Shown in pieces: positions 1 to 64,000 of a stretch of DNA of 64,000 nucleotides. The translations under genes and the position numbers were made by a program. How positions within the stretch are numbered: the first letter of the stretch is position 1; each line of letters opens with the position of its first letter. This DNA comes from Chitinophaga sancti (lineage in GTDB: Bacteria > Bacteroidota > Bacteroidia > Chitinophagales > Chitinophagaceae), in NCBI RefSeq assembly GCF_034424315.1, contig NZ_CP139972.1:806001-870000 (forward strand), written 5' to 3'. A model generated the notes under the pieces. It was not told the DNA's origin, did not search any database, and saw only the letters and a program-made list of their open reading frames with translations.

Positions 1-1
1 T

Positions 2-745
2 GTGGAAGAAATTGGGGAAGGTGTAACACTTTTTAAGGTAGGTGATAACATCTATGGCCAGTTCCTGCATGCTCCTGTAGGTGAAGGTACGTTTGCGGAA
101 TTTATAGTGGTGCCTGAAAAAGCAGCACTGGCATTAGCGCCTAAAAAGATTCCCCTGCAACAGGCAGCGGCTATACCAACTGCAGGTATGACTGCTTTAC
201 AAATGATCGAGAAATCAGGCCTGAAGCATGAGCAGATCGTACTTGTAGTCGGTGCTACCGGTGGTGTAGGGTTATTCTTTATTCAGTTAGCCGCCATGCA
301 GGGTATTTATGTGATTGCGACTGCAAGTGATGAAAACGGCGCCAGCAAAGTAAAAAAACTAGGTGCAAAAGAAACCATCAATTATAAAAAGATATCTGTT
401 GCAGAGGAGATCAGGCGTAATTACCCCGATGGTGTGGATGGACTGATTGATATGGTCAGTACTCCGGATGCGTTTAAAGAAATGACTGCATTGGTGAAGA
501 AAGGTGGTGTGGCTTTTACTACAGCCTTTGTAGCGGATGATGAAGATTTGAAAAGAAAAGGACTGCAGGGTGGAAATTTTGAGTTGAAAGGGAATCGCAC
601 ATTACTGGATGCATTGTCTGATGCAGTTGATAATGGTGCAGTGAAGATCCCATTGGAGAGGGAGATTACATTAGCAGAAACACCTGCTGCATTAGCTGCT
701 ATTAAAAAATTAAACAGTAAAGGAAAGACGATTATTGTATTCTAA
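2..745 (+). CDS. Zinc-independent quinone oxidoreductase-like MDR protein (5' truncated)
   Basis: This is the C-terminal part of a medium-chain dehydrogenase/reductase of the NADP-dependent quinone oxidoreductase type. The nucleotide-binding Rossmann segment is visible as VVGATGGVGLFFIQLAA, followed by the usual C-terminal half (DGVDGLIDMVSTPDAF, then a closing KGKTIIVF strand). Family members are about 310-330 residues, so roughly the first 70-80 residues lie upstream of the window. The GTG at position 2 is therefore probably internal and not the true start. It is followed by a strong hairpin terminator. The exact substrate cannot be told from sequence. Confidence 0.85.
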   Translation: MEEIGEGVTLFKVGDNIYGQFLHAPVGEGTFAEFIVVPEKAALALAPKKIPLQQAAAIPTAGMTALQMIEKSGLKHEQIVLVVGATGGVGLFFIQLAAMQGIYVIATASDENGASKVKKLGAKETINYKKISVAEEIRRNYPDGVDGLIDMVSTPDAFKEMTALVKKGGVAFTTAFVADDEDLKRKGLQGGNFELKGNRTLLDALSDAVDNGAVKIPLEREITLAETPAALAAIKKLNSKGKTIIVF

Positions 746-761
746 CTATCAAGACTATCTG

Positions 762-795
762 AGCCGGCCGCAAACCCACGGCCGGCTTCATTTAC
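762..795 (+). terminator. Intrinsic terminator after the MDR gene
   Basis: Nine-base GC-rich arms (AGCCGGCCG and CGGCCGGCT) separated by 8 bases are followed by a modest T-rich stretch, directly downstream of the oxidoreductase stop codon. Confidence 0.75.
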
Positions 796-815
796 CTCAT
801 TAAAAATTAATTTCG

Positions 816-823
816 TATCTTTG
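816..823 (+). promoter_or_regulatory. Putative Bacteroidota -7 element of otsAB
   Basis: TATCTTTG matches the Bacteroidota TAnnTTTG -7 consensus. No good -33 TTG is seen at the expected distance. If used, it gives an unusually long leader of about 190 nt before the trehalose synthase ATG at 1016. The leader contains GATTTGGCATTTT near 892 and GATTGGCATTTT near 971; a similar GATTGGCATTTT precedes the AsmA gene near 5304. Confidence 0.45.
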
Positions 824-1015
824 CCTCGTCCGTCACATCCCCATACTTACACTTTACTTGCTTCTACTTTAGCATAACCCGGGGCTTTCATTGATTTGGC
901 ATTTTGTGACAGCTTTCAATTTCCTGTACTATTCAGGTGCGTTTTTTGATGTGTGGAATTCCATACCTCGATTGGCATTTTATTATAGCATCGATTTTTT
1001 GACTAAAACTGTATT

Positions 1016-3190
1016 ATGAGTAAAACCATTATTGTATCGAACAGGCTACCGGTAAAGATCACTGAGAAAGAGGGCGAATATGTGTTGAATCCGAGTGAAG
1101 GCGGTTTGGCTACAGGTCTGGGGTCCATTTACAGGCAAGGCTACAACATCTGGATTGGATGGCCCGGGGTGGACGTAAACGAAGCAGCACAGGTACAAAT
1201 TAAGGAGCAACTGGGCACCATGAACCTGATGCCGGTGTACCTGACCCAGGATGAAATCAATAATTATTACGAAGGATTTTCGAACGAGGTACTGTGGCCG
1301 GTTTTCCACTATATGTCCGTTTACGCCCGTTATGAGCAGGTATATTGGGATTACTATTACCAGGTAAATACAAAGTTCAGGGATGCTGTGCTGGAAGTGG
1401 CAGCGCCCGGGGATGTGATCTGGATCCATGATTACCAGTTACTCCTATTGCCCGGCATGATCCGTGCCGCAGCGCCGGATGTAGCCATTGGTTATTTCCA
1501 GCATATTCCGTTCCCCTCTTTTGAATTATTCCGTTTGATCCCATGGCGCGTAGAACTGCTCGAAGGTATGCTGGGGGCGGATCTCTTAGGCTTTCACACT
1601 TTTGATGACAGCCATCATTTCCTCAACGCTGTTACACGTTTACTGCCATTGAATGCCACTGCAAACGTGGTGACGGTGAATGACCGGGCAGTGGTAGCAG
1701 AAACCTTTCCCATGGGTATAGATAACAGTAAATTCGAACTGTTGTCGCAAGACCCTGAAGTACTGAAACAGGTGGAAAGCCTGCGCGAGAATTTCCATGG
1801 TACCCACATGGTTTTGTCTATTGACAGACTGGATTACAGCAAAGGTATTATACAACGCCTGCAGGCTTTTGAATTGTTCCTGCAACTGTATCCTGAATAT
1901 ATTGAGAAAGTCGTACTGTATATGATCGTCGTGCCATCGAGAGATACCGTGGCACAATACAAGGAACTGAGGGAGGCGATCGATATGCTGGCAGGGGGCA
2001 TCAATGCCCGCTTCCGTACATTGAACTGGCATCCGATCAATTATTTCTATCGCAGTTTTCCGGTGGAGACATTGTCTGCATTATACAGTTTTGCAGATGT
2101 AGGACTGGTGACACCCATGCGTGATGGTATGAACCTGGTGAGCAAGGAATATGTGGCCAGCCGCAAAGATAGCGATGGTGTACTGATCCTGAGTGAAATG
2201 GCGGGTGCCAGCAAAGAGCTCATTGATGCACTTATTGTGAACCCTAATAATATCGGTGCAATCGCACGCGGCATTCATGAGGCATTGAATATGCCGGAAG
2301 GTGAGCAACGCAGAAGGATGAAACAAATGCAGCAGATTGTATCTAAGTTTAATATTTCACATTGGGTAAAATTATTCATGGCAAGATTACAGGAAGTGAA
2401 ACAGCTACAGCAGTCTATGCTGGCGAGAAGAATGAGCCTGGAAATGCAGGTACATGTAAGAAAAAATTATAAAGGTGCGAAGGAAAGAGTGATCTTCCTC
2501 GACTATGATGGCACACTGGTTGGATTCCAGACCAATATTGATTTGGCATCTCCTGACCAGGATCTGATTCAGTTACTGACAGAACTGACAGTAGACCCAC
2601 TGAATCATGTGGTGATGGTGAGCGGTCGTAAATACCAGACATTGGAAGAATGGCTGGGGCATCTGAAACTGGATCTTATTGCGGAACATGGGGCGTTTCA
2701 AAAAAGGCATGGGGAAGAGTGGCAGCAACTACCGGGATTAACAGATCATTGGAAAGCGGATATTGCGCCTATCCTGGAGACATTTACGGATCGTACACCA
2801 GGTTCATTTATCGAAGAAAAGAGTTTCTCATTGGTATGGCATTATCGCAAAGCGGAAGCTGGTTTGGGTGAATTGCGCGCGAATGAACTGATGAATACCC
2901 TGCGTTATTTTTCAGCGGATAAAGGCTTGCAGTTATTGCCGGGTGATAAGGTGATTGAAGTGAAGAATGTAGAGATCAATAAAGGTAAGGCGACATTGTC
3001 ATGGTTGCAGAATAAGCATTATGATTTTACCCTGGCGATAGGAGATGATCATACTGATGAAGATATTTTTAAAGCCTTGCCACAGGATGCGGTGACTATT
3101 AAGGTAGGTAGCCAGGTATCGTCTGCGAGATTTTATTTACGGAATCATAGGGAGGTAAGAGCGTTTTTGAAATCACTGATTTTGGTGTAA
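1016..3190 (+). CDS. otsAB: Bifunctional trehalose-6-phosphate synthase/phosphatase
   Basis: This is a fusion of a GT20 trehalose-6-phosphate synthase with a HAD-type trehalose-6-phosphate phosphatase. It would make trehalose from UDP-glucose and glucose-6-phosphate in two cytoplasmic steps. The GT20 part (about residues 1-465) shows SNRLPV, GGLATGLG, WIHDYQLLLLPG near 137, RLDYSKG near 268 and RDGMNLVSKEYVA near 368. The phosphatase part (about 490-724) shows the nucleophile motif FLDYDGTL near 495, VSGR, and GDDHTDED near 676. The length of 724 residues is normal for the fused form. It is convergent with a GH15 hydrolase, so synthesis and a possible breakdown enzyme for related glucosides sit side by side. 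Confidence 0.96.
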   Translation: MSKTIIVSNRLPVKITEKEGEYVLNPSEGGLATGLGSIYRQGYNIWIGWPGVDVNEAAQVQIKEQLGTMNLMPVYLTQDEINNYYEGFSNEVLWPVFHYMSVYARYEQVYWDYYYQVNTKFRDAVLEVAAPGDVIWIHDYQLLLLPGMIRAAAPDVAIGYFQHIPFPSFELFRLIPWRVELLEGMLGADLLGFHTFDDSHHFLNAVTRLLPLNATANVVTVNDRAVVAETFPMGIDNSKFELLSQDPEVLKQVESLRENFHGTHMVLSIDRLDYSKGIIQRLQAFELFLQLYPEYIEKVVLYMIVVPSRDTVAQYKELREAIDMLAGGINARFRTLNWHPINYFYRSFPVETLSALYSFADVGLVTPMRDGMNLVSKEYVASRKDSDGVLILSEMAGASKELIDALIVNPNNIGAIARGIHEALNMPEGEQRRRMKQMQQIVSKFNISHWVKLFMARLQEVKQLQQSMLARRMSLEMQVHVRKNYKGAKERVIFLDYDGTLVGFQTNIDLASPDQDLIQLLTELTVDPLNHVVMVSGRKYQTLEEWLGHLKLDLIAEHGAFQKRHGEEWQQLPGLTDHWKADIAPILETFTDRTPGSFIEEKSFSLVWHYRKAEAGLGELRANELMNTLRYFSADKGLQLLPGDKVIEVKNVEINKGKATLSWLQNKHYDFTLAIGDDHTDEDIFKALPQDAVTIKVGSQVSSARFYLRNHREVRAFLKSLILV

Positions 3191-3246
3191 TAAAAACATT
3201 CACGAAAGCGGGAATTCACCAACGGTAATGAAAACCTTTTTCTGGA
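3188..3246 (+). repeat. Copy A of a dispersed ~54-bp intergenic element
   Basis: Immediately after the otsAB stop lies one unit with the core AACATTCACGAAAGCGGGAA, followed by TTCACCAACGGTAATGAAAA. The same unit recurs as a tandem pair at 42456-42575 and, more diverged, as three copies at 22784-22926. The three loci are 20 kb apart and all copies read the same way on the + strand. Confidence 0.75.
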
Positions 3247-3247
3247 A

Positions 3248-3281
3248 AAAGAGGCTACAGCGTTCTGTCTGTAGCCTCTTT
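3248..3281. terminator. Bidirectional terminator between otsAB and GH15
   Basis: Perfect 13-bp arms (AAAGAGGCTACAG and its complement) enclose an 8-nt loop, with A/T tracts on both sides, between two convergent genes. Confidence 0.9.
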
Positions 3282-3306
3282 CATTATTGTAAACCTTCAT
3301 TCAAAA

Positions 3307-5088
3307 CTATTTGAAGATGGGCGTATCCAGTTTCATCGCTATCCGGTATGCTGCGTTCATCAGGCCCACATGGCTGTATGCCTGCGGGAAGTTTCCCCAC
3401 TGACTGCCATTTGTTTCATCCACATCTTCACTAAACAGCAAGAGGTGATTTGAATACTGCATCAGCTTTTCAAATTCCTTTACTGCATCATCCACTCTGC
3501 CCACACATGCGAGTGCTTCCACATACCAGAAGGCACACACCAGGAAGGTTGTTTTCGGCTTACCGAAATCATCAGAATGCAGGTAACGATAGAATAAGCC
3601 ATTCGGTGTTTTTAGCTCTTTTTCCAATGCCGCCAGGTGGTCTTTTGCCTTGTCAGAAGCCGGATCCAGGTAGTTCATCATAATGAGCTGTAAGGTACTG
3701 GCATCGAGGTACTGGCTCCCTGTGGCATTGGTGTATACTTTACGAATAGGATCGTAACAGCTTTCGATGTGTGCAGCAGCCCTGTTCTTCAGCGCTACTG
3801 CCTGTGCCGCGAGGTCATTACTACCTATGATACGGGCCATTTTCTCCGCAGCAGAGCAGCCCGCCCACTGGAACAGGTTACTGTAACAATGGATGTTCGC
3901 AAAGTTGCGGAACTCCCAGATCCCCGCATCTTTTTCGTCGATCGTACGTTCAATCTTTTTAAGCAGGTATTCGATCCACCATGCGGAATCTTTTCTTTCG
4001 GAGAAGATAAAGCGGTGATCGGTATACAAGGGAAGCATGGAGATGAGCACCTGTCCGTAAATATCGTTCTGGATATGCTCATAGGCCTGGTTTCCGATCC
4101 TCACCGGCTGGTTACCCTGATAACCGTCCAGATGTGGAAGTATTTGCTCAACCAGGTTCTTTTTGCCTGTGATGCCATAGAGTGGCTGATAACGATAGTC
4201 GCCTGAGAAGGAAATATCCGCTACATAGCTGAAGTATTTTTCCATTTCCTCGAAGTGGCCAATATGGTTGAGGGCGGTGATAACGTAAAATGTATCCCTG
4301 AGCCAGCAATAGCGGTAATCCCAGTTACGCCCGCTGCCCGGAGATTCCGGCAAACTGGTCGTACTGGCGGCAATGATGGCGCCGGTATCCTCGTACTGGT
4401 GAATTTTCAGGGCCAGGGCAGAACGGATCACTGCCGGCTGGTAGAAGTTGGCGATATTGGAGTGTTTGATCCAGGTGCGCCAGTATACGGTTGTCTCGCG
4501 GAGGAAACGTTCAGCAGTACTATTGAGCGGTGCTTCCAGCGGCTGACCATAGGAGAGAAGGAGGTACTTCTCTTCATTCAGCACGAAGAATTCGTCTTCA
4601 AAAAGGTAGCTCACGGGAATATTGGTAGTAAGGCGGATATGTTCATCACATCCGAGAAATTCGATGTGGTTACTGCCCCGCTGTGCTTTGAGTTTGCGGC
4701 CACCATAATCACATACAGGCTCACATTTTACCCGCACACGGGGATTCCCTTCCAGTGGTGTGATCTTACGGATCAGCATCAGTGGTTTGAAATACCTTTC
4801 GTATTGATAAAAACGGGGGGCAAAATCTGTGATCCTGTATTTGCCATTTGCACTGGTAATTTCAGTGACCAGGATGTTGGTATTTTCAAGATAATACTGT
4901 CGGCTATTGTATTCTCCCTCTGGAAGGATGGAGAACTCTCCTCCCTTTTTCTTGTCAAGCATGCCTCCGAACACGAAGGTACTATCCATCTGAGGCCAGC
5001 AAAGCCAGTCGATATTGGTGTTGATGTTCACATGCGCCAGGTAGGCACAGTTACCGATCAGACCTGTTTGATAGGTGTGTTTTTCCAT
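3307..5088 (-). CDS. Glycoside hydrolase family 15 protein (glucoamylase/trehalase-like)
   Basis: This is a bacterial GH15 enzyme of the usual ~600-residue length. It has an N-terminal beta-sandwich domain (GLIGNCAYLAHVNINTNIDW near the start) and an (alpha/alpha)6 barrel. Family landmarks are NWDYRYCWLRDTFYV near residue 255 and the C-terminal DETNGSQWGNFPQAYSHVGL near 555, which carries the conserved GNFPQAxSH motif. No signal peptide is seen, so it is probably cytoplasmic. Bacterial GH15 members include glucoamylases, dextranases and trehalases. Its position beside otsAB makes trehalose or a related alpha-glucoside a reasonable substrate, but that is inference. Confidence 0.93.
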   Translation of the reverse strand: MEKHTYQTGLIGNCAYLAHVNINTNIDWLCWPQMDSTFVFGGMLDKKKGGEFSILPEGEYNSRQYYLENTNILVTEITSANGKYRITDFAPRFYQYERYFKPLMLIRKITPLEGNPRVRVKCEPVCDYGGRKLKAQRGSNHIEFLGCDEHIRLTTNIPVSYLFEDEFFVLNEEKYLLLSYGQPLEAPLNSTAERFLRETTVYWRTWIKHSNIANFYQPAVIRSALALKIHQYEDTGAIIAASTTSLPESPGSGRNWDYRYCWLRDTFYVITALNHIGHFEEMEKYFSYVADISFSGDYRYQPLYGITGKKNLVEQILPHLDGYQGNQPVRIGNQAYEHIQNDIYGQVLISMLPLYTDHRFIFSERKDSAWWIEYLLKKIERTIDEKDAGIWEFRNFANIHCYSNLFQWAGCSAAEKMARIIGSNDLAAQAVALKNRAAAHIESCYDPIRKVYTNATGSQYLDASTLQLIMMNYLDPASDKAKDHLAALEKELKTPNGLFYRYLHSDDFGKPKTTFLVCAFWYVEALACVGRVDDAVKEFEKLMQYSNHLLLFSEDVDETNGSQWGNFPQAYSHVGLMNAAYRIAMKLDTPIFK

Positions 5089-5336
5089 AAGTATTATTCC
5101 TTTTCCGGCTTGGTATTATGTTATTCAATGCATCTTTCTTCACTGATTGTTCATTGTTTACACAAAAGATGTTCCACAATTGAGGAATTGGGGAATCCAA
5201 TACGGATTTAAAATCCGCTGAAAGGGAGCCTTGTTCGGGGTGGATCATTGGCAGACGGGGTATTCAGGCTGTTGTAACCAATGAGGACCTGCGGGCAGCA
5301 GACTGATTGGCATTTTTTTCGTACATTATACTGTAT

Positions 5337-7784
5337 ATGCGCAAATGGCTTCGTATAACCATCGTTGTTTTCAGTGGCCTCATCGGTCTGTTGCTATTGC
5401 TTTGGCTGGCCCTTGCTTTTTATATCCATACACATAAGGCATACATCCTAAAGCAGATCAGCGACCAGCTGAATGAACGCCTCCATGGGGGAGAGCTGAC
5501 TATTGCAGAACTGGAACCTGCCCTGGTACAAAGCTTTCCGGATGTATCAGTTTCGTTGAAAGATGTAAGTGTGAAGGACAGTCTCTGGTCTCGGCATAAA
5601 CACGAACTGGTAAAGGTTTCGCGCCTGTTTGTACAGGTGAATACACTCGCCTTGCTGAGGAAGCAACTCGATATTAAGCGGATCAGTCTACAGAAAGGAA
5701 CCATCTATTTATATACAGATGCAAGCGGCTACACCAATACCAGTGTGTTAAAGAAAAACGACGAGCAGGTAAAGAGTACGCAAGGCAGCAGCACGAATGC
5801 AGACATTACGCGCCTGAACCTGGAGCATGTAAGGTTCGTGATGGATAACCAGCTGAAGGGTAAATCCTTTGATTTTGATGTCTCGCGTCTGCGGGGTAGC
5901 TTACTCACCAACGATTCCGGTTGGACCGCTAAAGTGGACATGGATCTGAAGGTAAACTCCTTTGCCTTCAATACAGAGAAAGGAAGTTTCTTAAAAGATA
6001 AGAACCTTTCTACTGACCTGGAATTGCATTTTAATACGAAGAAAAAGATACTGGATATTCCGCAGCAGCTCCTGCGGATTGATGATAAGCAGGACCTTTC
6101 TGTAGGTGCGAATTTCTCATTTGCTGATGACAGGGCTTTTACCATACATATCATAGCAGAAAAGGCTTCGCTGGCGCATGTATCTACCATGCTTACGCCA
6201 AATATCAAAGAGCGGCTGGATAGTATTCATATGGAGAAGCCATTGGATGCAGAATGTGTGATCAAAGGAGGCCTGGCCGATAAAGGTACGCCCTTGCTGA
6301 AGGTGATCTGGAAAACAAAAGATAACAGTGTTACGACCAGGGGCCTGGAACTGACGGAATGCAGTTTTGGTGGTAGTTACAGCAATGACTGGGTGCCGGG
6401 GAAAGGGCATGGGGATGAAAATTCCATCATTAGCCTGTACGATCTGAACACGCGCTGCTTTAGCATACCTGTAACGGCGGATACGGTGCATATTGCCAAT
6501 TTACAATACCCGGTGCTTACCGGCTATTTCAGGGCAGACTTCCCGTTGACTGACCTGAATGCGGATGGACCATTTAACTTTACAGGCGGCACTGCCAAAG
6601 CGAACCTGTTTTATAAGGGAGGCATTCAGGCGGTTGATACGATCAGGCCTTATCTGAAAGGTACTGTAGAAGTATTACACGGTGCGCTGGCCTATACGCC
6701 ACGCAACCTGCAGTTTACGGATTGTAATGCCAAACTGGATTTTACAGGGCAGGACCTTTACCTGGAAAATATCAGTGTCCAAACGGCCAGGAGTAAGCTT
6801 TTCATGGCGGGTAGTGTGCTGAATATCACGAATCTCTTTTTCACAGCACCCGAAAAATTGCAGCTCGCCTGGAAGGTCCATAGCCCGATTCTGGACCTGA
6901 ATGAATTCAGCAGTTTCCTGGCCCGGAGAGGCAAGGTGGTGCAGCGCAAGGCGACAGCACGGAAAAAGATGACCAGGATAACCAGTCAGCTGGATGTGAT
7001 GCTGAATGCATGTAACGTGAACCTGAATGTTTCCCTGGATAAGCTAATTTACCAGCGCTTCATCGCCCAACAGGTAAAGGCGGACCTTTCACTGACACAG
7101 ACAGACATCCGGCTGAACCAGATTGCGCTCTCACATGCGGGTGGAACCATTCAGCTAAGTGGGAACCTGATCCAGAATGGCAATAATAATCGTTTTAAGA
7201 TCAATACAGACATTAACAATGTGCATGTGGACCAGTTGTTCTATGCCTTCAATGACTTCGGTATGCAGACCTTAAATTCGAAAAACCTGCGGGGTATATT
7301 GTCTGCGAAAGCGAATATTTCAGGGAATATCTACGACAATGGTAAAGTAGCCCCGAAATCGCTGTATGGAACAATGGGTTTTGAGTTGAAACAAGGCGCG
7401 CTGGTGCATGTATCGCAGCTGGAGGATATCGGGAATATTGCGTTCAGGAAGCGGGATATGGGAAATATTACTTTTGAGAATGTAAAGAACAAGCTCACCA
7501 TACAGGGCGACAAGGTGTTGGTACCACCTATGCAGATCAATTCCAGTGTGCTCTACATGGATGTTTCCGGGGTGTACGGCATGACTTCCGGTACGGATCT
7601 ATATATCGATGTTCCGCTGCGTAATCCTAAGAAGGATGAAGATATTGATGACAAGGAGATAAAAAAGAAGCGCAGGACCAGGGGGATCGTGCTACACCTT
7701 CATGCTACAGATGATGGAAACGGCAAAGTGAAGATAAAATTGGGCAGTAAGAAGAAAGAAGAGGGGAAGGATGTAACAAATTAA
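5337..7784 (+). CDS. AsmA family protein
   Basis: This large AsmA/TamB-type protein has one N-terminal membrane anchor (about residues 5-28) and a long periplasmic beta-rich body. The C-terminal AsmA-like region runs roughly from 640 to 780 (LKQGALVHVSQLEDIGNIAF, then LYMDVSGVYGM). Such proteins are thought to take part in lipid transport or outer-membrane homeostasis. The ATG at 5337 (MRKWLRITIVV) is preferred over a TTG at 5307 because it places the positively charged end and anchor at the start. It is divergent from the GH15 gene and ends with a Lys-rich tail. Confidence 0.9.
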   Translation: MRKWLRITIVVFSGLIGLLLLLWLALAFYIHTHKAYILKQISDQLNERLHGGELTIAELEPALVQSFPDVSVSLKDVSVKDSLWSRHKHELVKVSRLFVQVNTLALLRKQLDIKRISLQKGTIYLYTDASGYTNTSVLKKNDEQVKSTQGSSTNADITRLNLEHVRFVMDNQLKGKSFDFDVSRLRGSLLTNDSGWTAKVDMDLKVNSFAFNTEKGSFLKDKNLSTDLELHFNTKKKILDIPQQLLRIDDKQDLSVGANFSFADDRAFTIHIIAEKASLAHVSTMLTPNIKERLDSIHMEKPLDAECVIKGGLADKGTPLLKVIWKTKDNSVTTRGLELTECSFGGSYSNDWVPGKGHGDENSIISLYDLNTRCFSIPVTADTVHIANLQYPVLTGYFRADFPLTDLNADGPFNFTGGTAKANLFYKGGIQAVDTIRPYLKGTVEVLHGALAYTPRNLQFTDCNAKLDFTGQDLYLENISVQTARSKLFMAGSVLNITNLFFTAPEKLQLAWKVHSPILDLNEFSSFLARRGKVVQRKATARKKMTRITSQLDVMLNACNVNLNVSLDKLIYQRFIAQQVKADLSLTQTDIRLNQIALSHAGGTIQLSGNLIQNGNNNRFKINTDINNVHVDQLFYAFNDFGMQTLNSKNLRGILSAKANISGNIYDNGKVAPKSLYGTMGFELKQGALVHVSQLEDIGNIAFRKRDMGNITFENVKNKLTIQGDKVLVPPMQINSSVLYMDVSGVYGMTSGTDLYIDVPLRNPKKDEDIDDKEIKKKRRTRGIVLHLHATDDGNGKVKIKLGSKKKEEGKDVTN

Positions 7785-7797
7785 GGATAGCCGGCGT

Positions 7798-7826
7798 TTG
7801 ATGGAAGGAAAATTAAACTATTTTTG
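7798..7826 (+). promoter_or_regulatory. Bacteroidota-type promoter of the lipoprotein gene
   Basis: TTG at 7798-7800 and TATTTTTG at 7819-7826 are separated by 18 nt, a good match to the Bacteroidota TTG-N17-23-TAnnTTTG promoter. It lies 26 nt before the ATG at 7852, so the in-frame ATG at 7801 would sit inside the promoter and is probably not used. Confidence 0.7.
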
Positions 7827-7851
7827 CGGCCTTATAATTATTAATTTACCC

Positions 7852-8289
7852 ATGAGGAAACTATTGCCAATCGCTTTGCTGGCTATGATCGTGGCCTGTA
7901 AGAAGAATGAAGATACCAGAACTTCGATCAATTACACTGGCAAATGGTTCATTTCGCAAACGGTCAGTCTGCAGTATTACACGGAAACTAATGGGGATAC
8001 TGTTTATTACAGGAAGGATACCACTAATTATGCGGATAGCACGGCTTACCTGAATATCAGGCTGACCGGGTATACTACCGGTGTGGCGGCCCTGTACCTG
8101 GCGGGATCGCTGGATTCAGTAAGCTATGAGTATAAGACGAAGGAGTATTTTAAACTGGACAGTACCTTGTGTGTAGTAGGAGTGGTGAATGATAGTACTT
8201 TCAACTTTAACACGCTGATCTATGAAGGCGAAGTAGTGCCTGATAAGGTACTGGTGACGCAGGATTATTTTTACATGAACAGAAGATGA
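7852..8289 (+). CDS. Small predicted lipoprotein, unknown function
   Basis: This protein of about 145 residues has a lipoprotein signal peptide (MRKLLPIALLAMIVACKKN; the Cys is the expected lipidation site). The mature part is polar and beta-rich, with FISQTVSLQYYTE and GSLDSVSYEYKTKEYF. I do not recognise a named domain, though the size resembles lipocalin-like lipoproteins of this phylum. The start at 7852 is chosen because of the promoter directly upstream and the lipobox spacing. It lies 67 bp behind the AsmA gene but appears to have its own promoter. Confidence 0.8.
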   Translation: MRKLLPIALLAMIVACKKNEDTRTSINYTGKWFISQTVSLQYYTETNGDTVYYRKDTTNYADSTAYLNIRLTGYTTGVAALYLAGSLDSVSYEYKTKEYFKLDSTLCVVGVVNDSTFNFNTLIYEGEVVPDKVLVTQDYFYMNRR

Positions 8290-8457
8290 TTTTATCAGTA
8301 ACCACAGTTAGATGACCGGGTGATGGCAGACAGCATGCGGTTTGCACCGAATCCTTATTTTACTCCGCATAAATTTTTATACCAGCAAATAAGTTAATGT
8401 CGGCAGGGAACAAAAGGCATGATTTTTTATGCTTTTAACCTGACCATATTATTCCAG

Positions 8458-9351
8458 ATGTCAAGAGACTTTTTCAGCACATTCCGGACTGCTTTCCGGA
8501 CATTACAAAGCAACGACCCACTTAGGCTGGCAGGCGCTACCGCCTTCTTTGCCAGTTTTGCGCTACCTCCGATTTTGTTGATATTATTGCAGGTCATGGG
8601 CCTGTTATTTGACCGTAAACATCTGGGTAAGCAATTATTTCAGCGACTTGGTGAGCTGGTAGGTACGGATAGTGCAGAGCAGGTGATCGTGACGCTGAGA
8701 GGGTTCCGCAACCTGGGTAAAACCTGGCCGGTGGCGACATTGCTGTTTATCTTCCTGTTGTTTGTAGCAACGACCTTATTAAAAGTGATCCGCAGTTCCC
8801 TCAATCAATTATGGCAGATCCGGTTGTCGGAGCGGGAGGGATTTGTATTATCCCTGATGGGACGGCTGCGCTCCCTGATTGTGATCGGGGCGGCAGGTAT
8901 CCTATTCCTGGCCAGTGTGTTTACAGAAAGTGCCCATGCTTTCCTGGGTACTTATATTCACGACGTCTTTCCTAATGCTGACCTGATTTTCAACGAATTG
9001 TTTGCGCAGCTGGTATCGCTGGCTATCGTGACAGCCTGGTTTACAGTATTGTTCCGTTACCTGCCTGATGCAAGGCCTGACTGGAAAGTAGCGTTTTCAG
9101 GGGCATTCCTGACAGGTATCCTATTCAGTATTGGCAAATTTATGCTGAGACGCTTACTATATGGGGGCAATATAGGTATCCTATACGGAGCCTCTGCTTC
9201 GGCAGTGTTGCTGATGCTGTTTATCTTTTACAGTTCGATTATCTTTTATTACGGGGCAGCGTTTACAAAGGCCTGGAGTGAATTCAAACAACGACCAATG
9301 CAGCCTTTGCGGAATGCAACGTTTTACGAACTTGCAGATGTAGAAGCGTGA
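8458..9351 (+). CDS. YihY/BrkB family inner-membrane protein
   Basis: This protein of about 297 residues has six predicted membrane segments and the family pattern AFRTLQSNDPLRLAGATAFF at the N-terminus and RYLPDARPDWKVAFSGAFLT, then GILYGASASAVLLMLFIFYS, in the C-terminal half. Members were once annotated as ribonuclease BN, which is not supported; their function is unclear. ATG 8458 (MSRDFFSTF) gives the usual family N-terminus. An upstream in-frame ATG at 8419 would add 13 unconserved residues. Confidence 0.92.
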   Translation: MSRDFFSTFRTAFRTLQSNDPLRLAGATAFFASFALPPILLILLQVMGLLFDRKHLGKQLFQRLGELVGTDSAEQVIVTLRGFRNLGKTWPVATLLFIFLLFVATTLLKVIRSSLNQLWQIRLSEREGFVLSLMGRLRSLIVIGAAGILFLASVFTESAHAFLGTYIHDVFPNADLIFNELFAQLVSLAIVTAWFTVLFRYLPDARPDWKVAFSGAFLTGILFSIGKFMLRRLLYGGNIGILYGASASAVLLMLFIFYSSIIFYYGAAFTKAWSEFKQRPMQPLRNATFYELADVEA

Positions 9352-9424
9352 AAAAGATGGTAAGCGTTTAAGCAGAACGTGCGCGTATGATAACTACTCA
9401 CATGAATTAAGAACTGAGGGTGCT

Positions 9425-9670
9425 TTAGGCTTCCCCTCTCAGTACCATTTCAATATGCTCCTTTACCGGGCTACTAAACCCTTCTACAGTAATCTTTGGA
9501 TGCTGATCCAGATTGATTGTAATCCGTCCGTTTTCATTTACCAGTGTGTCAGACAGAGGCTCCAGTAATGCATGCATTTGCCTTACACCCATTTGTGCAA
9601 GTTGGTTCATGACAGTATCTTCCAGCTGATGGAATTCACGATTCTTGTAAGAATAGATAACCTGGATCAT
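9425..9670 (-). CDS. Small hypothetical protein (81 aa)
   Basis: This 81-residue protein (start MIQVIYSYKNREFHQLED) has a predicted alpha/beta composition with no membrane segment and no Cys. It sits convergent to the YihY gene and divergent from the S9 peptidase. I do not recognise the family. The region ITINLDQHPKITVEGFSS looks like two beta strands. It is probably real because the open frame fills the gap with normal codon use, but nothing about its job can be read. Confidence 0.6.
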   Translation of the reverse strand: MIQVIYSYKNREFHQLEDTVMNQLAQMGVRQMHALLEPLSDTLVNENGRITINLDQHPKITVEGFSSPVKEHIEMVLRGEA

Positions 9671-10077
9671 AGTGTTACAGTTTTCAAAGGATGATTAAAT
9701 AATTAATACTTGTTCTTCTTCTTATTGCCGGTTACGCTATCACCCCGTTTACAATAAGGATGATAAATAGTTTTCATTGGATGAATTGTAATATATGTCC
9801 CCAAAGAATGAGCAAAAATCAAACCAGTTGAATGCCTCTGTAAATATATAAATATTATTAATAACTAGTTGTATTTCACTTTTATAAAACTTTTCCACAA
9901 TCTTTTTCCACAAGGATGATAGGCAGAATAAAGCGTATGGGTCTTTTCCTGGATATAATGCCCCTTTTTATGAAATACTTTTGATATTCCTTTTAAATGC
10001 CCGGGGCCTGCAATTCTGGTACAGACGGCATCCAAATAAATCTGAATATCGTTATCTTGCCGCCTCAAACTTAGCAG
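9671..10077. other. 407-bp non-coding divergent region
   Basis: No convincing gene is seen. The middle (9830-9890) is very AT-rich. Two TTTTCCACA words occur at 9891-9899 and 9904-9912. Close to the S9 peptidase start, TATCTTGC at 10053-10060 resembles a -7 element. Promoters for both divergent neighbours must lie here. Confidence 0.5.
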
Positions 10078-12261
10078 ATGCGCAAATTTCGTTACACAAA
10101 TCTATTCCTGGTGCTGGCTTGCCTCACTGCCACCACAGCAGTAGCGCAGCCCGGGCAATCAACAAAATGGAGCCGTGACGGGCAATATATTTATCAGCCA
10201 TCTATCAGTTCTATCGTTGCGGTAAAGCTCTCGGATGGTTCCCAAACAGAAAAAGTTCCAGGCAGGTTATTGACCCAGGGTAATTACCAGATCAGGATCC
10301 GCGACTTTGACTTCTCTGCTGACGAAAAGAAACTCCTTGTGTATGCCAACGCTGAACGTGTATGGCGCTACGATACCCGCGGGGATTATTATGTACTGGA
10401 TCTCAGTAATAATAACCTGAAGAAAATCGGTGCAGACCTGCCGCCATCTTCCCTCATGTTTGCCAAGTTTTCGCCCGATGCCACACAGGTAGCTTACGTA
10501 AGCGGGCATAACCTCTACGTGGAGGATCTGGCTACCGGCAAGCGCAAGGCCCTGACTACAGACGGTACCCGCCGCCTCATCAACGGTACTTTCGACTGGG
10601 CCTATGAAGAAGAATTCGGTTGCCGCGATGGCTTCCGCTGGAGCCCTGATAGCAAGTCTATCGCCTACTGGCAGATCGATGCCACCAGGATCAGAGACTT
10701 CCTCATGATCGACAACACTGACTCTATCTATTCTTACACTGTTCCGGTAGAATATCCGAAAGCAGGTGAAAGCCCTTCTGCCTGTCGTGTGGGCGTAGTA
10801 GATATCGCTACTGCCAAGACCACCTGGCTGCAGGTTCCCGGCGATGCACAGCAACACTACATTCCCCGCATGGAATGGGTACCTGGCAAAAATGACCTCA
10901 TCCTGCAACAGCTAAACCGCAAGCAGAATGAAAGTATCCTTTTCCTCGCGAACGCTGCTACCGGCAAAGCCACTTCCTTTTATAAAGAAACAGACTCCGC
11001 CTGGATCGACGTGAAATCCCGCTGGGATGAACGCGATATCAGTGGCTGGGATTTTCTTGCCAACGGACAGTCATTCGTTTGGGTAAGTGAAAAAGACGGC
11101 TGGCGTCATCTCTATACCGTAGATATGAAAGGGAAGGAGCAGTTGATCACGCCAGGTAACTACGATGTAATCAACCTGCTGAAAGTAGACGAAGCACACA
11201 AAGTAGCTTACATCCTCGCTTCACCGGACGATGCTACCCAGCAATATCTTTACAAGGTTTCCCTGGATGGTAAAGGCAAGCCGGAGCGCATCTCTCCGCT
11301 GTCAGAACCAGGTACACATGGCTACGAAATTTCTCCGGATGCACAGTATGCACTGCATGATTTCTCTAACCACTACTACCGCAATCAGCAGGAAATAGTG
11401 AAGCTCGCTACACACAAAACCGGCGAGGGAGAGCAGATCTATAAAGACATTATCAGTTCCCGCCGTATCCAGAAACAGGAGTTCTTTAATGTAACGACTG
11501 TAGATGGTGTAACGATGACAGGCTGGATGGCGAAGCCTAACAACTTTGACTCTACGAAGAAATACCCTGTTGTATTCTATGTATATGGTGAGCCGGCCGG
11601 TGCTACCACGCTGGATCAATACGGTGCAGGTTACAACCACCTGTACAATGGCGATATGGCAGCAGATGGTTACATCTATGTTTCCCTGGATAACAGAGGT
11701 ACACCACAACCTAAAGGCAGAACATGGCGCAAGGCGATCTATCGTAAGGTAGGTATTCTGAATGCACGTGACCAGGCAATGGGGGCGAAGGAGCTGTTCA
11801 GAGAACACAGTTATATGGATACTTCCCGTGTAGCCGTATGGGGTTGGAGCGGCGGCGGTTCTATGACACTGAACCTGATGTTCCAGTATCCTGAAATATA
11901 CAAGACAGGTATTGCAATTGCTGCCGTTGGTAACCAGCTGACCTATGATAATATTTACCAGGAACGGTACATGGGATTGCCAGCGGAAAACAGGGAGGAT
12001 TTTGTGAAAGGATCACCAATCACTTATGCGAAGAACCTGCGAGGGAACCTCTTATATGTACATGGTACAGGTGATGATAATGTACATTATCAGAATGCGG
12101 AAATGCTGCTGAATGAGCTGATCAAATATAACAAGATCTTCCAGTTCATGGCTTATCCGAACCGTACGCATGGTATCAGTGAAGGCGAAGGTACCAGGAG
12201 ACATTTAGCTAATTTGTATACTAATTATTTGAAAGAGCATTGTGCGCCGGGTGCCAGGTAA
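10078..12261 (+). CDS. Secreted S9 family dipeptidyl peptidase (DPP-IV-like)
   Basis: This 727-residue serine peptidase has a cleavable signal peptide (residues 1-23, ending AVA-QPG). Next comes a DPP-IV-type beta-propeller domain (about 60-460; DWAYEEEFGCRDGFRWSPD carries the Glu pair that binds the substrate amino terminus in DPP-IV). The alpha/beta hydrolase domain has nucleophile motif GWSGGGSM near 588, the Asp of HGTGDDNVH near 661 and the His of RTHGISE near 697. It should act in the periplasm, removing dipeptides from peptide N-termini, with Xaa-Pro preferred in the family. It is monocistronic. Confidence 0.95.
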   Translation: MRKFRYTNLFLVLACLTATTAVAQPGQSTKWSRDGQYIYQPSISSIVAVKLSDGSQTEKVPGRLLTQGNYQIRIRDFDFSADEKKLLVYANAERVWRYDTRGDYYVLDLSNNNLKKIGADLPPSSLMFAKFSPDATQVAYVSGHNLYVEDLATGKRKALTTDGTRRLINGTFDWAYEEEFGCRDGFRWSPDSKSIAYWQIDATRIRDFLMIDNTDSIYSYTVPVEYPKAGESPSACRVGVVDIATAKTTWLQVPGDAQQHYIPRMEWVPGKNDLILQQLNRKQNESILFLANAATGKATSFYKETDSAWIDVKSRWDERDISGWDFLANGQSFVWVSEKDGWRHLYTVDMKGKEQLITPGNYDVINLLKVDEAHKVAYILASPDDATQQYLYKVSLDGKGKPERISPLSEPGTHGYEISPDAQYALHDFSNHYYRNQQEIVKLATHKTGEGEQIYKDIISSRRIQKQEFFNVTTVDGVTMTGWMAKPNNFDSTKKYPVVFYVYGEPAGATTLDQYGAGYNHLYNGDMAADGYIYVSLDNRGTPQPKGRTWRKAIYRKVGILNARDQAMGAKELFREHSYMDTSRVAVWGWSGGGSMTLNLMFQYPEIYKTGIAIAAVGNQLTYDNIYQERYMGLPAENREDFVKGSPITYAKNLRGNLLYVHGTGDDNVHYQNAEMLLNELIKYNKIFQFMAYPNRTHGISEGEGTRRHLANLYTNYLKEHCAPGAR

Positions 12262-12314
12262 TAAAGGAACCTCGTATTTGCAGTTTATTTGAAAGATCAC
12301 TATGTCAGTACATA

Positions 12315-12382
12315 GAACTCATTTCATAATAGGTGTTTGTAATTGATAATCAATACTCAAATGGTAATTATGAAATGAGTTC
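12315..12382. repeat. 16-bp perfect inverted repeat upstream of a small membrane gene
   Basis: Arms GAACTCATTTCATAAT (12315-12330) and its exact complement (12367-12382) enclose a 36-nt AT-rich centre. They lie 16 nt before the ATG at 12398. There is no T-run, so a simple terminator is unlikely; an operator or leader hairpin is possible. Confidence 0.6.
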
Positions 12383-12397
12383 CAGTTAATATAAGTT

Positions 12398-12805
12398 ATG
12401 TCAAGAAGTAAGATTTTCGGAATTATCGCTGTTGTAGTTGTGATTGTATGTGCATTCCTGCCATGGATTACCGTTGGAAGTAAAACCGGCCCCCTGGATT
12501 TTACCGGGTTGAATACTTTTAATTCCAATTTTGGTGAACCCGGGAAAGTAAATGTTTTCTTTGGCGTGGTGGTGGGACTCCTGTTTTTGCTGAAAGGGAA
12601 AATGGCGCCAAGGATCAATCTTTTCCTTGCAGCATTTTTAGTAGCGTGGACGTTCAGAAATTTGTTGCTGTTCAGCAGGTGTGAGATGGGAGAGTGCCCG
12701 GAAAGGCATGTTGCCTTGTTCCTGTCATTGGTTGCGTCACTGGGCGCTTTTGTTGCTGTGATGTTTACAAATAACGGACGGCCTGCAGAGAAAAAAGAGA
12801 ATTAA
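12398..12805 (+). CDS. Small four-helix membrane protein, unknown function
   Basis: This 135-residue protein has four predicted membrane helices (about 5-25, 50-67, 72-92 and 105-125), short loops and a Lys/Glu-rich C-terminus. A CEMGECPE loop between helices 3 and 4 contains two cysteines. I do not recognise a named family. It has its own upstream inverted repeat and is convergent with the VIT1-like gene across a shared terminator. Confidence 0.72.
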   Translation: MSRSKIFGIIAVVVVIVCAFLPWITVGSKTGPLDFTGLNTFNSNFGEPGKVNVFFGVVVGLLFLLKGKMAPRINLFLAAFLVAWTFRNLLLFSRCEMGECPERHVALFLSLVASLGAFVAVMFTNNGRPAEKKEN

Positions 12806-12813
12806 GAAATTGT

Positions 12814-12850
12814 GAGGGTTTTCATGAATATTGCATGAGTGAAAACCCTC
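12814..12850. terminator. Bidirectional terminator hairpin
   Basis: Eleven-bp perfect arms (GAGGGTTTTCA and TGAAAACCCTC) lie between two convergent genes. Confidence 0.75.
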
Positions 12851-12861
12851 GAAAATATACC

Positions 12862-13506
12862 TTAACGAAAGATCATCGCCATGATCCAGGCACCCAAATA
12901 GACGGCTCCTGTATACCCGATATTTCTCAATATCATTGGTAATGCCGGCTGGCTGGTCATCCTGGATTTTATAAAGCTGAATATGACCATCAGCACAAAA
13001 CAGCATGTTACACTATTCTGTGCGGCCCGGTAGAAATTCTCATTTTTGAGATAAGGGAGTAATGGCAGAATGCCTCCCACCAGGAAAAAGATCCCTGTAG
13101 TTACTGCACTCAGCAGTGCACGGCCCAGATTGAAATGGGTCACTGCCACCTGTTCTTCCTGTAACGTATTTTCCCAGTCATTAGCATCTTTCTCCATTTC
13201 GCTGGCAATATCGGCGATGATGTGATGCCCTATTTCCAGGTCTTCCAGTTTCCGGCGTTCTTCGGCAGAAAGTGTTCCCACATCATGCTGGGTATCGCCT
13301 TTGTTGGCATAGTAAGCGGTGATCATGACCAGCAGGCTGCCTATGAGCCAGATCATGGTATTGATGGTATAGAACCGCTGAACTGTGATGTCCAGGTCGT
13401 GTGACAGGAAGGTGGTGAACAACAACAGCAGCAGGCCTTCCGGAAAGCCTATGATGAAATCTGTCTTCCAGCCGGTACTTCGGATAGCTTTAATATTTTC
13501 GGACAT
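12862..13506 (-). CDS. VIT1/CCC1-like transmembrane protein
   Basis: This 214-residue protein follows the VIT1/CCC1 pattern: an N-terminal helix pair starting KTDFIIGFPEGLLLLLFTTF, an acidic cytoplasmic stretch (about 70-115; SAEERRKLEDLEIGHHIIAD and ANDWENTLQEEQ) where the metal-binding helices sit, and three C-terminal helices (AVTTGIFFLVGGILPLLPYL and following). Characterised relatives move Fe2+ or Mn2+ across membranes, so metal detoxification or storage is plausible. The ligand is not determinable here. Confidence 0.82.
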   Translation of the reverse strand: MSENIKAIRSTGWKTDFIIGFPEGLLLLLFTTFLSHDLDITVQRFYTINTMIWLIGSLLVMITAYYANKGDTQHDVGTLSAEERRKLEDLEIGHHIIADIASEMEKDANDWENTLQEEQVAVTHFNLGRALLSAVTTGIFFLVGGILPLLPYLKNENFYRAAQNSVTCCFVLMVIFSFIKSRMTSQPALPMILRNIGYTGAVYLGAWIMAMIFR

Positions 13507-13595
13507 GTAGTGGGATTATAGGTTTGTCGTTTACGAACATACCATGACTTTTCAGCATTTTAATGCGAATATGCCTTCAAGGAACATGCCTGACT

Positions 13596-14828
13596 TTATA
13601 AGATCTCCAGACTACGCCCTATTATTTCCACACTTTCCTTCACCTGTGCGGCGGTGATGAGCAAGGGTGGCGCAAACCTGATTTTATCTCCATGCGTTGG
13701 TTTGGCCAGGAGGCCATTTTCTTTCAGTGCCAGGCAGAGATCCCAGGCCGCTTCCGGGTTTGCGTGATGGATGACAATGGCGTTGAGGAGTCCTTTCCCC
13801 CGGATGCTGCTAATATGTGGGGAGGCGAGTGCTGCCAGTTCTGTTCTTAACAGTTCTCCCATGGCCGCTGCATTTTCAGCCATCTTTTCTGTTTTCAATA
13901 CTGTCAGCGCAGCCATGGCCACCTTGCAGGCAAGCGGGTTTCCTCCATAGGTGCTACCGTGTTCACCTGGTTTGATGGTGAGCATAATCTCATCATTGGC
14001 CAGTACGGCTGCTACCGGCAGCAGGCCACCAGACAAGGCTTTACCGAGAATGAGGATATCCGGGCGTACGTTTTCATGATCACATGCCAGCATTTTACCG
14101 GTGCGTGCAAGGCCGGTTTGAATTTCATCTGCAATGAAGAGCACCTGGGCATCTTCGCAGTATTGACGGGCTTTGGCGAGGTAGCCTTCATCAGGCACCA
14201 CTACGCCGGCTTCGCCCTGGATGGGTTCCAGTAAGAAGCCAGCCACGTTTTTATCCTGCAGCGCTTTTTCCAGCGCAGGCAGGTTATTATAAGGAATCAC
14301 TTCATAACCGGGCATAAAGGGACCAAAATCAGTGCGGGAGCTGGGATCAGTGCTGAATGATATGACGTTCAGGGTACGGCCGTGGAAATTATTGGCACAT
14401 ACAATGATCTTAGCCTTGTTTTCAGGGATGCCTTTTACAATATATCCCCAGCGACGGGCCAGTTTCAGGGCCGTTTCGACAGCTTCCACACCGGTGTTCA
14501 TGGGGAGGACTTTGTCGAAGCCGAAGTACCCGGTGATAAATGCTGCGTATTCACCCAGGAGGTCATTGTGAAAGGCACGGGAGGTTAGTGTCAGTTTTTG
14601 CGCCTGATCAATGAGTGCCTGCACAAGAACGGGGTGGCAGTGACCCTGGTTGACGGCGGAGTAGCCGGACAGGAAATCGTAATATCGTTTACCATCTACG
14701 TCGTAAAGGAATACACCTTCCCCGCGGTCGAGTACTACAGGGAGCGGGTGGTAATTATGTGCGCCGTATTGTTCTTCCAGTTCCAGGTAATGCCGGGTCT
14801 TTTCACTTATCTTGAATGATTGTAACAT
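13596..14828 (-). CDS. rocD: Ornithine aminotransferase
   Basis: This PLP-dependent class III aminotransferase of 410 residues converts ornithine and 2-oxoglutarate to glutamate-5-semialdehyde and glutamate. Visible motifs are the N-terminal [36 protein letters not shown], the PLP Asp region [17 protein letters not shown] and the Schiff-base lysine in LGKALSGG near residue 258. These are characteristic of ornithine aminotransferase rather than acetylornithine aminotransferase. It is transcribed alone from the - strand. Confidence 0.95.
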
Positions 14829-14865
14829 ACATTACAAAAGTAAGGTTTATAGCGAAGGGTTTAGG

Positions 14866-14900
14866 AAAAATCGCTTCCGCCTTTGGCAGCAACGATTTTT
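14866..14900 (-). terminator. Probable terminator of the acyl-CoA-binding protein gene
   Basis: Eight-bp arms (AAAAATCG and CGATTTTT) lie downstream of the 14951 stop codon on the - strand, ending in a T tract. The internal sequence resembles other hairpins in the window, near 17940 and 21941. Confidence 0.5.
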
Positions 14901-14950
14901 CCGCAGATCCTTATCGGCCTTTGGTCGGCCGGCAATGAATTTAAAGCAGA

Positions 14951-15208
14951 TCAGTTTTTTAGTTTTGTGACCAGTTGGATGTATTCTTCCATGGCAGCTT
15001 CCGAGGTTTTCCCTCTCAATTCCTCCCATGCCTGGTACTTCGCCTTTGCTACAAAATCAAAAGGATTGGCAGGTGGCTCTGCCGTATTATCTCCCTCGGT
15101 AGCCTGCTTATACAGGGAATATAATTGTAATAAGATCTCATTAGAGGGCTTTTCAGACAATGTCTTGCTGTCGGCAACGGCTGTTTCGAATTGGGTTTTG
15201 AGGTCCAT
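14951..15208 (-). CDS. Acyl-CoA-binding protein
   Basis: This 85-residue four-helix ACBP has the ligand-binding signatures LYSLYKQATEGD (about 29-40) and KAKYQAWEELRGKT (about 54-67), in which the Tyr/Lys pairs contact the acyl-CoA 3'-phosphate and head group in characterised ACBPs. Length and motif spacing match stand-alone eukaryotic ACBPs. It probably buffers long-chain acyl-CoA in the cytoplasm. It is monocistronic, between rocD and divergent lepA. Confidence 0.93.
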   Translation of the reverse strand: MDLKTQFETAVADSKTLSEKPSNEILLQLYSLYKQATEGDNTAEPPANPFDFVAKAKYQAWEELRGKTSEAAMEEYIQLVTKLKN

Positions 15209-15287
15209 TTTATAAGTTTGTATTAAATATAGCCAAAATAGTATGAAATACCCGAACCCGGCATATTCAGGAATAGCAAAATTTAAA

Positions 15288-15295
15288 TACCTTTG
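15288..15295 (+). promoter_or_regulatory. -7 promoter element of lepA
   Basis: TACCTTTG matches TAnnTTTG exactly. A weak -33 (TTC at 15266-15268) lies 19 nt upstream. The lepA ATG is 45 nt downstream. Confidence 0.55.
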
Positions 15296-15340
15296 CGGCT
15301 TGACGCGGGGCGGAAGAAACGTCTTGTTTTATAAGCATAT

Positions 15341-17131
15341 ATGAAGAATATCAGGAATTTTTGCATCATTGCGCACATTGACCACGGTAAAAGTACATTG
15401 GCCGACAGGCTATTAGAGCATACCAAGACCATTTCTGAAAGGGATATGCAGGCGCAGGTCCTCGATGATATGGATCTCGAAAGAGAAAAGGGTATTACTA
15501 TTAAGAGCCATGCCATCCAGATGAACTATACGTTCAAGGGTGAACAATATGTATTTAACCTCATTGATACCCCCGGTCACGTGGACTTCTCTTACGAAGT
15601 ATCCCGCGCACTGGCTGCCTGCGAAGGTGCACTGCTGCTCGTAGACGCTGCCCAGGGTATTCAGGCACAGACCATTTCCAACCTGTACCTGGCACTGGAA
15701 AACGACCTGGAAATCATCCCGGTTATCAATAAAATCGATATGGAAGGGGCTATGATCCCCGAAGTAAAGGACCAGATCATCGAACTGATCGGCTGTAAGG
15801 AAGATGAGATCCTCCTGGCCTCCGGTAAGACCGGTATCGGTATCGAAGAGATCCTGGAAGCGATCGTAACCCGCATTCCTGCTCCAAAAGGTGACCAGGA
15901 AGCACCATTACAGGCGCTGATCTTCGATAGCGTTTTCAACTCCTTCCGCGGTATCATCGCTTATTACAGAATTTATAACGGTATCATCAAAAAAGGTGAG
16001 AAAATCCGTTTCGTAAATACCGGTCAGGAATACTTTGCCGACGAGGTGGGTGTACTGAAACTGGGCCTTTCCCCTCAGAAAGAAGTGAAAACCGGTGACG
16101 TAGGTTACATCATCACCGGGATCAAGAACGCCAAAGAGGTAAAGGTGGGTGATACCATCACCAGCATGGCCAACCCTTCCCTGGATGCTATCAAAGGTTT
16201 CGAGGAAGTAAAGCCAATGGTATTTGCCGGTATCTTCCCGGTGAACACCGAAGATTTCGAAGAGCTTCGTGACTGTATGGAAAAACTCCAGCTGAACGAT
16301 GCCTCCCTCACTTTCGAACTGGAAACATCCCAGGCCCTGGGCTTTGGCTTCCGATGCGGATTCCTGGGCATGCTGCACATGGAAATCATCCAGGAAAGAC
16401 TGGAAAGGGAGTTTAACCAAACGGTGATCACCACTGTACCGAACGTAAGCTTTATTGCTTATACCACCCGTCAGGAGGTCGTACTGGTAAACAACCCTTC
16501 CGAAATGCCTGATCCAAGCCGTATCGAGAGAATCGAGGAGCCATGGATCCGTGCACAGATCATTACAAAACCAGATTATATCGGTAATATCATGACCCTT
16601 TGCCTGGGCAAGAGAGGACTGCTCATCAACCAGAGCTACCTGACACCTACCCGTGTGGAGCTGATCTTCGAAATGCCGCTGACCGAAATCGTGTTTGACT
16701 TCTATGATAAACTGAAGAGCCAGACCCGTGGTTATGCATCATTCGACTATTCTCCGATCGGTATGAGAGATTCTGATATTGCGAAGATGGATATTCTGCT
16801 GAATGGCGATAAGGTGGATGCACTGAGTGCGTTGATTCACCGCAGCCGTGCGCAGGACTTTGGACGTAAATTGTGTGAAAAGCTGAGAGAATTGCTGCCC
16901 CGTCAGCAGTTTATGATCGCGATCCAGGCGGCTATTGGTGCGAAGATCCTGGCGCGTGAAACCATCAGTGCAATGCGTAAAGATGTGACCGCGAAGTGTT
17001 ATGGTGGTGATATCTCACGTAAGCGTAAACTGCTGGAGAAACAGAAAGAAGGTAAGAAGAGAATGAGGCAGATCGGAAACGTGGAGGTGCCACAGGAAGC
17101 GTTCCTGGCGGTACTGAAACTGGACGAATAG
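15341..17131 (+). CDS. lepA: Elongation factor 4 (ribosome back-translocase)
   Basis: This is the translational GTPase LepA/EF4, 596 residues, the family's normal size. G motifs are [14 protein letters not shown] (G1), [13 protein letters not shown] (G2 region), [12 protein letters not shown] (G3) and NKIDM (G4). The LepA-specific C-terminal domain ends in [20 protein letters not shown] and [13 protein letters not shown]. It acts on the ribosome and is thought to help with stalled or mistranslocated complexes and subunit biogenesis. It is monocistronic, followed by two hairpins. Confidence 0.97.
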
Positions 17132-17170
17132 TCTGTATTGGGTGCTTTAAAATAGGTATTAAAAAGTTAG

Positions 17171-17197
17171 TAGGCTGTGTTGTAATGACACAGCCTA
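17171..17197 (+). terminator. lepA terminator
   Basis: Arms TAGGCTGTGT and ACACAGCCTA, loop 7 nt, followed by a short T stretch. Confidence 0.75.
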
Positions 17198-17257
17198 TTT
17201 AATTTGGTGGCAGTGGTCTTCGCCCGCGGCCCGCTTAGAGATTTTAGGATAGGCATA

Positions 17258-17292
17258 AAAAAGCCGGTCGTATAATATGCGACCGGCTTTTT
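17258..17292. terminator. Bidirectional terminator before the DUF6580-like gene
   Basis: Perfect 13-bp arms (AAAAAGCCGGTCG and complement) around a 9-nt loop, with A and T tracts. It lies between convergent lepA and the 17308 gene. Confidence 0.9.
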
Positions 17293-17307
17293 AAAATAAG
17301 TTTATTA

Positions 17308-17901
17308 TTATGCTAACTGCTTCTTAGGATGGAAGGAGATCTGCCTGATCAGTTCCCATGCACCAAACAGTACCGCACTAAAGAAGATATTACCGAGAAT
17401 ACCATTCAGCGCAAAGCTGCTGAACAGGTCTCCCTGTTTGTAGAAAGGAATACCGGCTGCATAGCAGGCAACCAGGCCACTGAGCGTATGCGGATATAAA
17501 TTGGTAGTAACGAAAGTACCAAGGTTGGTAATTAAAAAGAAAAGAACACCCGTACCGATGCTGGCAACCAGGATGGTAAGTGCGTCTGCTTTTTTAATAC
17601 GGGTTGCGATCCAGGTGATGAGCAGGAATGCGCCGTATACAAAGAAGAGCTGACCGATGTAAACGCCATATAAGGCCTGTACATTGGTGAACATCTGAAG
17701 GAAAAGATCACTCAGGAAAAGGGTAAGGATGGGTAACAGATAAGCCAGGCGTTTGTTGCGGATCATCATGCCACCAAAGAGCGCCGAAGCACCGATGGCG
17801 TTAAAGTTCCATAACTGGAGATTGGTGGTGATGACACGGCTGATAATAGCCAGGAAGATCAGTACAGCGATCATTATGTATTCACGGGTATCTTTCTTCA
17901 T
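17308..17901 (-). CDS. DUF6580-like integral membrane protein
   Basis: This 197-residue protein has five or six membrane helices. LWNFNAIGASALFGGMMIRN near residue 28 and the final AVLFGAWELIRQISFHPKKQ resemble small ECF-transporter S-component-like membrane proteins annotated as DUF6580. A transport role is suggested by the fold type only; no ligand can be named. It is expressed on its own, with terminators on both sides. Confidence 0.75.
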   Translation of the reverse strand: MKKDTREYIMIAVLIFLAIISRVITTNLQLWNFNAIGASALFGGMMIRNKRLAYLLPILTLFLSDLFLQMFTNVQALYGVYIGQLFFVYGAFLLITWIATRIKKADALTILVASIGTGVLFFLITNLGTFVTTNLYPHTLSGLVACYAAGIPFYKQGDLFSSFALNGILGNIFFSAVLFGAWELIRQISFHPKKQLA

Positions 17902-17939
17902 TTGATCAGTTTATTTGTGCAAATATAGGGATATCAAAT

Positions 17940-17976
17940 AAAAAATCGCTTCCACTGAAGGCAGAAGCGATTTTTT
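17940..17976 (-). terminator. manA terminator
   Basis: AAAAAATCGCTTC pairs with GAAGCGATTTTTT around an 11-nt loop, directly after the manA stop codon on the - strand. Confidence 0.85.
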
Positions 17977-18000
17977 ATTAAATAAAATTCAATTATTAAA

Positions 18001-19218
18001 TTAAGCAGGAACCCCCGCTTTATAAATAACAACTTCATCCTTAGATTCAATCTGGTAGCTTGCATTATACAGCGCTGCCACAGATTGTCCTTTCGCTACC
18101 GGCAGGTTTACACCTCCTTCGCCTGTCACTGTAGCACTACCCTGGAGTACCAGCAGAATTTCTGTAGAAGTGCTGGTATGGTCATATTTCTGACCCGCTT
18201 TCAGCTCAATACGGCTTACTACAAAATCAGGTGCAGGTGAGGCATAAATGCTTTCCAGGCCACCTTTTACAGCATCTCCTTTCAGGATTTTTGGATGTAC
18301 AGCTTCGAAACGGGTATGTTTCAGCAATTCTGGTACATCGATATGCTTAGGGGTAAGGCCACCGCGTAAAACGTTGTCAGAGTTTGCCATCAGTTCCACA
18401 TTCTGGCCTTCGAGATAGGCATGTGGGATACCAGCATCCTGGAATACAGCCTCACCTTCATGTACTTCCATAATATTAAAGAAATAGATGGAGAAGATCC
18501 CTCTATCCAGTCTGTCGAGGCCCTGTGGATCGTTCGCGATTGCACGACCAGTCCAGAAGGCCGGATCTGACTTGTGCAGGGTACCCGCCTGGTAAGCAGG
18601 CAGTACTCTTTCCGCCAGCGGACGAAGGAATTTATTCACTTCTTCCTGTGGCAGTTCCATCACTGCTTTGTACAGGCCATAGTAACCATCTTTTTCGAAG
18701 ATAGGTGCCAGGCTGGCAAATTCAGGAACGGTTGTGAGTACTTTTTTCAGTTTATCTTCAGGCAGGAAGCCATGGAGCAGCCAGAATTCGCTGAGGGCTA
18801 CCATGATCTCCGGCTTATGGTTGGCATCTTTATAATTACGATGTGATGCATTCAGCGGGATGCCAGCTTCATTCTCGCGGGCAAATCCTTTTTCAGCTTC
18901 TACTTTTGTAGGGTGCACCTGGATAGACAACATGTCTTTTACATCGAGGATCTTAAACAGGAAAGGCAGTTCGCCGAAGCGATCCCATACTTTCTGACCG
19001 AGGGCCGCGGTAGGATCAGCTTTGATCAGTTGGTCGAGTGCAGTGGTCTGACCATCGGTGTCGATTTTAGAAGGGGCACTCTGGTGTGCACCCATCCAGT
19101 ATTCTGCGCTGGGATTGTTTGTTTCGGGGATGCCCAGGAGTGCCGGGATATAATGGAAACCACCCCATGCATAATTTTGAACCTTACCTACCAGCCTGAA
19201 TAGTTTCTTATCACTCAT
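18001..19218 (-). CDS. manA: Class I mannose-6-phosphate isomerase
   Basis: This zinc-dependent type I phosphomannose isomerase (405 residues) interconverts fructose-6-phosphate and mannose-6-phosphate, feeding GDP-mannose and glycan synthesis. Visible metal-site segments are LSIQVHPTKVEAEKGFAREN, the Glu of ANHKPEIMVAL, and GIPHAYLEGQNVELMANSDN with the conserved His and active-site Arg following. The C-terminal cupin (about 310-400) is present. The start MSDKKLFRLVGKVQNYAWGG matches family members. Confidence 0.95.
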   Translation of the reverse strand: MSDKKLFRLVGKVQNYAWGGFHYIPALLGIPETNNPSAEYWMGAHQSAPSKIDTDGQTTALDQLIKADPTAALGQKVWDRFGELPFLFKILDVKDMLSIQVHPTKVEAEKGFARENEAGIPLNASHRNYKDANHKPEIMVALSEFWLLHGFLPEDKLKKVLTTVPEFASLAPIFEKDGYYGLYKAVMELPQEEVNKFLRPLAERVLPAYQAGTLHKSDPAFWTGRAIANDPQGLDRLDRGIFSIYFFNIMEVHEGEAVFQDAGIPHAYLEGQNVELMANSDNVLRGGLTPKHIDVPELLKHTRFEAVHPKILKGDAVKGGLESIYASPAPDFVVSRIELKAGQKYDHTSTSTEILLVLQGSATVTGEGGVNLPVAKGQSVAALYNASYQIESKDEVVIYKAGVPA

Positions 19219-19303
19219 ATCTTATGCGTTATAATTGTTTATTTTCAATAACAGTGAACCTGAAAAATTTCCTCAAAGGAAGCTAAAAAATAATCAATAT
19301 CCA

Positions 19304-19660
19304 ATGTTCACCCATCTTGATTTAGGTAAAAAAGGCGAGGAAATTGCACAGGCGCATTTTTTAGCGCAGGATTATATCATTTTGTGTACCAACTGGAAGA
19401 TGGGGCGCAGGGAGATTGATTTGATTGTGCGGAAAGAGGAGTGTTTGGTATTTGTGGAGGTAAAGACACTGATCTCTGATTTATGGGGGTACCCTGAGAA
19501 GAATGTGACACCGGCAAAAATAAGGGCCATACAGGCGGTGGCAGATGGCTATATGAACAGAATGAAAATCTTACCTAAAAGGATTCGTTTTGATATTGTT
19601 TCCATTACGTTCAGGAAGGATGGGAGCCATGAATTGGTGCATTTCGAAGACTGCTTTTAA
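19304..19660 (+). CDS. YraN family (UPF0102) putative endonuclease
   Basis: This small PD-(D/E)xK-fold protein, about 118 residues, has the family landmarks LGKKGEEIAQAHFLAQDY and RREIDLIVRKEECLVFVEVK, where the Asp and the ExK supply the nuclease-type active site. Family members are widespread and functionally obscure; a DNA-processing role is often proposed. ATG 19304 (MFTHLDLGKKGEE) gives the normal N-terminus. It is convergent with purB. Confidence 0.92.
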   Translation: MFTHLDLGKKGEEIAQAHFLAQDYIILCTNWKMGRREIDLIVRKEECLVFVEVKTLISDLWGYPEKNVTPAKIRAIQAVADGYMNRMKILPKRIRFDIVSITFRKDGSHELVHFEDCF

Positions 19661-19665
19661 AAACG

Positions 19666-19708
19666 AACCAGGATTATCTTTTGCTAAAGGCGAAAGATAA
19701 TCCTGGTT
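19666..19708. terminator. Bidirectional hairpin between yraN and purB
   Basis: Perfect 16-bp arms (AACCAGGATTATCTTT and complement) enclose an 11-nt loop, downstream of both convergent genes. Confidence 0.8.
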
Positions 19709-19750
19709 GGGAGGTCTGGCCTGCGGCCGGCTAATGGTTGCCGTTACAGA

Positions 19751-21088
19751 CTACCAGATACCTGTATAATTATGTGGCGTAATCGCCTTCAGTTCTTTCT
19801 TCAGACTTGCACTAATCTTCAATCCATCGATGAATTTATGCATTGTCTTCTGCGTAATCTGATCTCCACCACGCGTCAGCGCTTTCAGCGCCTCGTAAGG
19901 CTGTGGGAAATTCTCCCTGCGCAGCACGGTCTGAATCGCTTCTGCTACTACGGCCCAGTTATTTTCCAGGTCATCATGCAGTTTCGCTTCGTTCAGGATC
20001 AGCTTTTCCATTCCTTTCGCCAGTGATTTCAGTGCGAGGATAGAATGGCTGAATGGAACGCCCACATTTCTCAAGACAGTAGAGTCAGTGAGGTCACGCT
20101 GTAGGCGGGAAATAGGCAGTTTTGCACTCAGGTGCTCAAACAGTGCATTTGCCAGGCCCAGGTTACCTTCCGCATTTTCGAAATCGATCGGGTTCACTTT
20201 GTGCGGCATGGCAGAAGAACCTACTTCATTTGCCTTGATCTTTTGTTTGAAATAATCCATAGAGATATACTGCCAGATGTCGCGGCTGAAATCTATCAGG
20301 ATGGTATTGATACGTTTTAAGGTATCGAATTGCGCAGCAATGTTGTCGTAATGTTCGATCTGGGTGGTGTATTTCATACGCTGTAAGCCCAGGGTATTGT
20401 TCACGAACTTGTCACCGAACTTCTCCCAGTTGATCTTAGGAAATGCTACGTGATGCGCATTGAAGTTACCGGTAGCCCCACCGAATTTAGCCGCAAAAGG
20501 AATATCGCCCAGCAGTTTCACCTGGCCTGCCAGTCTTTCTGCAAATACCAGGATCTCCTTGCCCAGGATGGTTGGAGAGGCCGGCTGACCGTGGGTACGT
20601 GCCAGCATGGGGATCTTCATCCATTGTTTGCCTAATTTCTTCAGGCCCAGGATCAGGTTAGCAATAGCCGGCATATATACATGCTCGATCGCTTCTTTCC
20701 AGAATAATGGGGTAGCGGTATTATTTACGTCCTGGGAGGTCAGCCCGAAATGCACCCATTCCAGTTTATCTTCCAGGCCAAGGCCTTTCAGTTCGTTCTT
20801 AACAAAGTATTCTACAGCTTTTACATCATGATTCGTCACTTTCTCTGTATCCTTGATCAGCTGGGCATTTTCTACCGTAAATTCCTGATAAATTTTGCGG
20901 AGGGCCGGTACCTGGTTCTTGGGGAGGCTGAACAACTTCTGCTCGGAGAGGGCGATGAAGTATTCAATCTCTACCAATACGCGGTAGCGGATCAGGGCAA
21001 ATTCAGAAAAATAAGGGGCCAGTTCTTCCAGTTGTTTGCGATAACGCCCATCCAGCGGGGAAATGGCGGTCAATGATTGTAATTGCAT
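19751..21088 (-). CDS. purB: Adenylosuccinate lyase
   Basis: This fumarase/aspartase-superfamily lyase (445 residues) is used twice in purine synthesis (SAICAR to AICAR; adenylosuccinate to AMP). The signature GSSAMPHKVNPIDFENAEGN near residue 290 carries the flexible catalytic loop. The N-terminus LTAISPLDGRYRKQLEELAP and the ARTHGQPASPTILGKE segment match the E. coli-type PurB subfamily. It acts as a homotetramer in the cytoplasm and is monocistronic. Confidence 0.96.
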   Translation of the reverse strand: MQLQSLTAISPLDGRYRKQLEELAPYFSEFALIRYRVLVEIEYFIALSEQKLFSLPKNQVPALRKIYQEFTVENAQLIKDTEKVTNHDVKAVEYFVKNELKGLGLEDKLEWVHFGLTSQDVNNTATPLFWKEAIEHVYMPAIANLILGLKKLGKQWMKIPMLARTHGQPASPTILGKEILVFAERLAGQVKLLGDIPFAAKFGGATGNFNAHHVAFPKINWEKFGDKFVNNTLGLQRMKYTTQIEHYDNIAAQFDTLKRINTILIDFSRDIWQYISMDYFKQKIKANEVGSSAMPHKVNPIDFENAEGNLGLANALFEHLSAKLPISRLQRDLTDSTVLRNVGVPFSHSILALKSLAKGMEKLILNEAKLHDDLENNWAVVAEAIQTVLRRENFPQPYEALKALTRGGDQITQKTMHKFIDGLKISASLKKELKAITPHNYTGIW

Positions 21089-21182
21089 ACTAAAATTTTA
21101 TTGTTTAGTAAAGGGTGGTTTTCGCCCCTTACAGGATACATATAGCTAAAATGTGCTAATTTAGCCGGCAAAATTACTGAAA

Positions 21183-21923
21183 TTGGAACGGAAAGTAAAA
21201 GTAGCGGCAGTAAGTTATTTGAATACCAAGCCATTATTATTTGGATTTAGGAATCATCCGGTGATGAACATGATGGAGCTGAGCGTGGATTATCCGGCTA
21301 AGATAGGCCAGCAGCTGATAGATGGGATTGTTGACGTCGCGCTTGTGCCGGTGGCAGTGATACCGAAGATGAAAGAGTACCACATTATTTCAGATTATTG
21401 TATTGGAGCTGAGGGGCCGGTTGCTTCGGTTTGCCTGTTCTCAGATGTTCCCTTGCATGACATTAAGCGGATTTATCTGGATTATCAGAGCCGGTCTTCA
21501 GTGGCGTTGTTGAAATTGCTGGTGAGGGATTACTGGAAGCTGGATGTGGAGTTTATTCCTACTACAGGTGATTATGAGGGGAATATCAAAGGAACGGATG
21601 CTGGTTTAGTGATTGGAGACAGGGCGTTTTTACAGCGGAAGGTGTCTCCTTATATTTATGACCTGGCGGAACATTGGATCCGGTATACGAGTTTGCCGAT
21701 GGTGTTTGCGGCCTGGATTAGTAATAAGCCATTGCCGGTGGAGTTTATTCAGCAGTTTAATAATGCGAATGGGATAGGGGTTAATAATATTCCGGCAGTA
21801 GTGGCGGAGAATCCTTATGGGGAATATGATCTGACGACGTATTATGTGAAGAACCTGAGTTATCCGCTGACGCCTTCAAAAAGGCAGGGCCTGAATAAGT
21901 TCCTGGGGTATTTACAGCAATAA
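21183..21923 (+). CDS. mqnA: Chorismate dehydratase of the futalosine menaquinone pathway
   Basis: This MqnA-type periplasmic-binding-fold enzyme (246 residues) dehydrates chorismate to 3-enolpyruvylbenzoate, the first committed step of futalosine-dependent menaquinone synthesis. VKVAAVSYLNTKPLLFGF at the N-terminus is diagnostic, and DAGLVIGDRAFL matches the family's conserved hinge region. It starts with TTG at 21183 (MERKVKVAAV); no better ATG is available. Its presence implies the organism makes menaquinone by the alternative pathway. Confidence 0.92.
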   Translation: MERKVKVAAVSYLNTKPLLFGFRNHPVMNMMELSVDYPAKIGQQLIDGIVDVALVPVAVIPKMKEYHIISDYCIGAEGPVASVCLFSDVPLHDIKRIYLDYQSRSSVALLKLLVRDYWKLDVEFIPTTGDYEGNIKGTDAGLVIGDRAFLQRKVSPYIYDLAEHWIRYTSLPMVFAAWISNKPLPVEFIQQFNNANGIGVNNIPAVVAENPYGEYDLTTYYVKNLSYPLTPSKRQGLNKFLGYLQQ

Positions 21924-21940
21924 GCGCATATTTAAATAGC

Positions 21941-21981
21941 AAAGAGAAAAGCTTCCGTCTTTGGCGGAAGCTTTTCTCTTT
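21941..21981 (+). terminator. mqnA terminator
   Basis: Perfect 17-bp arms (AAAGAGAAAAGCTTCCG and complement) enclose a 7-nt loop and end in T-rich sequence. Confidence 0.9.
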
Positions 21982-22089
21982 TGGAGAGATGCCTGCGGCA
22001 GTAATGCCAATAGATTGAGAGCCTGCGGCCAGCTGGCAACAGAAATCCAATTATTTTCATTAAATTAGTTACCCACTAATCACGGAAGC

Positions 22090-22755
22090 ATGAAAATAGG
22101 TATCCTGGGCAGCGGTCCCGTCGGCCTTACGCTAGGTGAAGGCCTTGTCAGGGCAGGGCATGAAGTGATCCTCGGCACACGTAACCCGGCCAAAGAATCT
22201 CTGCAACAATGGATACGCAAAATAGGTGGCCACATTACAGCCGTGCCTTTCCGGGAGGCAGCCGCCCAGGGAGAATTACTAGTCATCTGCACCAGTTGGG
22301 CAGGTACACAAAAAGCCATTGAGTCCGCCGGACTATGGAATTTCAAGAATAAAGTTGTTGTTGATGTCACTAACCCGCTGGATGGAAAAGGACCTGACCA
22401 GCAGGGAAGGCTGAGCTTTTCTATCGGACACACCAATTCTGCCGGTGAGCAGTTGCAGGCATGGTTACCTCCAGATGCACATGTTGTAAAAGCATTGAGC
22501 TGTATCGGTCATGAATCCATGTTCCGCCCCCAGCATGAGCAGGACGCACCTACCATGTTCATCTGTGGAAATAAAAGACAGGCGAAAGCCACCGTGACGG
22601 AATTACTACAGCAAATGGGCTGGATTGATATTGTGGATATGGGCAGTATTGAAATGAGCAGGAATATAGAGCCATTGAGTATTTTGTGGTATGCGTACGG
22701 GTTTAGAACCGGTACCTGGCAACATGGGTTTAGGCTGGTGAAGAAGCCGTCGTGA
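22090..22755 (+). CDS. NADPH-dependent F420 reductase-like oxidoreductase
   Basis: This 221-residue Rossmann-fold protein shows the NAD(P) motif MKIGILGSGPVGLTLGEGLV at the N-terminus and GTRNP, then KVVVDVTNPLDGKG, as in NADPH:F420 oxidoreductase-like proteins. In non-F420 organisms these are annotated as NAD(P)-binding proteins with unknown substrate. Its 3' end is oddly repeated: the last 18 bp, including the stop codon, have a 14/18 copy directly downstream. Confidence 0.85.
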   Translation: MKIGILGSGPVGLTLGEGLVRAGHEVILGTRNPAKESLQQWIRKIGGHITAVPFREAAAQGELLVICTSWAGTQKAIESAGLWNFKNKVVVDVTNPLDGKGPDQQGRLSFSIGHTNSAGEQLQAWLPPDAHVVKALSCIGHESMFRPQHEQDAPTMFICGNKRQAKATVTELLQQMGWIDIVDMGSIEMSRNIEPLSILWYAYGFRTGTWQHGFRLVKKPS

Positions 22756-22773
22756 AGGAAGAAACCGTCCTGA
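22738..22773 (+). repeat. 18-bp tandem duplication of a gene's 3' end
   Basis: GTGAAGAAGCCGTCGTGA, the last 18 bases of the gene including TGA, is followed without a gap by AGGAAGAAACCGTCCTGA, which again ends in an in-frame TGA. Confidence 0.65.
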
Positions 22774-22783
22774 GAGAAAAGGA

Positions 22784-22926
22784 GAACCCTATTTCAGGAA
22801 AAAACATTCATAAAAGATAGAACTCGCCTATAAGAATGAACTCATTTTCGGGGAAAAGTCATTCATGAAAGGCAGAACTCACCGATAAGAAGAAGTACAT
22901 TTTCAGAGAAACGGCATTCATGAAAA
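22784..22926 (+). repeat. Locus C of the dispersed ~54-bp element, three diverged copies
   Basis: Three units with 54-55 bp spacing begin at 22784, 22838 and 22892. Each has an ATTTTCnGnG core, then CATTCATGAAAG and GAACTCACCGATAAGAA. They are clearly related to the copies at 3.2 and 42.5 kb (CATTCATGAAAGAGGGAATT, then CACCAATGGTAATGAA). Confidence 0.65.
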
Positions 22927-22953
22927 GCCAACAGCAATAACCCCCCTTTCCCC

Positions 22954-22988
22954 CAAAAAAAGGCCTTCCTGAATAGCTCAGAAAGGCC
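22954..22988 (-). terminator. Terminator of the M1 peptidase gene
   Basis: On the - strand GGCCTTTCTGA pairs with TCAGGAAGGCC (one mismatch) and is followed by a run of seven T. Confidence 0.8.
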
Positions 22989-23000
22989 CACATAACCGGT

Positions 23001-24635
23001 TTAGATCTGTTTGATATTAATATAAAAATTCGGATCCACCTTAAAGTCCTTCTTATTCGTCAGCGTGAACTGTGTTGACTGCCAGTGCTTACCCGGATAA
23101 ATAAACTGATACCCCCTGTCATTCAGCGTCACCTTCACCGGCATGTCAAAATTCTCCACATCTGTCACCCACCTGAACTGCAACTCATTCCCATTAAAAT
23201 GATACTCCAGCGTAGGGATCGTCGTATGCATCAAATACTGCTCAAACACCTTCTTGAAATTCATCTGCGTCATGTAATTCAGGTAATCCAATATATCTTT
23301 CGTCGTCACCGTCTGGTGCCAGAAAGTCTGGTTCATCCCCCGCAGCACATCCCTGAACACATTATCATTGTTTATGATCTGCCTGATGGTATGCACCATA
23401 TTCCCCCCCTTATAATACATATCCCCACTACCTTCCGCATTTACCCCATAAGGCGCAATAATAGGAATGTCATTCCTGATGTTCTGACGCACTCCTATGA
23501 TGTACTCGAACGCCGCTTTCCTGCCAAACTCACACTCCGTATACAAGGTCTCTGAATAGTTTGTAAACGCCTCATGGATCCACATATCCGCCAGGTCCTT
23601 GCTGGTGATATTATTCCCAAACCACTCATGCCCACTTTCATGCACAATGATAAAATCCCATTTCAAACCCCAGCCGGTGCCGGAAAGGTCACGCCCCTTA
23701 TAACCCCAGCCAAAGCCATTGCCATAAGCCACTGCACTCTGGTGCTCCATGCCTAAATGCGGGGCTTCCACCAGTTTGTAACTATCCTGGTAGAACGGAT
23801 ATTTGCCAAACCAGAACTCAAAACATGCCAGCATTTTCTTCACTTCCGCAAAGTGAATGGTAGCGGTATCCACATTATAATCCAGCACCCAATAGCTCAG
23901 GTCCAGTTTACCACCCTCACCGTTATAGGTATCCTTGATCTCTTTGTAATTCCCGATATTCAGGGCCACGTCATAGTTATTGATCGGGTTCGCCACATAC
24001 CAGATATAAGTATCGGTACCATCTTTATTAGATACCTTCTTTTTCAGCCGGCCATTCGAAACATCCACGAGGAAGTTCGGCACGGTCACCGCTATCGTCA
24101 TATCATTCGGCTCGTCAGATTGTGTATCCTTATTCGGCCACCACACACTCGCGCCCAGGCCCTGGCAGGCAGTCGCGATCCACGGACGGCCATCTTTATC
24201 TTTACGCCAGATGATACCGCCATCCCAGGGTGGATTCACCGCCGTTTTAGGACGACCATGGAAAAAGATAGTCACTTTCTTGGTAGCTCCTTTCGGCTGC
24301 TGCGCCAGTGTACGCACCATTACCGCATCGCCATCACGTTCATACGCCAGCTTCTGTTTATCCTGCATCACACTATCCACTTCCATTGGCAATTGCAGAT
24401 CTATCTGCATAATGCTGTCGGGCTTATTGATAAAATAGGTAATCGTATTAGAACCCCCCAGGGTACTATCCTGGGCATTCAGGGCCACATTAAGTTCGTA
24501 GTTCTGTACATCCCACCATTCCCGGGCAGAAGTAATTGAACCACGGAGTGTATCCGCATGGGTGAAGGTCCGCTCCTGGGCGCCAGCCGAAAGAGCTGTA
24601 GCCATAGCCATTAAAAGCAACAATAAGCCACGCAT
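23001..24635 (-). CDS. Secreted M1 family metallopeptidase
   Basis: This zinc aminopeptidase-type protein has a signal peptide (MRGLLLLLMAMATALSAGAQ), an N-terminal beta-saddle domain, a GxMEN-like substrate segment (HLGMEHQSAVAYGNGFG) and the zinc site HESGHEWFGNN near residue 331. The third ligand Glu follows in MWIHEAFTNYSE, giving HExxH-x18-E. At 544 residues it lacks the long C-terminal helical domain of full-length aminopeptidase N. It should trim peptides in the periplasm and is divergent from a peptide-binding lipoprotein gene. Confidence 0.94.
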   Translation of the reverse strand: MRGLLLLLMAMATALSAGAQERTFTHADTLRGSITSAREWWDVQNYELNVALNAQDSTLGGSNTITYFINKPDSIMQIDLQLPMEVDSVMQDKQKLAYERDGDAVMVRTLAQQPKGATKKVTIFFHGRPKTAVNPPWDGGIIWRKDKDGRPWIATACQGLGASVWWPNKDTQSDEPNDMTIAVTVPNFLVDVSNGRLKKKVSNKDGTDTYIWYVANPINNYDVALNIGNYKEIKDTYNGEGGKLDLSYWVLDYNVDTATIHFAEVKKMLACFEFWFGKYPFYQDSYKLVEAPHLGMEHQSAVAYGNGFGWGYKGRDLSGTGWGLKWDFIIVHESGHEWFGNNITSKDLADMWIHEAFTNYSETLYTECEFGRKAAFEYIIGVRQNIRNDIPIIAPYGVNAEGSGDMYYKGGNMVHTIRQIINNDNVFRDVLRGMNQTFWHQTVTTKDILDYLNYMTQMNFKKVFEQYLMHTTIPTLEYHFNGNELQFRWVTDVENFDMPVKVTLNDRGYQFIYPGKHWQSTQFTLTNKKDFKVDPNFYINIKQI

Positions 24636-24680
24636 AGAAATTAATAGTTTTATAATGGAAAGATATTAATTTTCAGTTTA

Positions 24681-26285
24681 ATGAGCATACAACGTTTTTT
24701 AATAATATGGACCGTGGTATTCGGATTGAGTAGTTGTCATCCGGCGCAGACTGAAAAAAGAATGGTATTCCGCTATAACACTGTCGATGGTATTGCCACC
24801 CTTGATCCCGCATTTGCAAAGAACCAATCCATCATCTGGGTAGTCAAACAACTCTATAATACCCTCGTGGAACCCGATCAGCAATTGCAGATCAAACCCT
24901 CCCTGGCCCAAAGCTGGGAAGTGTCTCCCGATGCCAGGGTCTATACCTTTCACCTCCGTACCGATGTTTTCTTTCATGACAACAAGGTTTTTCCCGGCGG
25001 CAAAGGACGGAAGATGATCGCCAGCGATGTGGTATATAGCCTGAAACGGATCATGGACCCCGCTACCGCATCTGCAGGTGCCTGGATCTTCAATGGCAAA
25101 GTGGATCCTGACAAAGGTTTTGAAGCAATCAACGATTCTACCTTCATACTCACCCTGTTACAACCCTTTCACCCGGTATTCGGTATCCTCAGCATGCAGT
25201 ATTGCTCCATTATTCCCCACGAAATCGTAGAGAAATACGGCAAGGATTTCAGGAAACATCCCTGCGGTACCGGCCCTTTTCAATTCGATTACTGGGAGGA
25301 AGGACAAGCTTTGGTGTTACATAAGTTCCCGCATTATTTCGAAAAAGGACTACCTTATTTAGATGCCGTAAAAGTCAGTTTTCTCGATAACAAAGCAACG
25401 GAGTTCCTGCTCTTCCGCCAGGGGCAATTGGATTTCATGAATGATATTGATGCCAGTTTTAAAGATGAAGTGCTGAATAAAAAAGGCGAACTGAAAAAAG
25501 AGTGGGAGGGGAAGATGATCCTGGACAAAACGCCGCAGCTGAACGTAGAATACTTCGGCTTTCTCTTAGACAGTAATAAAACACACAACTCACCCACGCG
25601 CATTAAAAACATCCGTTTAGCCATCAACTATGGCTTTGACAGGGCCAAGATGATCACTTTCCTCAGGAACGGGATCGGTACGCCCGCCAATGCCGGCTTC
25701 ATCCCCGCAGGCTTACCCTCTTTCGATACAAGTAAAGTAAAAGGATATAGTTATAACCCTGCCAAAGCGAGGCAGTTACTGAAAGAAGCCGGTTATCCCG
25801 GCGGCAAAGGATTGCCCCCCATCAAACTATTATCTATTCCCGTCTATGAAGATTATGCAAACTATGCCGCCAACCAGCTCCAGCAAATTGGGATCAAAGT
25901 GCAGGTAGAAGTATTGCAAAAAGCATTATTGCTGGAACAAACGGCTAAGTCTGACGCCCTCTTTTTCAGAGGTAGCTGGCTGGGCGACTATGCCGATGCA
26001 GAGAATTACCTCGCCGTATTTTACAGCAGGAACCCCGCACCCCCTAATTACACCCGCTATAAAAACCCCGCCTTCGACAAACTCTACGAAGCTGCCTTGC
26101 AGGAGAATAACGATAGCGTCCGCTATGACCTTTATAATCAAATGGATAGGATGATTGTAGCCGATGCACCCGTGGTGCCCCTGTTTTATGATGAAGTCAT
26201 TCACCTGGTCCAGCCAAAAGTACAGGGAATGGAAAACAACGGACTGAACCTGCTTGAATTGCGCAAAGTGAAGATAGTAGAATAA
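24681..26285 (+). CDS. ABC transporter solute-binding lipoprotein, family 5 (OppA/DppA-like)
   Basis: This 534-residue SBP_bac_5 protein has a lipoprotein signal (lipobox GLSSC, Cys19) and the family segments VKQLYNTLVEPDQQLQIKPS, SDVVYSLKRIMDPATASAG, GTGPFQFDYWEEGQALVL and IRLAINYGFDRAKM. Characterised relatives bind peptides or nickel for ABC importers. No permease or ATPase gene is adjacent, so the partner must be elsewhere or the protein acts alone. It is divergent from the M1 peptidase, which fits a peptide-scavenging theme but does not prove it. Confidence 0.92.
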   Translation: MSIQRFLIIWTVVFGLSSCHPAQTEKRMVFRYNTVDGIATLDPAFAKNQSIIWVVKQLYNTLVEPDQQLQIKPSLAQSWEVSPDARVYTFHLRTDVFFHDNKVFPGGKGRKMIASDVVYSLKRIMDPATASAGAWIFNGKVDPDKGFEAINDSTFILTLLQPFHPVFGILSMQYCSIIPHEIVEKYGKDFRKHPCGTGPFQFDYWEEGQALVLHKFPHYFEKGLPYLDAVKVSFLDNKATEFLLFRQGQLDFMNDIDASFKDEVLNKKGELKKEWEGKMILDKTPQLNVEYFGFLLDSNKTHNSPTRIKNIRLAINYGFDRAKMITFLRNGIGTPANAGFIPAGLPSFDTSKVKGYSYNPAKARQLLKEAGYPGGKGLPPIKLLSIPVYEDYANYAANQLQQIGIKVQVEVLQKALLLEQTAKSDALFFRGSWLGDYADAENYLAVFYSRNPAPPNYTRYKNPAFDKLYEAALQENNDSVRYDLYNQMDRMIVADAPVVPLFYDEVIHLVQPKVQGMENNGLNLLELRKVKIVE

Positions 26286-26419
26286 ACTTTAACATTTCAT
26301 TGCACCTTATCTATAGCCCGATCCGGGTCCTGGTGAACTATCGCTATGGTTCTGACGTATTTAATGAAGGTAATTAGATTATCTTCGCCCACTTATTGAT
26401 CAAAAAATTAAAAGAGTTA

Positions 26420-27187
26420 ATGACAGCGATATTGATATTTTTCTTCGCGCACTGGTTCCTGTCGCTTTTCTTCCACACTTTCTTTCTGCACAGGTATGCA
26501 TCCCACCAGATGTATACAACAAACAAATTCTGGGAAAAAGTATTCTACTTCTCCACCTGGTTCTTCCAGGGAAGTTCTTACCTGGTTCCCCGTGCGTATG
26601 GCGTGATGCACAGAATGCACCACGAGTTCAGTGATACTGAAGAAGATCCGCATTCACCACACTTCTTCAAGGATGTATGGGCAATGATGGTACATACACG
26701 TAGCATGTATAATGATTTCCTGACCGGCAAGCGTGTTGCTGATGAAGAGTTTACAAAAGATCCACTGCCCGTGTGGAATGCAATGGATAAATTCGGTGAC
26801 AACAACATTACCCGTTTAGCGTGGATGGCCATTTATATTGGCTTTTATGTAGCGTTTGCACCCAATCTGTGGTGGTACCTGTTACTGCCTGTTCACTTCC
26901 TGATGGGGCCTGTACAGGGCGCAGTGGTAAACTGGTGTGGTCATAAATATGGTTATCATAGTTTTGATAACGGGGATCGTTCAAAAAATACTTCTCCATG
27001 GGGTATCCTGCTGTTAGGGGAGTTGTTCCAGAATAACCACCATAAGTTTAAGGACAGCCCGAACTTTGCTAAGAAATGGTTTGAGTTGGATCCAACTTAC
27101 CCGGTAATGAGACTCATGCACTTTGTAGGGATCATTAAGATAAAACCGAAAGAAGCTAAAGTGGTCAGTATGAAAGCCGCCGCTTGA
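26420..27187 (+). CDS. Membrane fatty-acid desaturase-like protein
   Basis: This integral-membrane desaturase-superfamily protein has three histidine boxes: HRYASH near the first helix, RMHHEFSD about 40 residues later, and ELFQNNHHKF in the C-terminal third. These eight or so His residues hold the di-iron centre in acyl-CoA or acyl-lipid desaturases of the delta-9 type (NNHH box). Membrane helices flank the boxes. The ATG at 26420 (MTAILIFFFAHW) is preferred; a TTG at 26396 would add eight residues and cannot be excluded. A strong terminator follows. Confidence 0.9.
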   Translation: MTAILIFFFAHWFLSLFFHTFFLHRYASHQMYTTNKFWEKVFYFSTWFFQGSSYLVPRAYGVMHRMHHEFSDTEEDPHSPHFFKDVWAMMVHTRSMYNDFLTGKRVADEEFTKDPLPVWNAMDKFGDNNITRLAWMAIYIGFYVAFAPNLWWYLLLPVHFLMGPVQGAVVNWCGHKYGYHSFDNGDRSKNTSPWGILLLGELFQNNHHKFKDSPNFAKKWFELDPTYPVMRLMHFVGIIKIKPKEAKVVSMKAAA

Positions 27188-27200
27188 TAAAATAAACAAG

Positions 27201-27234
27201 AAACGCTCTCGCTCCGGCAAGAGCGTTTTTTTTT
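27201..27234 (+). terminator. Desaturase terminator
   Basis: AAACGCTCT pairs with AGAGCGTTT around a 10-nt loop, followed by eight or more T. Confidence 0.9.
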
Positions 27235-27448
27235 ATACCCTTGTCTGCCGGCCCCCTGTAATCCATCTCAATACGTTCCCGGCATCTTCGACATGCAATA
27301 GCTGGCTGGCAATGCGAAGGAACTGAATAGGCCGGATACCGCTGTGATCAGCGAAAGCCTATTTCGCTGGTGTACAGGGGAACAGGCCCCAAAAATGGAA
27401 TGCCTTTTTATATGAATCTTCCCCTATCTTACAAATAAATATCCCCTA

Positions 27449-28894
27449 ATGAAACAACTATTGGTTTTACTCGTACTCCTGTTAATTCAGTTAACCACTT
27501 ACGCCCAAACCGACAAAGAAAAGATACTATTGGTGGAAAAGAGCCTGGTCGGTACTATTCAATTAGAAGGCGAAACACCCTGGACGATAGCGGAACGAAT
27601 GACCCATTACAAGATCCCGGGCCTAAGTATAGCCGTTATACAAAATCATCGGCTCATATGGGCAAAGGGATATGGATATGCAAATGATAGCCTGAAAACG
27701 CCGGTTACAACTCAAACCCTCTTTCAGGCCGCCTCTGTGAGCAAATCCTTAAATGGGGTCGGTGTGCTCAAACTGGCGCAGGATAAAAAACTAGACCTGT
27801 ATAAGGATATCAATACCTACCTTACCAGCTGGCAATTCCCTTATGATAGCCTGGCTAAAGGTAAAAAGATCAACACCGCCAACCTGTTAAGTCATACTGC
27901 TGGTCTGACAGTACACGGTTTCGAAGGGTATACTCCGGGTACGCCCTTGCCGACCATCGTACAGATCCTGGATGGTGTGAAACCCGCTAACTCAGCCCCT
28001 GTCCGTTCCATGTTCGAGCCAGGTTTGAGATTAGAGTATTCAGGCGGGGGCATCACCATATCCCAGTTGATTGTCATGGATGTGACCCATATGCCCTATG
28101 CCGATTATATGAAAAAGGCAGTGCTCCAGCCTTTAGGCATGACGGGCAGTACTTTTTCCCAGCCACCTGCAGATGTCAAACCTGCACTTCTTGCCACCGG
28201 TCATAGCGGAGATGGAAAACCCATGGAAGGAAATTACCACATTCACCCCGAAGAAGCTGCTGCCGGTTTATGGACCAATCCCACAGACCTCGCAAAATTT
28301 ATTATAGAAACCCAACTGGCCTATGAAGGAAAATCTTCCAAAGTACTGAACCAGGCAAGCGCTCAGCTCGAACTGACTCCTTATCAGAACAAGCAGGGGG
28401 CATTAGGTGTGTTCATTGACATTTACCCTGACAGTACCACCTACTTTGGACATGGTGGCGCAAACATAGGATTTCGCTGCCAGTATTTCGGAAGCCTGAA
28501 GGATGGCAATGGCATAGTGGTGATGGTCAACTCTGATAACGGGAACATTTTACAGGAAGTGATCAATAGTGTGGCAAAAGTGTATGGATTTAAAGGCCTG
28601 TATCATTCCACTGTTAAAAAGACTGTCGCGGTAACAGATACCGTATTACAAACTTATGTTGGAGATTATCAGCTGGGTCCAAACATGGCTTTATCAGTTT
28701 ATAAAGAGGGGAAAAGCATTTATGCCCAGGCTCCGGGGGAACCAGCTCTTGAATTGATCCCGGAAACGCAGACGAAGTTTTTCCCAAGAGAATTTCCCGC
28801 ACTCATCGAGTTCAAAAAAGACGATACCGGTAAGGTAAATGCCATAATAATTTCGCACAACGGGCAACAGCAGGAAGCGAAAAAGATCAGGTGA
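27449..28894 (+). CDS. Secreted serine hydrolase, beta-lactamase/class C fold
   Basis: This 481-residue protein of the penicillin-binding-protein/class C beta-lactamase superfamily has a signal peptide (MKQLLVLLVLLLIQLTTYAQ). Active-site motifs are the SxxK of AASVSKS near residue 96, YSG in LEYSGGG near 196, and GHGGA near 334 in the KTG position. A small C-terminal beta domain (about 395-480; YVGDYQLGPNMALSVYKEG) resembles DUF3471-type domains. Substrates range from esters to D-amino-acid peptides, so resistance to antibiotics should not be assumed. Confidence 0.92.
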   Translation: MKQLLVLLVLLLIQLTTYAQTDKEKILLVEKSLVGTIQLEGETPWTIAERMTHYKIPGLSIAVIQNHRLIWAKGYGYANDSLKTPVTTQTLFQAASVSKSLNGVGVLKLAQDKKLDLYKDINTYLTSWQFPYDSLAKGKKINTANLLSHTAGLTVHGFEGYTPGTPLPTIVQILDGVKPANSAPVRSMFEPGLRLEYSGGGITISQLIVMDVTHMPYADYMKKAVLQPLGMTGSTFSQPPADVKPALLATGHSGDGKPMEGNYHIHPEEAAAGLWTNPTDLAKFIIETQLAYEGKSSKVLNQASAQLELTPYQNKQGALGVFIDIYPDSTTYFGHGGANIGFRCQYFGSLKDGNGIVVMVNSDNGNILQEVINSVAKVYGFKGLYHSTVKKTVAVTDTVLQTYVGDYQLGPNMALSVYKEGKSIYAQAPGEPALELIPETQTKFFPREFPALIEFKKDDTGKVNAIIISHNGQQQEAKKIR

Positions 28895-28904
28895 TACAAA
28901 TAAT

Positions 28905-28939
28905 AAAAGAGCTGCCTCATATACGAGACAGCTCTTTCT
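28905..28939. terminator. Bidirectional terminator between serine hydrolase and HAD genes
   Basis: AAAAGAGCTGCCTC pairs with GAGACAGCTCTTT with one mismatch. A and T tracts flank the stem between two convergent genes. Confidence 0.85.
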
Positions 28940-28941
28940 AT

Positions 28942-29532
28942 TTAAAATTTCCTGTAATAACCATACTTCGCTATCCCCAGCATCGCCCTGTCTCCATCCG
29001 TATCCCCATAAGCAAATACATCCTCATATCCACCCAGATCAAAGGTCTGCTTAATCCGCTCCACCTTTTCAGGACCATTGCAATTCAAACCATGTATCTT
29101 CCCGGTAACCAACGCATTGCGTATCTCTAAGCGGGTACCTATACATACAATTCCCAGGCTGCTGCACCAGGGTTCTACCCAATCTTCTGCTGATGCGGTA
29201 ACCACTGCTACCTGGTGCCCCTGCAATAAATGTTGCCTGATCTCCCGCAGGGCATTCTCCTTCACTAAGTCCGGTAAGCGATCGCGGCAAAATGCGGCAC
29301 ACTTATTTCTAAAAGTTTCTGCCTTAGTACGGCCAAAAAAATACCGGAACACCATCTCCTTCATCCGCTGGGTAGAAATCAGTTTTAACTTAAAAGCCAC
29401 CAAAGCAGGAGAGAGCAGCACCAGTCCCGTATACAAACCCGTGCTACCCTTGTGGTACCGGATGATCTCAAACAAAGTATCCTTCGTGGTGATCGTTCCA
29501 TCAAAATCAAAAAACGCGATCGAGGGCTTCAT
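28942..29532 (-). CDS. HAD-IB family phosphatase of the DPA-type cluster
   Basis: This SerB-like HAD hydrolase (196 residues) has nucleophile motif AFFDFDGTIT (Asp9, Asp11), motif II VVTASAEDWV and motif III AYGDTDGDRAML. Its ATG overlaps the stop of the DprE2-like gene by one base (TAATG), so the two are translationally coupled. In mycobacterial polyprenyl-phosphoryl-arabinose synthesis a phosphatase must remove the 5-phosphate of polyprenyl-phosphoryl-5-phosphoribose, and there this is attributed to a PAP2-type protein. By position, this HAD enzyme is a good candidate for that step; the role is inference. Confidence 0.88.
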   Translation of the reverse strand: MKPSIAFFDFDGTITTKDTLFEIIRYHKGSTGLYTGLVLLSPALVAFKLKLISTQRMKEMVFRYFFGRTKAETFRNKCAAFCRDRLPDLVKENALREIRQHLLQGHQVAVVTASAEDWVEPWCSSLGIVCIGTRLEIRNALVTGKIHGLNCNGPEKVERIKQTFDLGGYEDVFAYGDTDGDRAMLGIAKYGYYRKF

Positions 29533-30263
29533 TATAGTTTTAGTTTTTTGAAAATGCCTTCAGGGATCGACTTGATGATCAGCATAATATATTTCCAACA
29601 CCATTTGGTATACAAAGTATTCTTTTTCCGCTTAGCTGCCTTGTACACATCGCTGGCCACATCCTGTGGTTGTGCGGTGAGCAATGCCGGCAGTTTCAGG
29701 TGCTCCGTCATGCGGGTATACACAAAACCCGGTTGCACACTCAGCACATGCACGCCCTTGTGAAAGAGACGGTTACGCAGCCCACTCAGGTAAGCGGTAA
29801 ACCCGGCCTTGGCACTGCCATAAATATAATTGCTCTGGCGACCACGTTCACCCGCTACAGAGCTGATCCCCACAATAGTGCCCGCACCTTTTGCAGCATA
29901 ATCTTCAGCAACGACATTTAAAATAGACACCGCACCGGTGTAATTGGTATGAATAATACGGGCGGCTTCTGACCAGTTGGCCTGTGCCTTTTCCTGCTCA
30001 CCCAGGTAGCCAAACACACAGATCGTGATGTCCGGTTTTACGGGCAGTCCCGCATAAAAAGCAGCGTGACTATCAAAATTGGTCGCATCAAACACAAAGC
30101 TGTCCGCTTTGACCTGGTAACGAATTTGCAGATCCTGTTGTAAGGGGTAAAGGGAATCAATGTTCCGGGCGGCCAGCTGAATATCGTATTTCTCGCCGGC
30201 AAATTGTCGGGCAATAGCAACAGCTATATCCGATCCCGCGCCCAGTATGAGTGCAGTAGGCAT
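29532..30263 (-). CDS. dprE2: DprE2-like short-chain dehydrogenase (keto-arabinose reductase)
   Basis: This 243-residue SDR has the N-terminal GAGSDIAVAIA cofactor loop, ISSVAGERGRQSNYIYGSAK with catalytic Tyr148 and Lys152, and the C-terminal PEGIFKKLKL, which closely parallels the end of mycobacterial DprE2 (PRSIFRKLPI). DprE2 reduces polyprenyl-phosphoryl-2-keto-D-erythro-pentofuranose to polyprenyl-phosphoryl-D-arabinose after DprE1. It sits between the DprE1-like gene and a coupled HAD phosphatase. A terminator hairpin and a 52-bp tandem array separate it from dprE1, so it may have its own promoter. Confidence 0.9.
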   Translation of the reverse strand: MPTALILGAGSDIAVAIARQFAGEKYDIQLAARNIDSLYPLQQDLQIRYQVKADSFVFDATNFDSHAAFYAGLPVKPDITICVFGYLGEQEKAQANWSEAARIIHTNYTGAVSILNVVAEDYAAKGAGTIVGISSVAGERGRQSNYIYGSAKAGFTAYLSGLRNRLFHKGVHVLSVQPGFVYTRMTEHLKLPALLTAQPQDVASDVYKAAKRKKNTLYTKWCWKYIMLIIKSIPEGIFKKLKL

Positions 30264-30316
30264 ATGATGATGTTCGGTTAAAACGGTGAATTGATGTATT
30301 GACCTGTTCTGATGCT

Positions 30317-30510
30317 GATCGCCTAAGATCGAATCCCAACTAGCCAGAACTTGAAAGCCCAGGTAACTGATCGCCTAAGATCGAATCCAAACTAGTCAGA
30401 ACTTGAAAGCCCAGGTAACTGATCGCCTAAGATCAAATCCCAACTAGTCAGAACTTAAAAGCCCAGGCAACTGATCGCCTAGATTAAATCCAAACCAGCC
30501 AGAACTCTCT
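30317..30510. repeat. Tandem array with exact 52-bp period
   Basis: Units begin at 30317, 30369, 30421 and 30473, spaced by exactly 52 bp; the fourth is incomplete. The core is GATCGCCTAAGATCGAATCC, then AACTAGTCAGAACTTGAAAG and CCCAGGTAACT. The whole unit is conserved, so this is not a CRISPR array. It lies between the dprE1 terminator and dprE2. Confidence 0.9.
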
Positions 30511-30547
30511 CGCTCCAGCCAACAAAACAAGTCAATTCCCTGATTGA

Positions 30548-30588
30548 ATTCATTGATACCCACCTGTTCAGAATAGGTATCAATGAAT
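30548..30588 (-). terminator. Hairpin after the DprE1-like gene
   Basis: Perfect 13-bp arms (ATTCATTGATACC and GGTATCAATGAAT) enclose 15 nt, 21 bases past the dprE1 stop. No long T-run follows, so it may be a weak terminator or processing site. Confidence 0.6.
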
Positions 30589-30608
30589 ATCATTAAGATA
30601 GTGTAGGA

Positions 30609-31937
30609 TTAATTGATCCCCAGTCGTTCGGATTGTACAGAATGGAAGATCTTATCACCATTATACGCTTTTACAATTTCTGCAAAACGCTGTGCATTGG
30701 GATAACTCTGCCAGAATACCTCCTTCTTCATCCGGGCATCTTTGGAAAGGTACAACCTTCCACCGTATTGCAGCACCACTTCGTCCAGTTCATCCAGGAA
30801 GGCAAAGAGCCCTTTGCGCACCGGGAAATCCAGCGCCAGGGTATAACCTTGTCTTGGGAATGAAATCAGGTCGTCCTGGTGACCAAATACTTTCAGCACC
30901 GCAAGGAAAGAACCCAGTCCTGCATCGCTGATGCGCTTCAGGATCTCGACCAGCCCTTCTTTCTTATCCAAAGGCAGCACGAACTGGTATTGTACAAAAC
31001 CAGCCTTGCCATAACCTCGGTTCCAGTGCAGGATCGCATCCAGGGGATAAAAGAAAGGTTCGTAAGGGATCACATTGTTGATCTCTCTTTTGGTATTCTT
31101 TGCGTAATACAGCCAGTTGAAGGCCTTTACCGTGAAGGTGTTGAGGGCAAATGATGGAAAATTGAAGGGAACTGAAAGCGGGCGTTTATCGGGCAGACTC
31201 AGTGGCGCCGCCGCCTGCTGCGTATTCAATTCTTCCTTTGTAGCATGTTCACCAACAATGAGAATACCGCGGCCAAAACTATCGCCTTTTTGCAGGCAAT
31301 CGATCCAGGCCATGCTGTAGGTATACTGATTATATTCTTCGAAAAGGCGGATCAGTTCATCGAGGTTTCGCGCCTTGACCTGCTTCTGTTTGATATACGC
31401 AGTTTCAATTTTCTTGAGGCCGAACTTCACACGGGTAATGATACCGGTCAGCCCCATGCCGCCGCAGGTAGCCCAGAACAGATCGGGCAGTACCTCCTTC
31501 GAGCAGGTGAGGATTTCCTTTTTACCTGTGATCACGTCCATATCAATGATGTGGTTCGAGAACGAGCCCTCTGCATGGTGATTCTTACCATGAACATCGG
31601 AAGCTACAGCACCACCTACGGTAATAAACTTTGTACCGGGAGTGACAGGGAGGAACCAACCCTTAGGTACCACGACCTCCAGGATCTGGTCTAAGGTGAT
31701 ACCCGACTGGCATTCGAACACGCCGGTCGACGTATCGAACTCCAATACCTTGTCAAACTTAAGAGTGGAAACACTATTGGTAGCCAGCGAGGCGTCACCA
31801 TAGCAGCGGCCATTGCCGCGGGCAATGATGGAAGAATGTGAGGATATCATATCCTCAACCTGATCTACCTGCGTAAATGTTGTCTCATCGCAGGAGATGA
31901 CGGGGTAATTGCCCCAATTTGCTAACCGTTTTTCCAT
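30609..31937 (-). CDS. dprE1: DprE1-like FAD oxidase (decaprenylphosphoryl-ribose 2'-oxidase family)
   Basis: This 442-residue VAO-type flavoprotein has an N-terminal FAD domain (IARGNGRCYGDASLA; PGTKFITVGGAVASDVHGKN) and a DprE1-type substrate domain (FFYPLDAILHWNRGYGKAGF, then VQYQFVLPL). Similarity to mycobacterial DprE1 runs the whole length, and the active-site Lys is kept in LYLSKDAR. The position of the benzothiazinone-reactive Cys387 of M. tuberculosis DprE1 is Ala368 here (GYTLALDFP). It should oxidise a polyprenyl-phosphoryl-ribose at C2'. Its ATG overlaps the UbiA gene's stop codon by one base. Confidence 0.93.
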   Translation of the reverse strand: MEKRLANWGNYPVISCDETTFTQVDQVEDMISSHSSIIARGNGRCYGDASLATNSVSTLKFDKVLEFDTSTGVFECQSGITLDQILEVVVPKGWFLPVTPGTKFITVGGAVASDVHGKNHHAEGSFSNHIIDMDVITGKKEILTCSKEVLPDLFWATCGGMGLTGIITRVKFGLKKIETAYIKQKQVKARNLDELIRLFEEYNQYTYSMAWIDCLQKGDSFGRGILIVGEHATKEELNTQQAAAPLSLPDKRPLSVPFNFPSFALNTFTVKAFNWLYYAKNTKREINNVIPYEPFFYPLDAILHWNRGYGKAGFVQYQFVLPLDKKEGLVEILKRISDAGLGSFLAVLKVFGHQDDLISFPRQGYTLALDFPVRKGLFAFLDELDEVVLQYGGRLYLSKDARMKKEVFWQSYPNAQRFAEIVKAYNGDKIFHSVQSERLGIN

Positions 31938-32824
31938 TACTCAAAAAAACTTTTGTTAGTGGGTAAATAAATAAGCACATAAAAACTCAGCACCCACAGG
32001 AGTATGGTTAATTGTATGAAACGGTCTTTGTATAGGATTTTGGTGGGAGAACCAGTATTGTTCTCTACGTAAGTTATTTGCAAATATCGTAATAATCCGC
32101 CAATAACGAACAGGCAGGTATAGTAAAGACGGTAAGTTTTGAAGCGGGCCATGGTTTCAGGTGCCATAGTATACATCAGGTAAGCCACGATGATCACGGC
32201 TGATACCAGTGCCAGCATCACGTTCATGAAGTCCAGGTTGTAGCCTGCAGCGGCTTTCCGCATTTCCTGACCCGTACTGGTTTTGATCAGTACATCGTCA
32301 CGACGCTTGGCTACTGCCATAAAAAGTGCCAGCAGGAAGACCATGATCATGAGCCATTCAGAGACCGCAACATTCGCAGCCACCCCGCCTGCCTTTACAC
32401 GCAGTACAAAGCCGGTAGAAAGAATCAGGATGTCGAGAATACTGATGTTTTTAAGTCCGAATGAATATAGCAGGTTGATAACGAAGTAAATACCTGTTAC
32501 AAACAGGAACTTGGGCTTCACATACCAGGCCAGAAAGCCACCTACCACCAGGCAAACTACAAAGAATACCAGGGCCATTGGTTTGGAGATAGCTCCGGAG
32601 GCAATAGGTCGTTTGCACTTGACAGGATGCTTGCGGTCAGCCTCCACATCATTATAATCGTTAATAATATAAATACTGCTGGCAATAAGGCTAAATGCCA
32701 TGAACCCGATGAATAACTCGACGACTTTGTTCAGGTCGAAAATTTCGCCTGCGAAGAAAAGGGGAATGTATAAAAACAGGTTCTTTGCCCAATGGGAGGG
32801 GCGTAATAATTTTAAATATTGCAC
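31937..32824 (-). CDS. ubiA: Polyprenyl-phosphate phosphoribosyltransferase (UbiA family, DPPR synthase-like)
   Basis: This 295-residue UbiA-superfamily membrane protein has about eight helices. Its first Asp-rich motif, NDYNDVEADRKHP (residues 55-67), and following KRPIASGAIS match the mycobacterial 5-phospho-ribosyl-1-diphosphate:decaprenyl-phosphate phosphoribosyltransferase more than quinone prenyltransferases. The second motif region is YSFGLKNISILDILILSTGF. It would transfer phosphoribose from PRPP to a polyprenyl phosphate, the first step of the DPA pathway. It is the promoter-proximal gene of the - strand cluster, overlapping dprE1 by one base (TAATG). Confidence 0.92.
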   Translation of the reverse strand: MQYLKLLRPSHWAKNLFLYIPLFFAGEIFDLNKVVELFIGFMAFSLIASSIYIINDYNDVEADRKHPVKCKRPIASGAISKPMALVFFVVCLVVGGFLAWYVKPKFLFVTGIYFVINLLYSFGLKNISILDILILSTGFVLRVKAGGVAANVAVSEWLMIMVFLLALFMAVAKRRDDVLIKTSTGQEMRKAAAGYNLDFMNVMLALVSAVIIVAYLMYTMAPETMARFKTYRLYYTCLFVIGGLLRYLQITYVENNTGSPTKILYKDRFIQLTILLWVLSFYVLIYLPTNKSFFE

Positions 32825-32910
32825 GGGGATAAGATCTTAATAACCGTGCCAATATACGATGGAAAATGGAACAATTGCGCTTGAAAAAGCTATTTTCCGG
32901 TTAATTCTCC

Positions 32911-32918
32911 TATTTTTG
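32911..32918 (+). promoter_or_regulatory. -7 element of the putative glycosyltransferase gene
   Basis: TATTTTTG matches TAnnTTTG exactly. No clear -33 TTG is present at normal spacing. It argues for a start codon at 32928 or, more comfortably, 32964, rather than the upstream ATG at 32859. Confidence 0.45.
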
Positions 32919-32963
32919 GTCCGTTCAATGCAATTTTACACTCGTTTTTATCCCCGTATTTGT

Positions 32964-34652
32964 ATGCCGTCAACTTATGCTCCGTTTAGCCGTAAGAGCG
33001 CTTTTATTACTGAATTGGTAATTATCATCGGCCTGGCCTTGTTCCCCCTTTTCGTTCCCTTACCGTATAGGGTCAATATCTTTTTGTCATGGGAAGGAGC
33101 ATACCGCATTTCCCAGGGCCAGTTGCCCTACCGTGATTTCGGGTTGCCATTAGGTTATGGTTTCTGGATCGTACCGGCCTTGTTCTTTAAGATCTTCGGA
33201 CCTTACCTCGTCTCCCTGGTCAAAGCCCAGGTATTCATGAACATCGTGGCAGGTATTGCCTTCAGGTCAGTGCTGAAAAGCCTGGATGTAAAACCGGTGA
33301 TCAGGGTGCTCTCCGTATTGTTGTTCGTATTATCTTATTCACTCTTTAATTTCTGGCCATGGTATAACCAGACCGTGATCGTGTATGAGTTGGTAGGTCT
33401 GGCCTTTTTGTTCCGCTATTTAATGGGGCCACAGGGGCGCATCAGGTTCCTGCATTTATTCCTCGCGGCCCTGTTTACGTTTTTGTCCTTCTTTACCAAA
33501 CAGGATGGCGGTGGCCTCGCGCTCCTGCTATCACTGGCATTGCTGGCGTATAACAGTCTAAACGAGAAGCGGTTATGGGAGCTATCTTTGTATCTTGCTT
33601 TCTATGGTTTGATCGCGGCCATCTTTATTGTGCCCTTTTTACACTATGGGTTTGGATATTGGTTTAACCACGGACAGACACCCCATAACAGCCGTTTGTC
33701 ACTGTACGACATTATTTCTGAGCTGCTGTACCAGTCACAATGGATCAAGTTCTATATCGTGATGATCGTGATTGTACTGATCCCTTCATTTAAGCAATTC
33801 AAATCCTTCTGGCAGGATAAACAGGCCATGTTATTCACCCTGCTCACGCTGGGCATCCTGGCGGAATCGGCTATATTCCAGGTCACCAGCTACACGCCGC
33901 CGGACAATAATATCTTCTTCCACGCCTTTGCCTTTGCATTCATTGCATCCAGGTTGGTGGTGCAACTGCATATTGATCTGAGCAGGAAAGCTACTTTCGG
34001 TACAGCCGCATTGCTGGTGTTATTATGGTGGTCTGGTACCTTCTGGAAGTATTTTGATAAAGTGACTTCCAGGTTACTGCCGCATGGGGAGTCCGTAAAA
34101 CTGCCTTCGCTGAAAGCAGATACTTCGTTCACCGCCTTCGAACCAACAGTCAGTAAAACAGGGGAAAATGTGGTTTCCCGGAGTAATTATATGATCGAAT
34201 GGGACACCACGGACATACCTACTTCCAAATGGATCTTCTCTGATCTGAAGGCTTTCAAAGGCATCTATATGCCCCCGCAAACGGTGGAAGGCATGCGGAA
34301 AATCATGGACCTGCCAGTAGTGAAGAATCATAAACAGGAGCTTAAAGTATTGAACATGACAGAGTTAACGCCGCTGGCCGCAGAAATGCCTTATGTGCCG
34401 GAAACGGGAGCGGATAATCCCCTCTGGTATCACCTGGGGGTGGGCATGTTCAATAAACAGCTGGCAGTGTTTACGCAGAAGGTGAGGAACCAGCATTATG
34501 ATGTTGTGCTGTATGAATATGCACCGGAGAATAATAACTTTTTCCCCTTTGCATTACGGTATGAACTGGAGGCACATTATAAGAAAGTGGATGTGTTCCT
34601 GGCGCCGAGAAGGCCGACGCATGCGATTATCGAGGTGTATGTGAAGGAATGA
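32964..34652 (+). CDS. Putative GT-C-type membrane glycosyltransferase
   Basis: This protein of about 562 residues has some ten predicted membrane helices followed by a soluble C-terminal domain of about 190 residues. Between the first two helices lies FLSWEGAYRISQGQLPYRDF, the acidic loop arrangement typical of lipid-linked-sugar (GT-C) transferases, followed by GLPLGYGFW. It is divergent from the DPA-type cluster with a short shared promoter region. It is therefore a candidate for the enzyme that uses the lipid-linked arabinose, though acceptor and donor are unproven. In-frame ATGs at 32859 and 32928 are alternative starts. Confidence 0.75.
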   Translation: MPSTYAPFSRKSAFITELVIIIGLALFPLFVPLPYRVNIFLSWEGAYRISQGQLPYRDFGLPLGYGFWIVPALFFKIFGPYLVSLVKAQVFMNIVAGIAFRSVLKSLDVKPVIRVLSVLLFVLSYSLFNFWPWYNQTVIVYELVGLAFLFRYLMGPQGRIRFLHLFLAALFTFLSFFTKQDGGGLALLLSLALLAYNSLNEKRLWELSLYLAFYGLIAAIFIVPFLHYGFGYWFNHGQTPHNSRLSLYDIISELLYQSQWIKFYIVMIVIVLIPSFKQFKSFWQDKQAMLFTLLTLGILAESAIFQVTSYTPPDNNIFFHAFAFAFIASRLVVQLHIDLSRKATFGTAALLVLLWWSGTFWKYFDKVTSRLLPHGESVKLPSLKADTSFTAFEPTVSKTGENVVSRSNYMIEWDTTDIPTSKWIFSDLKAFKGIYMPPQTVEGMRKIMDLPVVKNHKQELKVLNMTELTPLAAEMPYVPETGADNPLWYHLGVGMFNKQLAVFTQKVRNQHYDVVLYEYAPENNNFFPFALRYELEAHYKKVDVFLAPRRPTHAIIEVYVKE

Positions 34653-34702
34653 TGACAAAGCGCTCATTTTCAATTTAATATTCCGGCTGCAGGCCATCTG
34701 TA

Positions 34703-34748
34703 CCGCCGTTGTTAGCTAATAAGTAAGCTGGCAGCGGCGGTTTTTTTT
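34703..34748 (+). terminator. Terminator of the putative glycosyltransferase gene
   Basis: CCGCCGTTGTTAGCT pairs imperfectly with AGCTGGCAGCGGCGG and is followed by eight T. Confidence 0.85.
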
Positions 34749-34750
34749 GT

Positions 34751-34875
34751 ACAGTATAAAGAAGGGGAATTCCCTGGCAGGCAGTTCTGCTTGAATTGCC
34801 AGATTTTAAGGGGTTGCAATACAAAGAGGGGAATTCCCTTGCAGGCATGCTTACTTAAATTGCTAAATAATTTAG
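34751..34875 (+). repeat. 64-bp duplicated leader with GGGAATTCCC palindromes
   Basis: Two related units spaced by 64 bp each carry AGGGGAATTCCCT (GAATTC at 34767 and 34831) followed by GGCAGGC or GCAGGC and an AATTGC end. The 10-bp GGGAATTCCC is a perfect palindrome. The second unit ends just before the -7 element of the radical SAM gene, so the palindromes could be operators. Confidence 0.6.
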
Positions 34876-34883
34876 TAATTTTG
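34876..34883 (+). promoter_or_regulatory. -7 element of the radical SAM gene
   Basis: TAATTTTG matches TAnnTTTG; TTA at 34851-34853 is a possible -33 with a 22-nt spacer. The ATG at 34899 is 16 nt downstream, so the in-frame upstream start at 34791 is unlikely. Confidence 0.55.
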
Positions 34884-34898
34884 GCAAAAGCGATTGTC

Positions 34899-36158
34899 AT
34901 GCAGGAAAGAGTACACGAAAAACTATCCATACTAGCCGACGCTGCTAAATACGATGTAAGTTGTGCCAGTAGCGGCAGTGACCGGAAGAACACGAATAAA
35001 GGACTAGGCAATGCTCATCCCGGGATGGGCATTTGTCATTCTTATACCCCTGATGGGCGATGCATCTCCCTCTTAAAGATCCTCCTCACCAATCATTGTA
35101 TTTACGATTGTGCATATTGTGTCTCCCGCAAAAGCAACGATATCAAAAGAGCCGCCTTTACTGTTCAGGAGGTCGTGGACCTTACTATTAATTTCTACCG
35201 CAGGAACTATATAGAAGGGCTTTTCCTTAGCTCGGGCATTTTCAAAGACCCGGATTATACCATGGAACGCCTGGTAAGAATTGCTAAAGACCTGAGAACC
35301 ATTCATAAATTCAATGGCTATATCCACCTCAAAGCAATCCCGGGTGCCAGCGATGAGCTGATGCGGGAAGCCGGTATGTATGCAGACCGCCTGAGTGTGA
35401 ACCTCGAACTGCCCACCGAAGAAGGACTAAAATTATTAGCACCCGAAAAGAAACGGGCGGACATGATCCAGCCCATGAACTACCTGAAGAATGAGATCAT
35501 CCGCCTGGATGATGAACGGAAGGTGCTGAAAAAGGTGCCCATATTTGTACCGGCGGGGCAGAGTACCCAGGTGATTGTCGGCGCCGGTAAAGAAACCGAT
35601 AAGGACATCGTACACCTGGCCTCCCGTTTTTACCAGCAGTTCAGGCTGAAGCGGGTCTATTATTCCGGTTATGTACCCATTAGTAACGATGTCCGCTTAC
35701 CAGGCCTGGGTCACCAGGTACCCATGCTCCGGGAAAACCGGCTTTACCAGGCTGACTGGTTAATGCGTTTTTACGGTTTCAATGCACAGGAGCTCCTGGA
35801 TGATGCCCACCCTCATTTAGATACCGAAGTGGATCCGAAACTATCCTGGGCATTACGGAACCTTCACTTTTTCCCGGTGGACATTAATATTGCGGACAAA
35901 ATGCTGATCGCAAGGGTGCCGGGTATTGGCATGAATAGCGTGAACAAGATCATCTCGGCAAGGACATTCAATGCCTTAGGGTGGGATCAGCTACAGCAAA
36001 TGGGGGTTCAATTAAACCGTGCTAAGTACTTCATTACCTGTAAGAAAGGTGCGATGGAGAAGAAGGATTTTACCGCCGAACAAATCAGGAGACAGATCCT
36101 TCACCAGTCTCACAGCAAGTACACAAAACTACATAGTTCCCAGTTAAGTTTGTTCTAA
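34899..36158 (+). CDS. Putative DNA modification/repair radical SAM protein (TIGR03916 type)
   Basis: This radical SAM protein of about 419 residues has a CxxxCxxC cluster at Cys67, Cys71 and Cys74 (NHCIYDCAYC). The N-terminus KLSILADAAKYDVSCASSGS and the C-terminal helix-hairpin-helix-like part (ARVPGIGMNSVNKIISARTF) are typical of the family annotated as putative DNA modification/repair radical SAM protein. It is followed two bases later by the TIGR03915 partner, with which it is usually linked and, in other genomes, near a uracil-DNA-glycosylase-like domain. The reaction is not known. Confidence 0.92.
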   Translation: MQERVHEKLSILADAAKYDVSCASSGSDRKNTNKGLGNAHPGMGICHSYTPDGRCISLLKILLTNHCIYDCAYCVSRKSNDIKRAAFTVQEVVDLTINFYRRNYIEGLFLSSGIFKDPDYTMERLVRIAKDLRTIHKFNGYIHLKAIPGASDELMREAGMYADRLSVNLELPTEEGLKLLAPEKKRADMIQPMNYLKNEIIRLDDERKVLKKVPIFVPAGQSTQVIVGAGKETDKDIVHLASRFYQQFRLKRVYYSGYVPISNDVRLPGLGHQVPMLRENRLYQADWLMRFYGFNAQELLDDAHPHLDTEVDPKLSWALRNLHFFPVDINIADKMLIARVPGIGMNSVNKIISARTFNALGWDQLQQMGVQLNRAKYFITCKKGAMEKKDFTAEQIRRQILHQSHSKYTKLHSSQLSLF

Positions 36159-36160
36159 AT

Positions 36161-36892
36161 ATGGAAATTTACCTATATGATGGGTCTTTTGAAGGCTTCC
36201 TGACAGCCGTGTTCGAAACTTATAAAAAAGGAGGGCTGATCAGGAAGGAAAATGCCTTCGTTCCGGACATGTTTGCGACTACAATTAGGGTCGAAACCGA
36301 CCTCCTGAAGGCTGATAGGGTATGGGCCGGCCTAAGCAAAAAACTATCAGCGGATGCCTTGCACCAATATTTCTCAGCTTTTCTCTCCGAATTAGAGAAT
36401 ATTGAAGATCAATTGTTAAACTACACCCGGCATGTATTTGAAAATCAGGTTTCTGTAGAGCGTGATTTTGGGAATCCTTTTGTGCTCTTTGTTGCCCAGA
36501 CGGCTCGCAAGGTACATCGGGAGAAGCATCGGATGGAAGCCTTTGTGCGGTTTCAACTGACAAAAGATGGTATTTATTTCAGCCTCGTTTCGCCGGACTA
36601 TAACGTCCTTCCTTTGATCATCCGGCACTTTAAAGACAGGTACGCGGATCAGCGCTGGATGATTTATGACCAAGCCAGGAACTATGGAATTTATTATGAT
36701 CTGGAGACAGTGGAGGTGATCTGGATGGAGATGGATAAACACGAAGGCATATGGGTAGAACATGAGGCAGATTACCAGGCTCTGTGGCAGACCTATTATA
36801 AAGGGGCAAATATCGCCAGCCGGGTGAACAGGAAATTACAGTTACAGCATATGCCTAAAAGATATTGGAAGTACCTGCCTGAACTGCGGTAA
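36161..36892 (+). CDS. TIGR03915 family putative DNA repair protein (DUF4130)
   Basis: This 243-residue partner of the radical SAM protein begins MEIYLYDGSFEGFLTAVFET, the diagnostic N-terminus of TIGR03915/DUF4130. In many bacteria the domain is fused to a UDG-type uracil-DNA glycosylase; here it is a separate protein without that domain. It is transcribed with the radical SAM gene (2-bp gap). Its last 19 codons (HMPKRYWKYLPELR and stop) are repeated downstream in frame as a 57-bp tandem array. Confidence 0.9.
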   Translation: MEIYLYDGSFEGFLTAVFETYKKGGLIRKENAFVPDMFATTIRVETDLLKADRVWAGLSKKLSADALHQYFSAFLSELENIEDQLLNYTRHVFENQVSVERDFGNPFVLFVAQTARKVHREKHRMEAFVRFQLTKDGIYFSLVSPDYNVLPLIIRHFKDRYADQRWMIYDQARNYGIYYDLETVEVIWMEMDKHEGIWVEHEADYQALWQTYYKGANIASRVNRKLQLQHMPKRYWKYLPELR

Positions 36893-37095
36893 TTACAATT
36901 ACAGCACATGCCTGAAAGGTATTAGAGTTACTTACCTGAACTGAGGTGATTGCATTTACAGCACTTGACCCAAAGTTATTGGAAATACTTACCCGAACTG
37001 AGACAATTACAATTATTAGAAGTACTTACCAGTACTAAAGTAACTCTAATTTCACCCTATGCCCCAAAGTTATCAGCACTCCCTGCCTGATCTAA
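36842..37095 (+). repeat. 57-bp tandem array grown from the end of the DUF4130 gene
   Basis: Unit 0 (36842-36898) contains the gene's last codons and stop. Unit 1 starts at 36899 and unit 2 at 36956, both exactly 57 bp (19 codons) on. Unit 2 still reads SYWKYLPELR in the original frame, while unit 1 keeps a stop at the same place (CTGAGGTGA). Degenerate further pieces reach 37095, next to the stop of the convergent DUF763 gene. Confidence 0.85.
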
Positions 37096-38307
37096 TCAAT
37101 CAAATAAACTTAACTGCCTATTCTTTGGCGGCGCTGGCGCCTGCTCCTTCCCAAATACCGTCCTCCCGCCATGCCTCCAGGAATCCTTCCGTTCTCGCTC
37201 CACCACCTCATCAAACCGCTCATTCGGTGTAAAATCCTTCTCCACCTGCTGTGACAACACCGACAATTTCCGGATCGCCTCTTGCTTGTCGTTCTGCCCG
37301 ATCTTTGCCTTATTCACCGCCTCCCGCATCACACTGATGGTCTCATCATACACATTCACCGGTACCGGGAACGGATGCCCATCCTTCCCGCCATGTGCAA
37401 AAGAAAACCTCGCCGGGTCGGTAAACCGCGAAGCCGTGCCATGAATCACCTCACTCACCAGTGTCAGTGATTGCAAAGTTCTCGGACCCACACCTTCCAT
37501 TAATAACAAGGTCTCAAAATCCAGCACCTGCCTTTCATGCGCCACTGCCAGTACCGCCCCTAATCTCTTCAGATCCACGTTCTCTGCCCGCACATCATGA
37601 TGCGATGGCATGGTGATCTTCCTGATCTCTGGAAGCAGTTCCGAAGGAGCCACCTTCACGAGTTCCAGTAAACCGTTTTTCGTCGGCATGGCGTCTTTAT
37701 CCGTCAGGTTCAAAATCAGGCCCTGGTTCTTACCATATATAAAGGAGTGAGGCGTCTCGGTAAAGTTCCGTACGGTTGCTGAGTGCCAGTGATAGCGCCG
37801 CGCCATCCCATTGCCATCGTTCATGCCCTGTTGCACCACCGCCCAGTCACCTTCATTAGAGACAATAAAGGAGTGGAGGTATAATTGATACCCATCCTGC
37901 AGGGCGGTATTATCCACTTTCGCCGCCAGTTTGCTGTTTCTTACCAATTCCTGCCCGGGCAATCCTGTTTTCTCCGCAATGGCCAGCAGTTCCTGCGGGG
38001 TTTGCCGGGAATGCTTCCCCTTGCCCCCACAGATATAAATGCCCAGTTCATGTGCCCTGGGATTCAATGCTTTTTTCAAAGCACCCATCACGGAAGTGGT
38101 GATGCCTGAAGAATGCCAGTCCATTCCCAGCACACAACCCAATGCCTGGAACCAGCAGGGATCACTCAGTCTTCTCAATACCTCCGCCTTCCCATAATCT
38201 GCAATAATGGTTTCAATGATCGCTCCGCCCAGCAGGCTCATTCGGGCTGCCAGCCAGGGAGGTACTGAACCATAATGTAAAGGAAGATCTGCATACGCTC
38301 TTGACAT
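37096..38307 (-). CDS. DUF763 domain-containing protein
   Basis: This 403-residue protein matches DUF763 over nearly its full length: DLPLHYGSVPPWLAARMSLL at the N-terminus, GIYICGGKGKHSRQTP, NDGNGMARRYHWHS, and a helix-hairpin-helix-like LLMEGVGPRTLQSLTLVSEV. The C-terminus ends in RQLSLFD, similar to the SLF-type end of the neighbouring radical SAM protein. The family has no established function; the HhH-like segment and neighbourhood hint at nucleic-acid contact. It starts 3 bp after the MgtC-like gene and is probably co-transcribed with it. Confidence 0.9.
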   Translation of the reverse strand: MSRAYADLPLHYGSVPPWLAARMSLLGGAIIETIIADYGKAEVLRRLSDPCWFQALGCVLGMDWHSSGITTSVMGALKKALNPRAHELGIYICGGKGKHSRQTPQELLAIAEKTGLPGQELVRNSKLAAKVDNTALQDGYQLYLHSFIVSNEGDWAVVQQGMNDGNGMARRYHWHSATVRNFTETPHSFIYGKNQGLILNLTDKDAMPTKNGLLELVKVAPSELLPEIRKITMPSHHDVRAENVDLKRLGAVLAVAHERQVLDFETLLLMEGVGPRTLQSLTLVSEVIHGTASRFTDPARFSFAHGGKDGHPFPVPVNVYDETISVMREAVNKAKIGQNDKQEAIRKLSVLSQQVEKDFTPNERFDEVVERERKDSWRHGGRTVFGKEQAPAPPKNRQLSLFD

Positions 38308-38310
38308 AGT

Positions 38311-38979
38311 CTACAATGGATTTGTTTGCATTTCGAATTGACAAATGTCGGGATTATTCCGGAGGTAATGGTCCATTTCTTTCAGGTCTTTCGGGTGCCC
38401 CTTGACCTCATATCGGTTTTCGATGAGGTTGTGATGGCGGGAAATGGTCATGTGTTTATGCTCAAGCTGGTATTTTTTGAATAGCTCATGGAAATCTACG
38501 CCTGCCGACTTCGACATATCATAAGATATACAGATCACCTTTTTCTGCCTCATCCCCGAAATCTTCCTTTCTACCAGCTTCAAACCCTGCAAGATCATCA
38601 GCACCAAAATGAGGGCTATTGCCACCAGCACGTAGTGACTCATCCCCACCGCTATCCCCAATGCCGCAGTGATCCATATCGTGGCGGCGGTGGTAATGCC
38701 ATCAATACTATAGGCCCCCTTAAAAATAACCCCGGCCCCAATAAAACCCACGCCCGTCAGGATATTGGAAGCGATACGATCCGGACTGCCCGGCATCCCG
38801 ATTTCTACGGAAAGTATGGTGAACAGCGTACTCCCCACACAGATCAGGGTGAGTGTACGCATGCCCGCCGCCTTGTGGTGGAATTCCCGTTCCATTCCCA
38901 GGAGGGCACCTGTCAGGCAGGAAACTACTACTTTGAGTATTGTAGAAGGTTCAATCATTTGGTATAATGTGTTATCCAT
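38311..38979 (-). CDS. MgtC/SapB family membrane protein
   Basis: This 222-residue protein has five N-terminal membrane helices carrying the family pattern LLGMEREFHHKAAGMRTLTL, then GFIGAGVIFK, and a C-terminal soluble ACT-like domain (about 150-222). MgtC relatives affect magnesium homeostasis and F-type ATPase activity in enterobacteria; in environmental bacteria the role is less clear. It is followed by DUF763 after 3 bp. Confidence 0.9.
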   Translation of the reverse strand: MDNTLYQMIEPSTILKVVVSCLTGALLGMEREFHHKAAGMRTLTLICVGSTLFTILSVEIGMPGSPDRIASNILTGVGFIGAGVIFKGAYSIDGITTAATIWITAALGIAVGMSHYVLVAIALILVLMILQGLKLVERKISGMRQKKVICISYDMSKSAGVDFHELFKKYQLEHKHMTISRHHNLIENRYEVKGHPKDLKEMDHYLRNNPDICQFEMQTNPL

Positions 38980-39075
38980 AAGCTATCCTATTTTTTTTAA
39001 GTGCGCGTTGGCACAATTATTTCGAATTATAATCATACTAGACATTATTTGTTCATCCTGACAATTTAGTTAATC

Positions 39076-39333
39076 ATGAAAATGCAAAAAAAAGACCTGG
39101 GGACACAAGCAATCAATGTTCGTCTTGCATTATGTAAAGTTTGTATAACCGCCTGTTTTGCGATAGCTCTCAGCCTTTTCCTGTTTGCATGTGGAAGCAG
39201 TAAAGATTCCAGTGCTACTGATAGTACTTCAGCTGCTATGCACACAGATACCCCGGCTACTACAGCGCCCATAGACACGGCGGCTGCGCCTGGCGATACA
39301 ACCATGCATCCGGATAGTACCCACATGCATTAA
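39076..39333 (+). CDS. Small Ser/Thr/Asp-rich lipoprotein
   Basis: This 85-residue protein has a long lipoprotein signal ending LFLFACGSS, then a low-complexity tail of Asp, Ser, Thr, Ala and His (SSATDSTSAAMHTD, then HPDSTHMH). No domain is seen. It is similar in build to the next gene; the two may be paralogues. Surface spacer or metal-binding (His/Asp tail) roles are possible but unproven. Confidence 0.65.
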   Translation: MKMQKKDLGTQAINVRLALCKVCITACFAIALSLFLFACGSSKDSSATDSTSAAMHTDTPATTAPIDTAAAPGDTTMHPDSTHMH

Positions 39334-39411
39334 GCTGTGCGTTTACGCTACTAATTGGGGAAAATAATTCCTCAGAACACATTGATTCTCTTATATTATA
39401 AAAATAATTTT

Positions 39412-39657
39412 ATGAAAAAGAGTCACCTTATATATACCATTTTAATTGTAGGGGGCGCTTTTATCGCTTCTTGTGGAAATGGTTCTAATACAAACAAAGA
39501 TTCTACTACAACGACAGTAGATACCTCGACCACCGGTATTAACCCGGATACGGTTCCGGCGGCAGATGTGCCGGCAGGCGCACCGAATCCCGCAGAAGAT
39601 TCTTCCCGCTATGGCACCGGTACACAGGATAGCTCCAAAAACAGAAGGCCTCAATAA
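39412..39657 (+). CDS. Small Ser/Thr/Asp-rich lipoprotein, likely paralogue
   Basis: This protein of about 81 residues has a lipoprotein signal (MKKSHLIYTILIVGGAFIAS, then Cys) and a disordered tail (DSTTTTVDTSTTG, AEDSSRYGTGTQDSSKNRRP). ATG 39412 is chosen because it gives a proper signal peptide; upstream in-frame codons do not. It lies 78 bp behind the previous small lipoprotein gene and ends at a good terminator. Confidence 0.65.
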   Translation: MKKSHLIYTILIVGGAFIASCGNGSNTNKDSTTTTVDTSTTGINPDTVPAADVPAGAPNPAEDSSRYGTGTQDSSKNRRPQ

Positions 39658-39660
39658 ATG

Positions 39661-39698
39661 ATAAATGACGGATAGACCTCCGTCATTTATTTTTTTTG
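39661..39698 (+). terminator. Terminator after the small lipoprotein genes
   Basis: ATAAATGACGGA pairs with TCCGTCATTTAT around 6 nt and is followed by eight T. A second hairpin without T-run (AGGCGCTTTG and complement) lies at 39741-39766. Confidence 0.9.
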
Positions 39699-39912
39699 TA
39701 CAGGCCATAATTGACGATACATACAAGTGAATTTGGTTAATAGGCGCTTTGCTCAGGCAAAGCGCCTTCGCATTTTTGAATGTATTCCTACTTTCGCCCT
39801 GAAAATCAACTTTTTGGAAATTATACTCCATCTTTGTACAATATTTCCAATTCCACCCCGTCATAATCTATATCAGCTCCCTGTAAATTAAAATTGACTT
39901 GTAATTAATTCT

Positions 39913-41775
39913 ATGAAACAACACCAGGACAACGGCCATGCATCCAATGCATCTGCATCCATATCAACAGCATCAACAGCATCAACTGCTACAACGGAAC
40001 CAACAGGAACACCCGCATCAAAAGCCACTAAAGCCTCTTTTAAAAAGACCTTCCGCTTATACAAATACATCCGGCCCTACTGGCCCATGTTCAGCGTAGG
40101 CATGCTATTATTATTCATCACCAGCTTATCGAACCTCGCATTTCCGCGCTTGTTGGGCGACTTAGTTGACAAAGGCGGCGCCCACACGAAAAGTATTACC
40201 GACATTAACCACATCGGACTGCTGCTCGTCGGCTTACTATTAATCCAGGGCATCTTAGGCTATTTCAGGATCAACATCTTTGTACGCGTTACCGAACGCA
40301 CACTGGCCTCTCTGCGCCAGCAGGTTTACAATCACCTGATCCGCCTGCCCATGAGCTTCTTCCTGAACCGCCGGGTGGGCGAACTGGGGAGCCGCATCTC
40401 CTCAGACATCTCCCTGCTGCAGGAGACCTTCACAACTACCCTGGCAGAATTCATCCGCCAGGTGATTATTATTGTAGGAGGGGTCGCCTTATTGATCCAT
40501 ACCTCCCCACAACTAACCGTCATGATGTTAGGCACCCTGCCGGTGATCGTGATCCTCGCCTGGTTGTTCGGTCGCGTAGTACGGAAATATTCCAGGCAGG
40601 CCCAAAGCCAGGTGGCCGAAGCGAACACCATTGTGGAAGAAACCCTGCAAGGCATTCTGAATGTTAAAGCATTCGCCAACGAATTTTTTGAAATGCGGAG
40701 ATACCAGCATAAAACCTCCGAAGTCGCAAAAACCGGTATCAAGACCGGTACCTACCGTGGTGCCTTTGCGGCCTTCATGATCCTGGGCGTATTTGGAGCG
40801 ATCGTCGCAGTGATCTGGAGAGGAGCAGTTTTAATTGCCATGGGGGAATTACAACCCGGCCTGCTGATATCATTCGTATTGTATTCTACATTTATCGGTG
40901 CCTCCGTGGCAGGTCTCGCAGAAGTATATGCTACGATTCAAAAGACCCTTGGTGCCACCGAACACCTGCTGGAAATTCTCGATGAACCCGCAGAACTCAT
41001 CACAGATAGCGCCCTCGTTTCTCCGGAAGACCACCTGAGTGGCGAAATCTCCTTCAACCACCTTGCTTTCAGCTATCCATCCCGGGAAGACCTGAATGTA
41101 CTCCAGGATATCAGCTTCGATATCGAAGCCGATCAGCAGGTAGCATTGGTAGGCCCAAGTGGGGCAGGGAAGAGCACCATCGTCTCCTTATTATTAAGAT
41201 TGTACGATCCCGCCGGCGGCAGCATCTCTTTCAATGGCCGGGATGCGGCAGACTTTCCATTGTCAGCCCTGAGAAGCCAGATGGCCATCGTACCACAAGA
41301 CGTTTTCCTCTTTGGCGGTACGATCCGGGAAAACATTGCCTATGGTAAACCCGCCGCGACGACCGACGAAATTATTGCGGCAGCTAAAAAGGCAAATGCC
41401 TGGGAGTTTATACAACGATTCCCCGAAGGACTGGATACAGTAGTAGGAGAGAGAGGAATCCAATTATCCGGTGGTCAGCGGCAACGTATTGCAATAGCCC
41501 GTGCCGTACTGAAAGATCCAAGGATCCTGATCCTGGACGAAGCCACCAGTGCACTGGATTCAGAATCAGAAAAACTGGTGCAGGATGCGCTGGAGAAACT
41601 GATGGAAGGACGGACCTCTATTGTAATCGCCCACAGGTTAAGTACCGTGCGCCAGGCCGATAAGATAATTGTATTGGATAAAGGCCGTATCGTGGAGCAG
41701 GGTACGCACCAGGAATTATTGACGGTAGATGGAGGATTGTATAAAAGTTTAAGTGAAATGCAGTTCACGCATTAA
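39913..41775 (+). CDS. ABC exporter, fused permease and ATPase
   Basis: This 620-residue half-transporter works as a dimer. An N-terminal Ser/Thr/Ala-rich tail of about 45 residues precedes a six-helix type-1 exporter domain (about 55-350) and an ATPase domain with Walker A VGPSGAGKST near 413, signature LSGGQRQR near 518 and Walker B LILDEATSALD near 540. It resembles MsbA/TAP-like lipid or peptide exporters; the substrate is unknown. The N-terminal tail contains CATCAA-type short repeats. Confidence 0.93.
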   Translation: MKQHQDNGHASNASASISTASTASTATTEPTGTPASKATKASFKKTFRLYKYIRPYWPMFSVGMLLLFITSLSNLAFPRLLGDLVDKGGAHTKSITDINHIGLLLVGLLLIQGILGYFRINIFVRVTERTLASLRQQVYNHLIRLPMSFFLNRRVGELGSRISSDISLLQETFTTTLAEFIRQVIIIVGGVALLIHTSPQLTVMMLGTLPVIVILAWLFGRVVRKYSRQAQSQVAEANTIVEETLQGILNVKAFANEFFEMRRYQHKTSEVAKTGIKTGTYRGAFAAFMILGVFGAIVAVIWRGAVLIAMGELQPGLLISFVLYSTFIGASVAGLAEVYATIQKTLGATEHLLEILDEPAELITDSALVSPEDHLSGEISFNHLAFSYPSREDLNVLQDISFDIEADQQVALVGPSGAGKSTIVSLLLRLYDPAGGSISFNGRDAADFPLSALRSQMAIVPQDVFLFGGTIRENIAYGKPAATTDEIIAAAKKANAWEFIQRFPEGLDTVVGERGIQLSGGQRQRIAIARAVLKDPRILILDEATSALDSESEKLVQDALEKLMEGRTSIVIAHRLSTVRQADKIIVLDKGRIVEQGTHQELLTVDGGLYKSLSEMQFTH

Positions 41776-41778
41776 TAT

Positions 41779-41809
41779 AAAAAGCCGGCATGTGTAGTGC
41801 CGGCTTTTT
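41779..41809. terminator. Terminator of the ABC exporter gene
   Basis: AAAAAGCCGGCA pairs perfectly with TGCCGGCTTTTT around a 7-nt loop. Confidence 0.9.
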
Positions 41810-41839
41810 ACATTATTATTAATGAAGTCTTTCGCTCCG

Positions 41840-41899
41840 TTACAAATCCGGACTTCCACTTACAAATCCGACCTCCCTCTTACAAATACGGTTTCATCT
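41840..41899 (-). repeat. 20-bp tandem array at the thioesterase 3' end
   Basis: Three 20-bp units start at 41840, 41860 and 41880 (+ strand TTACAAATCCGGACTTCCAC and variants). The third contains the gene's stop codon and last codons (KPYL), so the two outer units are copies of the gene's tail. Confidence 0.7.
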
Positions 41900-42356
41900 C
41901 CTCCTCAATATTCATCCTCAATGCCATCAGCTTCTTCGCATAGGCCTCCATCTCCAGCGCCGCCGGCGTTTCCGGATGCCACTTCGGTACCGGCACTGTC
42001 TTTCCATGATCATCCACCGCGGCAAACACCATTACACAGTGCGTGGTCTTCACCCGATCCCGTTGCCTGGGATTGCCCGCCGATACATTGATGGCAATAT
42101 GCATGCTGGTATTCCCGGTATAAATTACCGTTGCATTGATCTCTACCATATCTCCAATCTGGATAGGGCGGATAAAACGGATGCCCCCAACATATACTGT
42201 TACACAACATTGCCCGCTCCAGTTTGCCGCACATGCATATCCTGCCTGGTCAATCCATTTCATTACGGCTCCACCGTGAACCTTTCCTCCGAAATTAACA
42301 TCCGATGGCTCTGCGAGGAAACGCAGTGTCACTGTGTTACTAATAGTTTCTATCAT
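41880..42356 (-). CDS. Hotdog-fold acyl-CoA thioesterase
   Basis: This 158-residue protein of the cytoplasmic acyl-CoA hydrolase (YciA/BFIT-like) type has the N-terminal strand TVTLRFLAEPSDVNFGGKVH, then GGAVMKWIDQAGYACAA, with the hotdog helix, and GDMVEINATVIYTGNTSM. The family hydrolyses acyl-CoA to free acid and CoA. ATG 42356 (MIETISNTV) matches relatives; an upstream ATG at 42473 would add 39 unrelated residues. Its 3' end is part of a 20-bp tandem array. Confidence 0.92.
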   Translation of the reverse strand: MIETISNTVTLRFLAEPSDVNFGGKVHGGAVMKWIDQAGYACAANWSGQCCVTVYVGGIRFIRPIQIGDMVEINATVIYTGNTSMHIAINVSAGNPRQRDRVKTTHCVMVFAAVDDHGKTVPVPKWHPETPAALEMEAYAKKLMALRMNIEEEMKPYL

Positions 42357-42455
42357 GTTGCGCGATTTGAATAGCACAAGATAGTCAAATAAAGAATTCT
42401 CCAAAAGAGTAAGTCCAATAAGAGCCCCAACCCCCATTTTCAATAAAAAAGTAGC

Positions 42456-42575
42456 GCCTTTCAATAAAAACATTCATGAAGGAGGGAATTCACCAATGGG
42501 AATGGACCCCATTTTCAATAAAAACATTCATGAAAGAGGGAATTCACCAATGGTAATGAAACCCATTTTCAATAA
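42456..42575 (+). repeat. Locus B of the dispersed ~54-bp element
   Basis: Two nearly identical units lie exactly 54 bp apart (CATTCATGAA at 42471 and 42525), each with CATTTTCAATAAAAA, then GGGAATTCACCAATGG and AATG. A further half unit follows. It matches the single copy behind otsAB and the diverged triplet at 22.8 kb. Confidence 0.85.
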
Positions 42576-42740
42576 AAGAAGCAGCGCCTCCAATAATCCG
42601 GAGGCGCCGCCAACTACAAACAAATTGATCACCGACGCTTGCCTGTCAGCAATCAGAAACTATTATTTTCCAGGTGTCTTACCTGACTTTAAAGAATTCT
42701 TATTAAACTCCCTGGTATCTCTAAACAGACCATCCTTAAT

Positions 42741-42830
42741 CCCCACTTACCCTACATCTCCACCTCTTCCCAAACTAGAAACCCCCACTTACCCTACATC
42801 CCTCACCTCTTCCCAATCCTAGAAATCCCC
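42741..42830 (-). repeat. 42-44-bp tandem duplication at the TonB-type gene's 3' end
   Basis: On the - strand the gene ends GGGGATTTCTAG, followed by GATTGGGAAGAGGTGAGGG and ATGTAGGGTAAGTG. The block then recurs with GGGGTTTCTAG, TTTGGGAAGAGGTGGAG and ATGTAGGGTAAGTG. The repeated block therefore begins inside the coding end and includes the stop codon. Confidence 0.75.
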
Positions 42831-45293
42831 ATTGCCTCCCTGCTCTTCACCCCCTTTCTTCCCTTCCTTCTTCTTCCCCGCATCTATCTTCCCAAACCGC
42901 CAGCTCACATTAATCCTTGCTTCCCTCGTCGCTCTCTTCCTATAATACTCCTGGTCTGAAAACTCCGTATGCGTATAAGACAAACTCCTGTCCGTATTGA
43001 AAATATCATTCACACCCATTGACACCACCAGCGATCTATCCTTCAACAACTCCTTCCTCACTGCCGCATCCACCGTATATTTCCCCGCTCTCTCTCCCTG
43101 CGCCATAATCTGCTTAGACTCATAAATACCCGTCACCTGCAAGGTCGTTCTATACGGCAATTTGTAATTCGTATTGATCTTTCCAAAGAATATAAACCCT
43201 GAATTCGTCAGTTGATTCGCCAGGTTAGAAGCATTGATCTTCGTTTGCGCCATATTCATATTCGTGGTCACATCCCAGTTAGTGGTCAGCTGATTCCGCA
43301 CCGTAATCTCCGCTCCGTATGAATTACGCGTATCCGCATTCACCGGGTAAGACAGCACCACTTTCTGCGCTGTACCATTCACCATAATCGTCGTGTCTGT
43401 TGAATAATCAGTGATCGCATTCTGCGTATTCCTGTAATACATTGACACCATCACATTGTGCTTTCTGTTGAAATCTTTCAGGTAACTAAACTCAAATGAA
43501 TTGGTAAACTCCGGCTTCAATGTCGGGTTACCACGACTTGCACTCTGCGCTGTATAATTCAGATTCGGCAACAGGTCGCGGAACCAGGGACGACGCACAC
43601 GACGCGTGTAATTCAGCTGCAGTTCATGATCCCCCTTGAACTTTTGAGACAGGAATACACTGGGAAACAAACTAATAGGGTAGCTGATTTTATAGTTACT
43701 TTTGGCCGTACTCGTCATATCTCCGCTGTAAAAGGACTGCTCACCCCTCATACCACCCATGTAACCAAAATTACCTAACTGGCCTGAGTAACTGATATAC
43801 CCCGCATTGATCGTTTCACGATAATGATAATTATTAGAAAGGGAACTATCCAATACATAATCTCCGCTGGCATTGTTGAGGCCCATGGTCGTCTGCGTAT
43901 TATTAAAGATGCGGCTGGTGCTACGCAAACCTGCTTCTACCTTTGACGTCTCAGACAGTGGATTTACATAATCAATCTGTCCGGTCATGTAAGTAGTATT
44001 GCCACCGCCATATGAATAGCGCTTAGCCGGTGCCGTTGGGGTATCGATTGCAACATGCCCCAAAGTATAATACTGCAAAGAATAATCACTCCCATCATCA
44101 CTCGTGGCGTAGTTGTAATTGAAATCAGCCGTCAGCTCATGCCCCTGTTTTGCAAAGGTGTGCTTGTAGCCCAGCTGACCCGCATAATTACGGAAATTGT
44201 GATTGGAATTATCCATACCTGAACCATACCGCACCTGCTCTTTCCCAGTATTCAGGTTGTACAGCGTCAGGTTATTATCATCTCTGAAATCTCCCGCATT
44301 GATGCTACCGGCAATCGTGAAGGTATTGCGGTTGTCCATAAACCAATCGAACCCGATCCTGCCATATTGAAAACGACGGCTCTGCTCACCTTGCTCATAC
44401 TGATCCAGGTAGGTGGTTGTATCCGTGCCGATGTTTTTGCGGAACAGGTGTTCCTTCGCAGAACCTTTGCGGCTACGGATATTATAACTCAGGGAGAGAT
44501 TGTACTTCTCACGGCGGATGCTGAAGTCGAAACCGCCATTTGCACCACCCAAAGTAGACGCACCGGCATTCACCTGCCCGTTGATCCCCGCTTTCCTGTT
44601 TTTCTTCAATACAATATTTAATATACCACTCACACCTTCCGCATCATATTTTGCAGATGGGTTAGTGATCACTTCAATATTTGCAATCGCATCTGCAGGA
44701 ATCTGATCCATGGTCAGGGTCGTAGGACGGCCATCCACGAAAATGGTAGGTGCTCCATTACGAACAGTCACATTACCGTCAATGTCTACACTAACAGCAG
44801 GCACCTGTTTCAATACATCGGTAGCAGTACCACCTACGCTTGAAATGTTTTTATCCACATTGAACACGCGCTTATCAATAGCCATGGTATAAGCAGGCTT
44901 TTCGCCTACGACCTCAACAGCGGCTAATACTTTCGCATTTGTGCCGAGCTTGATATTACCAACATCTATAATGTTATTTTTTGAAGAAAGTACAATTGCT
45001 TTATAAACGGTAGTGAAGCCAATGAAATTTACTTTTACGAAATACTTTCCCAATGCAATCTGCGGAAAACTGAAATCACCATTTGGTTTCGACAGCATAC
45101 CGGTGACTACGCTGGAATCCACAGCACGAATGATAGCCACTGAGGCATACTCTATGGGAGCATTGGTTTGCTCATCAATTAATTTTCCCTGAATTGACCC
45201 TTGTTCAGGGGATTTTGGGTTGGTTTGTTGAGCATAAGAAAAAGTCAGAAATGACAGCGTCATTCCCAAACATAAGGAGACAAATTTGTGCAT
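42819..45293 (-). CDS. TonB-dependent receptor-like outer-membrane beta-barrel protein
   Basis: This 824-residue protein has a signal peptide (MHKFVSLCLGMTLSFLTFSY), a carboxypeptidase-regulatory-like domain (about 30-115; GSIQGKLIDEQTNAPIEYAS), a plug domain (VDGRPTTLTMDQIPADAIAN; SAKYDAEGVSGILNI) and a large barrel. The final beta strand appears to be ARINVSWRFGK, after which an unusual Lys/Gly/Glu-rich tail of about 22 residues runs to the stop. No SusD partner is adjacent, so it is of the stand-alone outer-membrane-beta-barrel type. Substrate unknown. Confidence 0.9.
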   Translation of the reverse strand: MHKFVSLCLGMTLSFLTFSYAQQTNPKSPEQGSIQGKLIDEQTNAPIEYASVAIIRAVDSSVVTGMLSKPNGDFSFPQIALGKYFVKVNFIGFTTVYKAIVLSSKNNIIDVGNIKLGTNAKVLAAVEVVGEKPAYTMAIDKRVFNVDKNISSVGGTATDVLKQVPAVSVDIDGNVTVRNGAPTIFVDGRPTTLTMDQIPADAIANIEVITNPSAKYDAEGVSGILNIVLKKNRKAGINGQVNAGASTLGGANGGFDFSIRREKYNLSLSYNIRSRKGSAKEHLFRKNIGTDTTTYLDQYEQGEQSRRFQYGRIGFDWFMDNRNTFTIAGSINAGDFRDDNNLTLYNLNTGKEQVRYGSGMDNSNHNFRNYAGQLGYKHTFAKQGHELTADFNYNYATSDDGSDYSLQYYTLGHVAIDTPTAPAKRYSYGGGNTTYMTGQIDYVNPLSETSKVEAGLRSTSRIFNNTQTTMGLNNASGDYVLDSSLSNNYHYRETINAGYISYSGQLGNFGYMGGMRGEQSFYSGDMTSTAKSNYKISYPISLFPSVFLSQKFKGDHELQLNYTRRVRRPWFRDLLPNLNYTAQSASRGNPTLKPEFTNSFEFSYLKDFNRKHNVMVSMYYRNTQNAITDYSTDTTIMVNGTAQKVVLSYPVNADTRNSYGAEITVRNQLTTNWDVTTNMNMAQTKINASNLANQLTNSGFIFFGKINTNYKLPYRTTLQVTGIYESKQIMAQGERAGKYTVDAAVRKELLKDRSLVVSMGVNDIFNTDRSLSYTHTEFSDQEYYRKRATREARINVSWRFGKIDAGKKKEGKKGGEEQGGNGDF

Positions 45294-45439
45294 GATCCAA
45301 AAAACTTTTCTAATGTTAGCCTGTAACAGGAGCTAAAAATAAACGATTTATAAAAAGTTTCCTGCGATAATGGATGAATGGCGAACATGATTGATGTATC
45401 TTTACAGCCGGACCGTTATATTTTCAGATAGCAAATTTT

Positions 45440-46201
45440 ATGTCTAACGCCTACCAGCCAGATTGGGATTTATACACTTGTCACATAGATGACCACCCGG
45501 CCATTATAGGGCTAGACCTCGACCTACGGCGATTCGCACCGCTGAACAGTAAACCGCATGCTATTTATGTGTCTGTATATTTGAATACTCCCCGGGCCGA
45601 TGGATTCCCGCAGGGAGATGAGTTTCAAGTGTTGGGTGAAATTGAGGACAGCCTGGTCAAAGGATTGGAAACACATCTGAACGCACACTTTGTGGGCCGG
45701 ACGATTTCCAATGGTGTAAGAGATTTTTACTTTTATACCGGTGACACAACTTTATATGATAAACACATCGCCGATGTGATGATTGCCTTCCCGGAATATC
45801 AATATGATTTCGGATTAAAGGATGATCGGACATGGGAATTGTATTTCGATTTCCTGCTACCAGATAAGGTAGAGATTCAGCGGATACAGAACAGGAAGGT
45901 GCTACGCACCCTGAAACAACATGGGGATATTGAGGAAAAAGCCAGACACATTGATCACTGGATTTATTTCGCAACTGAGGAACACAGGGAGCTTTACTGG
46001 CAAAAGATCAGTAAAGAAGGATTTGTGGTGCAGCAGCGGAGTTTAAGTGGAAATGCGGAACGGCCTTACAGCCTGCATGTATCCCGGCATGATCGAACAG
46101 ATGAAGCCAGTATTAATGCCGTTGTGCTCATGCTGTTTGAGCTCGCACAGGCCATTAATGCGGATTATAATGGATGGGAAACAGTCGTGGTGAATAGGTA
46201 A
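45440..46201 (+). CDS. DUF695 and RraB-like two-domain protein
   Basis: This 253-residue protein has an N-terminal DUF695-type region (about 1-140; DDHPAIIGLDLDLRRFAPLN, and GVRDFYFYTGDTTLYDKHIA) and a C-terminal RraB-like region (about 150-245; RTLKQHGDIEEKARHIDHWI, then YFATEE). RraB inhibits RNase E in gammaproteobacteria; in this phylum the pairing occurs as a stand-alone protein of unknown role. It is monocistronic, with a terminator behind. Confidence 0.82.
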   Translation: MSNAYQPDWDLYTCHIDDHPAIIGLDLDLRRFAPLNSKPHAIYVSVYLNTPRADGFPQGDEFQVLGEIEDSLVKGLETHLNAHFVGRTISNGVRDFYFYTGDTTLYDKHIADVMIAFPEYQYDFGLKDDRTWELYFDFLLPDKVEIQRIQNRKVLRTLKQHGDIEEKARHIDHWIYFATEEHRELYWQKISKEGFVVQQRSLSGNAERPYSLHVSRHDRTDEASINAVVLMLFELAQAINADYNGWETVVVNR

Positions 46202-46277
46202 CCGTTTTTTGGAACAAGTTCTTAAATCCCGGTTAATTTTTCAGCCCTTTGCCATTCGAATTGTCCTTTTGGGGATC

Positions 46278-46310
46278 AAATCGCTTATGTCTATGGCATA
46301 AGCGATTTTT
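46278..46310 (+). terminator. Terminator of the DUF695/RraB gene
   Basis: AAATCGCTTATG pairs with CATAAGCGATTT around 7 nt and is followed by T. Confidence 0.85.
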
Positions 46311-46408
46311 TCGCGCATGCAGGTTCGTGTTTTTTCTTTAGATTACAATCATAAGACTACAACTGTTGTATGCTCTTTGCTAATAAGTGCATAGAACCTT
46401 AAATACGA

Positions 46409-48469
46409 GTGGGAAATCGTTTCAATATATTGTTATACTTTTTGGTTTGCTATTGCCTGACTATGCTGCTATGCCCGCGGCATGCATCTGGTAGCACCAT
46501 CACGGTTAAGCCTACTTTGCGGGATACTGTTCCCGCTTACCTCTTCAAACCCAAGCCCTTAGGCAATAGATATTCAGATACAGTGCCCGTGCGCCGGCAT
46601 AAATATAAAGGCCCGGATACCATTTCCGCAAAGCTGTACAAGCCCATTGCAGATACCATCTCCGTTCCTTTATTCAGACCCAAATCACCTTCCAGGAGCT
46701 GGTTTCACCGGGTAGGCGAGTACAGGGATTCCCTGCGCCGCAAAGAATACCGCGATTCCCTGATCCGTAGTATCACCAAGCAAAATGTACCGGAACCCCC
46801 GGCGACAGATAGCAGTATAATTAAGAGTGAAAAGTATTTCATCCCTTATAAAGGAAGGGTGATCAGGGATATCTATTACAGGAAAGTAAACGTATTCGGT
46901 CCGCAGAACATACGGGATACCTCGTTTACGACCACCATGAAACTCATTCAACTGGCCAACCGCCTTCACTATAATACAGAAGAATGGGTGATCCGCCAGG
47001 CCCTGTTCTTTAAGTCGGGCGATACCCTGAACCCCTATGAGATGTCGGACAATGAGCGTTACCTGCGTAGCCGGCCCTACATGCAGGATGCCCGCTTATA
47101 CATTATTAATGCCGGTGCTTCCCCGGATTCACTGGATCTGCTGGTGGTAACCAAAGACGTGTACGAATACGGTTTCGATATCGGGGAAGCCAGCACCTCG
47201 GCAGTGAGAACTACGATCTATAATAACAACCTCTTTGGCGCAGGACAGGAACTACGCGTAGGCGCTTATTGGAAAAACAGCTATAATCCCCCCTGGGGCT
47301 CGGAAGTGAAATATACCAAGTACAATGCCCTTGGTACATTCGCGGATGTATCCCTGGGTTATACAACGCTGAACAATTACTATCCCCTGGACACGGGCGT
47401 GTTTGAAGGTTCGTATTACGTGAATATCAACAGACCTCTGTATAATTCTTCGGCCGATTGGGCCGGAGGGCTTGCCTACCGGAATAGTTTCAGCATCAAT
47501 GCCCAGGAGCGGCCTGATACCGTATACCGGGATTACAGGTATGAGTTGCTGGAGATTTGGGGTGGTTACAATCTGATCAAACAAGATAAACGTAACTTAA
47601 ACAACCAGCGGCCTAACCTGGCCCTGTTGCTGGGCCATTCCAACCAGATCTTTATCAGGCGGCCCTGGCAGAGTATCTATAAGCTGGACCCGGTGTATAA
47701 TAATCACCGGTACTACCTGGCACAGGCCATTGCTTTCCGGAATGAGTTCTTTAAAGCCACCAATTTCTTTGGTTTTGGCCGAACGGAGGATATTCCCCTG
47801 GGCTATACTGCCAGTCTTACCGGCGGTTGGGAAACCTGGAAAGGGCGGACACGTGGTTATGCAGGGTTTGAGGCGCAGAAGTTCTGGGCTACGAAACTGA
47901 AAGGGATCTTTAATGCACAAATAGGAGTCAGTACGTTTTTCCAGAATGGCAGGTCGGAAGATGCGGTGATCCATGCAAAGGTGGAATATTATAGCCGGTC
48001 CTTTAAGTTCGCAGGAGGGAAACTGAGGGAGTTCACTTATTTTGATTATCTGGGCAACCTGAATCCGTATTTTTATAAACCCCTGCAGATAAATATGGAG
48101 CATGGGATCTATGGGTATAAGAATGTGCCGCTGGCAGGTTTTCAGCGAATGAATATCCGGTCGGAAACGGTTTTTTATAGTCCGTGGCGGGTGCTGGGTT
48201 TTAAGTTTAACTGGTATGCCACCCTGCAGGCTTCGCAGATCACCCTCGAGAGTAATAATTTGTTTAAGAACCCGATCTATGGAGGGGTGGGCCTGGGTTG
48301 CAGGATTAAGAATGAAAACCTGCCGATCAATACCCTGCTGATAGATGCGAATTATTTTCCGAATGCGCCGTATCCGGAGAACCGGATCTATTTTGAGATT
48401 ACCACTACCGTGGATTTCAGGTTTGATATCTTTACGCTGAAGATGCCGAATTTTTTGAATTTCAGGTGA
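46409..48469 (+). CDS. BamA/TamA-like outer-membrane protein
   Basis: This 686-residue protein has a GTG start and a signal peptide (about residues 1-28, LLYFLVCYCLTMLLCPRHAS). A Pro/Asp-rich linker follows, then a POTRA-like segment (about 155-255; RKVNVFGPQNIRDTSFTT, then YEMSDNERYLRSRPYMQDAR) and a C-terminal barrel that starts near IGEASTSAVRTTIYNNNLFG and ends FRFDIFTLKMPNFLNFR. It probably sits in the outer membrane; whether it inserts proteins or transports something is not determinable. Confidence 0.82.
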   Translation: MGNRFNILLYFLVCYCLTMLLCPRHASGSTITVKPTLRDTVPAYLFKPKPLGNRYSDTVPVRRHKYKGPDTISAKLYKPIADTISVPLFRPKSPSRSWFHRVGEYRDSLRRKEYRDSLIRSITKQNVPEPPATDSSIIKSEKYFIPYKGRVIRDIYYRKVNVFGPQNIRDTSFTTTMKLIQLANRLHYNTEEWVIRQALFFKSGDTLNPYEMSDNERYLRSRPYMQDARLYIINAGASPDSLDLLVVTKDVYEYGFDIGEASTSAVRTTIYNNNLFGAGQELRVGAYWKNSYNPPWGSEVKYTKYNALGTFADVSLGYTTLNNYYPLDTGVFEGSYYVNINRPLYNSSADWAGGLAYRNSFSINAQERPDTVYRDYRYELLEIWGGYNLIKQDKRNLNNQRPNLALLLGHSNQIFIRRPWQSIYKLDPVYNNHRYYLAQAIAFRNEFFKATNFFGFGRTEDIPLGYTASLTGGWETWKGRTRGYAGFEAQKFWATKLKGIFNAQIGVSTFFQNGRSEDAVIHAKVEYYSRSFKFAGGKLREFTYFDYLGNLNPYFYKPLQINMEHGIYGYKNVPLAGFQRMNIRSETVFYSPWRVLGFKFNWYATLQASQITLESNNLFKNPIYGGVGLGCRIKNENLPINTLLIDANYFPNAPYPENRIYFEITTTVDFRFDIFTLKMPNFLNFR

Positions 48470-48498
48470 TTATATAAATTATAATGTTATTTATTTCT

Positions 48499-48639
48499 TC
48501 ATTTTAAACTTAGCATTAACCCGACCGCTACGATCACGGCCACAATATTCCACAATTCCCTGCCTAATGCAATTTTTAATATGGGCTGAAAAAGCAATGC
48601 CAATGCACTACCGGAGAATACTGATGTCTTAAAGCAAGT
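48499..48639 (-). pseudogene. 3' remnant of a membrane-protein gene
   Basis: On the - strand an open frame of about 46 codons without a start ends in TGA at 48499-48501. It encodes a hydrophobic C-terminus (KTSVFSGSALALLFQ, then PILKIALGRELWNIVAV and GLMLSLK) with normal-looking codon use. It begins directly beside the stop codon of the AT-rich DUF262 gene. No matching N-terminal part is visible on the other side (50432-50715), so the 5' part seems to have been lost or replaced when that gene arrived. Confidence 0.6.
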
Positions 48640-48640
48640 T

Positions 48641-50431
48641 CTATATCTCTATTTGCCAAATGTCTTTTGATAGTTCGAATAACAAATTCTGTCTGTCAAT
48701 TATGGTTTCTTTGTTCCAAAATTTGTAGGATTTAAGTTTTTGATTTAACCTCGTAACTGATGAATTTATACCAATTACATCTAATCCTGCTATTGATTTT
48801 GAAATATAAAACGGGGACTTTGAATATTCAATAATTTTTTTTGAAAAAAAGTCATTGCCAACAACAATATTCATCGTTTTTTCAAGTAATGTTAAATTAC
48901 CCAATCTCACCTTCAAATCATTGTAATCTTCACCAATTTCATTACGAAGGCTTTCTGTGGGGTTCAAAGGTAAAATATGTTCAATCTCAACTCCTTTTGT
49001 AATATAATTATCTAAAACTTGTGGCTCATATGAACCTCTTCTTTCTTGGTCTAAATATTGCGCGATTTTGGCTAAAATGTATTTAATTCTGTATTGTTGT
49101 AAGTTGTTTTGACGGGCTTCCATAAAGTATAATCTGTATTCATTTTCCTTTGATATAATTACAGGTTGAATATTTTCTTTGACGAAATCATTCAGTTCAG
49201 TTCTGTTTTTTATTCTTAAAACAATTTTAGCCCATTTTGAAAAATTCCTTTCAAACTCTTTTGTAGGCTCTTTTGTTATGAAATAGTAAAAAACTAAGGT
49301 TTCTATCTGCTTGGCAAAATGATTAAATAAATCTTGTGAGAGATTTCTGCCAGCCAAGAGTAAAATCAGATGTTGTTTAAATGCTCCCCCTCCAAGTTTG
49401 GAAATATTGTCTAAATAGACATTTTTGCTCCCATCTTTGTTTTGTCCTTTAAAGAACCTTATATAACAGGTTGCATTTTCTAAAAGAAGTTCGACAAACT
49501 CAAAAGGCTCTTTTTCATAGTTGCATTGAGCGACATTTTCGGGCCTAATAAACCATTTATAGATTTCTTCTTCTCGGATAATTTCTTCCCCACGTTGATT
49601 ATTTACTTTATAATTGGATATTATGAAATAGCGAAGGAAGCGCAAAGGCTTTTCGTTCTCCTTTTCCAGTAGTTTAATGAGCGTTTTCCATTTTTCCTTT
49701 AATTCGTTAAAATTATTTCTATCAACTTGTCTGAATAAGAGGTTTTTCAGGAGATCCATAGGGTTTAAACCAACTCCTCTTTCATTGATTGTTTCAAATA
49801 TTTTTAGGGCATCATTTATTTCCGGCGTTTCAATTTGGATGAACTTTAGCCTTCTGAAAATGTAAACAAAAAACTTCTTAAGTTTTATAGGGTCTTCATC
49901 TTCCTTAAATCTATTTTTAAGAAATGAGATTACATTTTCATATGCATTATAAAGCCTTTCGGCAGAACCGATTAGGTTTTCAGGCCGTTCTGAATTATTT
50001 GCAATTTTTGAAAGAATGTTTGAACTATCCTTATATTGTAATTCGAGTTTATAACAGTCAACACTATCTCCTAATGAATTGACCGTTTTATCTTTAATCA
50101 TTCTTTCTATCGTGTCGGTGTCAATTTCTCGTTCTTTGTAAAGTTTCTTAAAAGCACAAATTATTAGGAAAATAGAGGTTGTTCTTTGTTGTCCGTCGAT
50201 CAATTCATAAAATCCGTCAATATTTTTAAAAACGACAGTACTTCCTATGAAATATTCCTTATTAGGATTAAAATCAAATTCTTCGTAAATATCATCTAAA
50301 AGTTGATTGATTTGCACTTCAGTCCAAACGTATTCTCTTTGATAATCGGGAACAACATAGAAATTTTTAAAACAATTTTCCACATCCAAATAATTAAATT
50401 GTATTTGGATATTACTTATGTTATTATTCAT
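48641..50431 (-). CDS. DUF262/DUF1524 protein (GmrSD-like putative defence nuclease)
   Basis: This 596-residue protein has an N-terminal DUF262 ParB-like domain: VVPDYQREYVWTEVQINQLL, FIGSTVVF, and DGQQRTTSIFLI near residue 77 with the DGQQR motif. The C-terminal DUF1524 HNH-like region has VEIEHILPLNP near 481 and RLGNLTLLEKTMN. The same domains make up GmrS and GmrD of type IV restriction of glucosylated DNA; single-chain relatives are common in defence islands. Its base composition is visibly more AT-rich than all neighbours, indicating transfer. It stands alone. Confidence 0.88.
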   Translation of the reverse strand: MNNNISNIQIQFNYLDVENCFKNFYVVPDYQREYVWTEVQINQLLDDIYEEFDFNPNKEYFIGSTVVFKNIDGFYELIDGQQRTTSIFLIICAFKKLYKEREIDTDTIERMIKDKTVNSLGDSVDCYKLELQYKDSSNILSKIANNSERPENLIGSAERLYNAYENVISFLKNRFKEDEDPIKLKKFFVYIFRRLKFIQIETPEINDALKIFETINERGVGLNPMDLLKNLLFRQVDRNNFNELKEKWKTLIKLLEKENEKPLRFLRYFIISNYKVNNQRGEEIIREEEIYKWFIRPENVAQCNYEKEPFEFVELLLENATCYIRFFKGQNKDGSKNVYLDNISKLGGGAFKQHLILLLAGRNLSQDLFNHFAKQIETLVFYYFITKEPTKEFERNFSKWAKIVLRIKNRTELNDFVKENIQPVIISKENEYRLYFMEARQNNLQQYRIKYILAKIAQYLDQERRGSYEPQVLDNYITKGVEIEHILPLNPTESLRNEIGEDYNDLKVRLGNLTLLEKTMNIVVGNDFFSKKIIEYSKSPFYISKSIAGLDVIGINSSVTRLNQKLKSYKFWNKETIIDRQNLLFELSKDIWQIEI

Positions 50432-50715
50432 TCGTGAACTTTATTTAGATACATTGAGGTTTGCCTACTTCCTGGAAAAGCTAAAATACAAAAAAAGACA
50501 ATGCGGAAAACTATCTTGGTTCTCTCAAATTACCTAAACTTTCACACAAACCCTCTAACAGAAAACTCTCACTCAAGAATAGGCTAGCAAACCTACGACC
50601 TGCCCAATAAAGGCTTGTGTTCTTTTCTTTAACGTTATCGGGATGTTTGACAATTTCTTTTTACCCGATCATTGCAGGCTCCGTTTGAAGAAACAGGAGA
50701 ACTGTTTTACCTGTT
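50432..50715. other. 284-bp spacer bordering the transferred gene
   Basis: No gene is recognised. The first half is AT-rich like the DUF262 gene. The second half returns to the local composition before the oxidoreductase stop codon, so the right-hand edge of the insertion probably lies here. Confidence 0.4.
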
Positions 50716-53025
50716 TTATCCCAGGGATCTCGCTTCTGCGTACTTAATTTTAATAATCACCAGCTTCGAAGTCGGCGTATTACTCTTATCGGCCACACTA
50801 TCCAGGGGCACCAGTGCATTTGCTTCCGGGAAATAAGTCGCCGTGCATCTCTCCGGAATATCATAAATCACCACCAGGAAATTCCTCACCACCCGCTCAA
50901 CGCCACCAAACTCATTGTACAAGTCTACCAAATCTCCACCTTTCAGCCCTTGCTTCGCCGCATCTGCTTCGTTCATCAATATTACCCGCCGCTCCTGGTA
51001 AATTCCCCTATACCGGTCATCCAGCCCATAAATGGTCGTATTGAACTGGTCATGACTACGAATCGTCATCATCATGAGTTCATCGTCTGCCAGTTCAAAC
51101 CTGGTAACAGGGGCTACATTGAAGTTCGCCTTGCTGGTCTTTGTATTATACTTCCCCTCGCGGGCACCATTGGGTAAATAAAACCCACCCGGATGCCGTA
51201 CCCGCTGGTTGTAATTATCAAATCCCGGGATCACCCTTTCCAGGTCATCACGAATATAATCATAGTGCTTTTCGTATTTATCCCAGTCCACCACGGTCCG
51301 ATCTTTTAAAGTCGCTTTTGCCAGCTGGCACACGATCAATGGTTCACTTAGCAATTGCTCAGAAACCGGTGGCAGGTTCCCTTTTGACATCTGCACCACG
51401 CCCATAGAATTTTCGCAGGTCACGAACTGGCGTTCCCCGTTTACAATGTCCTGATCACTACGGCCGAGCGTCGGTAAAATCAGGGCTTCCCGGCCATGCA
51501 CCAGGTGACTTCTGTTCAGTTTAGTAGAGACATGCACTGTCAGCTTACAATTGCGCAATGCATTGGCCGTCAGTACCGTATCCGGGGTGGCAGAAAGGAA
51601 ATTGCCGCCCATGGCAAAGAACACCTTGCCCTCCCCATCCCGCATAGCGCGGATAGCGGATACCACATCCCAGCCGTATTCCCGGGGAGGGTTGAAACCA
51701 TAGACTTCCTGGATTTTGTCCAGCAAAGCTTTGGACGGTCTTTCAAAAATACCGACTGTACGATCACCCTGTACATTGCTATGTCCGCGAACGGGGCAGG
51801 TGCCGGCACCGGGTTTGCCAATACTGCCTTTCAGCAGGAGGAGGTTCACGATCTCCCGGATGGTATCAACGGCATTTTTGTGCTGGGTAAGGCCCATGGC
51901 CCAGCAGGCAATGATCTTCTTTTTATGTACCAAAGCCTGCACAGCAGCCTGGATCTGTTCGAGGGGCACACCGCAGTCGCTGACTAACTGATCTAAGTTC
52001 TGTTCCTGTAAATGACGGATGTAGGCCTCATACCCGCTGGTGTTGTTTTGGATAAATGCCGGGTCGAATACAGTGCCAGGGGCTTTTTCTTCTGCTTGCA
52101 GGAGTAGGAGATTGATGGCTTTGATCAGGGCCATATCTCCATTTATTTTTACCTGGAGGTAGAGGTCTGTGAGATGGCTGCCCACATGCAGCATACCTTT
52201 TACGGTTTGGGGGTTCATGAAGTTCAGGAGCCCGGTTTCCTTCAAAGGATTGGCGGAGATGATGGTCACGCCTTTGGCCTTTGCTTTTTGCAGGGCGGTG
52301 AGCATGCGGGGGTGATTGGTACCCGGATTTTGCCCGAGGATGAAGATCACGTCTGCTTCGTAAAGATCATCGAGAGTGACGGAGCCTTTGCCGATGCCGA
52401 CAGATTCACTCAGGGCGACGCCGCTGGATTCGTGGCACATGTTGGAGCAATCGGGCAGGTTGTTCGTGCCGAATTCTCGGACGAATAACTGGTATAGGAA
52501 AGCCGCTTCATTGCTGGTACGGCCGGAGGTGTAAAAGATGGCCTCATTGGGAGAGGAGAGGGCATTGAGGTGGGCACCGATTTTTTCGAAGGCTTTGGCC
52601 CAGGTAATGGGGCTATAGTGGGTGGCGCCTTCGGCAAGGTACATGGGTTGTGCCACCCGGCCTTTTTTGCCGATTTCGTAGTCGGTAAGCCCGGCCAGGT
52701 CAGCCACGCTGTTTTGCGCAAAGAAGGTGGCGTCGAGGCGTTTGGTGGTGGCTTCTTCGGCGACTGCTTTTGCGCCGTTTTCGCAGTATTCGGCAATGCC
52801 GGAACGTTCATCGTCGGGGTCTGGCCATGCGCAGCCGGGGCAGTCAAAACCGTTTTTTTGGTTCAGTTTATTGAGGGCTTTGAGGCCTCTGATGGCATCC
52901 ATTTCCGCGAGAATGTGCTGTGCGGCGTGGAATACCCCCGGGAGGCCGGCAGCGGCAGTTTTGGGTTTGCCAAGGCGGAAGTGTCCTGTGAGTGTTGCTG
53001 GATTTTCTGCGTTGGGTTGTTTCAT
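50716..53025 (-). CDS. FdhF/YdeP family molybdopterin oxidoreductase
   Basis: This 769-residue protein of the formate-dehydrogenase-like molybdopterin family has an N-terminal Cys pair (FDCPGCAWPD, Cys62 and Cys65), the cofactor domain (YTSGRTSNEAAFLYQLFV; CSNMCHESSGVALSE) and a C-terminal molydopterin-dinucleotide-binding domain (LMMMTIRSHDQFNTTIYGLD). The full four-Cys iron-sulfur motif of classical enzymes is not seen, as in YdeP. Reaction unknown; formate oxidation should not be assumed. fdhD lies directly upstream in the same orientation. Confidence 0.92.
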   Translation of the reverse strand: MKQPNAENPATLTGHFRLGKPKTAAAGLPGVFHAAQHILAEMDAIRGLKALNKLNQKNGFDCPGCAWPDPDDERSGIAEYCENGAKAVAEEATTKRLDATFFAQNSVADLAGLTDYEIGKKGRVAQPMYLAEGATHYSPITWAKAFEKIGAHLNALSSPNEAIFYTSGRTSNEAAFLYQLFVREFGTNNLPDCSNMCHESSGVALSESVGIGKGSVTLDDLYEADVIFILGQNPGTNHPRMLTALQKAKAKGVTIISANPLKETGLLNFMNPQTVKGMLHVGSHLTDLYLQVKINGDMALIKAINLLLLQAEEKAPGTVFDPAFIQNNTSGYEAYIRHLQEQNLDQLVSDCGVPLEQIQAAVQALVHKKKIIACWAMGLTQHKNAVDTIREIVNLLLLKGSIGKPGAGTCPVRGHSNVQGDRTVGIFERPSKALLDKIQEVYGFNPPREYGWDVVSAIRAMRDGEGKVFFAMGGNFLSATPDTVLTANALRNCKLTVHVSTKLNRSHLVHGREALILPTLGRSDQDIVNGERQFVTCENSMGVVQMSKGNLPPVSEQLLSEPLIVCQLAKATLKDRTVVDWDKYEKHYDYIRDDLERVIPGFDNYNQRVRHPGGFYLPNGAREGKYNTKTSKANFNVAPVTRFELADDELMMMTIRSHDQFNTTIYGLDDRYRGIYQERRVILMNEADAAKQGLKGGDLVDLYNEFGGVERVVRNFLVVIYDIPERCTATYFPEANALVPLDSVADKSNTPTSKLVIIKIKYAEARSLG

Positions 53026-53384
53026 TGCGCGATGTTTTCTTGTGCTTGATGGATGGTGTCAGGACACCATCTGAAAATTTTAATCTTAAAAATTCAATCC
53101 TTTCTTCTTTATGATAATTACTCTTTGCACTTGATCTCTCTCTTCTTCATGATAATTACTCTTTACACTTGATCTCTTTCTCCTTCATGATAATTACTCT
53201 TTACACTTGATCTCTCTCTTTCATGATAATTATTCTTTACACTTGATCTCTCTCTTTCATGATAATTATTCTTTACACTTGATCTCTTTCTTCTTCATGG
53301 TAACCACTCTTTACACTTGATCTCTTTGTTCTTCATAATAATCACTCTTTATACTTGATCTCTCTTCTTCATGATAATCCCTTT
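53026..53384 (-). repeat. 36-38-bp tandem array between fdhD and the oxidoreductase gene
   Basis: Eight units with ATGATAAT-type cores start near 53111, 53149, 53187, 53223, 53259, 53297, 53335 and 53371 (spacings 38, 38, 36, 36, 38, 38, 36). The + strand core is CTCTTTACACTTGATCTCTC, then TTCTTCATGATAATTA. The last 36 or so bases of fdhD, stop codon included, align as a ninth, older unit. The array fills the intergenic space. Confidence 0.9.
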
Positions 53385-54185
53385 TTACAATTCAATCCGC
53401 TCTTCTCCATGGTAAATATTGAATCTCCCTTCCCGCAAAAATCCAATCAAAGCAATATCCCATTCCTTCGCCACCTTCACCGCCATACTACTTGGCGCTC
53501 CCACCGCAGCAATCAGGGGAATCCCTGCCACCGCAGCTTTTTGAATCAATTCAAAACCTGCGCGGCCACTCAATAATAATCCAAATTCACCAAATGATAG
53601 CCCTTGCTGCCAGGCAGCACCAATCAATTTATCCACCGCATTATGTCTGCCAATATCCTCTCTCAGGTGAAACAATTTCCCCCCGGTATTAAATAAAGCC
53701 GCAGCATGCAAACCGCCTGTATTATCAAAAACAGCCTGCTGCATGCGTAACTTTGCTGGCAGATCATGCAGAATACCTGCAGGAATTTTTATATCACTTG
53801 TATTTTTATTCACTGGTGCGTAGATGGCGTCCAGTTCTGTTTTGCCACATACCCCGCAACTGGAATTAGCCAGGAAATTTCGCTGGGCCGCCTGCAAAGA
53901 CGGGCGTATACCTGCCTGAAGAGTGACAGTTGCTATATTATCATTATAAACGATGGATTGAATGGCGTCATAGCGGGTAATGATTCCCTCTGTGAACAAA
54001 AATCCCGCTGCCAATTCTGCATCCTGTCCGGGCGATCGCATGGTGACGGTGATGCTTTCCTGCTGATTGTTGTGAACCAATCTTATTTCAAGAGGTTCCT
54101 CAGCAGCCAGGGCATCCTGAGTAGCTGTAGCAAGTGTATCGGTTACTCTTGTAATGTGCGCGTAGGAAATGGCTGGATTAGACAT
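53385..54185 (-). CDS. fdhD: Formate dehydrogenase accessory sulfurtransferase FdhD
   Basis: This 266-residue FdhD family protein passes sulfur from a cysteine desulfurase to the molybdenum cofactor of formate-dehydrogenase-like enzymes. The catalytic Cys pair is in NSSCGVCGKTELDA (Cys110 and Cys113). EDIGRHNAVDKLIGAAWQQG and LSGRAGFELIQKAAVAGIPL are further family signatures. It precedes the FdhF/YdeP gene, its likely client. About 360 bp of tandem repeat separate the two, and the repeat appears to derive from this gene's 3' end. Confidence 0.95.
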   Translation of the reverse strand: MSNPAISYAHITRVTDTLATATQDALAAEEPLEIRLVHNNQQESITVTMRSPGQDAELAAGFLFTEGIITRYDAIQSIVYNDNIATVTLQAGIRPSLQAAQRNFLANSSCGVCGKTELDAIYAPVNKNTSDIKIPAGILHDLPAKLRMQQAVFDNTGGLHAAALFNTGGKLFHLREDIGRHNAVDKLIGAAWQQGLSFGEFGLLLSGRAGFELIQKAAVAGIPLIAAVGAPSSMAVKVAKEWDIALIGFLREGRFNIYHGEERIEL

Positions 54186-54789
54186 ACTTCAAATTACTCC
54201 TGGAAATATCTTTTTTAGGTCAATAATTACTCCAAACTGTCTTCTAAATTACACAAATCACAGATCGAATTGTTGGATCTTTTCCAAATTATGCAAATCC
54301 GCGAACCACAAACGGTATCACTGGATCTTTTCCAAGTTACACAATCCACAGCTCACAAATCTTATCACCGGATCTTTTCCAGATTACGCAAATCCGCGAA
54401 TCACAAACGGTATCACTGGATCCATTCCAAATTACGCAATCCGCGAATCACAAACGGTATCACTGGATCCATTCCAAATTACGCAATCCGCGAATCACAA
54501 ATCGTATCACCGGATCTTTTCCAGATTACGCAAATCCGCGAATCACAAACGGTATCACCGGATCCTTTCCAAATTACCCAATTCACGAACCACAAAATCG
54601 TATCACCAGATCTTTTCCAAATTACCCAATCCACCATTCATTTTCCAGGTTCACAATTTCGCATTTCTCCCAAAAAATCCCTTCACCTCTACGCCTTTGA
54701 GCGCGCCTCATTAGCCCCCCACTCATTCTGGTACGTTTTTTTCACACTCATTTTGTACATTCGATCCTAATTAATCAAAAACAATCTAT
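54186..54789. repeat. 47-48-bp tandem array in a divergent promoter region
   Basis: Eight units start at 54275, 54323, 54370, 54418, 54465, 54512, 54560 and 54608, alternating 47 and 48 bp. The consensus begins GGATCTTTTCCAAATTACGC and continues AAATCCGCGAATCACAAACG and GTATCACC. The entire unit is conserved, so it is not a CRISPR array. It lies between fdhD (-) and a metallopeptidase gene (+), upstream of both. Open frames through it give only repeated peptides and are not considered genes. Confidence 0.9.
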
Positions 54790-55656
54790 ATGCGTTGGCA
54801 AAACAGACGACTCAGCGATAACGTAGAAGATCGTCGCGGCAGCGGTGGTGGAGGAGGAGGCGGTATTCGCAACCTCGGTATCGGAGGCGTCATCATCATC
54901 GTCGTACTGGCACTCATTACCAAACAAAGCCCCACCCAGTTACTCAGCAAGGTATCACAAAGCACCGGCACTAACACCGCGCAGGAATCCTCCCAGACTG
55001 TCACCAATGCCAGTGACGAGGAGTCCCGCTTTGCATCCACCGTCCTTGCTAATACCGAAGATGTATGGACAGAATTGTTCAAAGAAATGCACAAGGAATA
55101 CCAGGCGCCTAAAATGGTTTTATTCAGCGATGTCGATCAGTCTGGTTGTGGTACTGCGCAGGCAGCGATGGGGCCCTTCTATTGCCCTGCCGATGACCGT
55201 GTTTACCTGGACCTGTCTTTCTTTAACGAAATGGAAACACGCTTCAAAGTAGTAGGTGATTTTTCCAAAGCATATGTGATTGCACACGAAGTAGGCCATC
55301 ATATCCAGAACCTCCTGGGCATCAGCAGGAAAGTGCAGGCCATGCGCTCACAGCTGAGCGAAAAGGAATACAATAAACTTTCTGTACAATTAGAACTGCA
55401 GGCAGATTTCCTCGCCGGCGTATGGGCACACCATGCACAGCGAATGGATAGTATTCTTGACCCGGGAGATATTGAAGAAGCCCTGAATGCAGCAAGCGCA
55501 GTAGGTGATGATAAATTGCAGGAAGCTGCGAATGGCAGGGTCGTGCCGGATGCGTTTACGCATGGTACCTCTGCACAGCGCATGAGATGGTTTAAGAAAG
55601 GATTTGAGACAGGGGATATTAAGCAGGGAGATACTTTTAATGCAGGTAACCTGTAA
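54790..55656 (+). CDS. Neutral zinc metallopeptidase (YpfJ/KPN_02809 family)
   Basis: This 288-residue membrane-anchored protein has an N-terminus MRWQNRRLSDNVEDRRGSGG, a Gly run, one membrane helix (about 32-50), and a metalloprotease domain with the zinc motif VIAHEVGHHIQNLLG near residue 164. ELQADFLAGVWAHHAQ with further conserved acids follows about 45 residues on. The Cys-containing segment QSGCGTAQAAMGPFYCPADD is typical of the family. Substrate unknown; length is normal. Confidence 0.93.
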   Translation: MRWQNRRLSDNVEDRRGSGGGGGGGIRNLGIGGVIIIVVLALITKQSPTQLLSKVSQSTGTNTAQESSQTVTNASDEESRFASTVLANTEDVWTELFKEMHKEYQAPKMVLFSDVDQSGCGTAQAAMGPFYCPADDRVYLDLSFFNEMETRFKVVGDFSKAYVIAHEVGHHIQNLLGISRKVQAMRSQLSEKEYNKLSVQLELQADFLAGVWAHHAQRMDSILDPGDIEEALNAASAVGDDKLQEAANGRVVPDAFTHGTSAQRMRWFKKGFETGDIKQGDTFNAGNL

Positions 55657-55690
55657 ATTATTGATGCTGGCCCCTGGCCAGTAATGCTTT

Positions 55691-55865
55691 TATAAAGGGA
55701 TTACATTTTTGGCAATGAGCGGGTTTCAGGTTTTAAAACGACCGAGTTTCATGTATAAGTTGCTTGAATCTCAGTTTTAAACTGACCGAATCTCAATTTA
55801 AAATTACTTGAATCTCGATTTTAAACTGACCAAACCTCATTTTTAAAAATGTAATCCCCCTTATA
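55691..55865. repeat. Large imperfect inverted repeat enclosing a 44-bp (2 x 22) array
   Basis: The outer arms (55691-55735 and about 55822-55865) are inverted copies built on GGGATTACATTTTT, then AATGAG and GTTT. Between them GACCGA-type units start at 55740, 55784 and 55828 (44-bp period), each made of two similar 22-bp halves with GAATCTC and TTTTAAA. It lies between convergent metallopeptidase and histidine kinase genes. Confidence 0.75.
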
Positions 55866-57899
55866 TTATCTCGAATAATCCCTTGTCTTTTGCAAAATAA
55901 TCGTCATCCCATGCGTGCCCGCTTCCTCCTCCTCTGACAATGGCAAAGTAAAATGAAAACTGGTTCCTTTTTCCTTATTACTATGAAACCAGATCTGCCC
56001 GTTATTCCGCTGAATAAAATCCTTCGACAATGGTAATCCCAGTCCACACCCTTTCTCATTCTGTGTACCCGTTGTAGAATAATAAATATTCGAAAACACT
56101 TTCGACTGATCTTCCGCAGCAATCCCAATTCCATTATCCTTCACTATCATTTCCACTTTATCAGCCATCAATTTATAATCAACCGTAATACGCCCATTCT
56201 TCGGCGTAAACTTAATAGCATTACTCACCAGGTTCCTCACTACCATCCTGATCATATCCTTATCTGCATATACATGTATCACAGAGGGCAGATGATGATT
56301 CAAGCGGATATTCTTTTGTTTTGCCAGGGTCTGCAACAACTCAAATTCGCTATCCAGCAGGGCCGTGATATTAAAGTCATCGGCCATCACCCGGATCCCT
56401 TTCATCTGGGTATTCGCCCACTGCAACAAATTATCCATCATGGCAGAGGTATTTTTCACATCCCGCCACAGTTCTTCCACGAACATATTGAATTGCTCCT
56501 GCGACATTTTTTCATCCCTCAGCAAAAACAACATACCTTCTAAAATTCCCAGTGGTGCCCGCAGGTCATGCGATATCACGGAAAAGATCTTATCCTTCAC
56601 CTGGTTACCGCTTTCCAGGGCCGCATTCTGATCCAGGATGATCTGGTTCTGCTGTTGCACGCGCCGGTTCCGGTTATTCAACTGGCCATACAGTTCCTTT
56701 TGTCGTTTAAACACCCGGTACAGCAGTACAGTAATCGTAGCCAATGCCATAAACAAAGCAACGAAAAGGATCACGTAGATCTTTTGTTGGCGGATGGTAG
56801 ATAAATGAAGGGCCTGTTCTTTTTTTAATAATTCATTTTCATGCTGCTTCTTTTCAGACTCATATTTTTCTTTGGAATTCGCAATGAATTTAGTTTTCTC
56901 CGCACTGAACACTTCATCGCTCAGGGCATGAAATTCTTTATAATTCTCCAGTGCCTGCGCATAGTTTCCCCTGGCAGAATCCAGCATAGCCCGGTACTTG
57001 TAATAGATCATTTCATTCCGGGCATTCTGCATGTTTTTATTCAGGCGGTTCGCGTTTTGCAGGTCTTCTTCCGCAGCAGTTAGTTCTTTTAGCAGTGTAT
57101 GCGTTTGCGCGAGGTTCAGGTAGGACTTCACCACCCCCTGCACATTGTCAGACTCCCTGTAATACTGCGAAGACATGGAATGATAACGCAGGGCCTCCCG
57201 GTAATTCCCTTTTACGGAAAGAACGGTACCAATGTTTTCGTAGGCGTATGCCAGTCCGCGATGATCATGAAGGGCCAGCTTGATCTTTTCGGAAGCATAC
57301 AGGAAATGGAGGGCAGAATCCCATTCTTTCAGTACCATATAACTGGTGCCTATGCCGTTCAGGGTTTTCCCGATTTCGGCCTGATCATTTCCTCTTTGCT
57401 TGATAGCCAGGGCTTTTTTCTGATAGATCAGCCCTTGGCGGGGTTGCTGTTGTTCAATAAAAATATTGCCCAGGTCAGCGTTCAGGACGCCCGTGGCTTT
57501 CAGATCTTTTAGTTGTTCGGCCAGTTTCAGGGCTTCCAGGGTCAGGTCCGCCTGTTTTTCGAGATTGCCTTTGGCATTCTCGGCCAGGGCAAGGTTGCGG
57601 ATAGCCCACATCTTACCAGGCAGATAGTACAGGCTATCGCTGATATGGAACGCTTCTTTTGCGTAAGTCTCTGTCAGGGAAGGAACCTGGGTAAAGAGAA
57701 AACGGCTTAATTGATTGAGAATGTTGACACGAACGGTGTCTTTTGTGGGATGGGTGGCCAACACTTTTGTCAGGCTATCAGTCACTTGTGACTGCGCAAG
57801 GCATGCCACCGGCTTCGCAAAAAACAATGCCAGCATTAATAATATTATGGTGTATAGGGCAGATCTCCTTCTCCGCCAGTAAGTTTTCATTGTCGGCAC
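55866..57899 (-). CDS. TPR-containing sensor histidine kinase
   Basis: This 677-residue protein has a signal/anchor helix at the N-terminus (to about 35), an extracytoplasmic tetratricopeptide region (about 60-340; TGVLNADLGNIFIEQQQPRQ, YENIGTVLSVKGNYREAL), a membrane helix (about 373-397) and a cytoplasmic kinase. The phospho-acceptor His is in VISHDLRAPLG near 443. ATPase boxes are NLVSNAIKFTPK, DNGIGI and GCGLGLPLS. No response regulator is adjacent, so the partner is elsewhere. TPR-type sensors are common in this phylum. Confidence 0.94.
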   Translation of the reverse strand: MPTMKTYWRRRRSALYTIILLMLALFFAKPVACLAQSQVTDSLTKVLATHPTKDTVRVNILNQLSRFLFTQVPSLTETYAKEAFHISDSLYYLPGKMWAIRNLALAENAKGNLEKQADLTLEALKLAEQLKDLKATGVLNADLGNIFIEQQQPRQGLIYQKKALAIKQRGNDQAEIGKTLNGIGTSYMVLKEWDSALHFLYASEKIKLALHDHRGLAYAYENIGTVLSVKGNYREALRYHSMSSQYYRESDNVQGVVKSYLNLAQTHTLLKELTAAEEDLQNANRLNKNMQNARNEMIYYKYRAMLDSARGNYAQALENYKEFHALSDEVFSAEKTKFIANSKEKYESEKKQHENELLKKEQALHLSTIRQQKIYVILFVALFMALATITVLLYRVFKRQKELYGQLNNRNRRVQQQNQIILDQNAALESGNQVKDKIFSVISHDLRAPLGILEGMLFLLRDEKMSQEQFNMFVEELWRDVKNTSAMMDNLLQWANTQMKGIRVMADDFNITALLDSEFELLQTLAKQKNIRLNHHLPSVIHVYADKDMIRMVVRNLVSNAIKFTPKNGRITVDYKLMADKVEMIVKDNGIGIAAEDQSKVFSNIYYSTTGTQNEKGCGLGLPLSKDFIQRNNGQIWFHSNKEKGTSFHFTLPLSEEEEAGTHGMTIILQKTRDYSR

Positions 57900-58111
57900 A
57901 AATAATTATTAGGGTAACCCGAATGCAGTCCTAAAATTATAAAAAAAATAGATGCAAAGTAGGTAGTGGCCCAATTTCATTTTTTGCCGGCCATTATTTC
58001 CGCCTTTTGTGAGGCCATCAGGAACCACAGAGGACTGTTTTTGATGTGATTAAAATGCAAAATGAGGTCGCCCCAGGGTATATTTACCGGAATCGTTGTA
58101 ACTTTCACCCC

Positions 58112-58390
58112 ATGAAACCGACAGTAACCATAGAATATTGCCCCAAATGCGGTTGGCTCCTGAGAGCAGCCTGGATGGCACAGGAATTATTGACCACCTT
58201 TGCAGAAGAGCTGGAAGGAGTAACCCTGAAACCTAGTGCCGTGGGCGGTAGTTATTTAATTTATGTGAATGATGAGGTGCTGATGGACCGTAAGGTGATC
58301 GGTCATTTTCCTGAAATTAAAGAAGTTAAACAACAGGTTAGAGACAAGGTAGCTCCTGAGAAAAGCCTGGGTCACTCAGATAGAAAATAA
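58112..58390 (+). CDS. SelT/SelW/SelH-like (Rdx family) thioredoxin-fold protein
   Basis: This 92-residue Rdx family protein has the redox motif EYCPKCGWLLRAAW (Cys10-x-x-Cys13) and the family pattern AQELLTTFAEELEGVTLKPS, then GSYLIYVNDEVLMDRK. In selenoproteins the second Cys-equivalent is selenocysteine; here both are Cys. ATG 58112 is used, as the upstream in-frame codons at 58046 add unconserved residues. One base separates it from the next gene, so the two form an operon. Confidence 0.92.
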   Translation: MKPTVTIEYCPKCGWLLRAAWMAQELLTTFAEELEGVTLKPSAVGGSYLIYVNDEVLMDRKVIGHFPEIKEVKQQVRDKVAPEKSLGHSDRK

Positions 58391-58391
58391 G

Positions 58392-59579
58392 ATGGTATTA
58401 AAGACACGATTACTCTCTGGTACGGCTATATTATTATTGTTATGTGGATCGCTGAGTGCGCAGGATGATAAAGCCATTGTCATTAAAGATACTTCTGCAG
58501 TACATAATGATACTACCATCATTCATAAGAAAAGTTTCTTTCCATTGCCCGTATTGGGATATTCACCTGAGAAGGGTTTGGAGATTGGAGCGGCGATGTT
58601 GTATTCATTTTATATGGATAAGAATGACCCGGTATTGCGCAATTCCACGATCAGCCTGATTCCTTCCCTGACGACCAAAAGTCAGTATAAGATAGAGCTG
58701 AAGACGGATTTCTGGACGGATCATAATAATTATCATTTTAAGAGTAGTCTTCGCTATCATGATTTCCCGATCTATTTTTATGGCCTGGGCGATACGACGC
58801 GCAAGGCAGATGGAACCTTGCTGGGCAACCGGCGGTATAAGGTGCTCCTGGAAGGGGAGAAGCGCCTGAGCGGGCATTTTTATGCGGGTTTGTCATTGCA
58901 GTACCAGCACGATGCATATGAGGCGAATGAGAATAAGGGTATTTACCCCGGGATGGCAGTGACGGATAAGGAGGGTGGTTATGTGACTTTTATAGGTGCG
59001 ACGGGGATTTTTGATAACCGGGATAATCAGAATTATACGCATATAGGATCATGGGTGAGGTTGAATGTGGCGTATGCGCCTTCGTTTTTGAGTAAGCATC
59101 CCTTGTGGAAGATAGATGCACAGGCAAAGCATTTTGTGCCGATATCACGTAAGAGTACGCTGGGGGTGAATGGTTTGTTTAGTTCATTGCAGGGTAGTGT
59201 GCTGCCGTTTTATTTGTTGCCGGAAATGGGGAATGATTTGATGATGCGGGCGTATTATACGGGTAGGTACCGGGATCAGAATTACCTGGCATTCCAGGCG
59301 GAGTACCGGTATTTTTTAGATCCGAAGATTCCCATCAATATCTGGTTTTTACATATGCAGCCGAAGTTTGCGCTGGCGGCATTTGGTGCGACGGGGGCAG
59401 TGTTTAATAATCATGATTTTGGCGCGGATCATTTTAAGCCGGCGTATGGAATGGGTGTGAGGTGGTTCTATGATGAGGGGAGTAAGCTGACGATCAGGAT
59501 TGACTATGCGTGGGGTGAGAAACGAGCGGGAGAGGAGCGGCAGTCAGGCTTGTATTTGTCGCTGGCAGAGGCGTTTTAG
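58392..59579 (+). CDS. BamA/TamA-type (surface antigen D15) outer-membrane barrel protein
   Basis: This 395-residue protein has a signal peptide (about 1-24, TRLLSGTAILLLLCGSLSAQ) and a barrel beginning FPLPVLGYSPEKGLEIGAAM and ending SGLYLSLAEAF with a terminal aromatic, as expected for outer-membrane insertion. No POTRA domains are present, so it is a barrel-only member of the BamA superfamily (compare patatin-associated and D15-only proteins). It is co-transcribed with the SelW-like gene (1-bp gap). Confidence 0.88.
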   Translation: MVLKTRLLSGTAILLLLCGSLSAQDDKAIVIKDTSAVHNDTTIIHKKSFFPLPVLGYSPEKGLEIGAAMLYSFYMDKNDPVLRNSTISLIPSLTTKSQYKIELKTDFWTDHNNYHFKSSLRYHDFPIYFYGLGDTTRKADGTLLGNRRYKVLLEGEKRLSGHFYAGLSLQYQHDAYEANENKGIYPGMAVTDKEGGYVTFIGATGIFDNRDNQNYTHIGSWVRLNVAYAPSFLSKHPLWKIDAQAKHFVPISRKSTLGVNGLFSSLQGSVLPFYLLPEMGNDLMMRAYYTGRYRDQNYLAFQAEYRYFLDPKIPINIWFLHMQPKFALAAFGATGAVFNNHDFGADHFKPAYGMGVRWFYDEGSKLTIRIDYAWGEKRAGEERQSGLYLSLAEAF

Positions 59580-59615
59580 GAGGATTTTTGATTTGATTTT
59601 AATACGTCTTATTTG

Positions 59616-59661
59616 AATCCCGCAGTGGTTACCGTAAGTGACTGCTGCGGGATTGTTTTTT
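59616..59661 (+). terminator. Terminator of the SelW-like/barrel operon
   Basis: AATCCCGCAG pairs with CTGCGGGATT and is followed by a T run. Confidence 0.85.
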
Positions 59662-59817
59662 CTATTTCCCCACAATTATCCAGATACCCCTGTAGCCAGC
59701 TTAAATAAATTCAAATTGATACGCAACCATATATGAATTTTTCCTATTCCAGATTAAATCCTTATATTCATACCACACGTTAGTTTCCAAAACATTCACC
59801 CAAATTTTTCCACAAAG

Positions 59818-60825
59818 ATGAAAAACTTAACCCTGTTTATCACGTTATTTCTGACGGTAGCAAGCTCGAACATTTTACACGCGCAAGACCAGAAAATAAC
59901 AGCGCCCTCGAAGTTTTATGTAAAAGTCGCCGGGGGGTATTTCTTCAGTGTTTTTCCTGGTGAGTTTCCCAAAGTGGGGCCTTATGAGCCGCATGATGAG
60001 CAGAAACAATACAATTCTACCACTGGTACCACCAGCACAATTTCGGAAAAGGTCCTGACGGGATCGTATGGCGCAGGCAGCAGGGGAGGACTCTCCTTTG
60101 GCTGGAATATTAATCGCTACATTGCTGTAGAGGCAGCGTTCAACTATTATCACAGCAAGAAAAACCTCATGACCCGCGAAGTAACGGTGCTGGCGGGTTC
60201 CAGTACAGTGCTGGGGAAAATCGAATCTCATGGGTACGTAAATGCAATTGATTTTGCACCGGCTGTAGTAATTCATCCTGGCTTTAGTGGCGCGGATCCG
60301 TATGTACGTGTAGGTTTGGTAGTGCCGTTATGGGGTGAGTTGAAGATCCATACGGATGCGAATCAGACCGGATCTGTAGTGATTGGTGGTGCACCAGCGA
60401 TCACAAAGACTGCGATTTCGCGTGATGAGCGGGTGGATCCGAATATAACCATCGGGTTCCAGGGAGCTTTCGGGATAGTATTTCCGGTGGCGACAAAGCT
60501 GGATGTATTCGTAGAAACGGAGTACAGGAATATTCCGGTACGTAGTAAGAAAAAGGAAGTGACTGCATACGATGAGACGACGAATGTTGTGAGTGCGACG
60601 ACGGGGCAAACGATTGCAACGCAACATCGCGGACTGAGTGATATGTCTACGGCAGAGCGGAATACGGAGTATCAGTCTACCCTGGATCAGAGTTCTAATA
60701 CGCCGGTGGGTCAGAGTGGTGCGAAGGTGACTTATAAAGATGATAATAAGGCGTCGAATGATTTGAAATCGTATATTAATATTGGTGGATTAGGTGCGAA
60801 TGTGGGGTTGAGATGGCGGTTTTAA
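59818..60825 (+). CDS. Outer-membrane beta-barrel protein
   Basis: This 335-residue protein has a signal peptide (MKNLTLFITLFLTVASSNIL, cleavage before QDQ). The 8-10-stranded barrel pattern includes KFYVKVAGGYFFSVFPGEF, GGLSFGWNINRYIAVEAAFN, ITIGFQGAFGIVFPVATKLD, and a final strand GGLGANVGLRWRF ending in Phe. It resembles generic outer-membrane beta-barrel proteins (OMP_b-brl). Function unknown. A Ser/Thr-rich loop (about 255-310) is the most variable part. Confidence 0.85.
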   Translation: MKNLTLFITLFLTVASSNILHAQDQKITAPSKFYVKVAGGYFFSVFPGEFPKVGPYEPHDEQKQYNSTTGTTSTISEKVLTGSYGAGSRGGLSFGWNINRYIAVEAAFNYYHSKKNLMTREVTVLAGSSTVLGKIESHGYVNAIDFAPAVVIHPGFSGADPYVRVGLVVPLWGELKIHTDANQTGSVVIGGAPAITKTAISRDERVDPNITIGFQGAFGIVFPVATKLDVFVETEYRNIPVRSKKKEVTAYDETTNVVSATTGQTIATQHRGLSDMSTAERNTEYQSTLDQSSNTPVGQSGAKVTYKDDNKASNDLKSYINIGGLGANVGLRWRF

Positions 60826-60857
60826 ATGGTTGCTGAGTTGATGTTATTCCGGATATA

Positions 60858-60908
60858 AAAATGATGCTTCGATGAGAGATTATTCTACATTGAAGCATCA
60901 TTTTTTAT
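60858..60908. terminator. Terminator between barrel and FMN reductase genes
   Basis: AAAATGATGCTTC pairs perfectly with GAAGCATCATTTT and is followed by T residues, between convergent genes. Confidence 0.85.
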
Positions 60909-60986
60909 TATTGTACGAGGGTGATTATTGCTGAATCACTTTGAGTCATTATTCTGGTGTATGATTATGTATTGGGAAGATCCGTT

Positions 60987-61544
60987 TTAATTATTTCCGG
61001 GATGTAAAAATGCAGTTTTCAGACTTTCTACAATTTTTACCAGGGCTGTTTTCAGCCCTTCATCAGTAACATTTCCAACAGCATCGATTTTCGTACGTAC
61101 GGTCGGGATAATAAGTATCCGGTCTTCCGTAATTGTCGCTGTCATTACTTTCAAAGTCTGCACCAAAGAAGCATTTGCTTTATCCCCGCCGGTCGCCATG
61201 GGCGATGCACTAATTACTGCTGTTGGTTTGTCTACAAATTCTCCGCTTGAAACGATCCAGTCCAGGGCGTTTTTAAGTACGCCAGGTACGCCAAAAGCAT
61301 ATTCCGGTGTACATACGATCACTGCATCGGCGGCTTTGAGTTGTGCGCGAAGATCTGCTACAGTAGCGGCGGGAGTGGAGCCTTCGTAATCCAGTTCCGG
61401 GCTGAAATACGGGAGTTGGTCCAAGCCTTCGTATATAGAAAATGAAAGGTCCGGCCACTCAGCTAAGTGTGGGATGGCTTTTAAAATGTTTGTATTTGTT
61501 GATGTTGGGCGCAGACTGCCGGAAATACACAGGATCTTTTTCAT
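60987..61544 (-). CDS. NADPH-dependent FMN reductase family protein
   Basis: This 185-residue flavodoxin-like protein shows the FMN phosphate loop ISGSLRPTSTNTNILK at the N-terminus, TPEYAFGVPGVLKNALDW and KPTAVISASPMATGGDKANA. These match chromate/azo/quinone-type NAD(P)H:FMN reductases. Natural substrate unknown. ATG 61544 (MKKILCISG) gives the family N-terminus; a start at 61565 would add seven residues. Confidence 0.92.
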   Translation of the reverse strand: MKKILCISGSLRPTSTNTNILKAIPHLAEWPDLSFSIYEGLDQLPYFSPELDYEGSTPAATVADLRAQLKAADAVIVCTPEYAFGVPGVLKNALDWIVSSGEFVDKPTAVISASPMATGGDKANASLVQTLKVMTATITEDRILIIPTVRTKIDAVGNVTDEGLKTALVKIVESLKTAFLHPGNN

Positions 61545-61983
61545 ACCTAAAGGTTTTGGATGCACGGGATGGTTGCTGGCATGTGTTTACTGCATGCTCA
61601 CACGATTTTATATGCAGACATCATGATGCATTCTTAAATTAAGAATGGAGTAGTTTTCGCACATGCATGAGGAGTAACTTTCGCTAATGATCACGCGTAT
61701 GAGGAGTGATTTATGCAAATACTATCTCGCGTGAAAATTAACTTTCCACATCAAAAGTAAACTTGTTTCAGCGCCTCTCGCAGGATATTATTTAAGCGGT
61801 CACAAGGCGTTAACAATGTCAGGAATGAATGCTTGTTTGAGTGCAGAAATTTGAACGCAAACCGTATTACCCTCTTTCCGGCGGTTCTTTTCAGTTGGCT
61901 TTCCCGTGAGCCTTTCCGGCTGTCATTCCGGTTGTTTTTCCAGCTGTTTTTCCGGCGCTGGTATTGCGGCTAATCATCACCAA
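61545..61983. other. Intergenic region with two degenerate repeat blocks
   Basis: No gene is supported. At about 61645-61725 a GCATGAGGAGTAACTTTCGC-like block recurs after roughly 35 bp. At 61874-61961 the - strand shows a 12-bp codon-periodic array (ACAGCTGGAAAA, ACAACCGGAATG, ACAGCCGGAAAG, then diverging units) lying in the same frame as the neighbouring gene and beginning soon after its stop. Confidence 0.5.
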
Positions 61984-62439
61984 TTACCCGGCTAACAATA
62001 AATCCGCTACCGTCTCATTCCCCGGTATATCAACCGCCACCGCCACAATCCTTTCCGCTTCCGCCAAATTTGCAATTTTGTAATACCAATCAATACCATT
62101 CCTGCCTAAAACCGCGTTCCCTTTTTCCAGGATCACACCAGCCGAATCCAACACCCGTACTTCCACCTCAGCCACCCTGAATTTATTTTTCGCCGTTACA
62201 ACAACGGTAGCTTCTTCCAGTTTAATATGCTGAATTTCCGGAGAATGATAAGCATCCTGCAAGGCCATATTAAATGCATTCTGCCCAGGGCCTGCCTTGG
62301 ACTGATAATAGGCCTTTAATTCGGGGTCTTTGATGAGTTGCCTGGCTTTAGCAGCCGCCAATTGCATCATTTTCCTTTGTGCAAGCTGTTTTTTAGTCGG
62401 CTTTTTGGTCGATTTGCGGCGTTTTTTTGCCACAATCAC
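61984..62439 (-). CDS. Hypothetical protein with Lys-rich N-terminus (151 aa)
   Basis: This 151-residue protein has a basic N-terminus (AKKRRKSTKKPTKKQLAQRK), a helical stretch (LAAAKARQLIKDPELKAYYQ) and a beta-rich second half (AVLGRNGIDWYYKIANL). No named domain is recognised. The basic part could bind nucleic acid. Its terminal LLLAG plus stop is echoed by the 12-bp repeat that follows. Confidence 0.7.
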   Translation of the reverse strand: MIVAKKRRKSTKKPTKKQLAQRKMMQLAAAKARQLIKDPELKAYYQSKAGPGQNAFNMALQDAYHSPEIQHIKLEEATVVVTAKNKFRVAEVEVRVLDSAGVILEKGNAVLGRNGIDWYYKIANLAEAERIVAVAVDIPGNETVADLLLAG

Positions 62440-63169
62440 CTGGTTATTCCGCCTGTAAATTGTGATTTCATCGCCAAGCTAACCGTTGACGTAGTTAAAT
62501 AGCAGACTGTCTCTAAGAAGAGCCATAGGTTAGTTTTTTTGGGGTACAATATTAAGGTAGTTAGAATGTTGGATATTCAGTGCGTCTTTTAGTAGATATG
62601 AGTATTAACACGCCACTTTTTATTCACGATAAGTACACTTGTATATCGAATGGATATACAAGTGTACTTATCGTATACTTATGGTGAACTTATAATGTAA
62701 TAAATGAACAAAAGCTTCACTGAGGACAACTAAGGTGAATGCTATAAAGCCGGCAAGGATCTTGTGCTTAAAAGATAAAACCTACCTTCTTTTTACCTTA
62801 TCTAAGGGTGTCTTATAATTTACATTATGTTAAATATAATTCAGCAACATGAAATATTGGGTTACCAAAACATATAAACGCGAACCCTCCTTCTCCTTAC
62901 CTTCTTTGAAACTATACCCGCGGAAAGATGCATAGCAACTATCATCTAGTGGCGGATATGACTCGCATTAATGAGTTTACTGTGAAAAAAACGAGCTAGT
63001 AAGCTGGTTATTAGATATTTATATTATTTGAGATTCCCCCTAAAAGACTGTGATAAAGTTTACAGTGGTGATTTTTTCACATTTCATCTAAAGAACCTGA
63101 ATGTTTTAATACGTATTTTTGGTTTACGGTGAAAAAATCACTAAAATTGTAGTAAGTAAACCCATAATA
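62440..63169. other. 730-bp AT-rich non-coding accessory region
   Basis: No convincing gene is seen on either strand. It holds the 21-bp inverted repeat at 62626-62674 and a pair of oppositely oriented 13-mers (GTGATTTTTTCAC near 63068 and its complement near 63129). A TATTTTTG -7-like element lies at 63114-63121 upstream of the ATPase gene. Base composition is clearly lower in GC than the region to the left, marking the edge of an accessory segment. Confidence 0.5.
62626..62674. repeat. Perfect 21-bp inverted repeat with 7-nt loop
   Basis: Left arm 62626-62646 and right arm 62654-62674 are exactly complementary (ACGATAAGTACACTTG... reading inward), with loop CGAATGG. Arms are AT-rich and no T-run follows. 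It stands in the middle of the non-coding accessory region. Confidence 0.9.
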
Positions 63170-64000
63170 ATGCTAATTAGATTTTCGGTAGAGAATTTTT
63201 CGTCATTCAGTGAAAGACAAACGCTTTCTCTAATACCAGGAAGAACCACGCTCAAATCAGAACATAAAACGGAAGCAGTCAATGGGATATCCACCCTGAA
63301 AACTGCTGTGATATATGGTGCGAACGCCTCGGGCAAATCGAACCTAACCAAGGCTATTTCATTTGGTATGAGACTGGTGCTTAAAGGAACTAAGGTTGGC
63401 GCGCCAATTGACTTCCAGCACTTTCGGCTTGACGAAGCCTTTTGCAAGGCAGACTCACGAATGGAATTTGAAATACAGCATAAAGGGAAGAACTATGCCT
63501 ACGGCTTTGTTTTCAACCGAAAAATGATTGTTGAAGAGTGGCTCTATGAAGTCAAAAAGAACAGCGAAATCAAGTTGTTTGAACGCGACAATCGCAAGAA
63601 GCAGGCATTTAACCTGGATTACTTTCTGAAGCTGAATAGAAAAGACGAAGACAAGCAGTTTCTCTCCTTCATCGCTAAAGGCACACCAGATAACCAGCTG
63701 TTTTTAACTGAGATCAGGGAACGGAAGACCAAAGGCAATGTGTCTAATATTGAAGACCTGACCAACGTGATTGACTGGTTTTTCAATAGCCTTAAAGTTA
63801 TTTCGCCCGAAGGTAAATACAAACAGGGTTTGAAGTTTGAGATTGACAGAAAGCAGGACGTGATGAAAATTTTTCAGGAATTCCTGGATTACTTTGATAC
63901 CGGCATTGACAGCATCTCACTGGAAACCATTGACCGCAGCAAAATAGAAATACCCGAACCTATTTTAGAATCTATAGAAAATGATCTTTTCAATGAAGAT
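63170..64000 (+). CDS. AAA15 family ATPase (COG1106-like), 3' truncated by the window
   Basis: The open frame runs from ATG 63170 through the end of the window (277 codons, no stop). It begins MLIRFSVENFSSFSERQTLS, the SMC/RecF-like first strand of AAA15 proteins, followed by the Walker A motif IYGANASGKSNLTKA (residues 48-62). FLTEIRERKTKGNVSNIEDL and DYFDTGIDSISLETID follow. Such ATPases (about 400-450 residues) are often paired with RloB- or DUF4435-type partners in phage defence loci. The partner, if any, lies outside the window. The AT-rich surroundings support transfer. Confidence 0.88.
   Translation, partial: MLIRFSVENFSSFSERQTLSLIPGRTTLKSEHKTEAVNGISTLKTAVIYGANASGKSNLTKAISFGMRLVLKGTKVGAPIDFQHFRLDEAFCKADSRMEFEIQHKGKNYAYGFVFNRKMIVEEWLYEVKKNSEIKLFERDNRKKQAFNLDYFLKLNRKDEDKQFLSFIAKGTPDNQLFLTEIRERKTKGNVSNIEDLTNVIDWFFNSLKVISPEGKYKQGLKFEIDRKQDVMKIFQEFLDYFDTGIDSISLETIDRSKIEIPEPILESIENDLFNED

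Follow-up and report, generated by a model that had tools for sequence, protein, structure and literature searches.

Young tandem arrays in a Chitinophaga chromosome, some of them founded on the coding ends of neighbouring genes

Introduction

Why would a tandem array next to a gene begin inside that gene's coding end and take in its stop codon? This question is raised by a 64,000-bp stretch of DNA (bases 806001-870000; hereafter, the window) from the single-contig chromosome (8,421,768 bases) of Chitinophaga sancti, a soil bacterium. For this stretch, an initial annotation had pointed out five such loci, along with a sixth and weaker one, and had suggested that a repeated process amplifies the 3' ends of genes. 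Here, we consider which of the arrays start from a gene tail and what could have placed them there. Positions are those of the window unless chromosomal coordinates or another locus are indicated.

Materials and methods

Alongside the genome under study (G000), we used Chitinophaga silvisoli (G031), the closest named relative as judged by a test gene (97% protein identity), and other relatives of the same genus (G014, G046, G048, G036, and G026). Genes beyond the list of open reading frames were called with our own hexamer script, and stops are therefore surer than starts. Arrays were counted with Tandem Repeats Finder (TRF) in 1.664 Mb of the source genome and 0.6 Mb of G014. Excluded before the edge counts were 27 arrays within coding sequences (CDS) of the source genome, arrays with a period below 9, and those of which under 10 bp lay in a gap.

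In the shuffle test, the non-coding part of an array was compared with the last 60 bp of the neighbouring gene and scored against random gene ends. In the flank test, each gene end was compared with its own flank at a threshold score of at least 14, and rows with fewer than 30 comparable stretches were dropped. A first tail test (score of at least 16) had kept only rows with 20 or more comparable downstream stretches, and long gaps were lost as a result. The zone around the window comprises 0.68-1.11 and 1.31-1.33 Mb. For blind placement, units of the observed period were dropped randomly onto array-free gaps, with the present array-free gaps treated as the ancestral ones.

Results

Two strong tail arrays

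Two of the proposed arrays stand out as strong, the first of which lies at the end of fdhD.

53103-53415, minus strand: 38-bp array of 8.4 copies (TRF), founded on the fdhD coding end and stop
53385-54185, minus strand: fdhD (Pfam FdhD-NarQ), founder of the array
50716-53025, minus strand: molybdopterin oxidoreductase gene, beyond the array

Proposed at 53111-53420 with a 36-38 bp unit, this array extends 31 bp into fdhD and takes up the greater part of the 359-bp spacer before the next gene, and the 42-bp gene tail matches at least six of its copies (24/30, 25/32, 28/37, 28/37, 26/35, and 23/31). The same spacer measures 26 bp in C. silvisoli and is a 4-base gene overlap in G014, and the short stretch and gene start past the array resemble the entire C. 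silvisoli spacer. Moreover, the outermost copy still reads GGATTGAATT and is tail-like, and the inner copies are uniform and have a different text in common. The Pfam domain of FdhD extends to at most two residues from the C-terminus, and a tail copy at a score of at least 14 was found in the source genome alone among all 30 usable loci (30/30).

The second array follows a DUF4130 gene.

36161-36892, plus strand: DUF4130 gene, founder of the array
36830-37015, plus strand: 57-bp array of 3.3 copies (TRF), the first copy being the DUF4130 coding end and stop

Here, the array claimed at 36842-37095 (57 bp) has 63 bp within the CDS, and the tail aligns with four downstream copies (45/55, 40/52, 32/44, and 22/30). 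The Pfam domain of the protein reaches residue 241 of 243, and the source genome is alone among the usable loci (17/17) in having a tail copy at a score of at least 14. In G014, the gap matching the one after 36892 holds an array with a different unit, founded on the tail of a convergent DUF763 gene (27 bp inside the CDS), of which a two-copy form is seen by eye in G046. Separately, a remnant in G026 (L041; contig C6, about 320525-320596) corresponds to just the 24 C-terminal residues of the DUF4130 protein, and its distance to fdhD, about 14 kb, is like that in the window; the gene itself seems to have been lost there and its tail left.

Weaker sites

The other proposed sites are these.

42741-42831, minus strand: 42-bp array of 2.1 copies (TRF), 13 bp into the end of an outer-membrane beta-barrel gene
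41840-41891, minus strand: 20-bp array of 2.6 copies (TRF), 12 bp into the end of a 4HBT thioesterase gene
22740-22773, plus strand: end of an F420-oxidoreductase-like gene and a single near-copy (14/16); weak
61913-61956, no strand assigned: 12-bp array (TRF), short of the neighbouring stop codon

Support is moderate for the array placed at 42741-42830 (42-44 bp), which has 13 bp in the CDS and a best tail copy of 16/19; the gene tail is present without an array in C. silvisoli and G014. As had been claimed for 41840-41899 (20 bp), the array there does enter the CDS, with tail copies of 11/12 and 10/11 and an identical array-less tail in C. silvisoli. It is short, however, and array register is what supports it, since its tail is missing from the 45 best-scoring tails of the first tail test. 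At 22738-22773 (18 bp), one 16-bp tail copy holds up (tail score 12; null 8.1 ± 1.7), but TRF reports no array at this spot, the array proper starting 37 bp beyond the stop (22792); in G046, an independent tail copy is seen by eye after the F420-oxidoreductase-like gene. The sixth case, put forward as a weaker one at 61874-61986 (12 bp), did not survive, given that the TRF array stops 28 bp before the stop codon at 61984 and that no tail copy was found. Overall, the tail-array observation is real but uneven and is partly confirmed, with two strong sites, one moderate, one short, one single near-copy, and one failure.

Other arrays and unit relationships

By TRF and direct reading, the window holds ten intergenic arrays (1,611 bp in total), of which four enter a gene's coding end. 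Those listed next, all without an assigned strand, complete the set.

22792-22925: 55-bp array, intergenic only (TRF); related to 42459-42577 and to one G014 array
30315-30506: 52-bp array, intergenic only (TRF); in a gap of 345 bp (33 bp in G014)
42459-42577: 54-bp array (TRF); dispersed-family member whose overlap with a gene start depends on a doubtful start codon
54274-54634: 47-bp array between divergent genes (TRF); in a gap of 604 bp (112 bp in G014)
55730-55848: 22/44-bp array between convergent genes (TRF); the matching G014 gap has an array with another unit

No gene edge is touched by the arrays at 22792, 30315, 54274, 55730, and 61913, and the one at 42459 touches only the doubtful start. 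Nine gaps in the window contain arrays, as do six of their counterparts in G014, and in the two gaps where both genomes have one (after 36892 and after 55656) the units are different.

Across the sampled genomes, TRF gives head-to-tail copies of units of 9 to about 116 bp. When compared with one another, 70 of 73 units (the other 16 of the 89 being too short to compare) resembled none other above the shuffled maximum, which bears out the earlier view of independent loci with differing sequences and periods and not one mobile repeat. On this comparison (73 of 89 units), a mobile or shared repeat unit was rejected, with a three-array family excepted. This sole dispersed family joins 22792-22925, 42459-42577, and an array in G014 (C1:7847639), and the unit moved or spread between loci, since all three arrays contain a unit with ATTCATGAAAG. 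As a separate observation, the gene at 30609-31937 has a tail copy (18/24) located 37-60 bp past its stop, which supplies one arm of what may be a terminator hairpin and, by eye, has more in common with the relatives' tail than with the gene's own.

The gene tail as founder

Outside the window, two more genes have tails with high scores. The carboxyl transferase gene (L008:4923-6560) scores 33 in the source genome, whereas among 85 relatives, 84 of them usable, a single one barely reaches 14, and the permease gene (L007:8602-10272) scores 36, with none of five relatives reaching 14. Because C-termini are conserved in relatives that have no array, the tail came first and the array is new. Judged by these alignments, we can show the gene to be the founder of its array at four genes (fdhD, DUF4130, carboxyl transferase, and permease). 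The claim that the gene tail founds the array is thereby upheld, both by tails conserved in array-less relatives and by the newness of the fdhD spacer, and that such arrays recur is seen from another species as well (G014).

A comparison with shuffled gene-array assignments had been suggested for the complete genome, and as run on a sample of two Chitinophaga genomes it was passed, with 19 of 86 array-tail pairs at p ≤ 0.01 when about 0.9 were expected (10/55 in the source genome and 9/31 in G014, for expectations of 0.6 and 0.3). Gene starts at this level numbered 4/57 and 1/31, respectively.

In the flank test, the numbers scoring at least 14 were as follows.

Tails: window 6/42, surrounding zone 10/114, elsewhere in the sampled genome 9/611, G014 14/299
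Starts: window 2/42, zone 3/127, elsewhere 7/653, G014 4/327
Random intergenic points: window 4/31, zone 14/87, elsewhere 6/407, G014 17/172

Even without the window, tails in the zone exceed those elsewhere (Fisher p = 0.00017), a contrast that is partly post hoc because the zone was drawn after the first census. The first tail test had given 7/394 tails, 3/422 starts (5/389 for longest-ORF starts), 14/219 intergenic points, and 2/395 CDS points in the source genome. Its zeros among the tails of relatives (0/74 in the G014 block, 0/28 in G048, and 0/32 in G036) are not relied upon, since long gaps had been dropped and a G014 tail at 5960211 later scored 26. In small samples, array density was 4.3 (G048) and 0.9 (G036) per 10 kb of intergenic DNA.

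Arrays and gene borders

Blind placement predicts that 13-14% of arrays would cross a stop, 14-15% a start, about 2% both, and 69-70% neither. Among the 89 arrays observed, 18 cross a stop, 6 a start, 1 both, and 64 neither, so that a gene edge is crossed in 25 of 89 cases against a blind prediction of about 27. Stop-crossing arrays thus number 18, or 19 when the array that crosses both edges is added, versus about 12 (14) predicted, and start-crossing ones 6 (7) versus 13 (15), one of the six being that at 42459 with its doubtful start. The bias toward tails is mainly a shortage at gene starts, and the small residual excess of stop-crossing arrays may reflect a modest 3' preference. In fact, tails carry copies far above what shuffling gives, yet not clearly above what duplication blind to gene borders gives.

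Gene starts can be founders too. In locus L117 (chromosomal 1310001-1330000), two start-founded arrays occupy 7664-8399 and 11010-11559, where the start codon and first codons are repeated upstream of a LytTR response regulator gene (L117:8350) and an HlyD-family gene (L117:11497), respectively.

Discussion

A probable border-blind origin

We think it probable that these are ordinary young minisatellites, with a founding duplication that ignores gene borders and with selection that tolerates the result at 3' ends. Local tandem duplications would arise irrespective of gene borders, and one straddling a stop would leave the gene its frame and stop and put the second copy in non-coding DNA, so that it would be nearly neutral and survive. 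Thereafter, slippage or unequal crossing-over, the mechanism that we infer, would amplify the copies and homogenise the inner ones. Duplications within genes would mostly be purged by selection, and those across starts would be partly removed, since they would add false starts and shift the promoter and ribosome-binding site. Such selection at gene starts is the presumed cause of the tail bias, and the difference between stops and starts in this respect suffices to explain the start shortage. The outcome would be young, lineage-specific arrays, some of them tail-founded, and short operon junctions stretched to hundreds of bases. What a uniform neutral process does not explain is the uneven distribution of arrays along the chromosome.

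Replication terminus

62810-62833, plus strand: likely dif site (chromosome dimer resolution site) with core ATAATTTA[T/C]ATTATGTTAA, outside all arrays

This site was called with a dif-like search pattern modelled on Escherichia coli, and a single instance of its core is present in every one of the six Chitinophaga genomes searched; on both grounds, the window seems to be situated at the replication terminus. A noisy sign change in GC skew falls in this broad region as well, roughly 0.1-0.2 Mb rightward of dif, and the best DnaA match is at 4.316 Mb. Terminus biology near dif, such as raised recombination, could then be what drives the arrays, with tail founding as a by-product. In the source genome, the intergenic DNA up to 500 kb from dif (63.2 kb) has 36 arrays and that beyond (139.2 kb) has 22, and arrays of at least 100 bp make up 26/36 of the near set and 6/22 of the far set; the p value by bin permutation is 0.002 (0.006 when the window is excluded). 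Against this, a shift test that preserves clumping gives 5/84, the contrast within 100 kb has p = 0.15 once the window is left out, and three sampled stretches at 0.4-0.8 Mb to the left of dif are devoid of arrays. Nor is the dif block of G014 denser (10 arrays in 19.1 kb intergenic versus 27 in 46.7 kb elsewhere): all ten of its arrays lie within 80 kb to the left, with none in the stretches sampled up to 0.16 Mb to the right, and those of at least 100 bp amount to 8/12 near dif and 7/19 far from it. On balance, we regard a terminus-driven origin as unlikely. The crowding of arrays around dif, marked in the source genome and not clear in G014, is a lead and not a result, albeit a testable one as to where in the chromosome such events take place. 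Within the array-rich zone, there is also an 80-kb stretch (chromosomal 1120001-1200000; GC 0.40-0.43) with no intergenic array, possibly acquired DNA.

Processes at 3' gene ends

The initial annotation had favoured a process that specifically amplifies 3' gene ends, for which R-loops, stalled polymerase, or fork collisions at transcription termination could seed the duplications. This would fit the 18 stop-crossing versus 6 start-crossing arrays (two-sided p = 0.023), as well as the excess of tails over starts at a score of 14, both in the zone plus window (16/156 versus 5/169, p = 0.011) and in G014 (14/299 versus 4/327, p = 0.014). Tails, however, do not exceed random intergenic points in the zone plus window (16/156 versus 18/118, p = 0.27), and in G014 the difference runs in the opposite direction (14/299 versus 17/172, p = 0.034), although both comparisons are tilted against tails because the points come only from gaps of at least 105 bp and arrays lengthen gaps. 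Further against it are the 13 arrays that divergent gaps hold in 59.1 kb, with 12 in 32.1 kb of convergent gaps, and a stop-crossing share close to that of blind placement. Since blindly placed founders already account for the share of edge-crossing arrays, a special 3'-end process is unneeded, and we consider it improbable; its claimed specificity is at odds also with intergenic points that bear repeats about as often as tails or more so, and with the start-founded arrays. Distinctly improbable, too, is a composite of the last two readings, namely a terminus-centred burst of tandem amplification in the Chitinophaga lineage, 3'-biased via transcription termination, that would make intergenic DNA out of coding tails and separate coupled operon genes.

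Selection for stops or RNA structure, and run-on

We judge it very improbable that selection has retained the arrays for the usefulness of repeated stop codons or of a 3' mRNA structure, both of which had been suggested. In favour of this reading, the stop is in register in 15 of 28 aligned copies (11 genes, with up to six copies per gene; a twelfth, with its stop at 61984, had none), but in the other 13 it is lost or outside the alignment. Besides, the first stop already terminates translation, and the arrays are missing in relatives. Special RNA structure was rejected on the folding z-scores of five downstream stretches (0.11, -1.21, -3.37, -0.75, and -0.48), where the stretch at -3.37 includes a separate terminator hairpin. 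Finally, extension of a gene into a pre-existing array after loss of its stop would equally place a CDS end within an array, but it is extremely improbable, given that array-bearing tails match the conserved C-termini of array-less relatives, and it is contradicted at fdhD, DUF4130, carboxyl transferase, and permease, the four genes examined.

Comparison with known systems

With array-less relatives as outgroups, the arrays document one birth route for bacterial intergenic DNA in which a gene end is copied past its own stop, as where closely set operon genes, 26 bp apart or overlapping, have come to be separated by a 359-bp spacer. The set of young arrays also offers a means of measuring how tandem duplications originate and are filtered by selection at both gene ends. 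What is of lasting value is how clearly the arrays record that new intergenic DNA is made from gene tails. Our literature search, which covered titles and abstract openings, found no description of tail-founded arrays, and a precedent may exist in print.

As for known repeats, the rnc-fpg1 region of the Mycobacterium tuberculosis complex (ETR-F / VNTR3239) has a repeat block of 279-358 bp where other mycobacteria have a gap of a few bases, and the repeats, which start 40 bp past the rnc stop, vary in copy number among strains in correlation with fpg1 mRNA (PMC2734929). The likeness is in the lineage-specific growth of an intergenic spacer by tandem repeats, and the difference is that the part of that report drawn on here does not describe the repeats as copies of a gene end (PMC2734929). 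By analogy with rnc-fpg1, it is possible that a longer spacer has an effect in Chitinophaga as well.

MIRUs touch gene ends and are one homologous dispersed family. Their tandem units of 40-100 bp are located at many intergenic sites, according to the same part of that report (PMC2734929). The Chitinophaga arrays share with them the tandem intergenic units, but 70 of 73 units are mutually unrelated, and only one family, of three arrays, has homologous units across loci above the shuffled maximum. In the marine Beggiatoaceae, TAACTGA direct repeats are intergenic and overlap the upstream gene's stop codon in 13 cases, a likeness to the present arrays, although they are a single heptamer genome-wide that lies mostly upstream of starts (PMC4679880). 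Each Chitinophaga site instead has its own unit, of differing period and sequence, made from local sequence.

The closest resemblance is to bacterial minisatellites (VNTRs), which consist of head-to-tail units of about 10-100 bp and vary by lineage in presence or copy number. So do the present arrays, going by TRF and by the matching gaps of G014, G031, and G046, where they are absent or different. They agree as well in having imperfect copies that are uniform inside and divergent outside, as seen at fdhD, and differ only in that the founding unit in Chitinophaga often includes the last codons and the stop of a gene.
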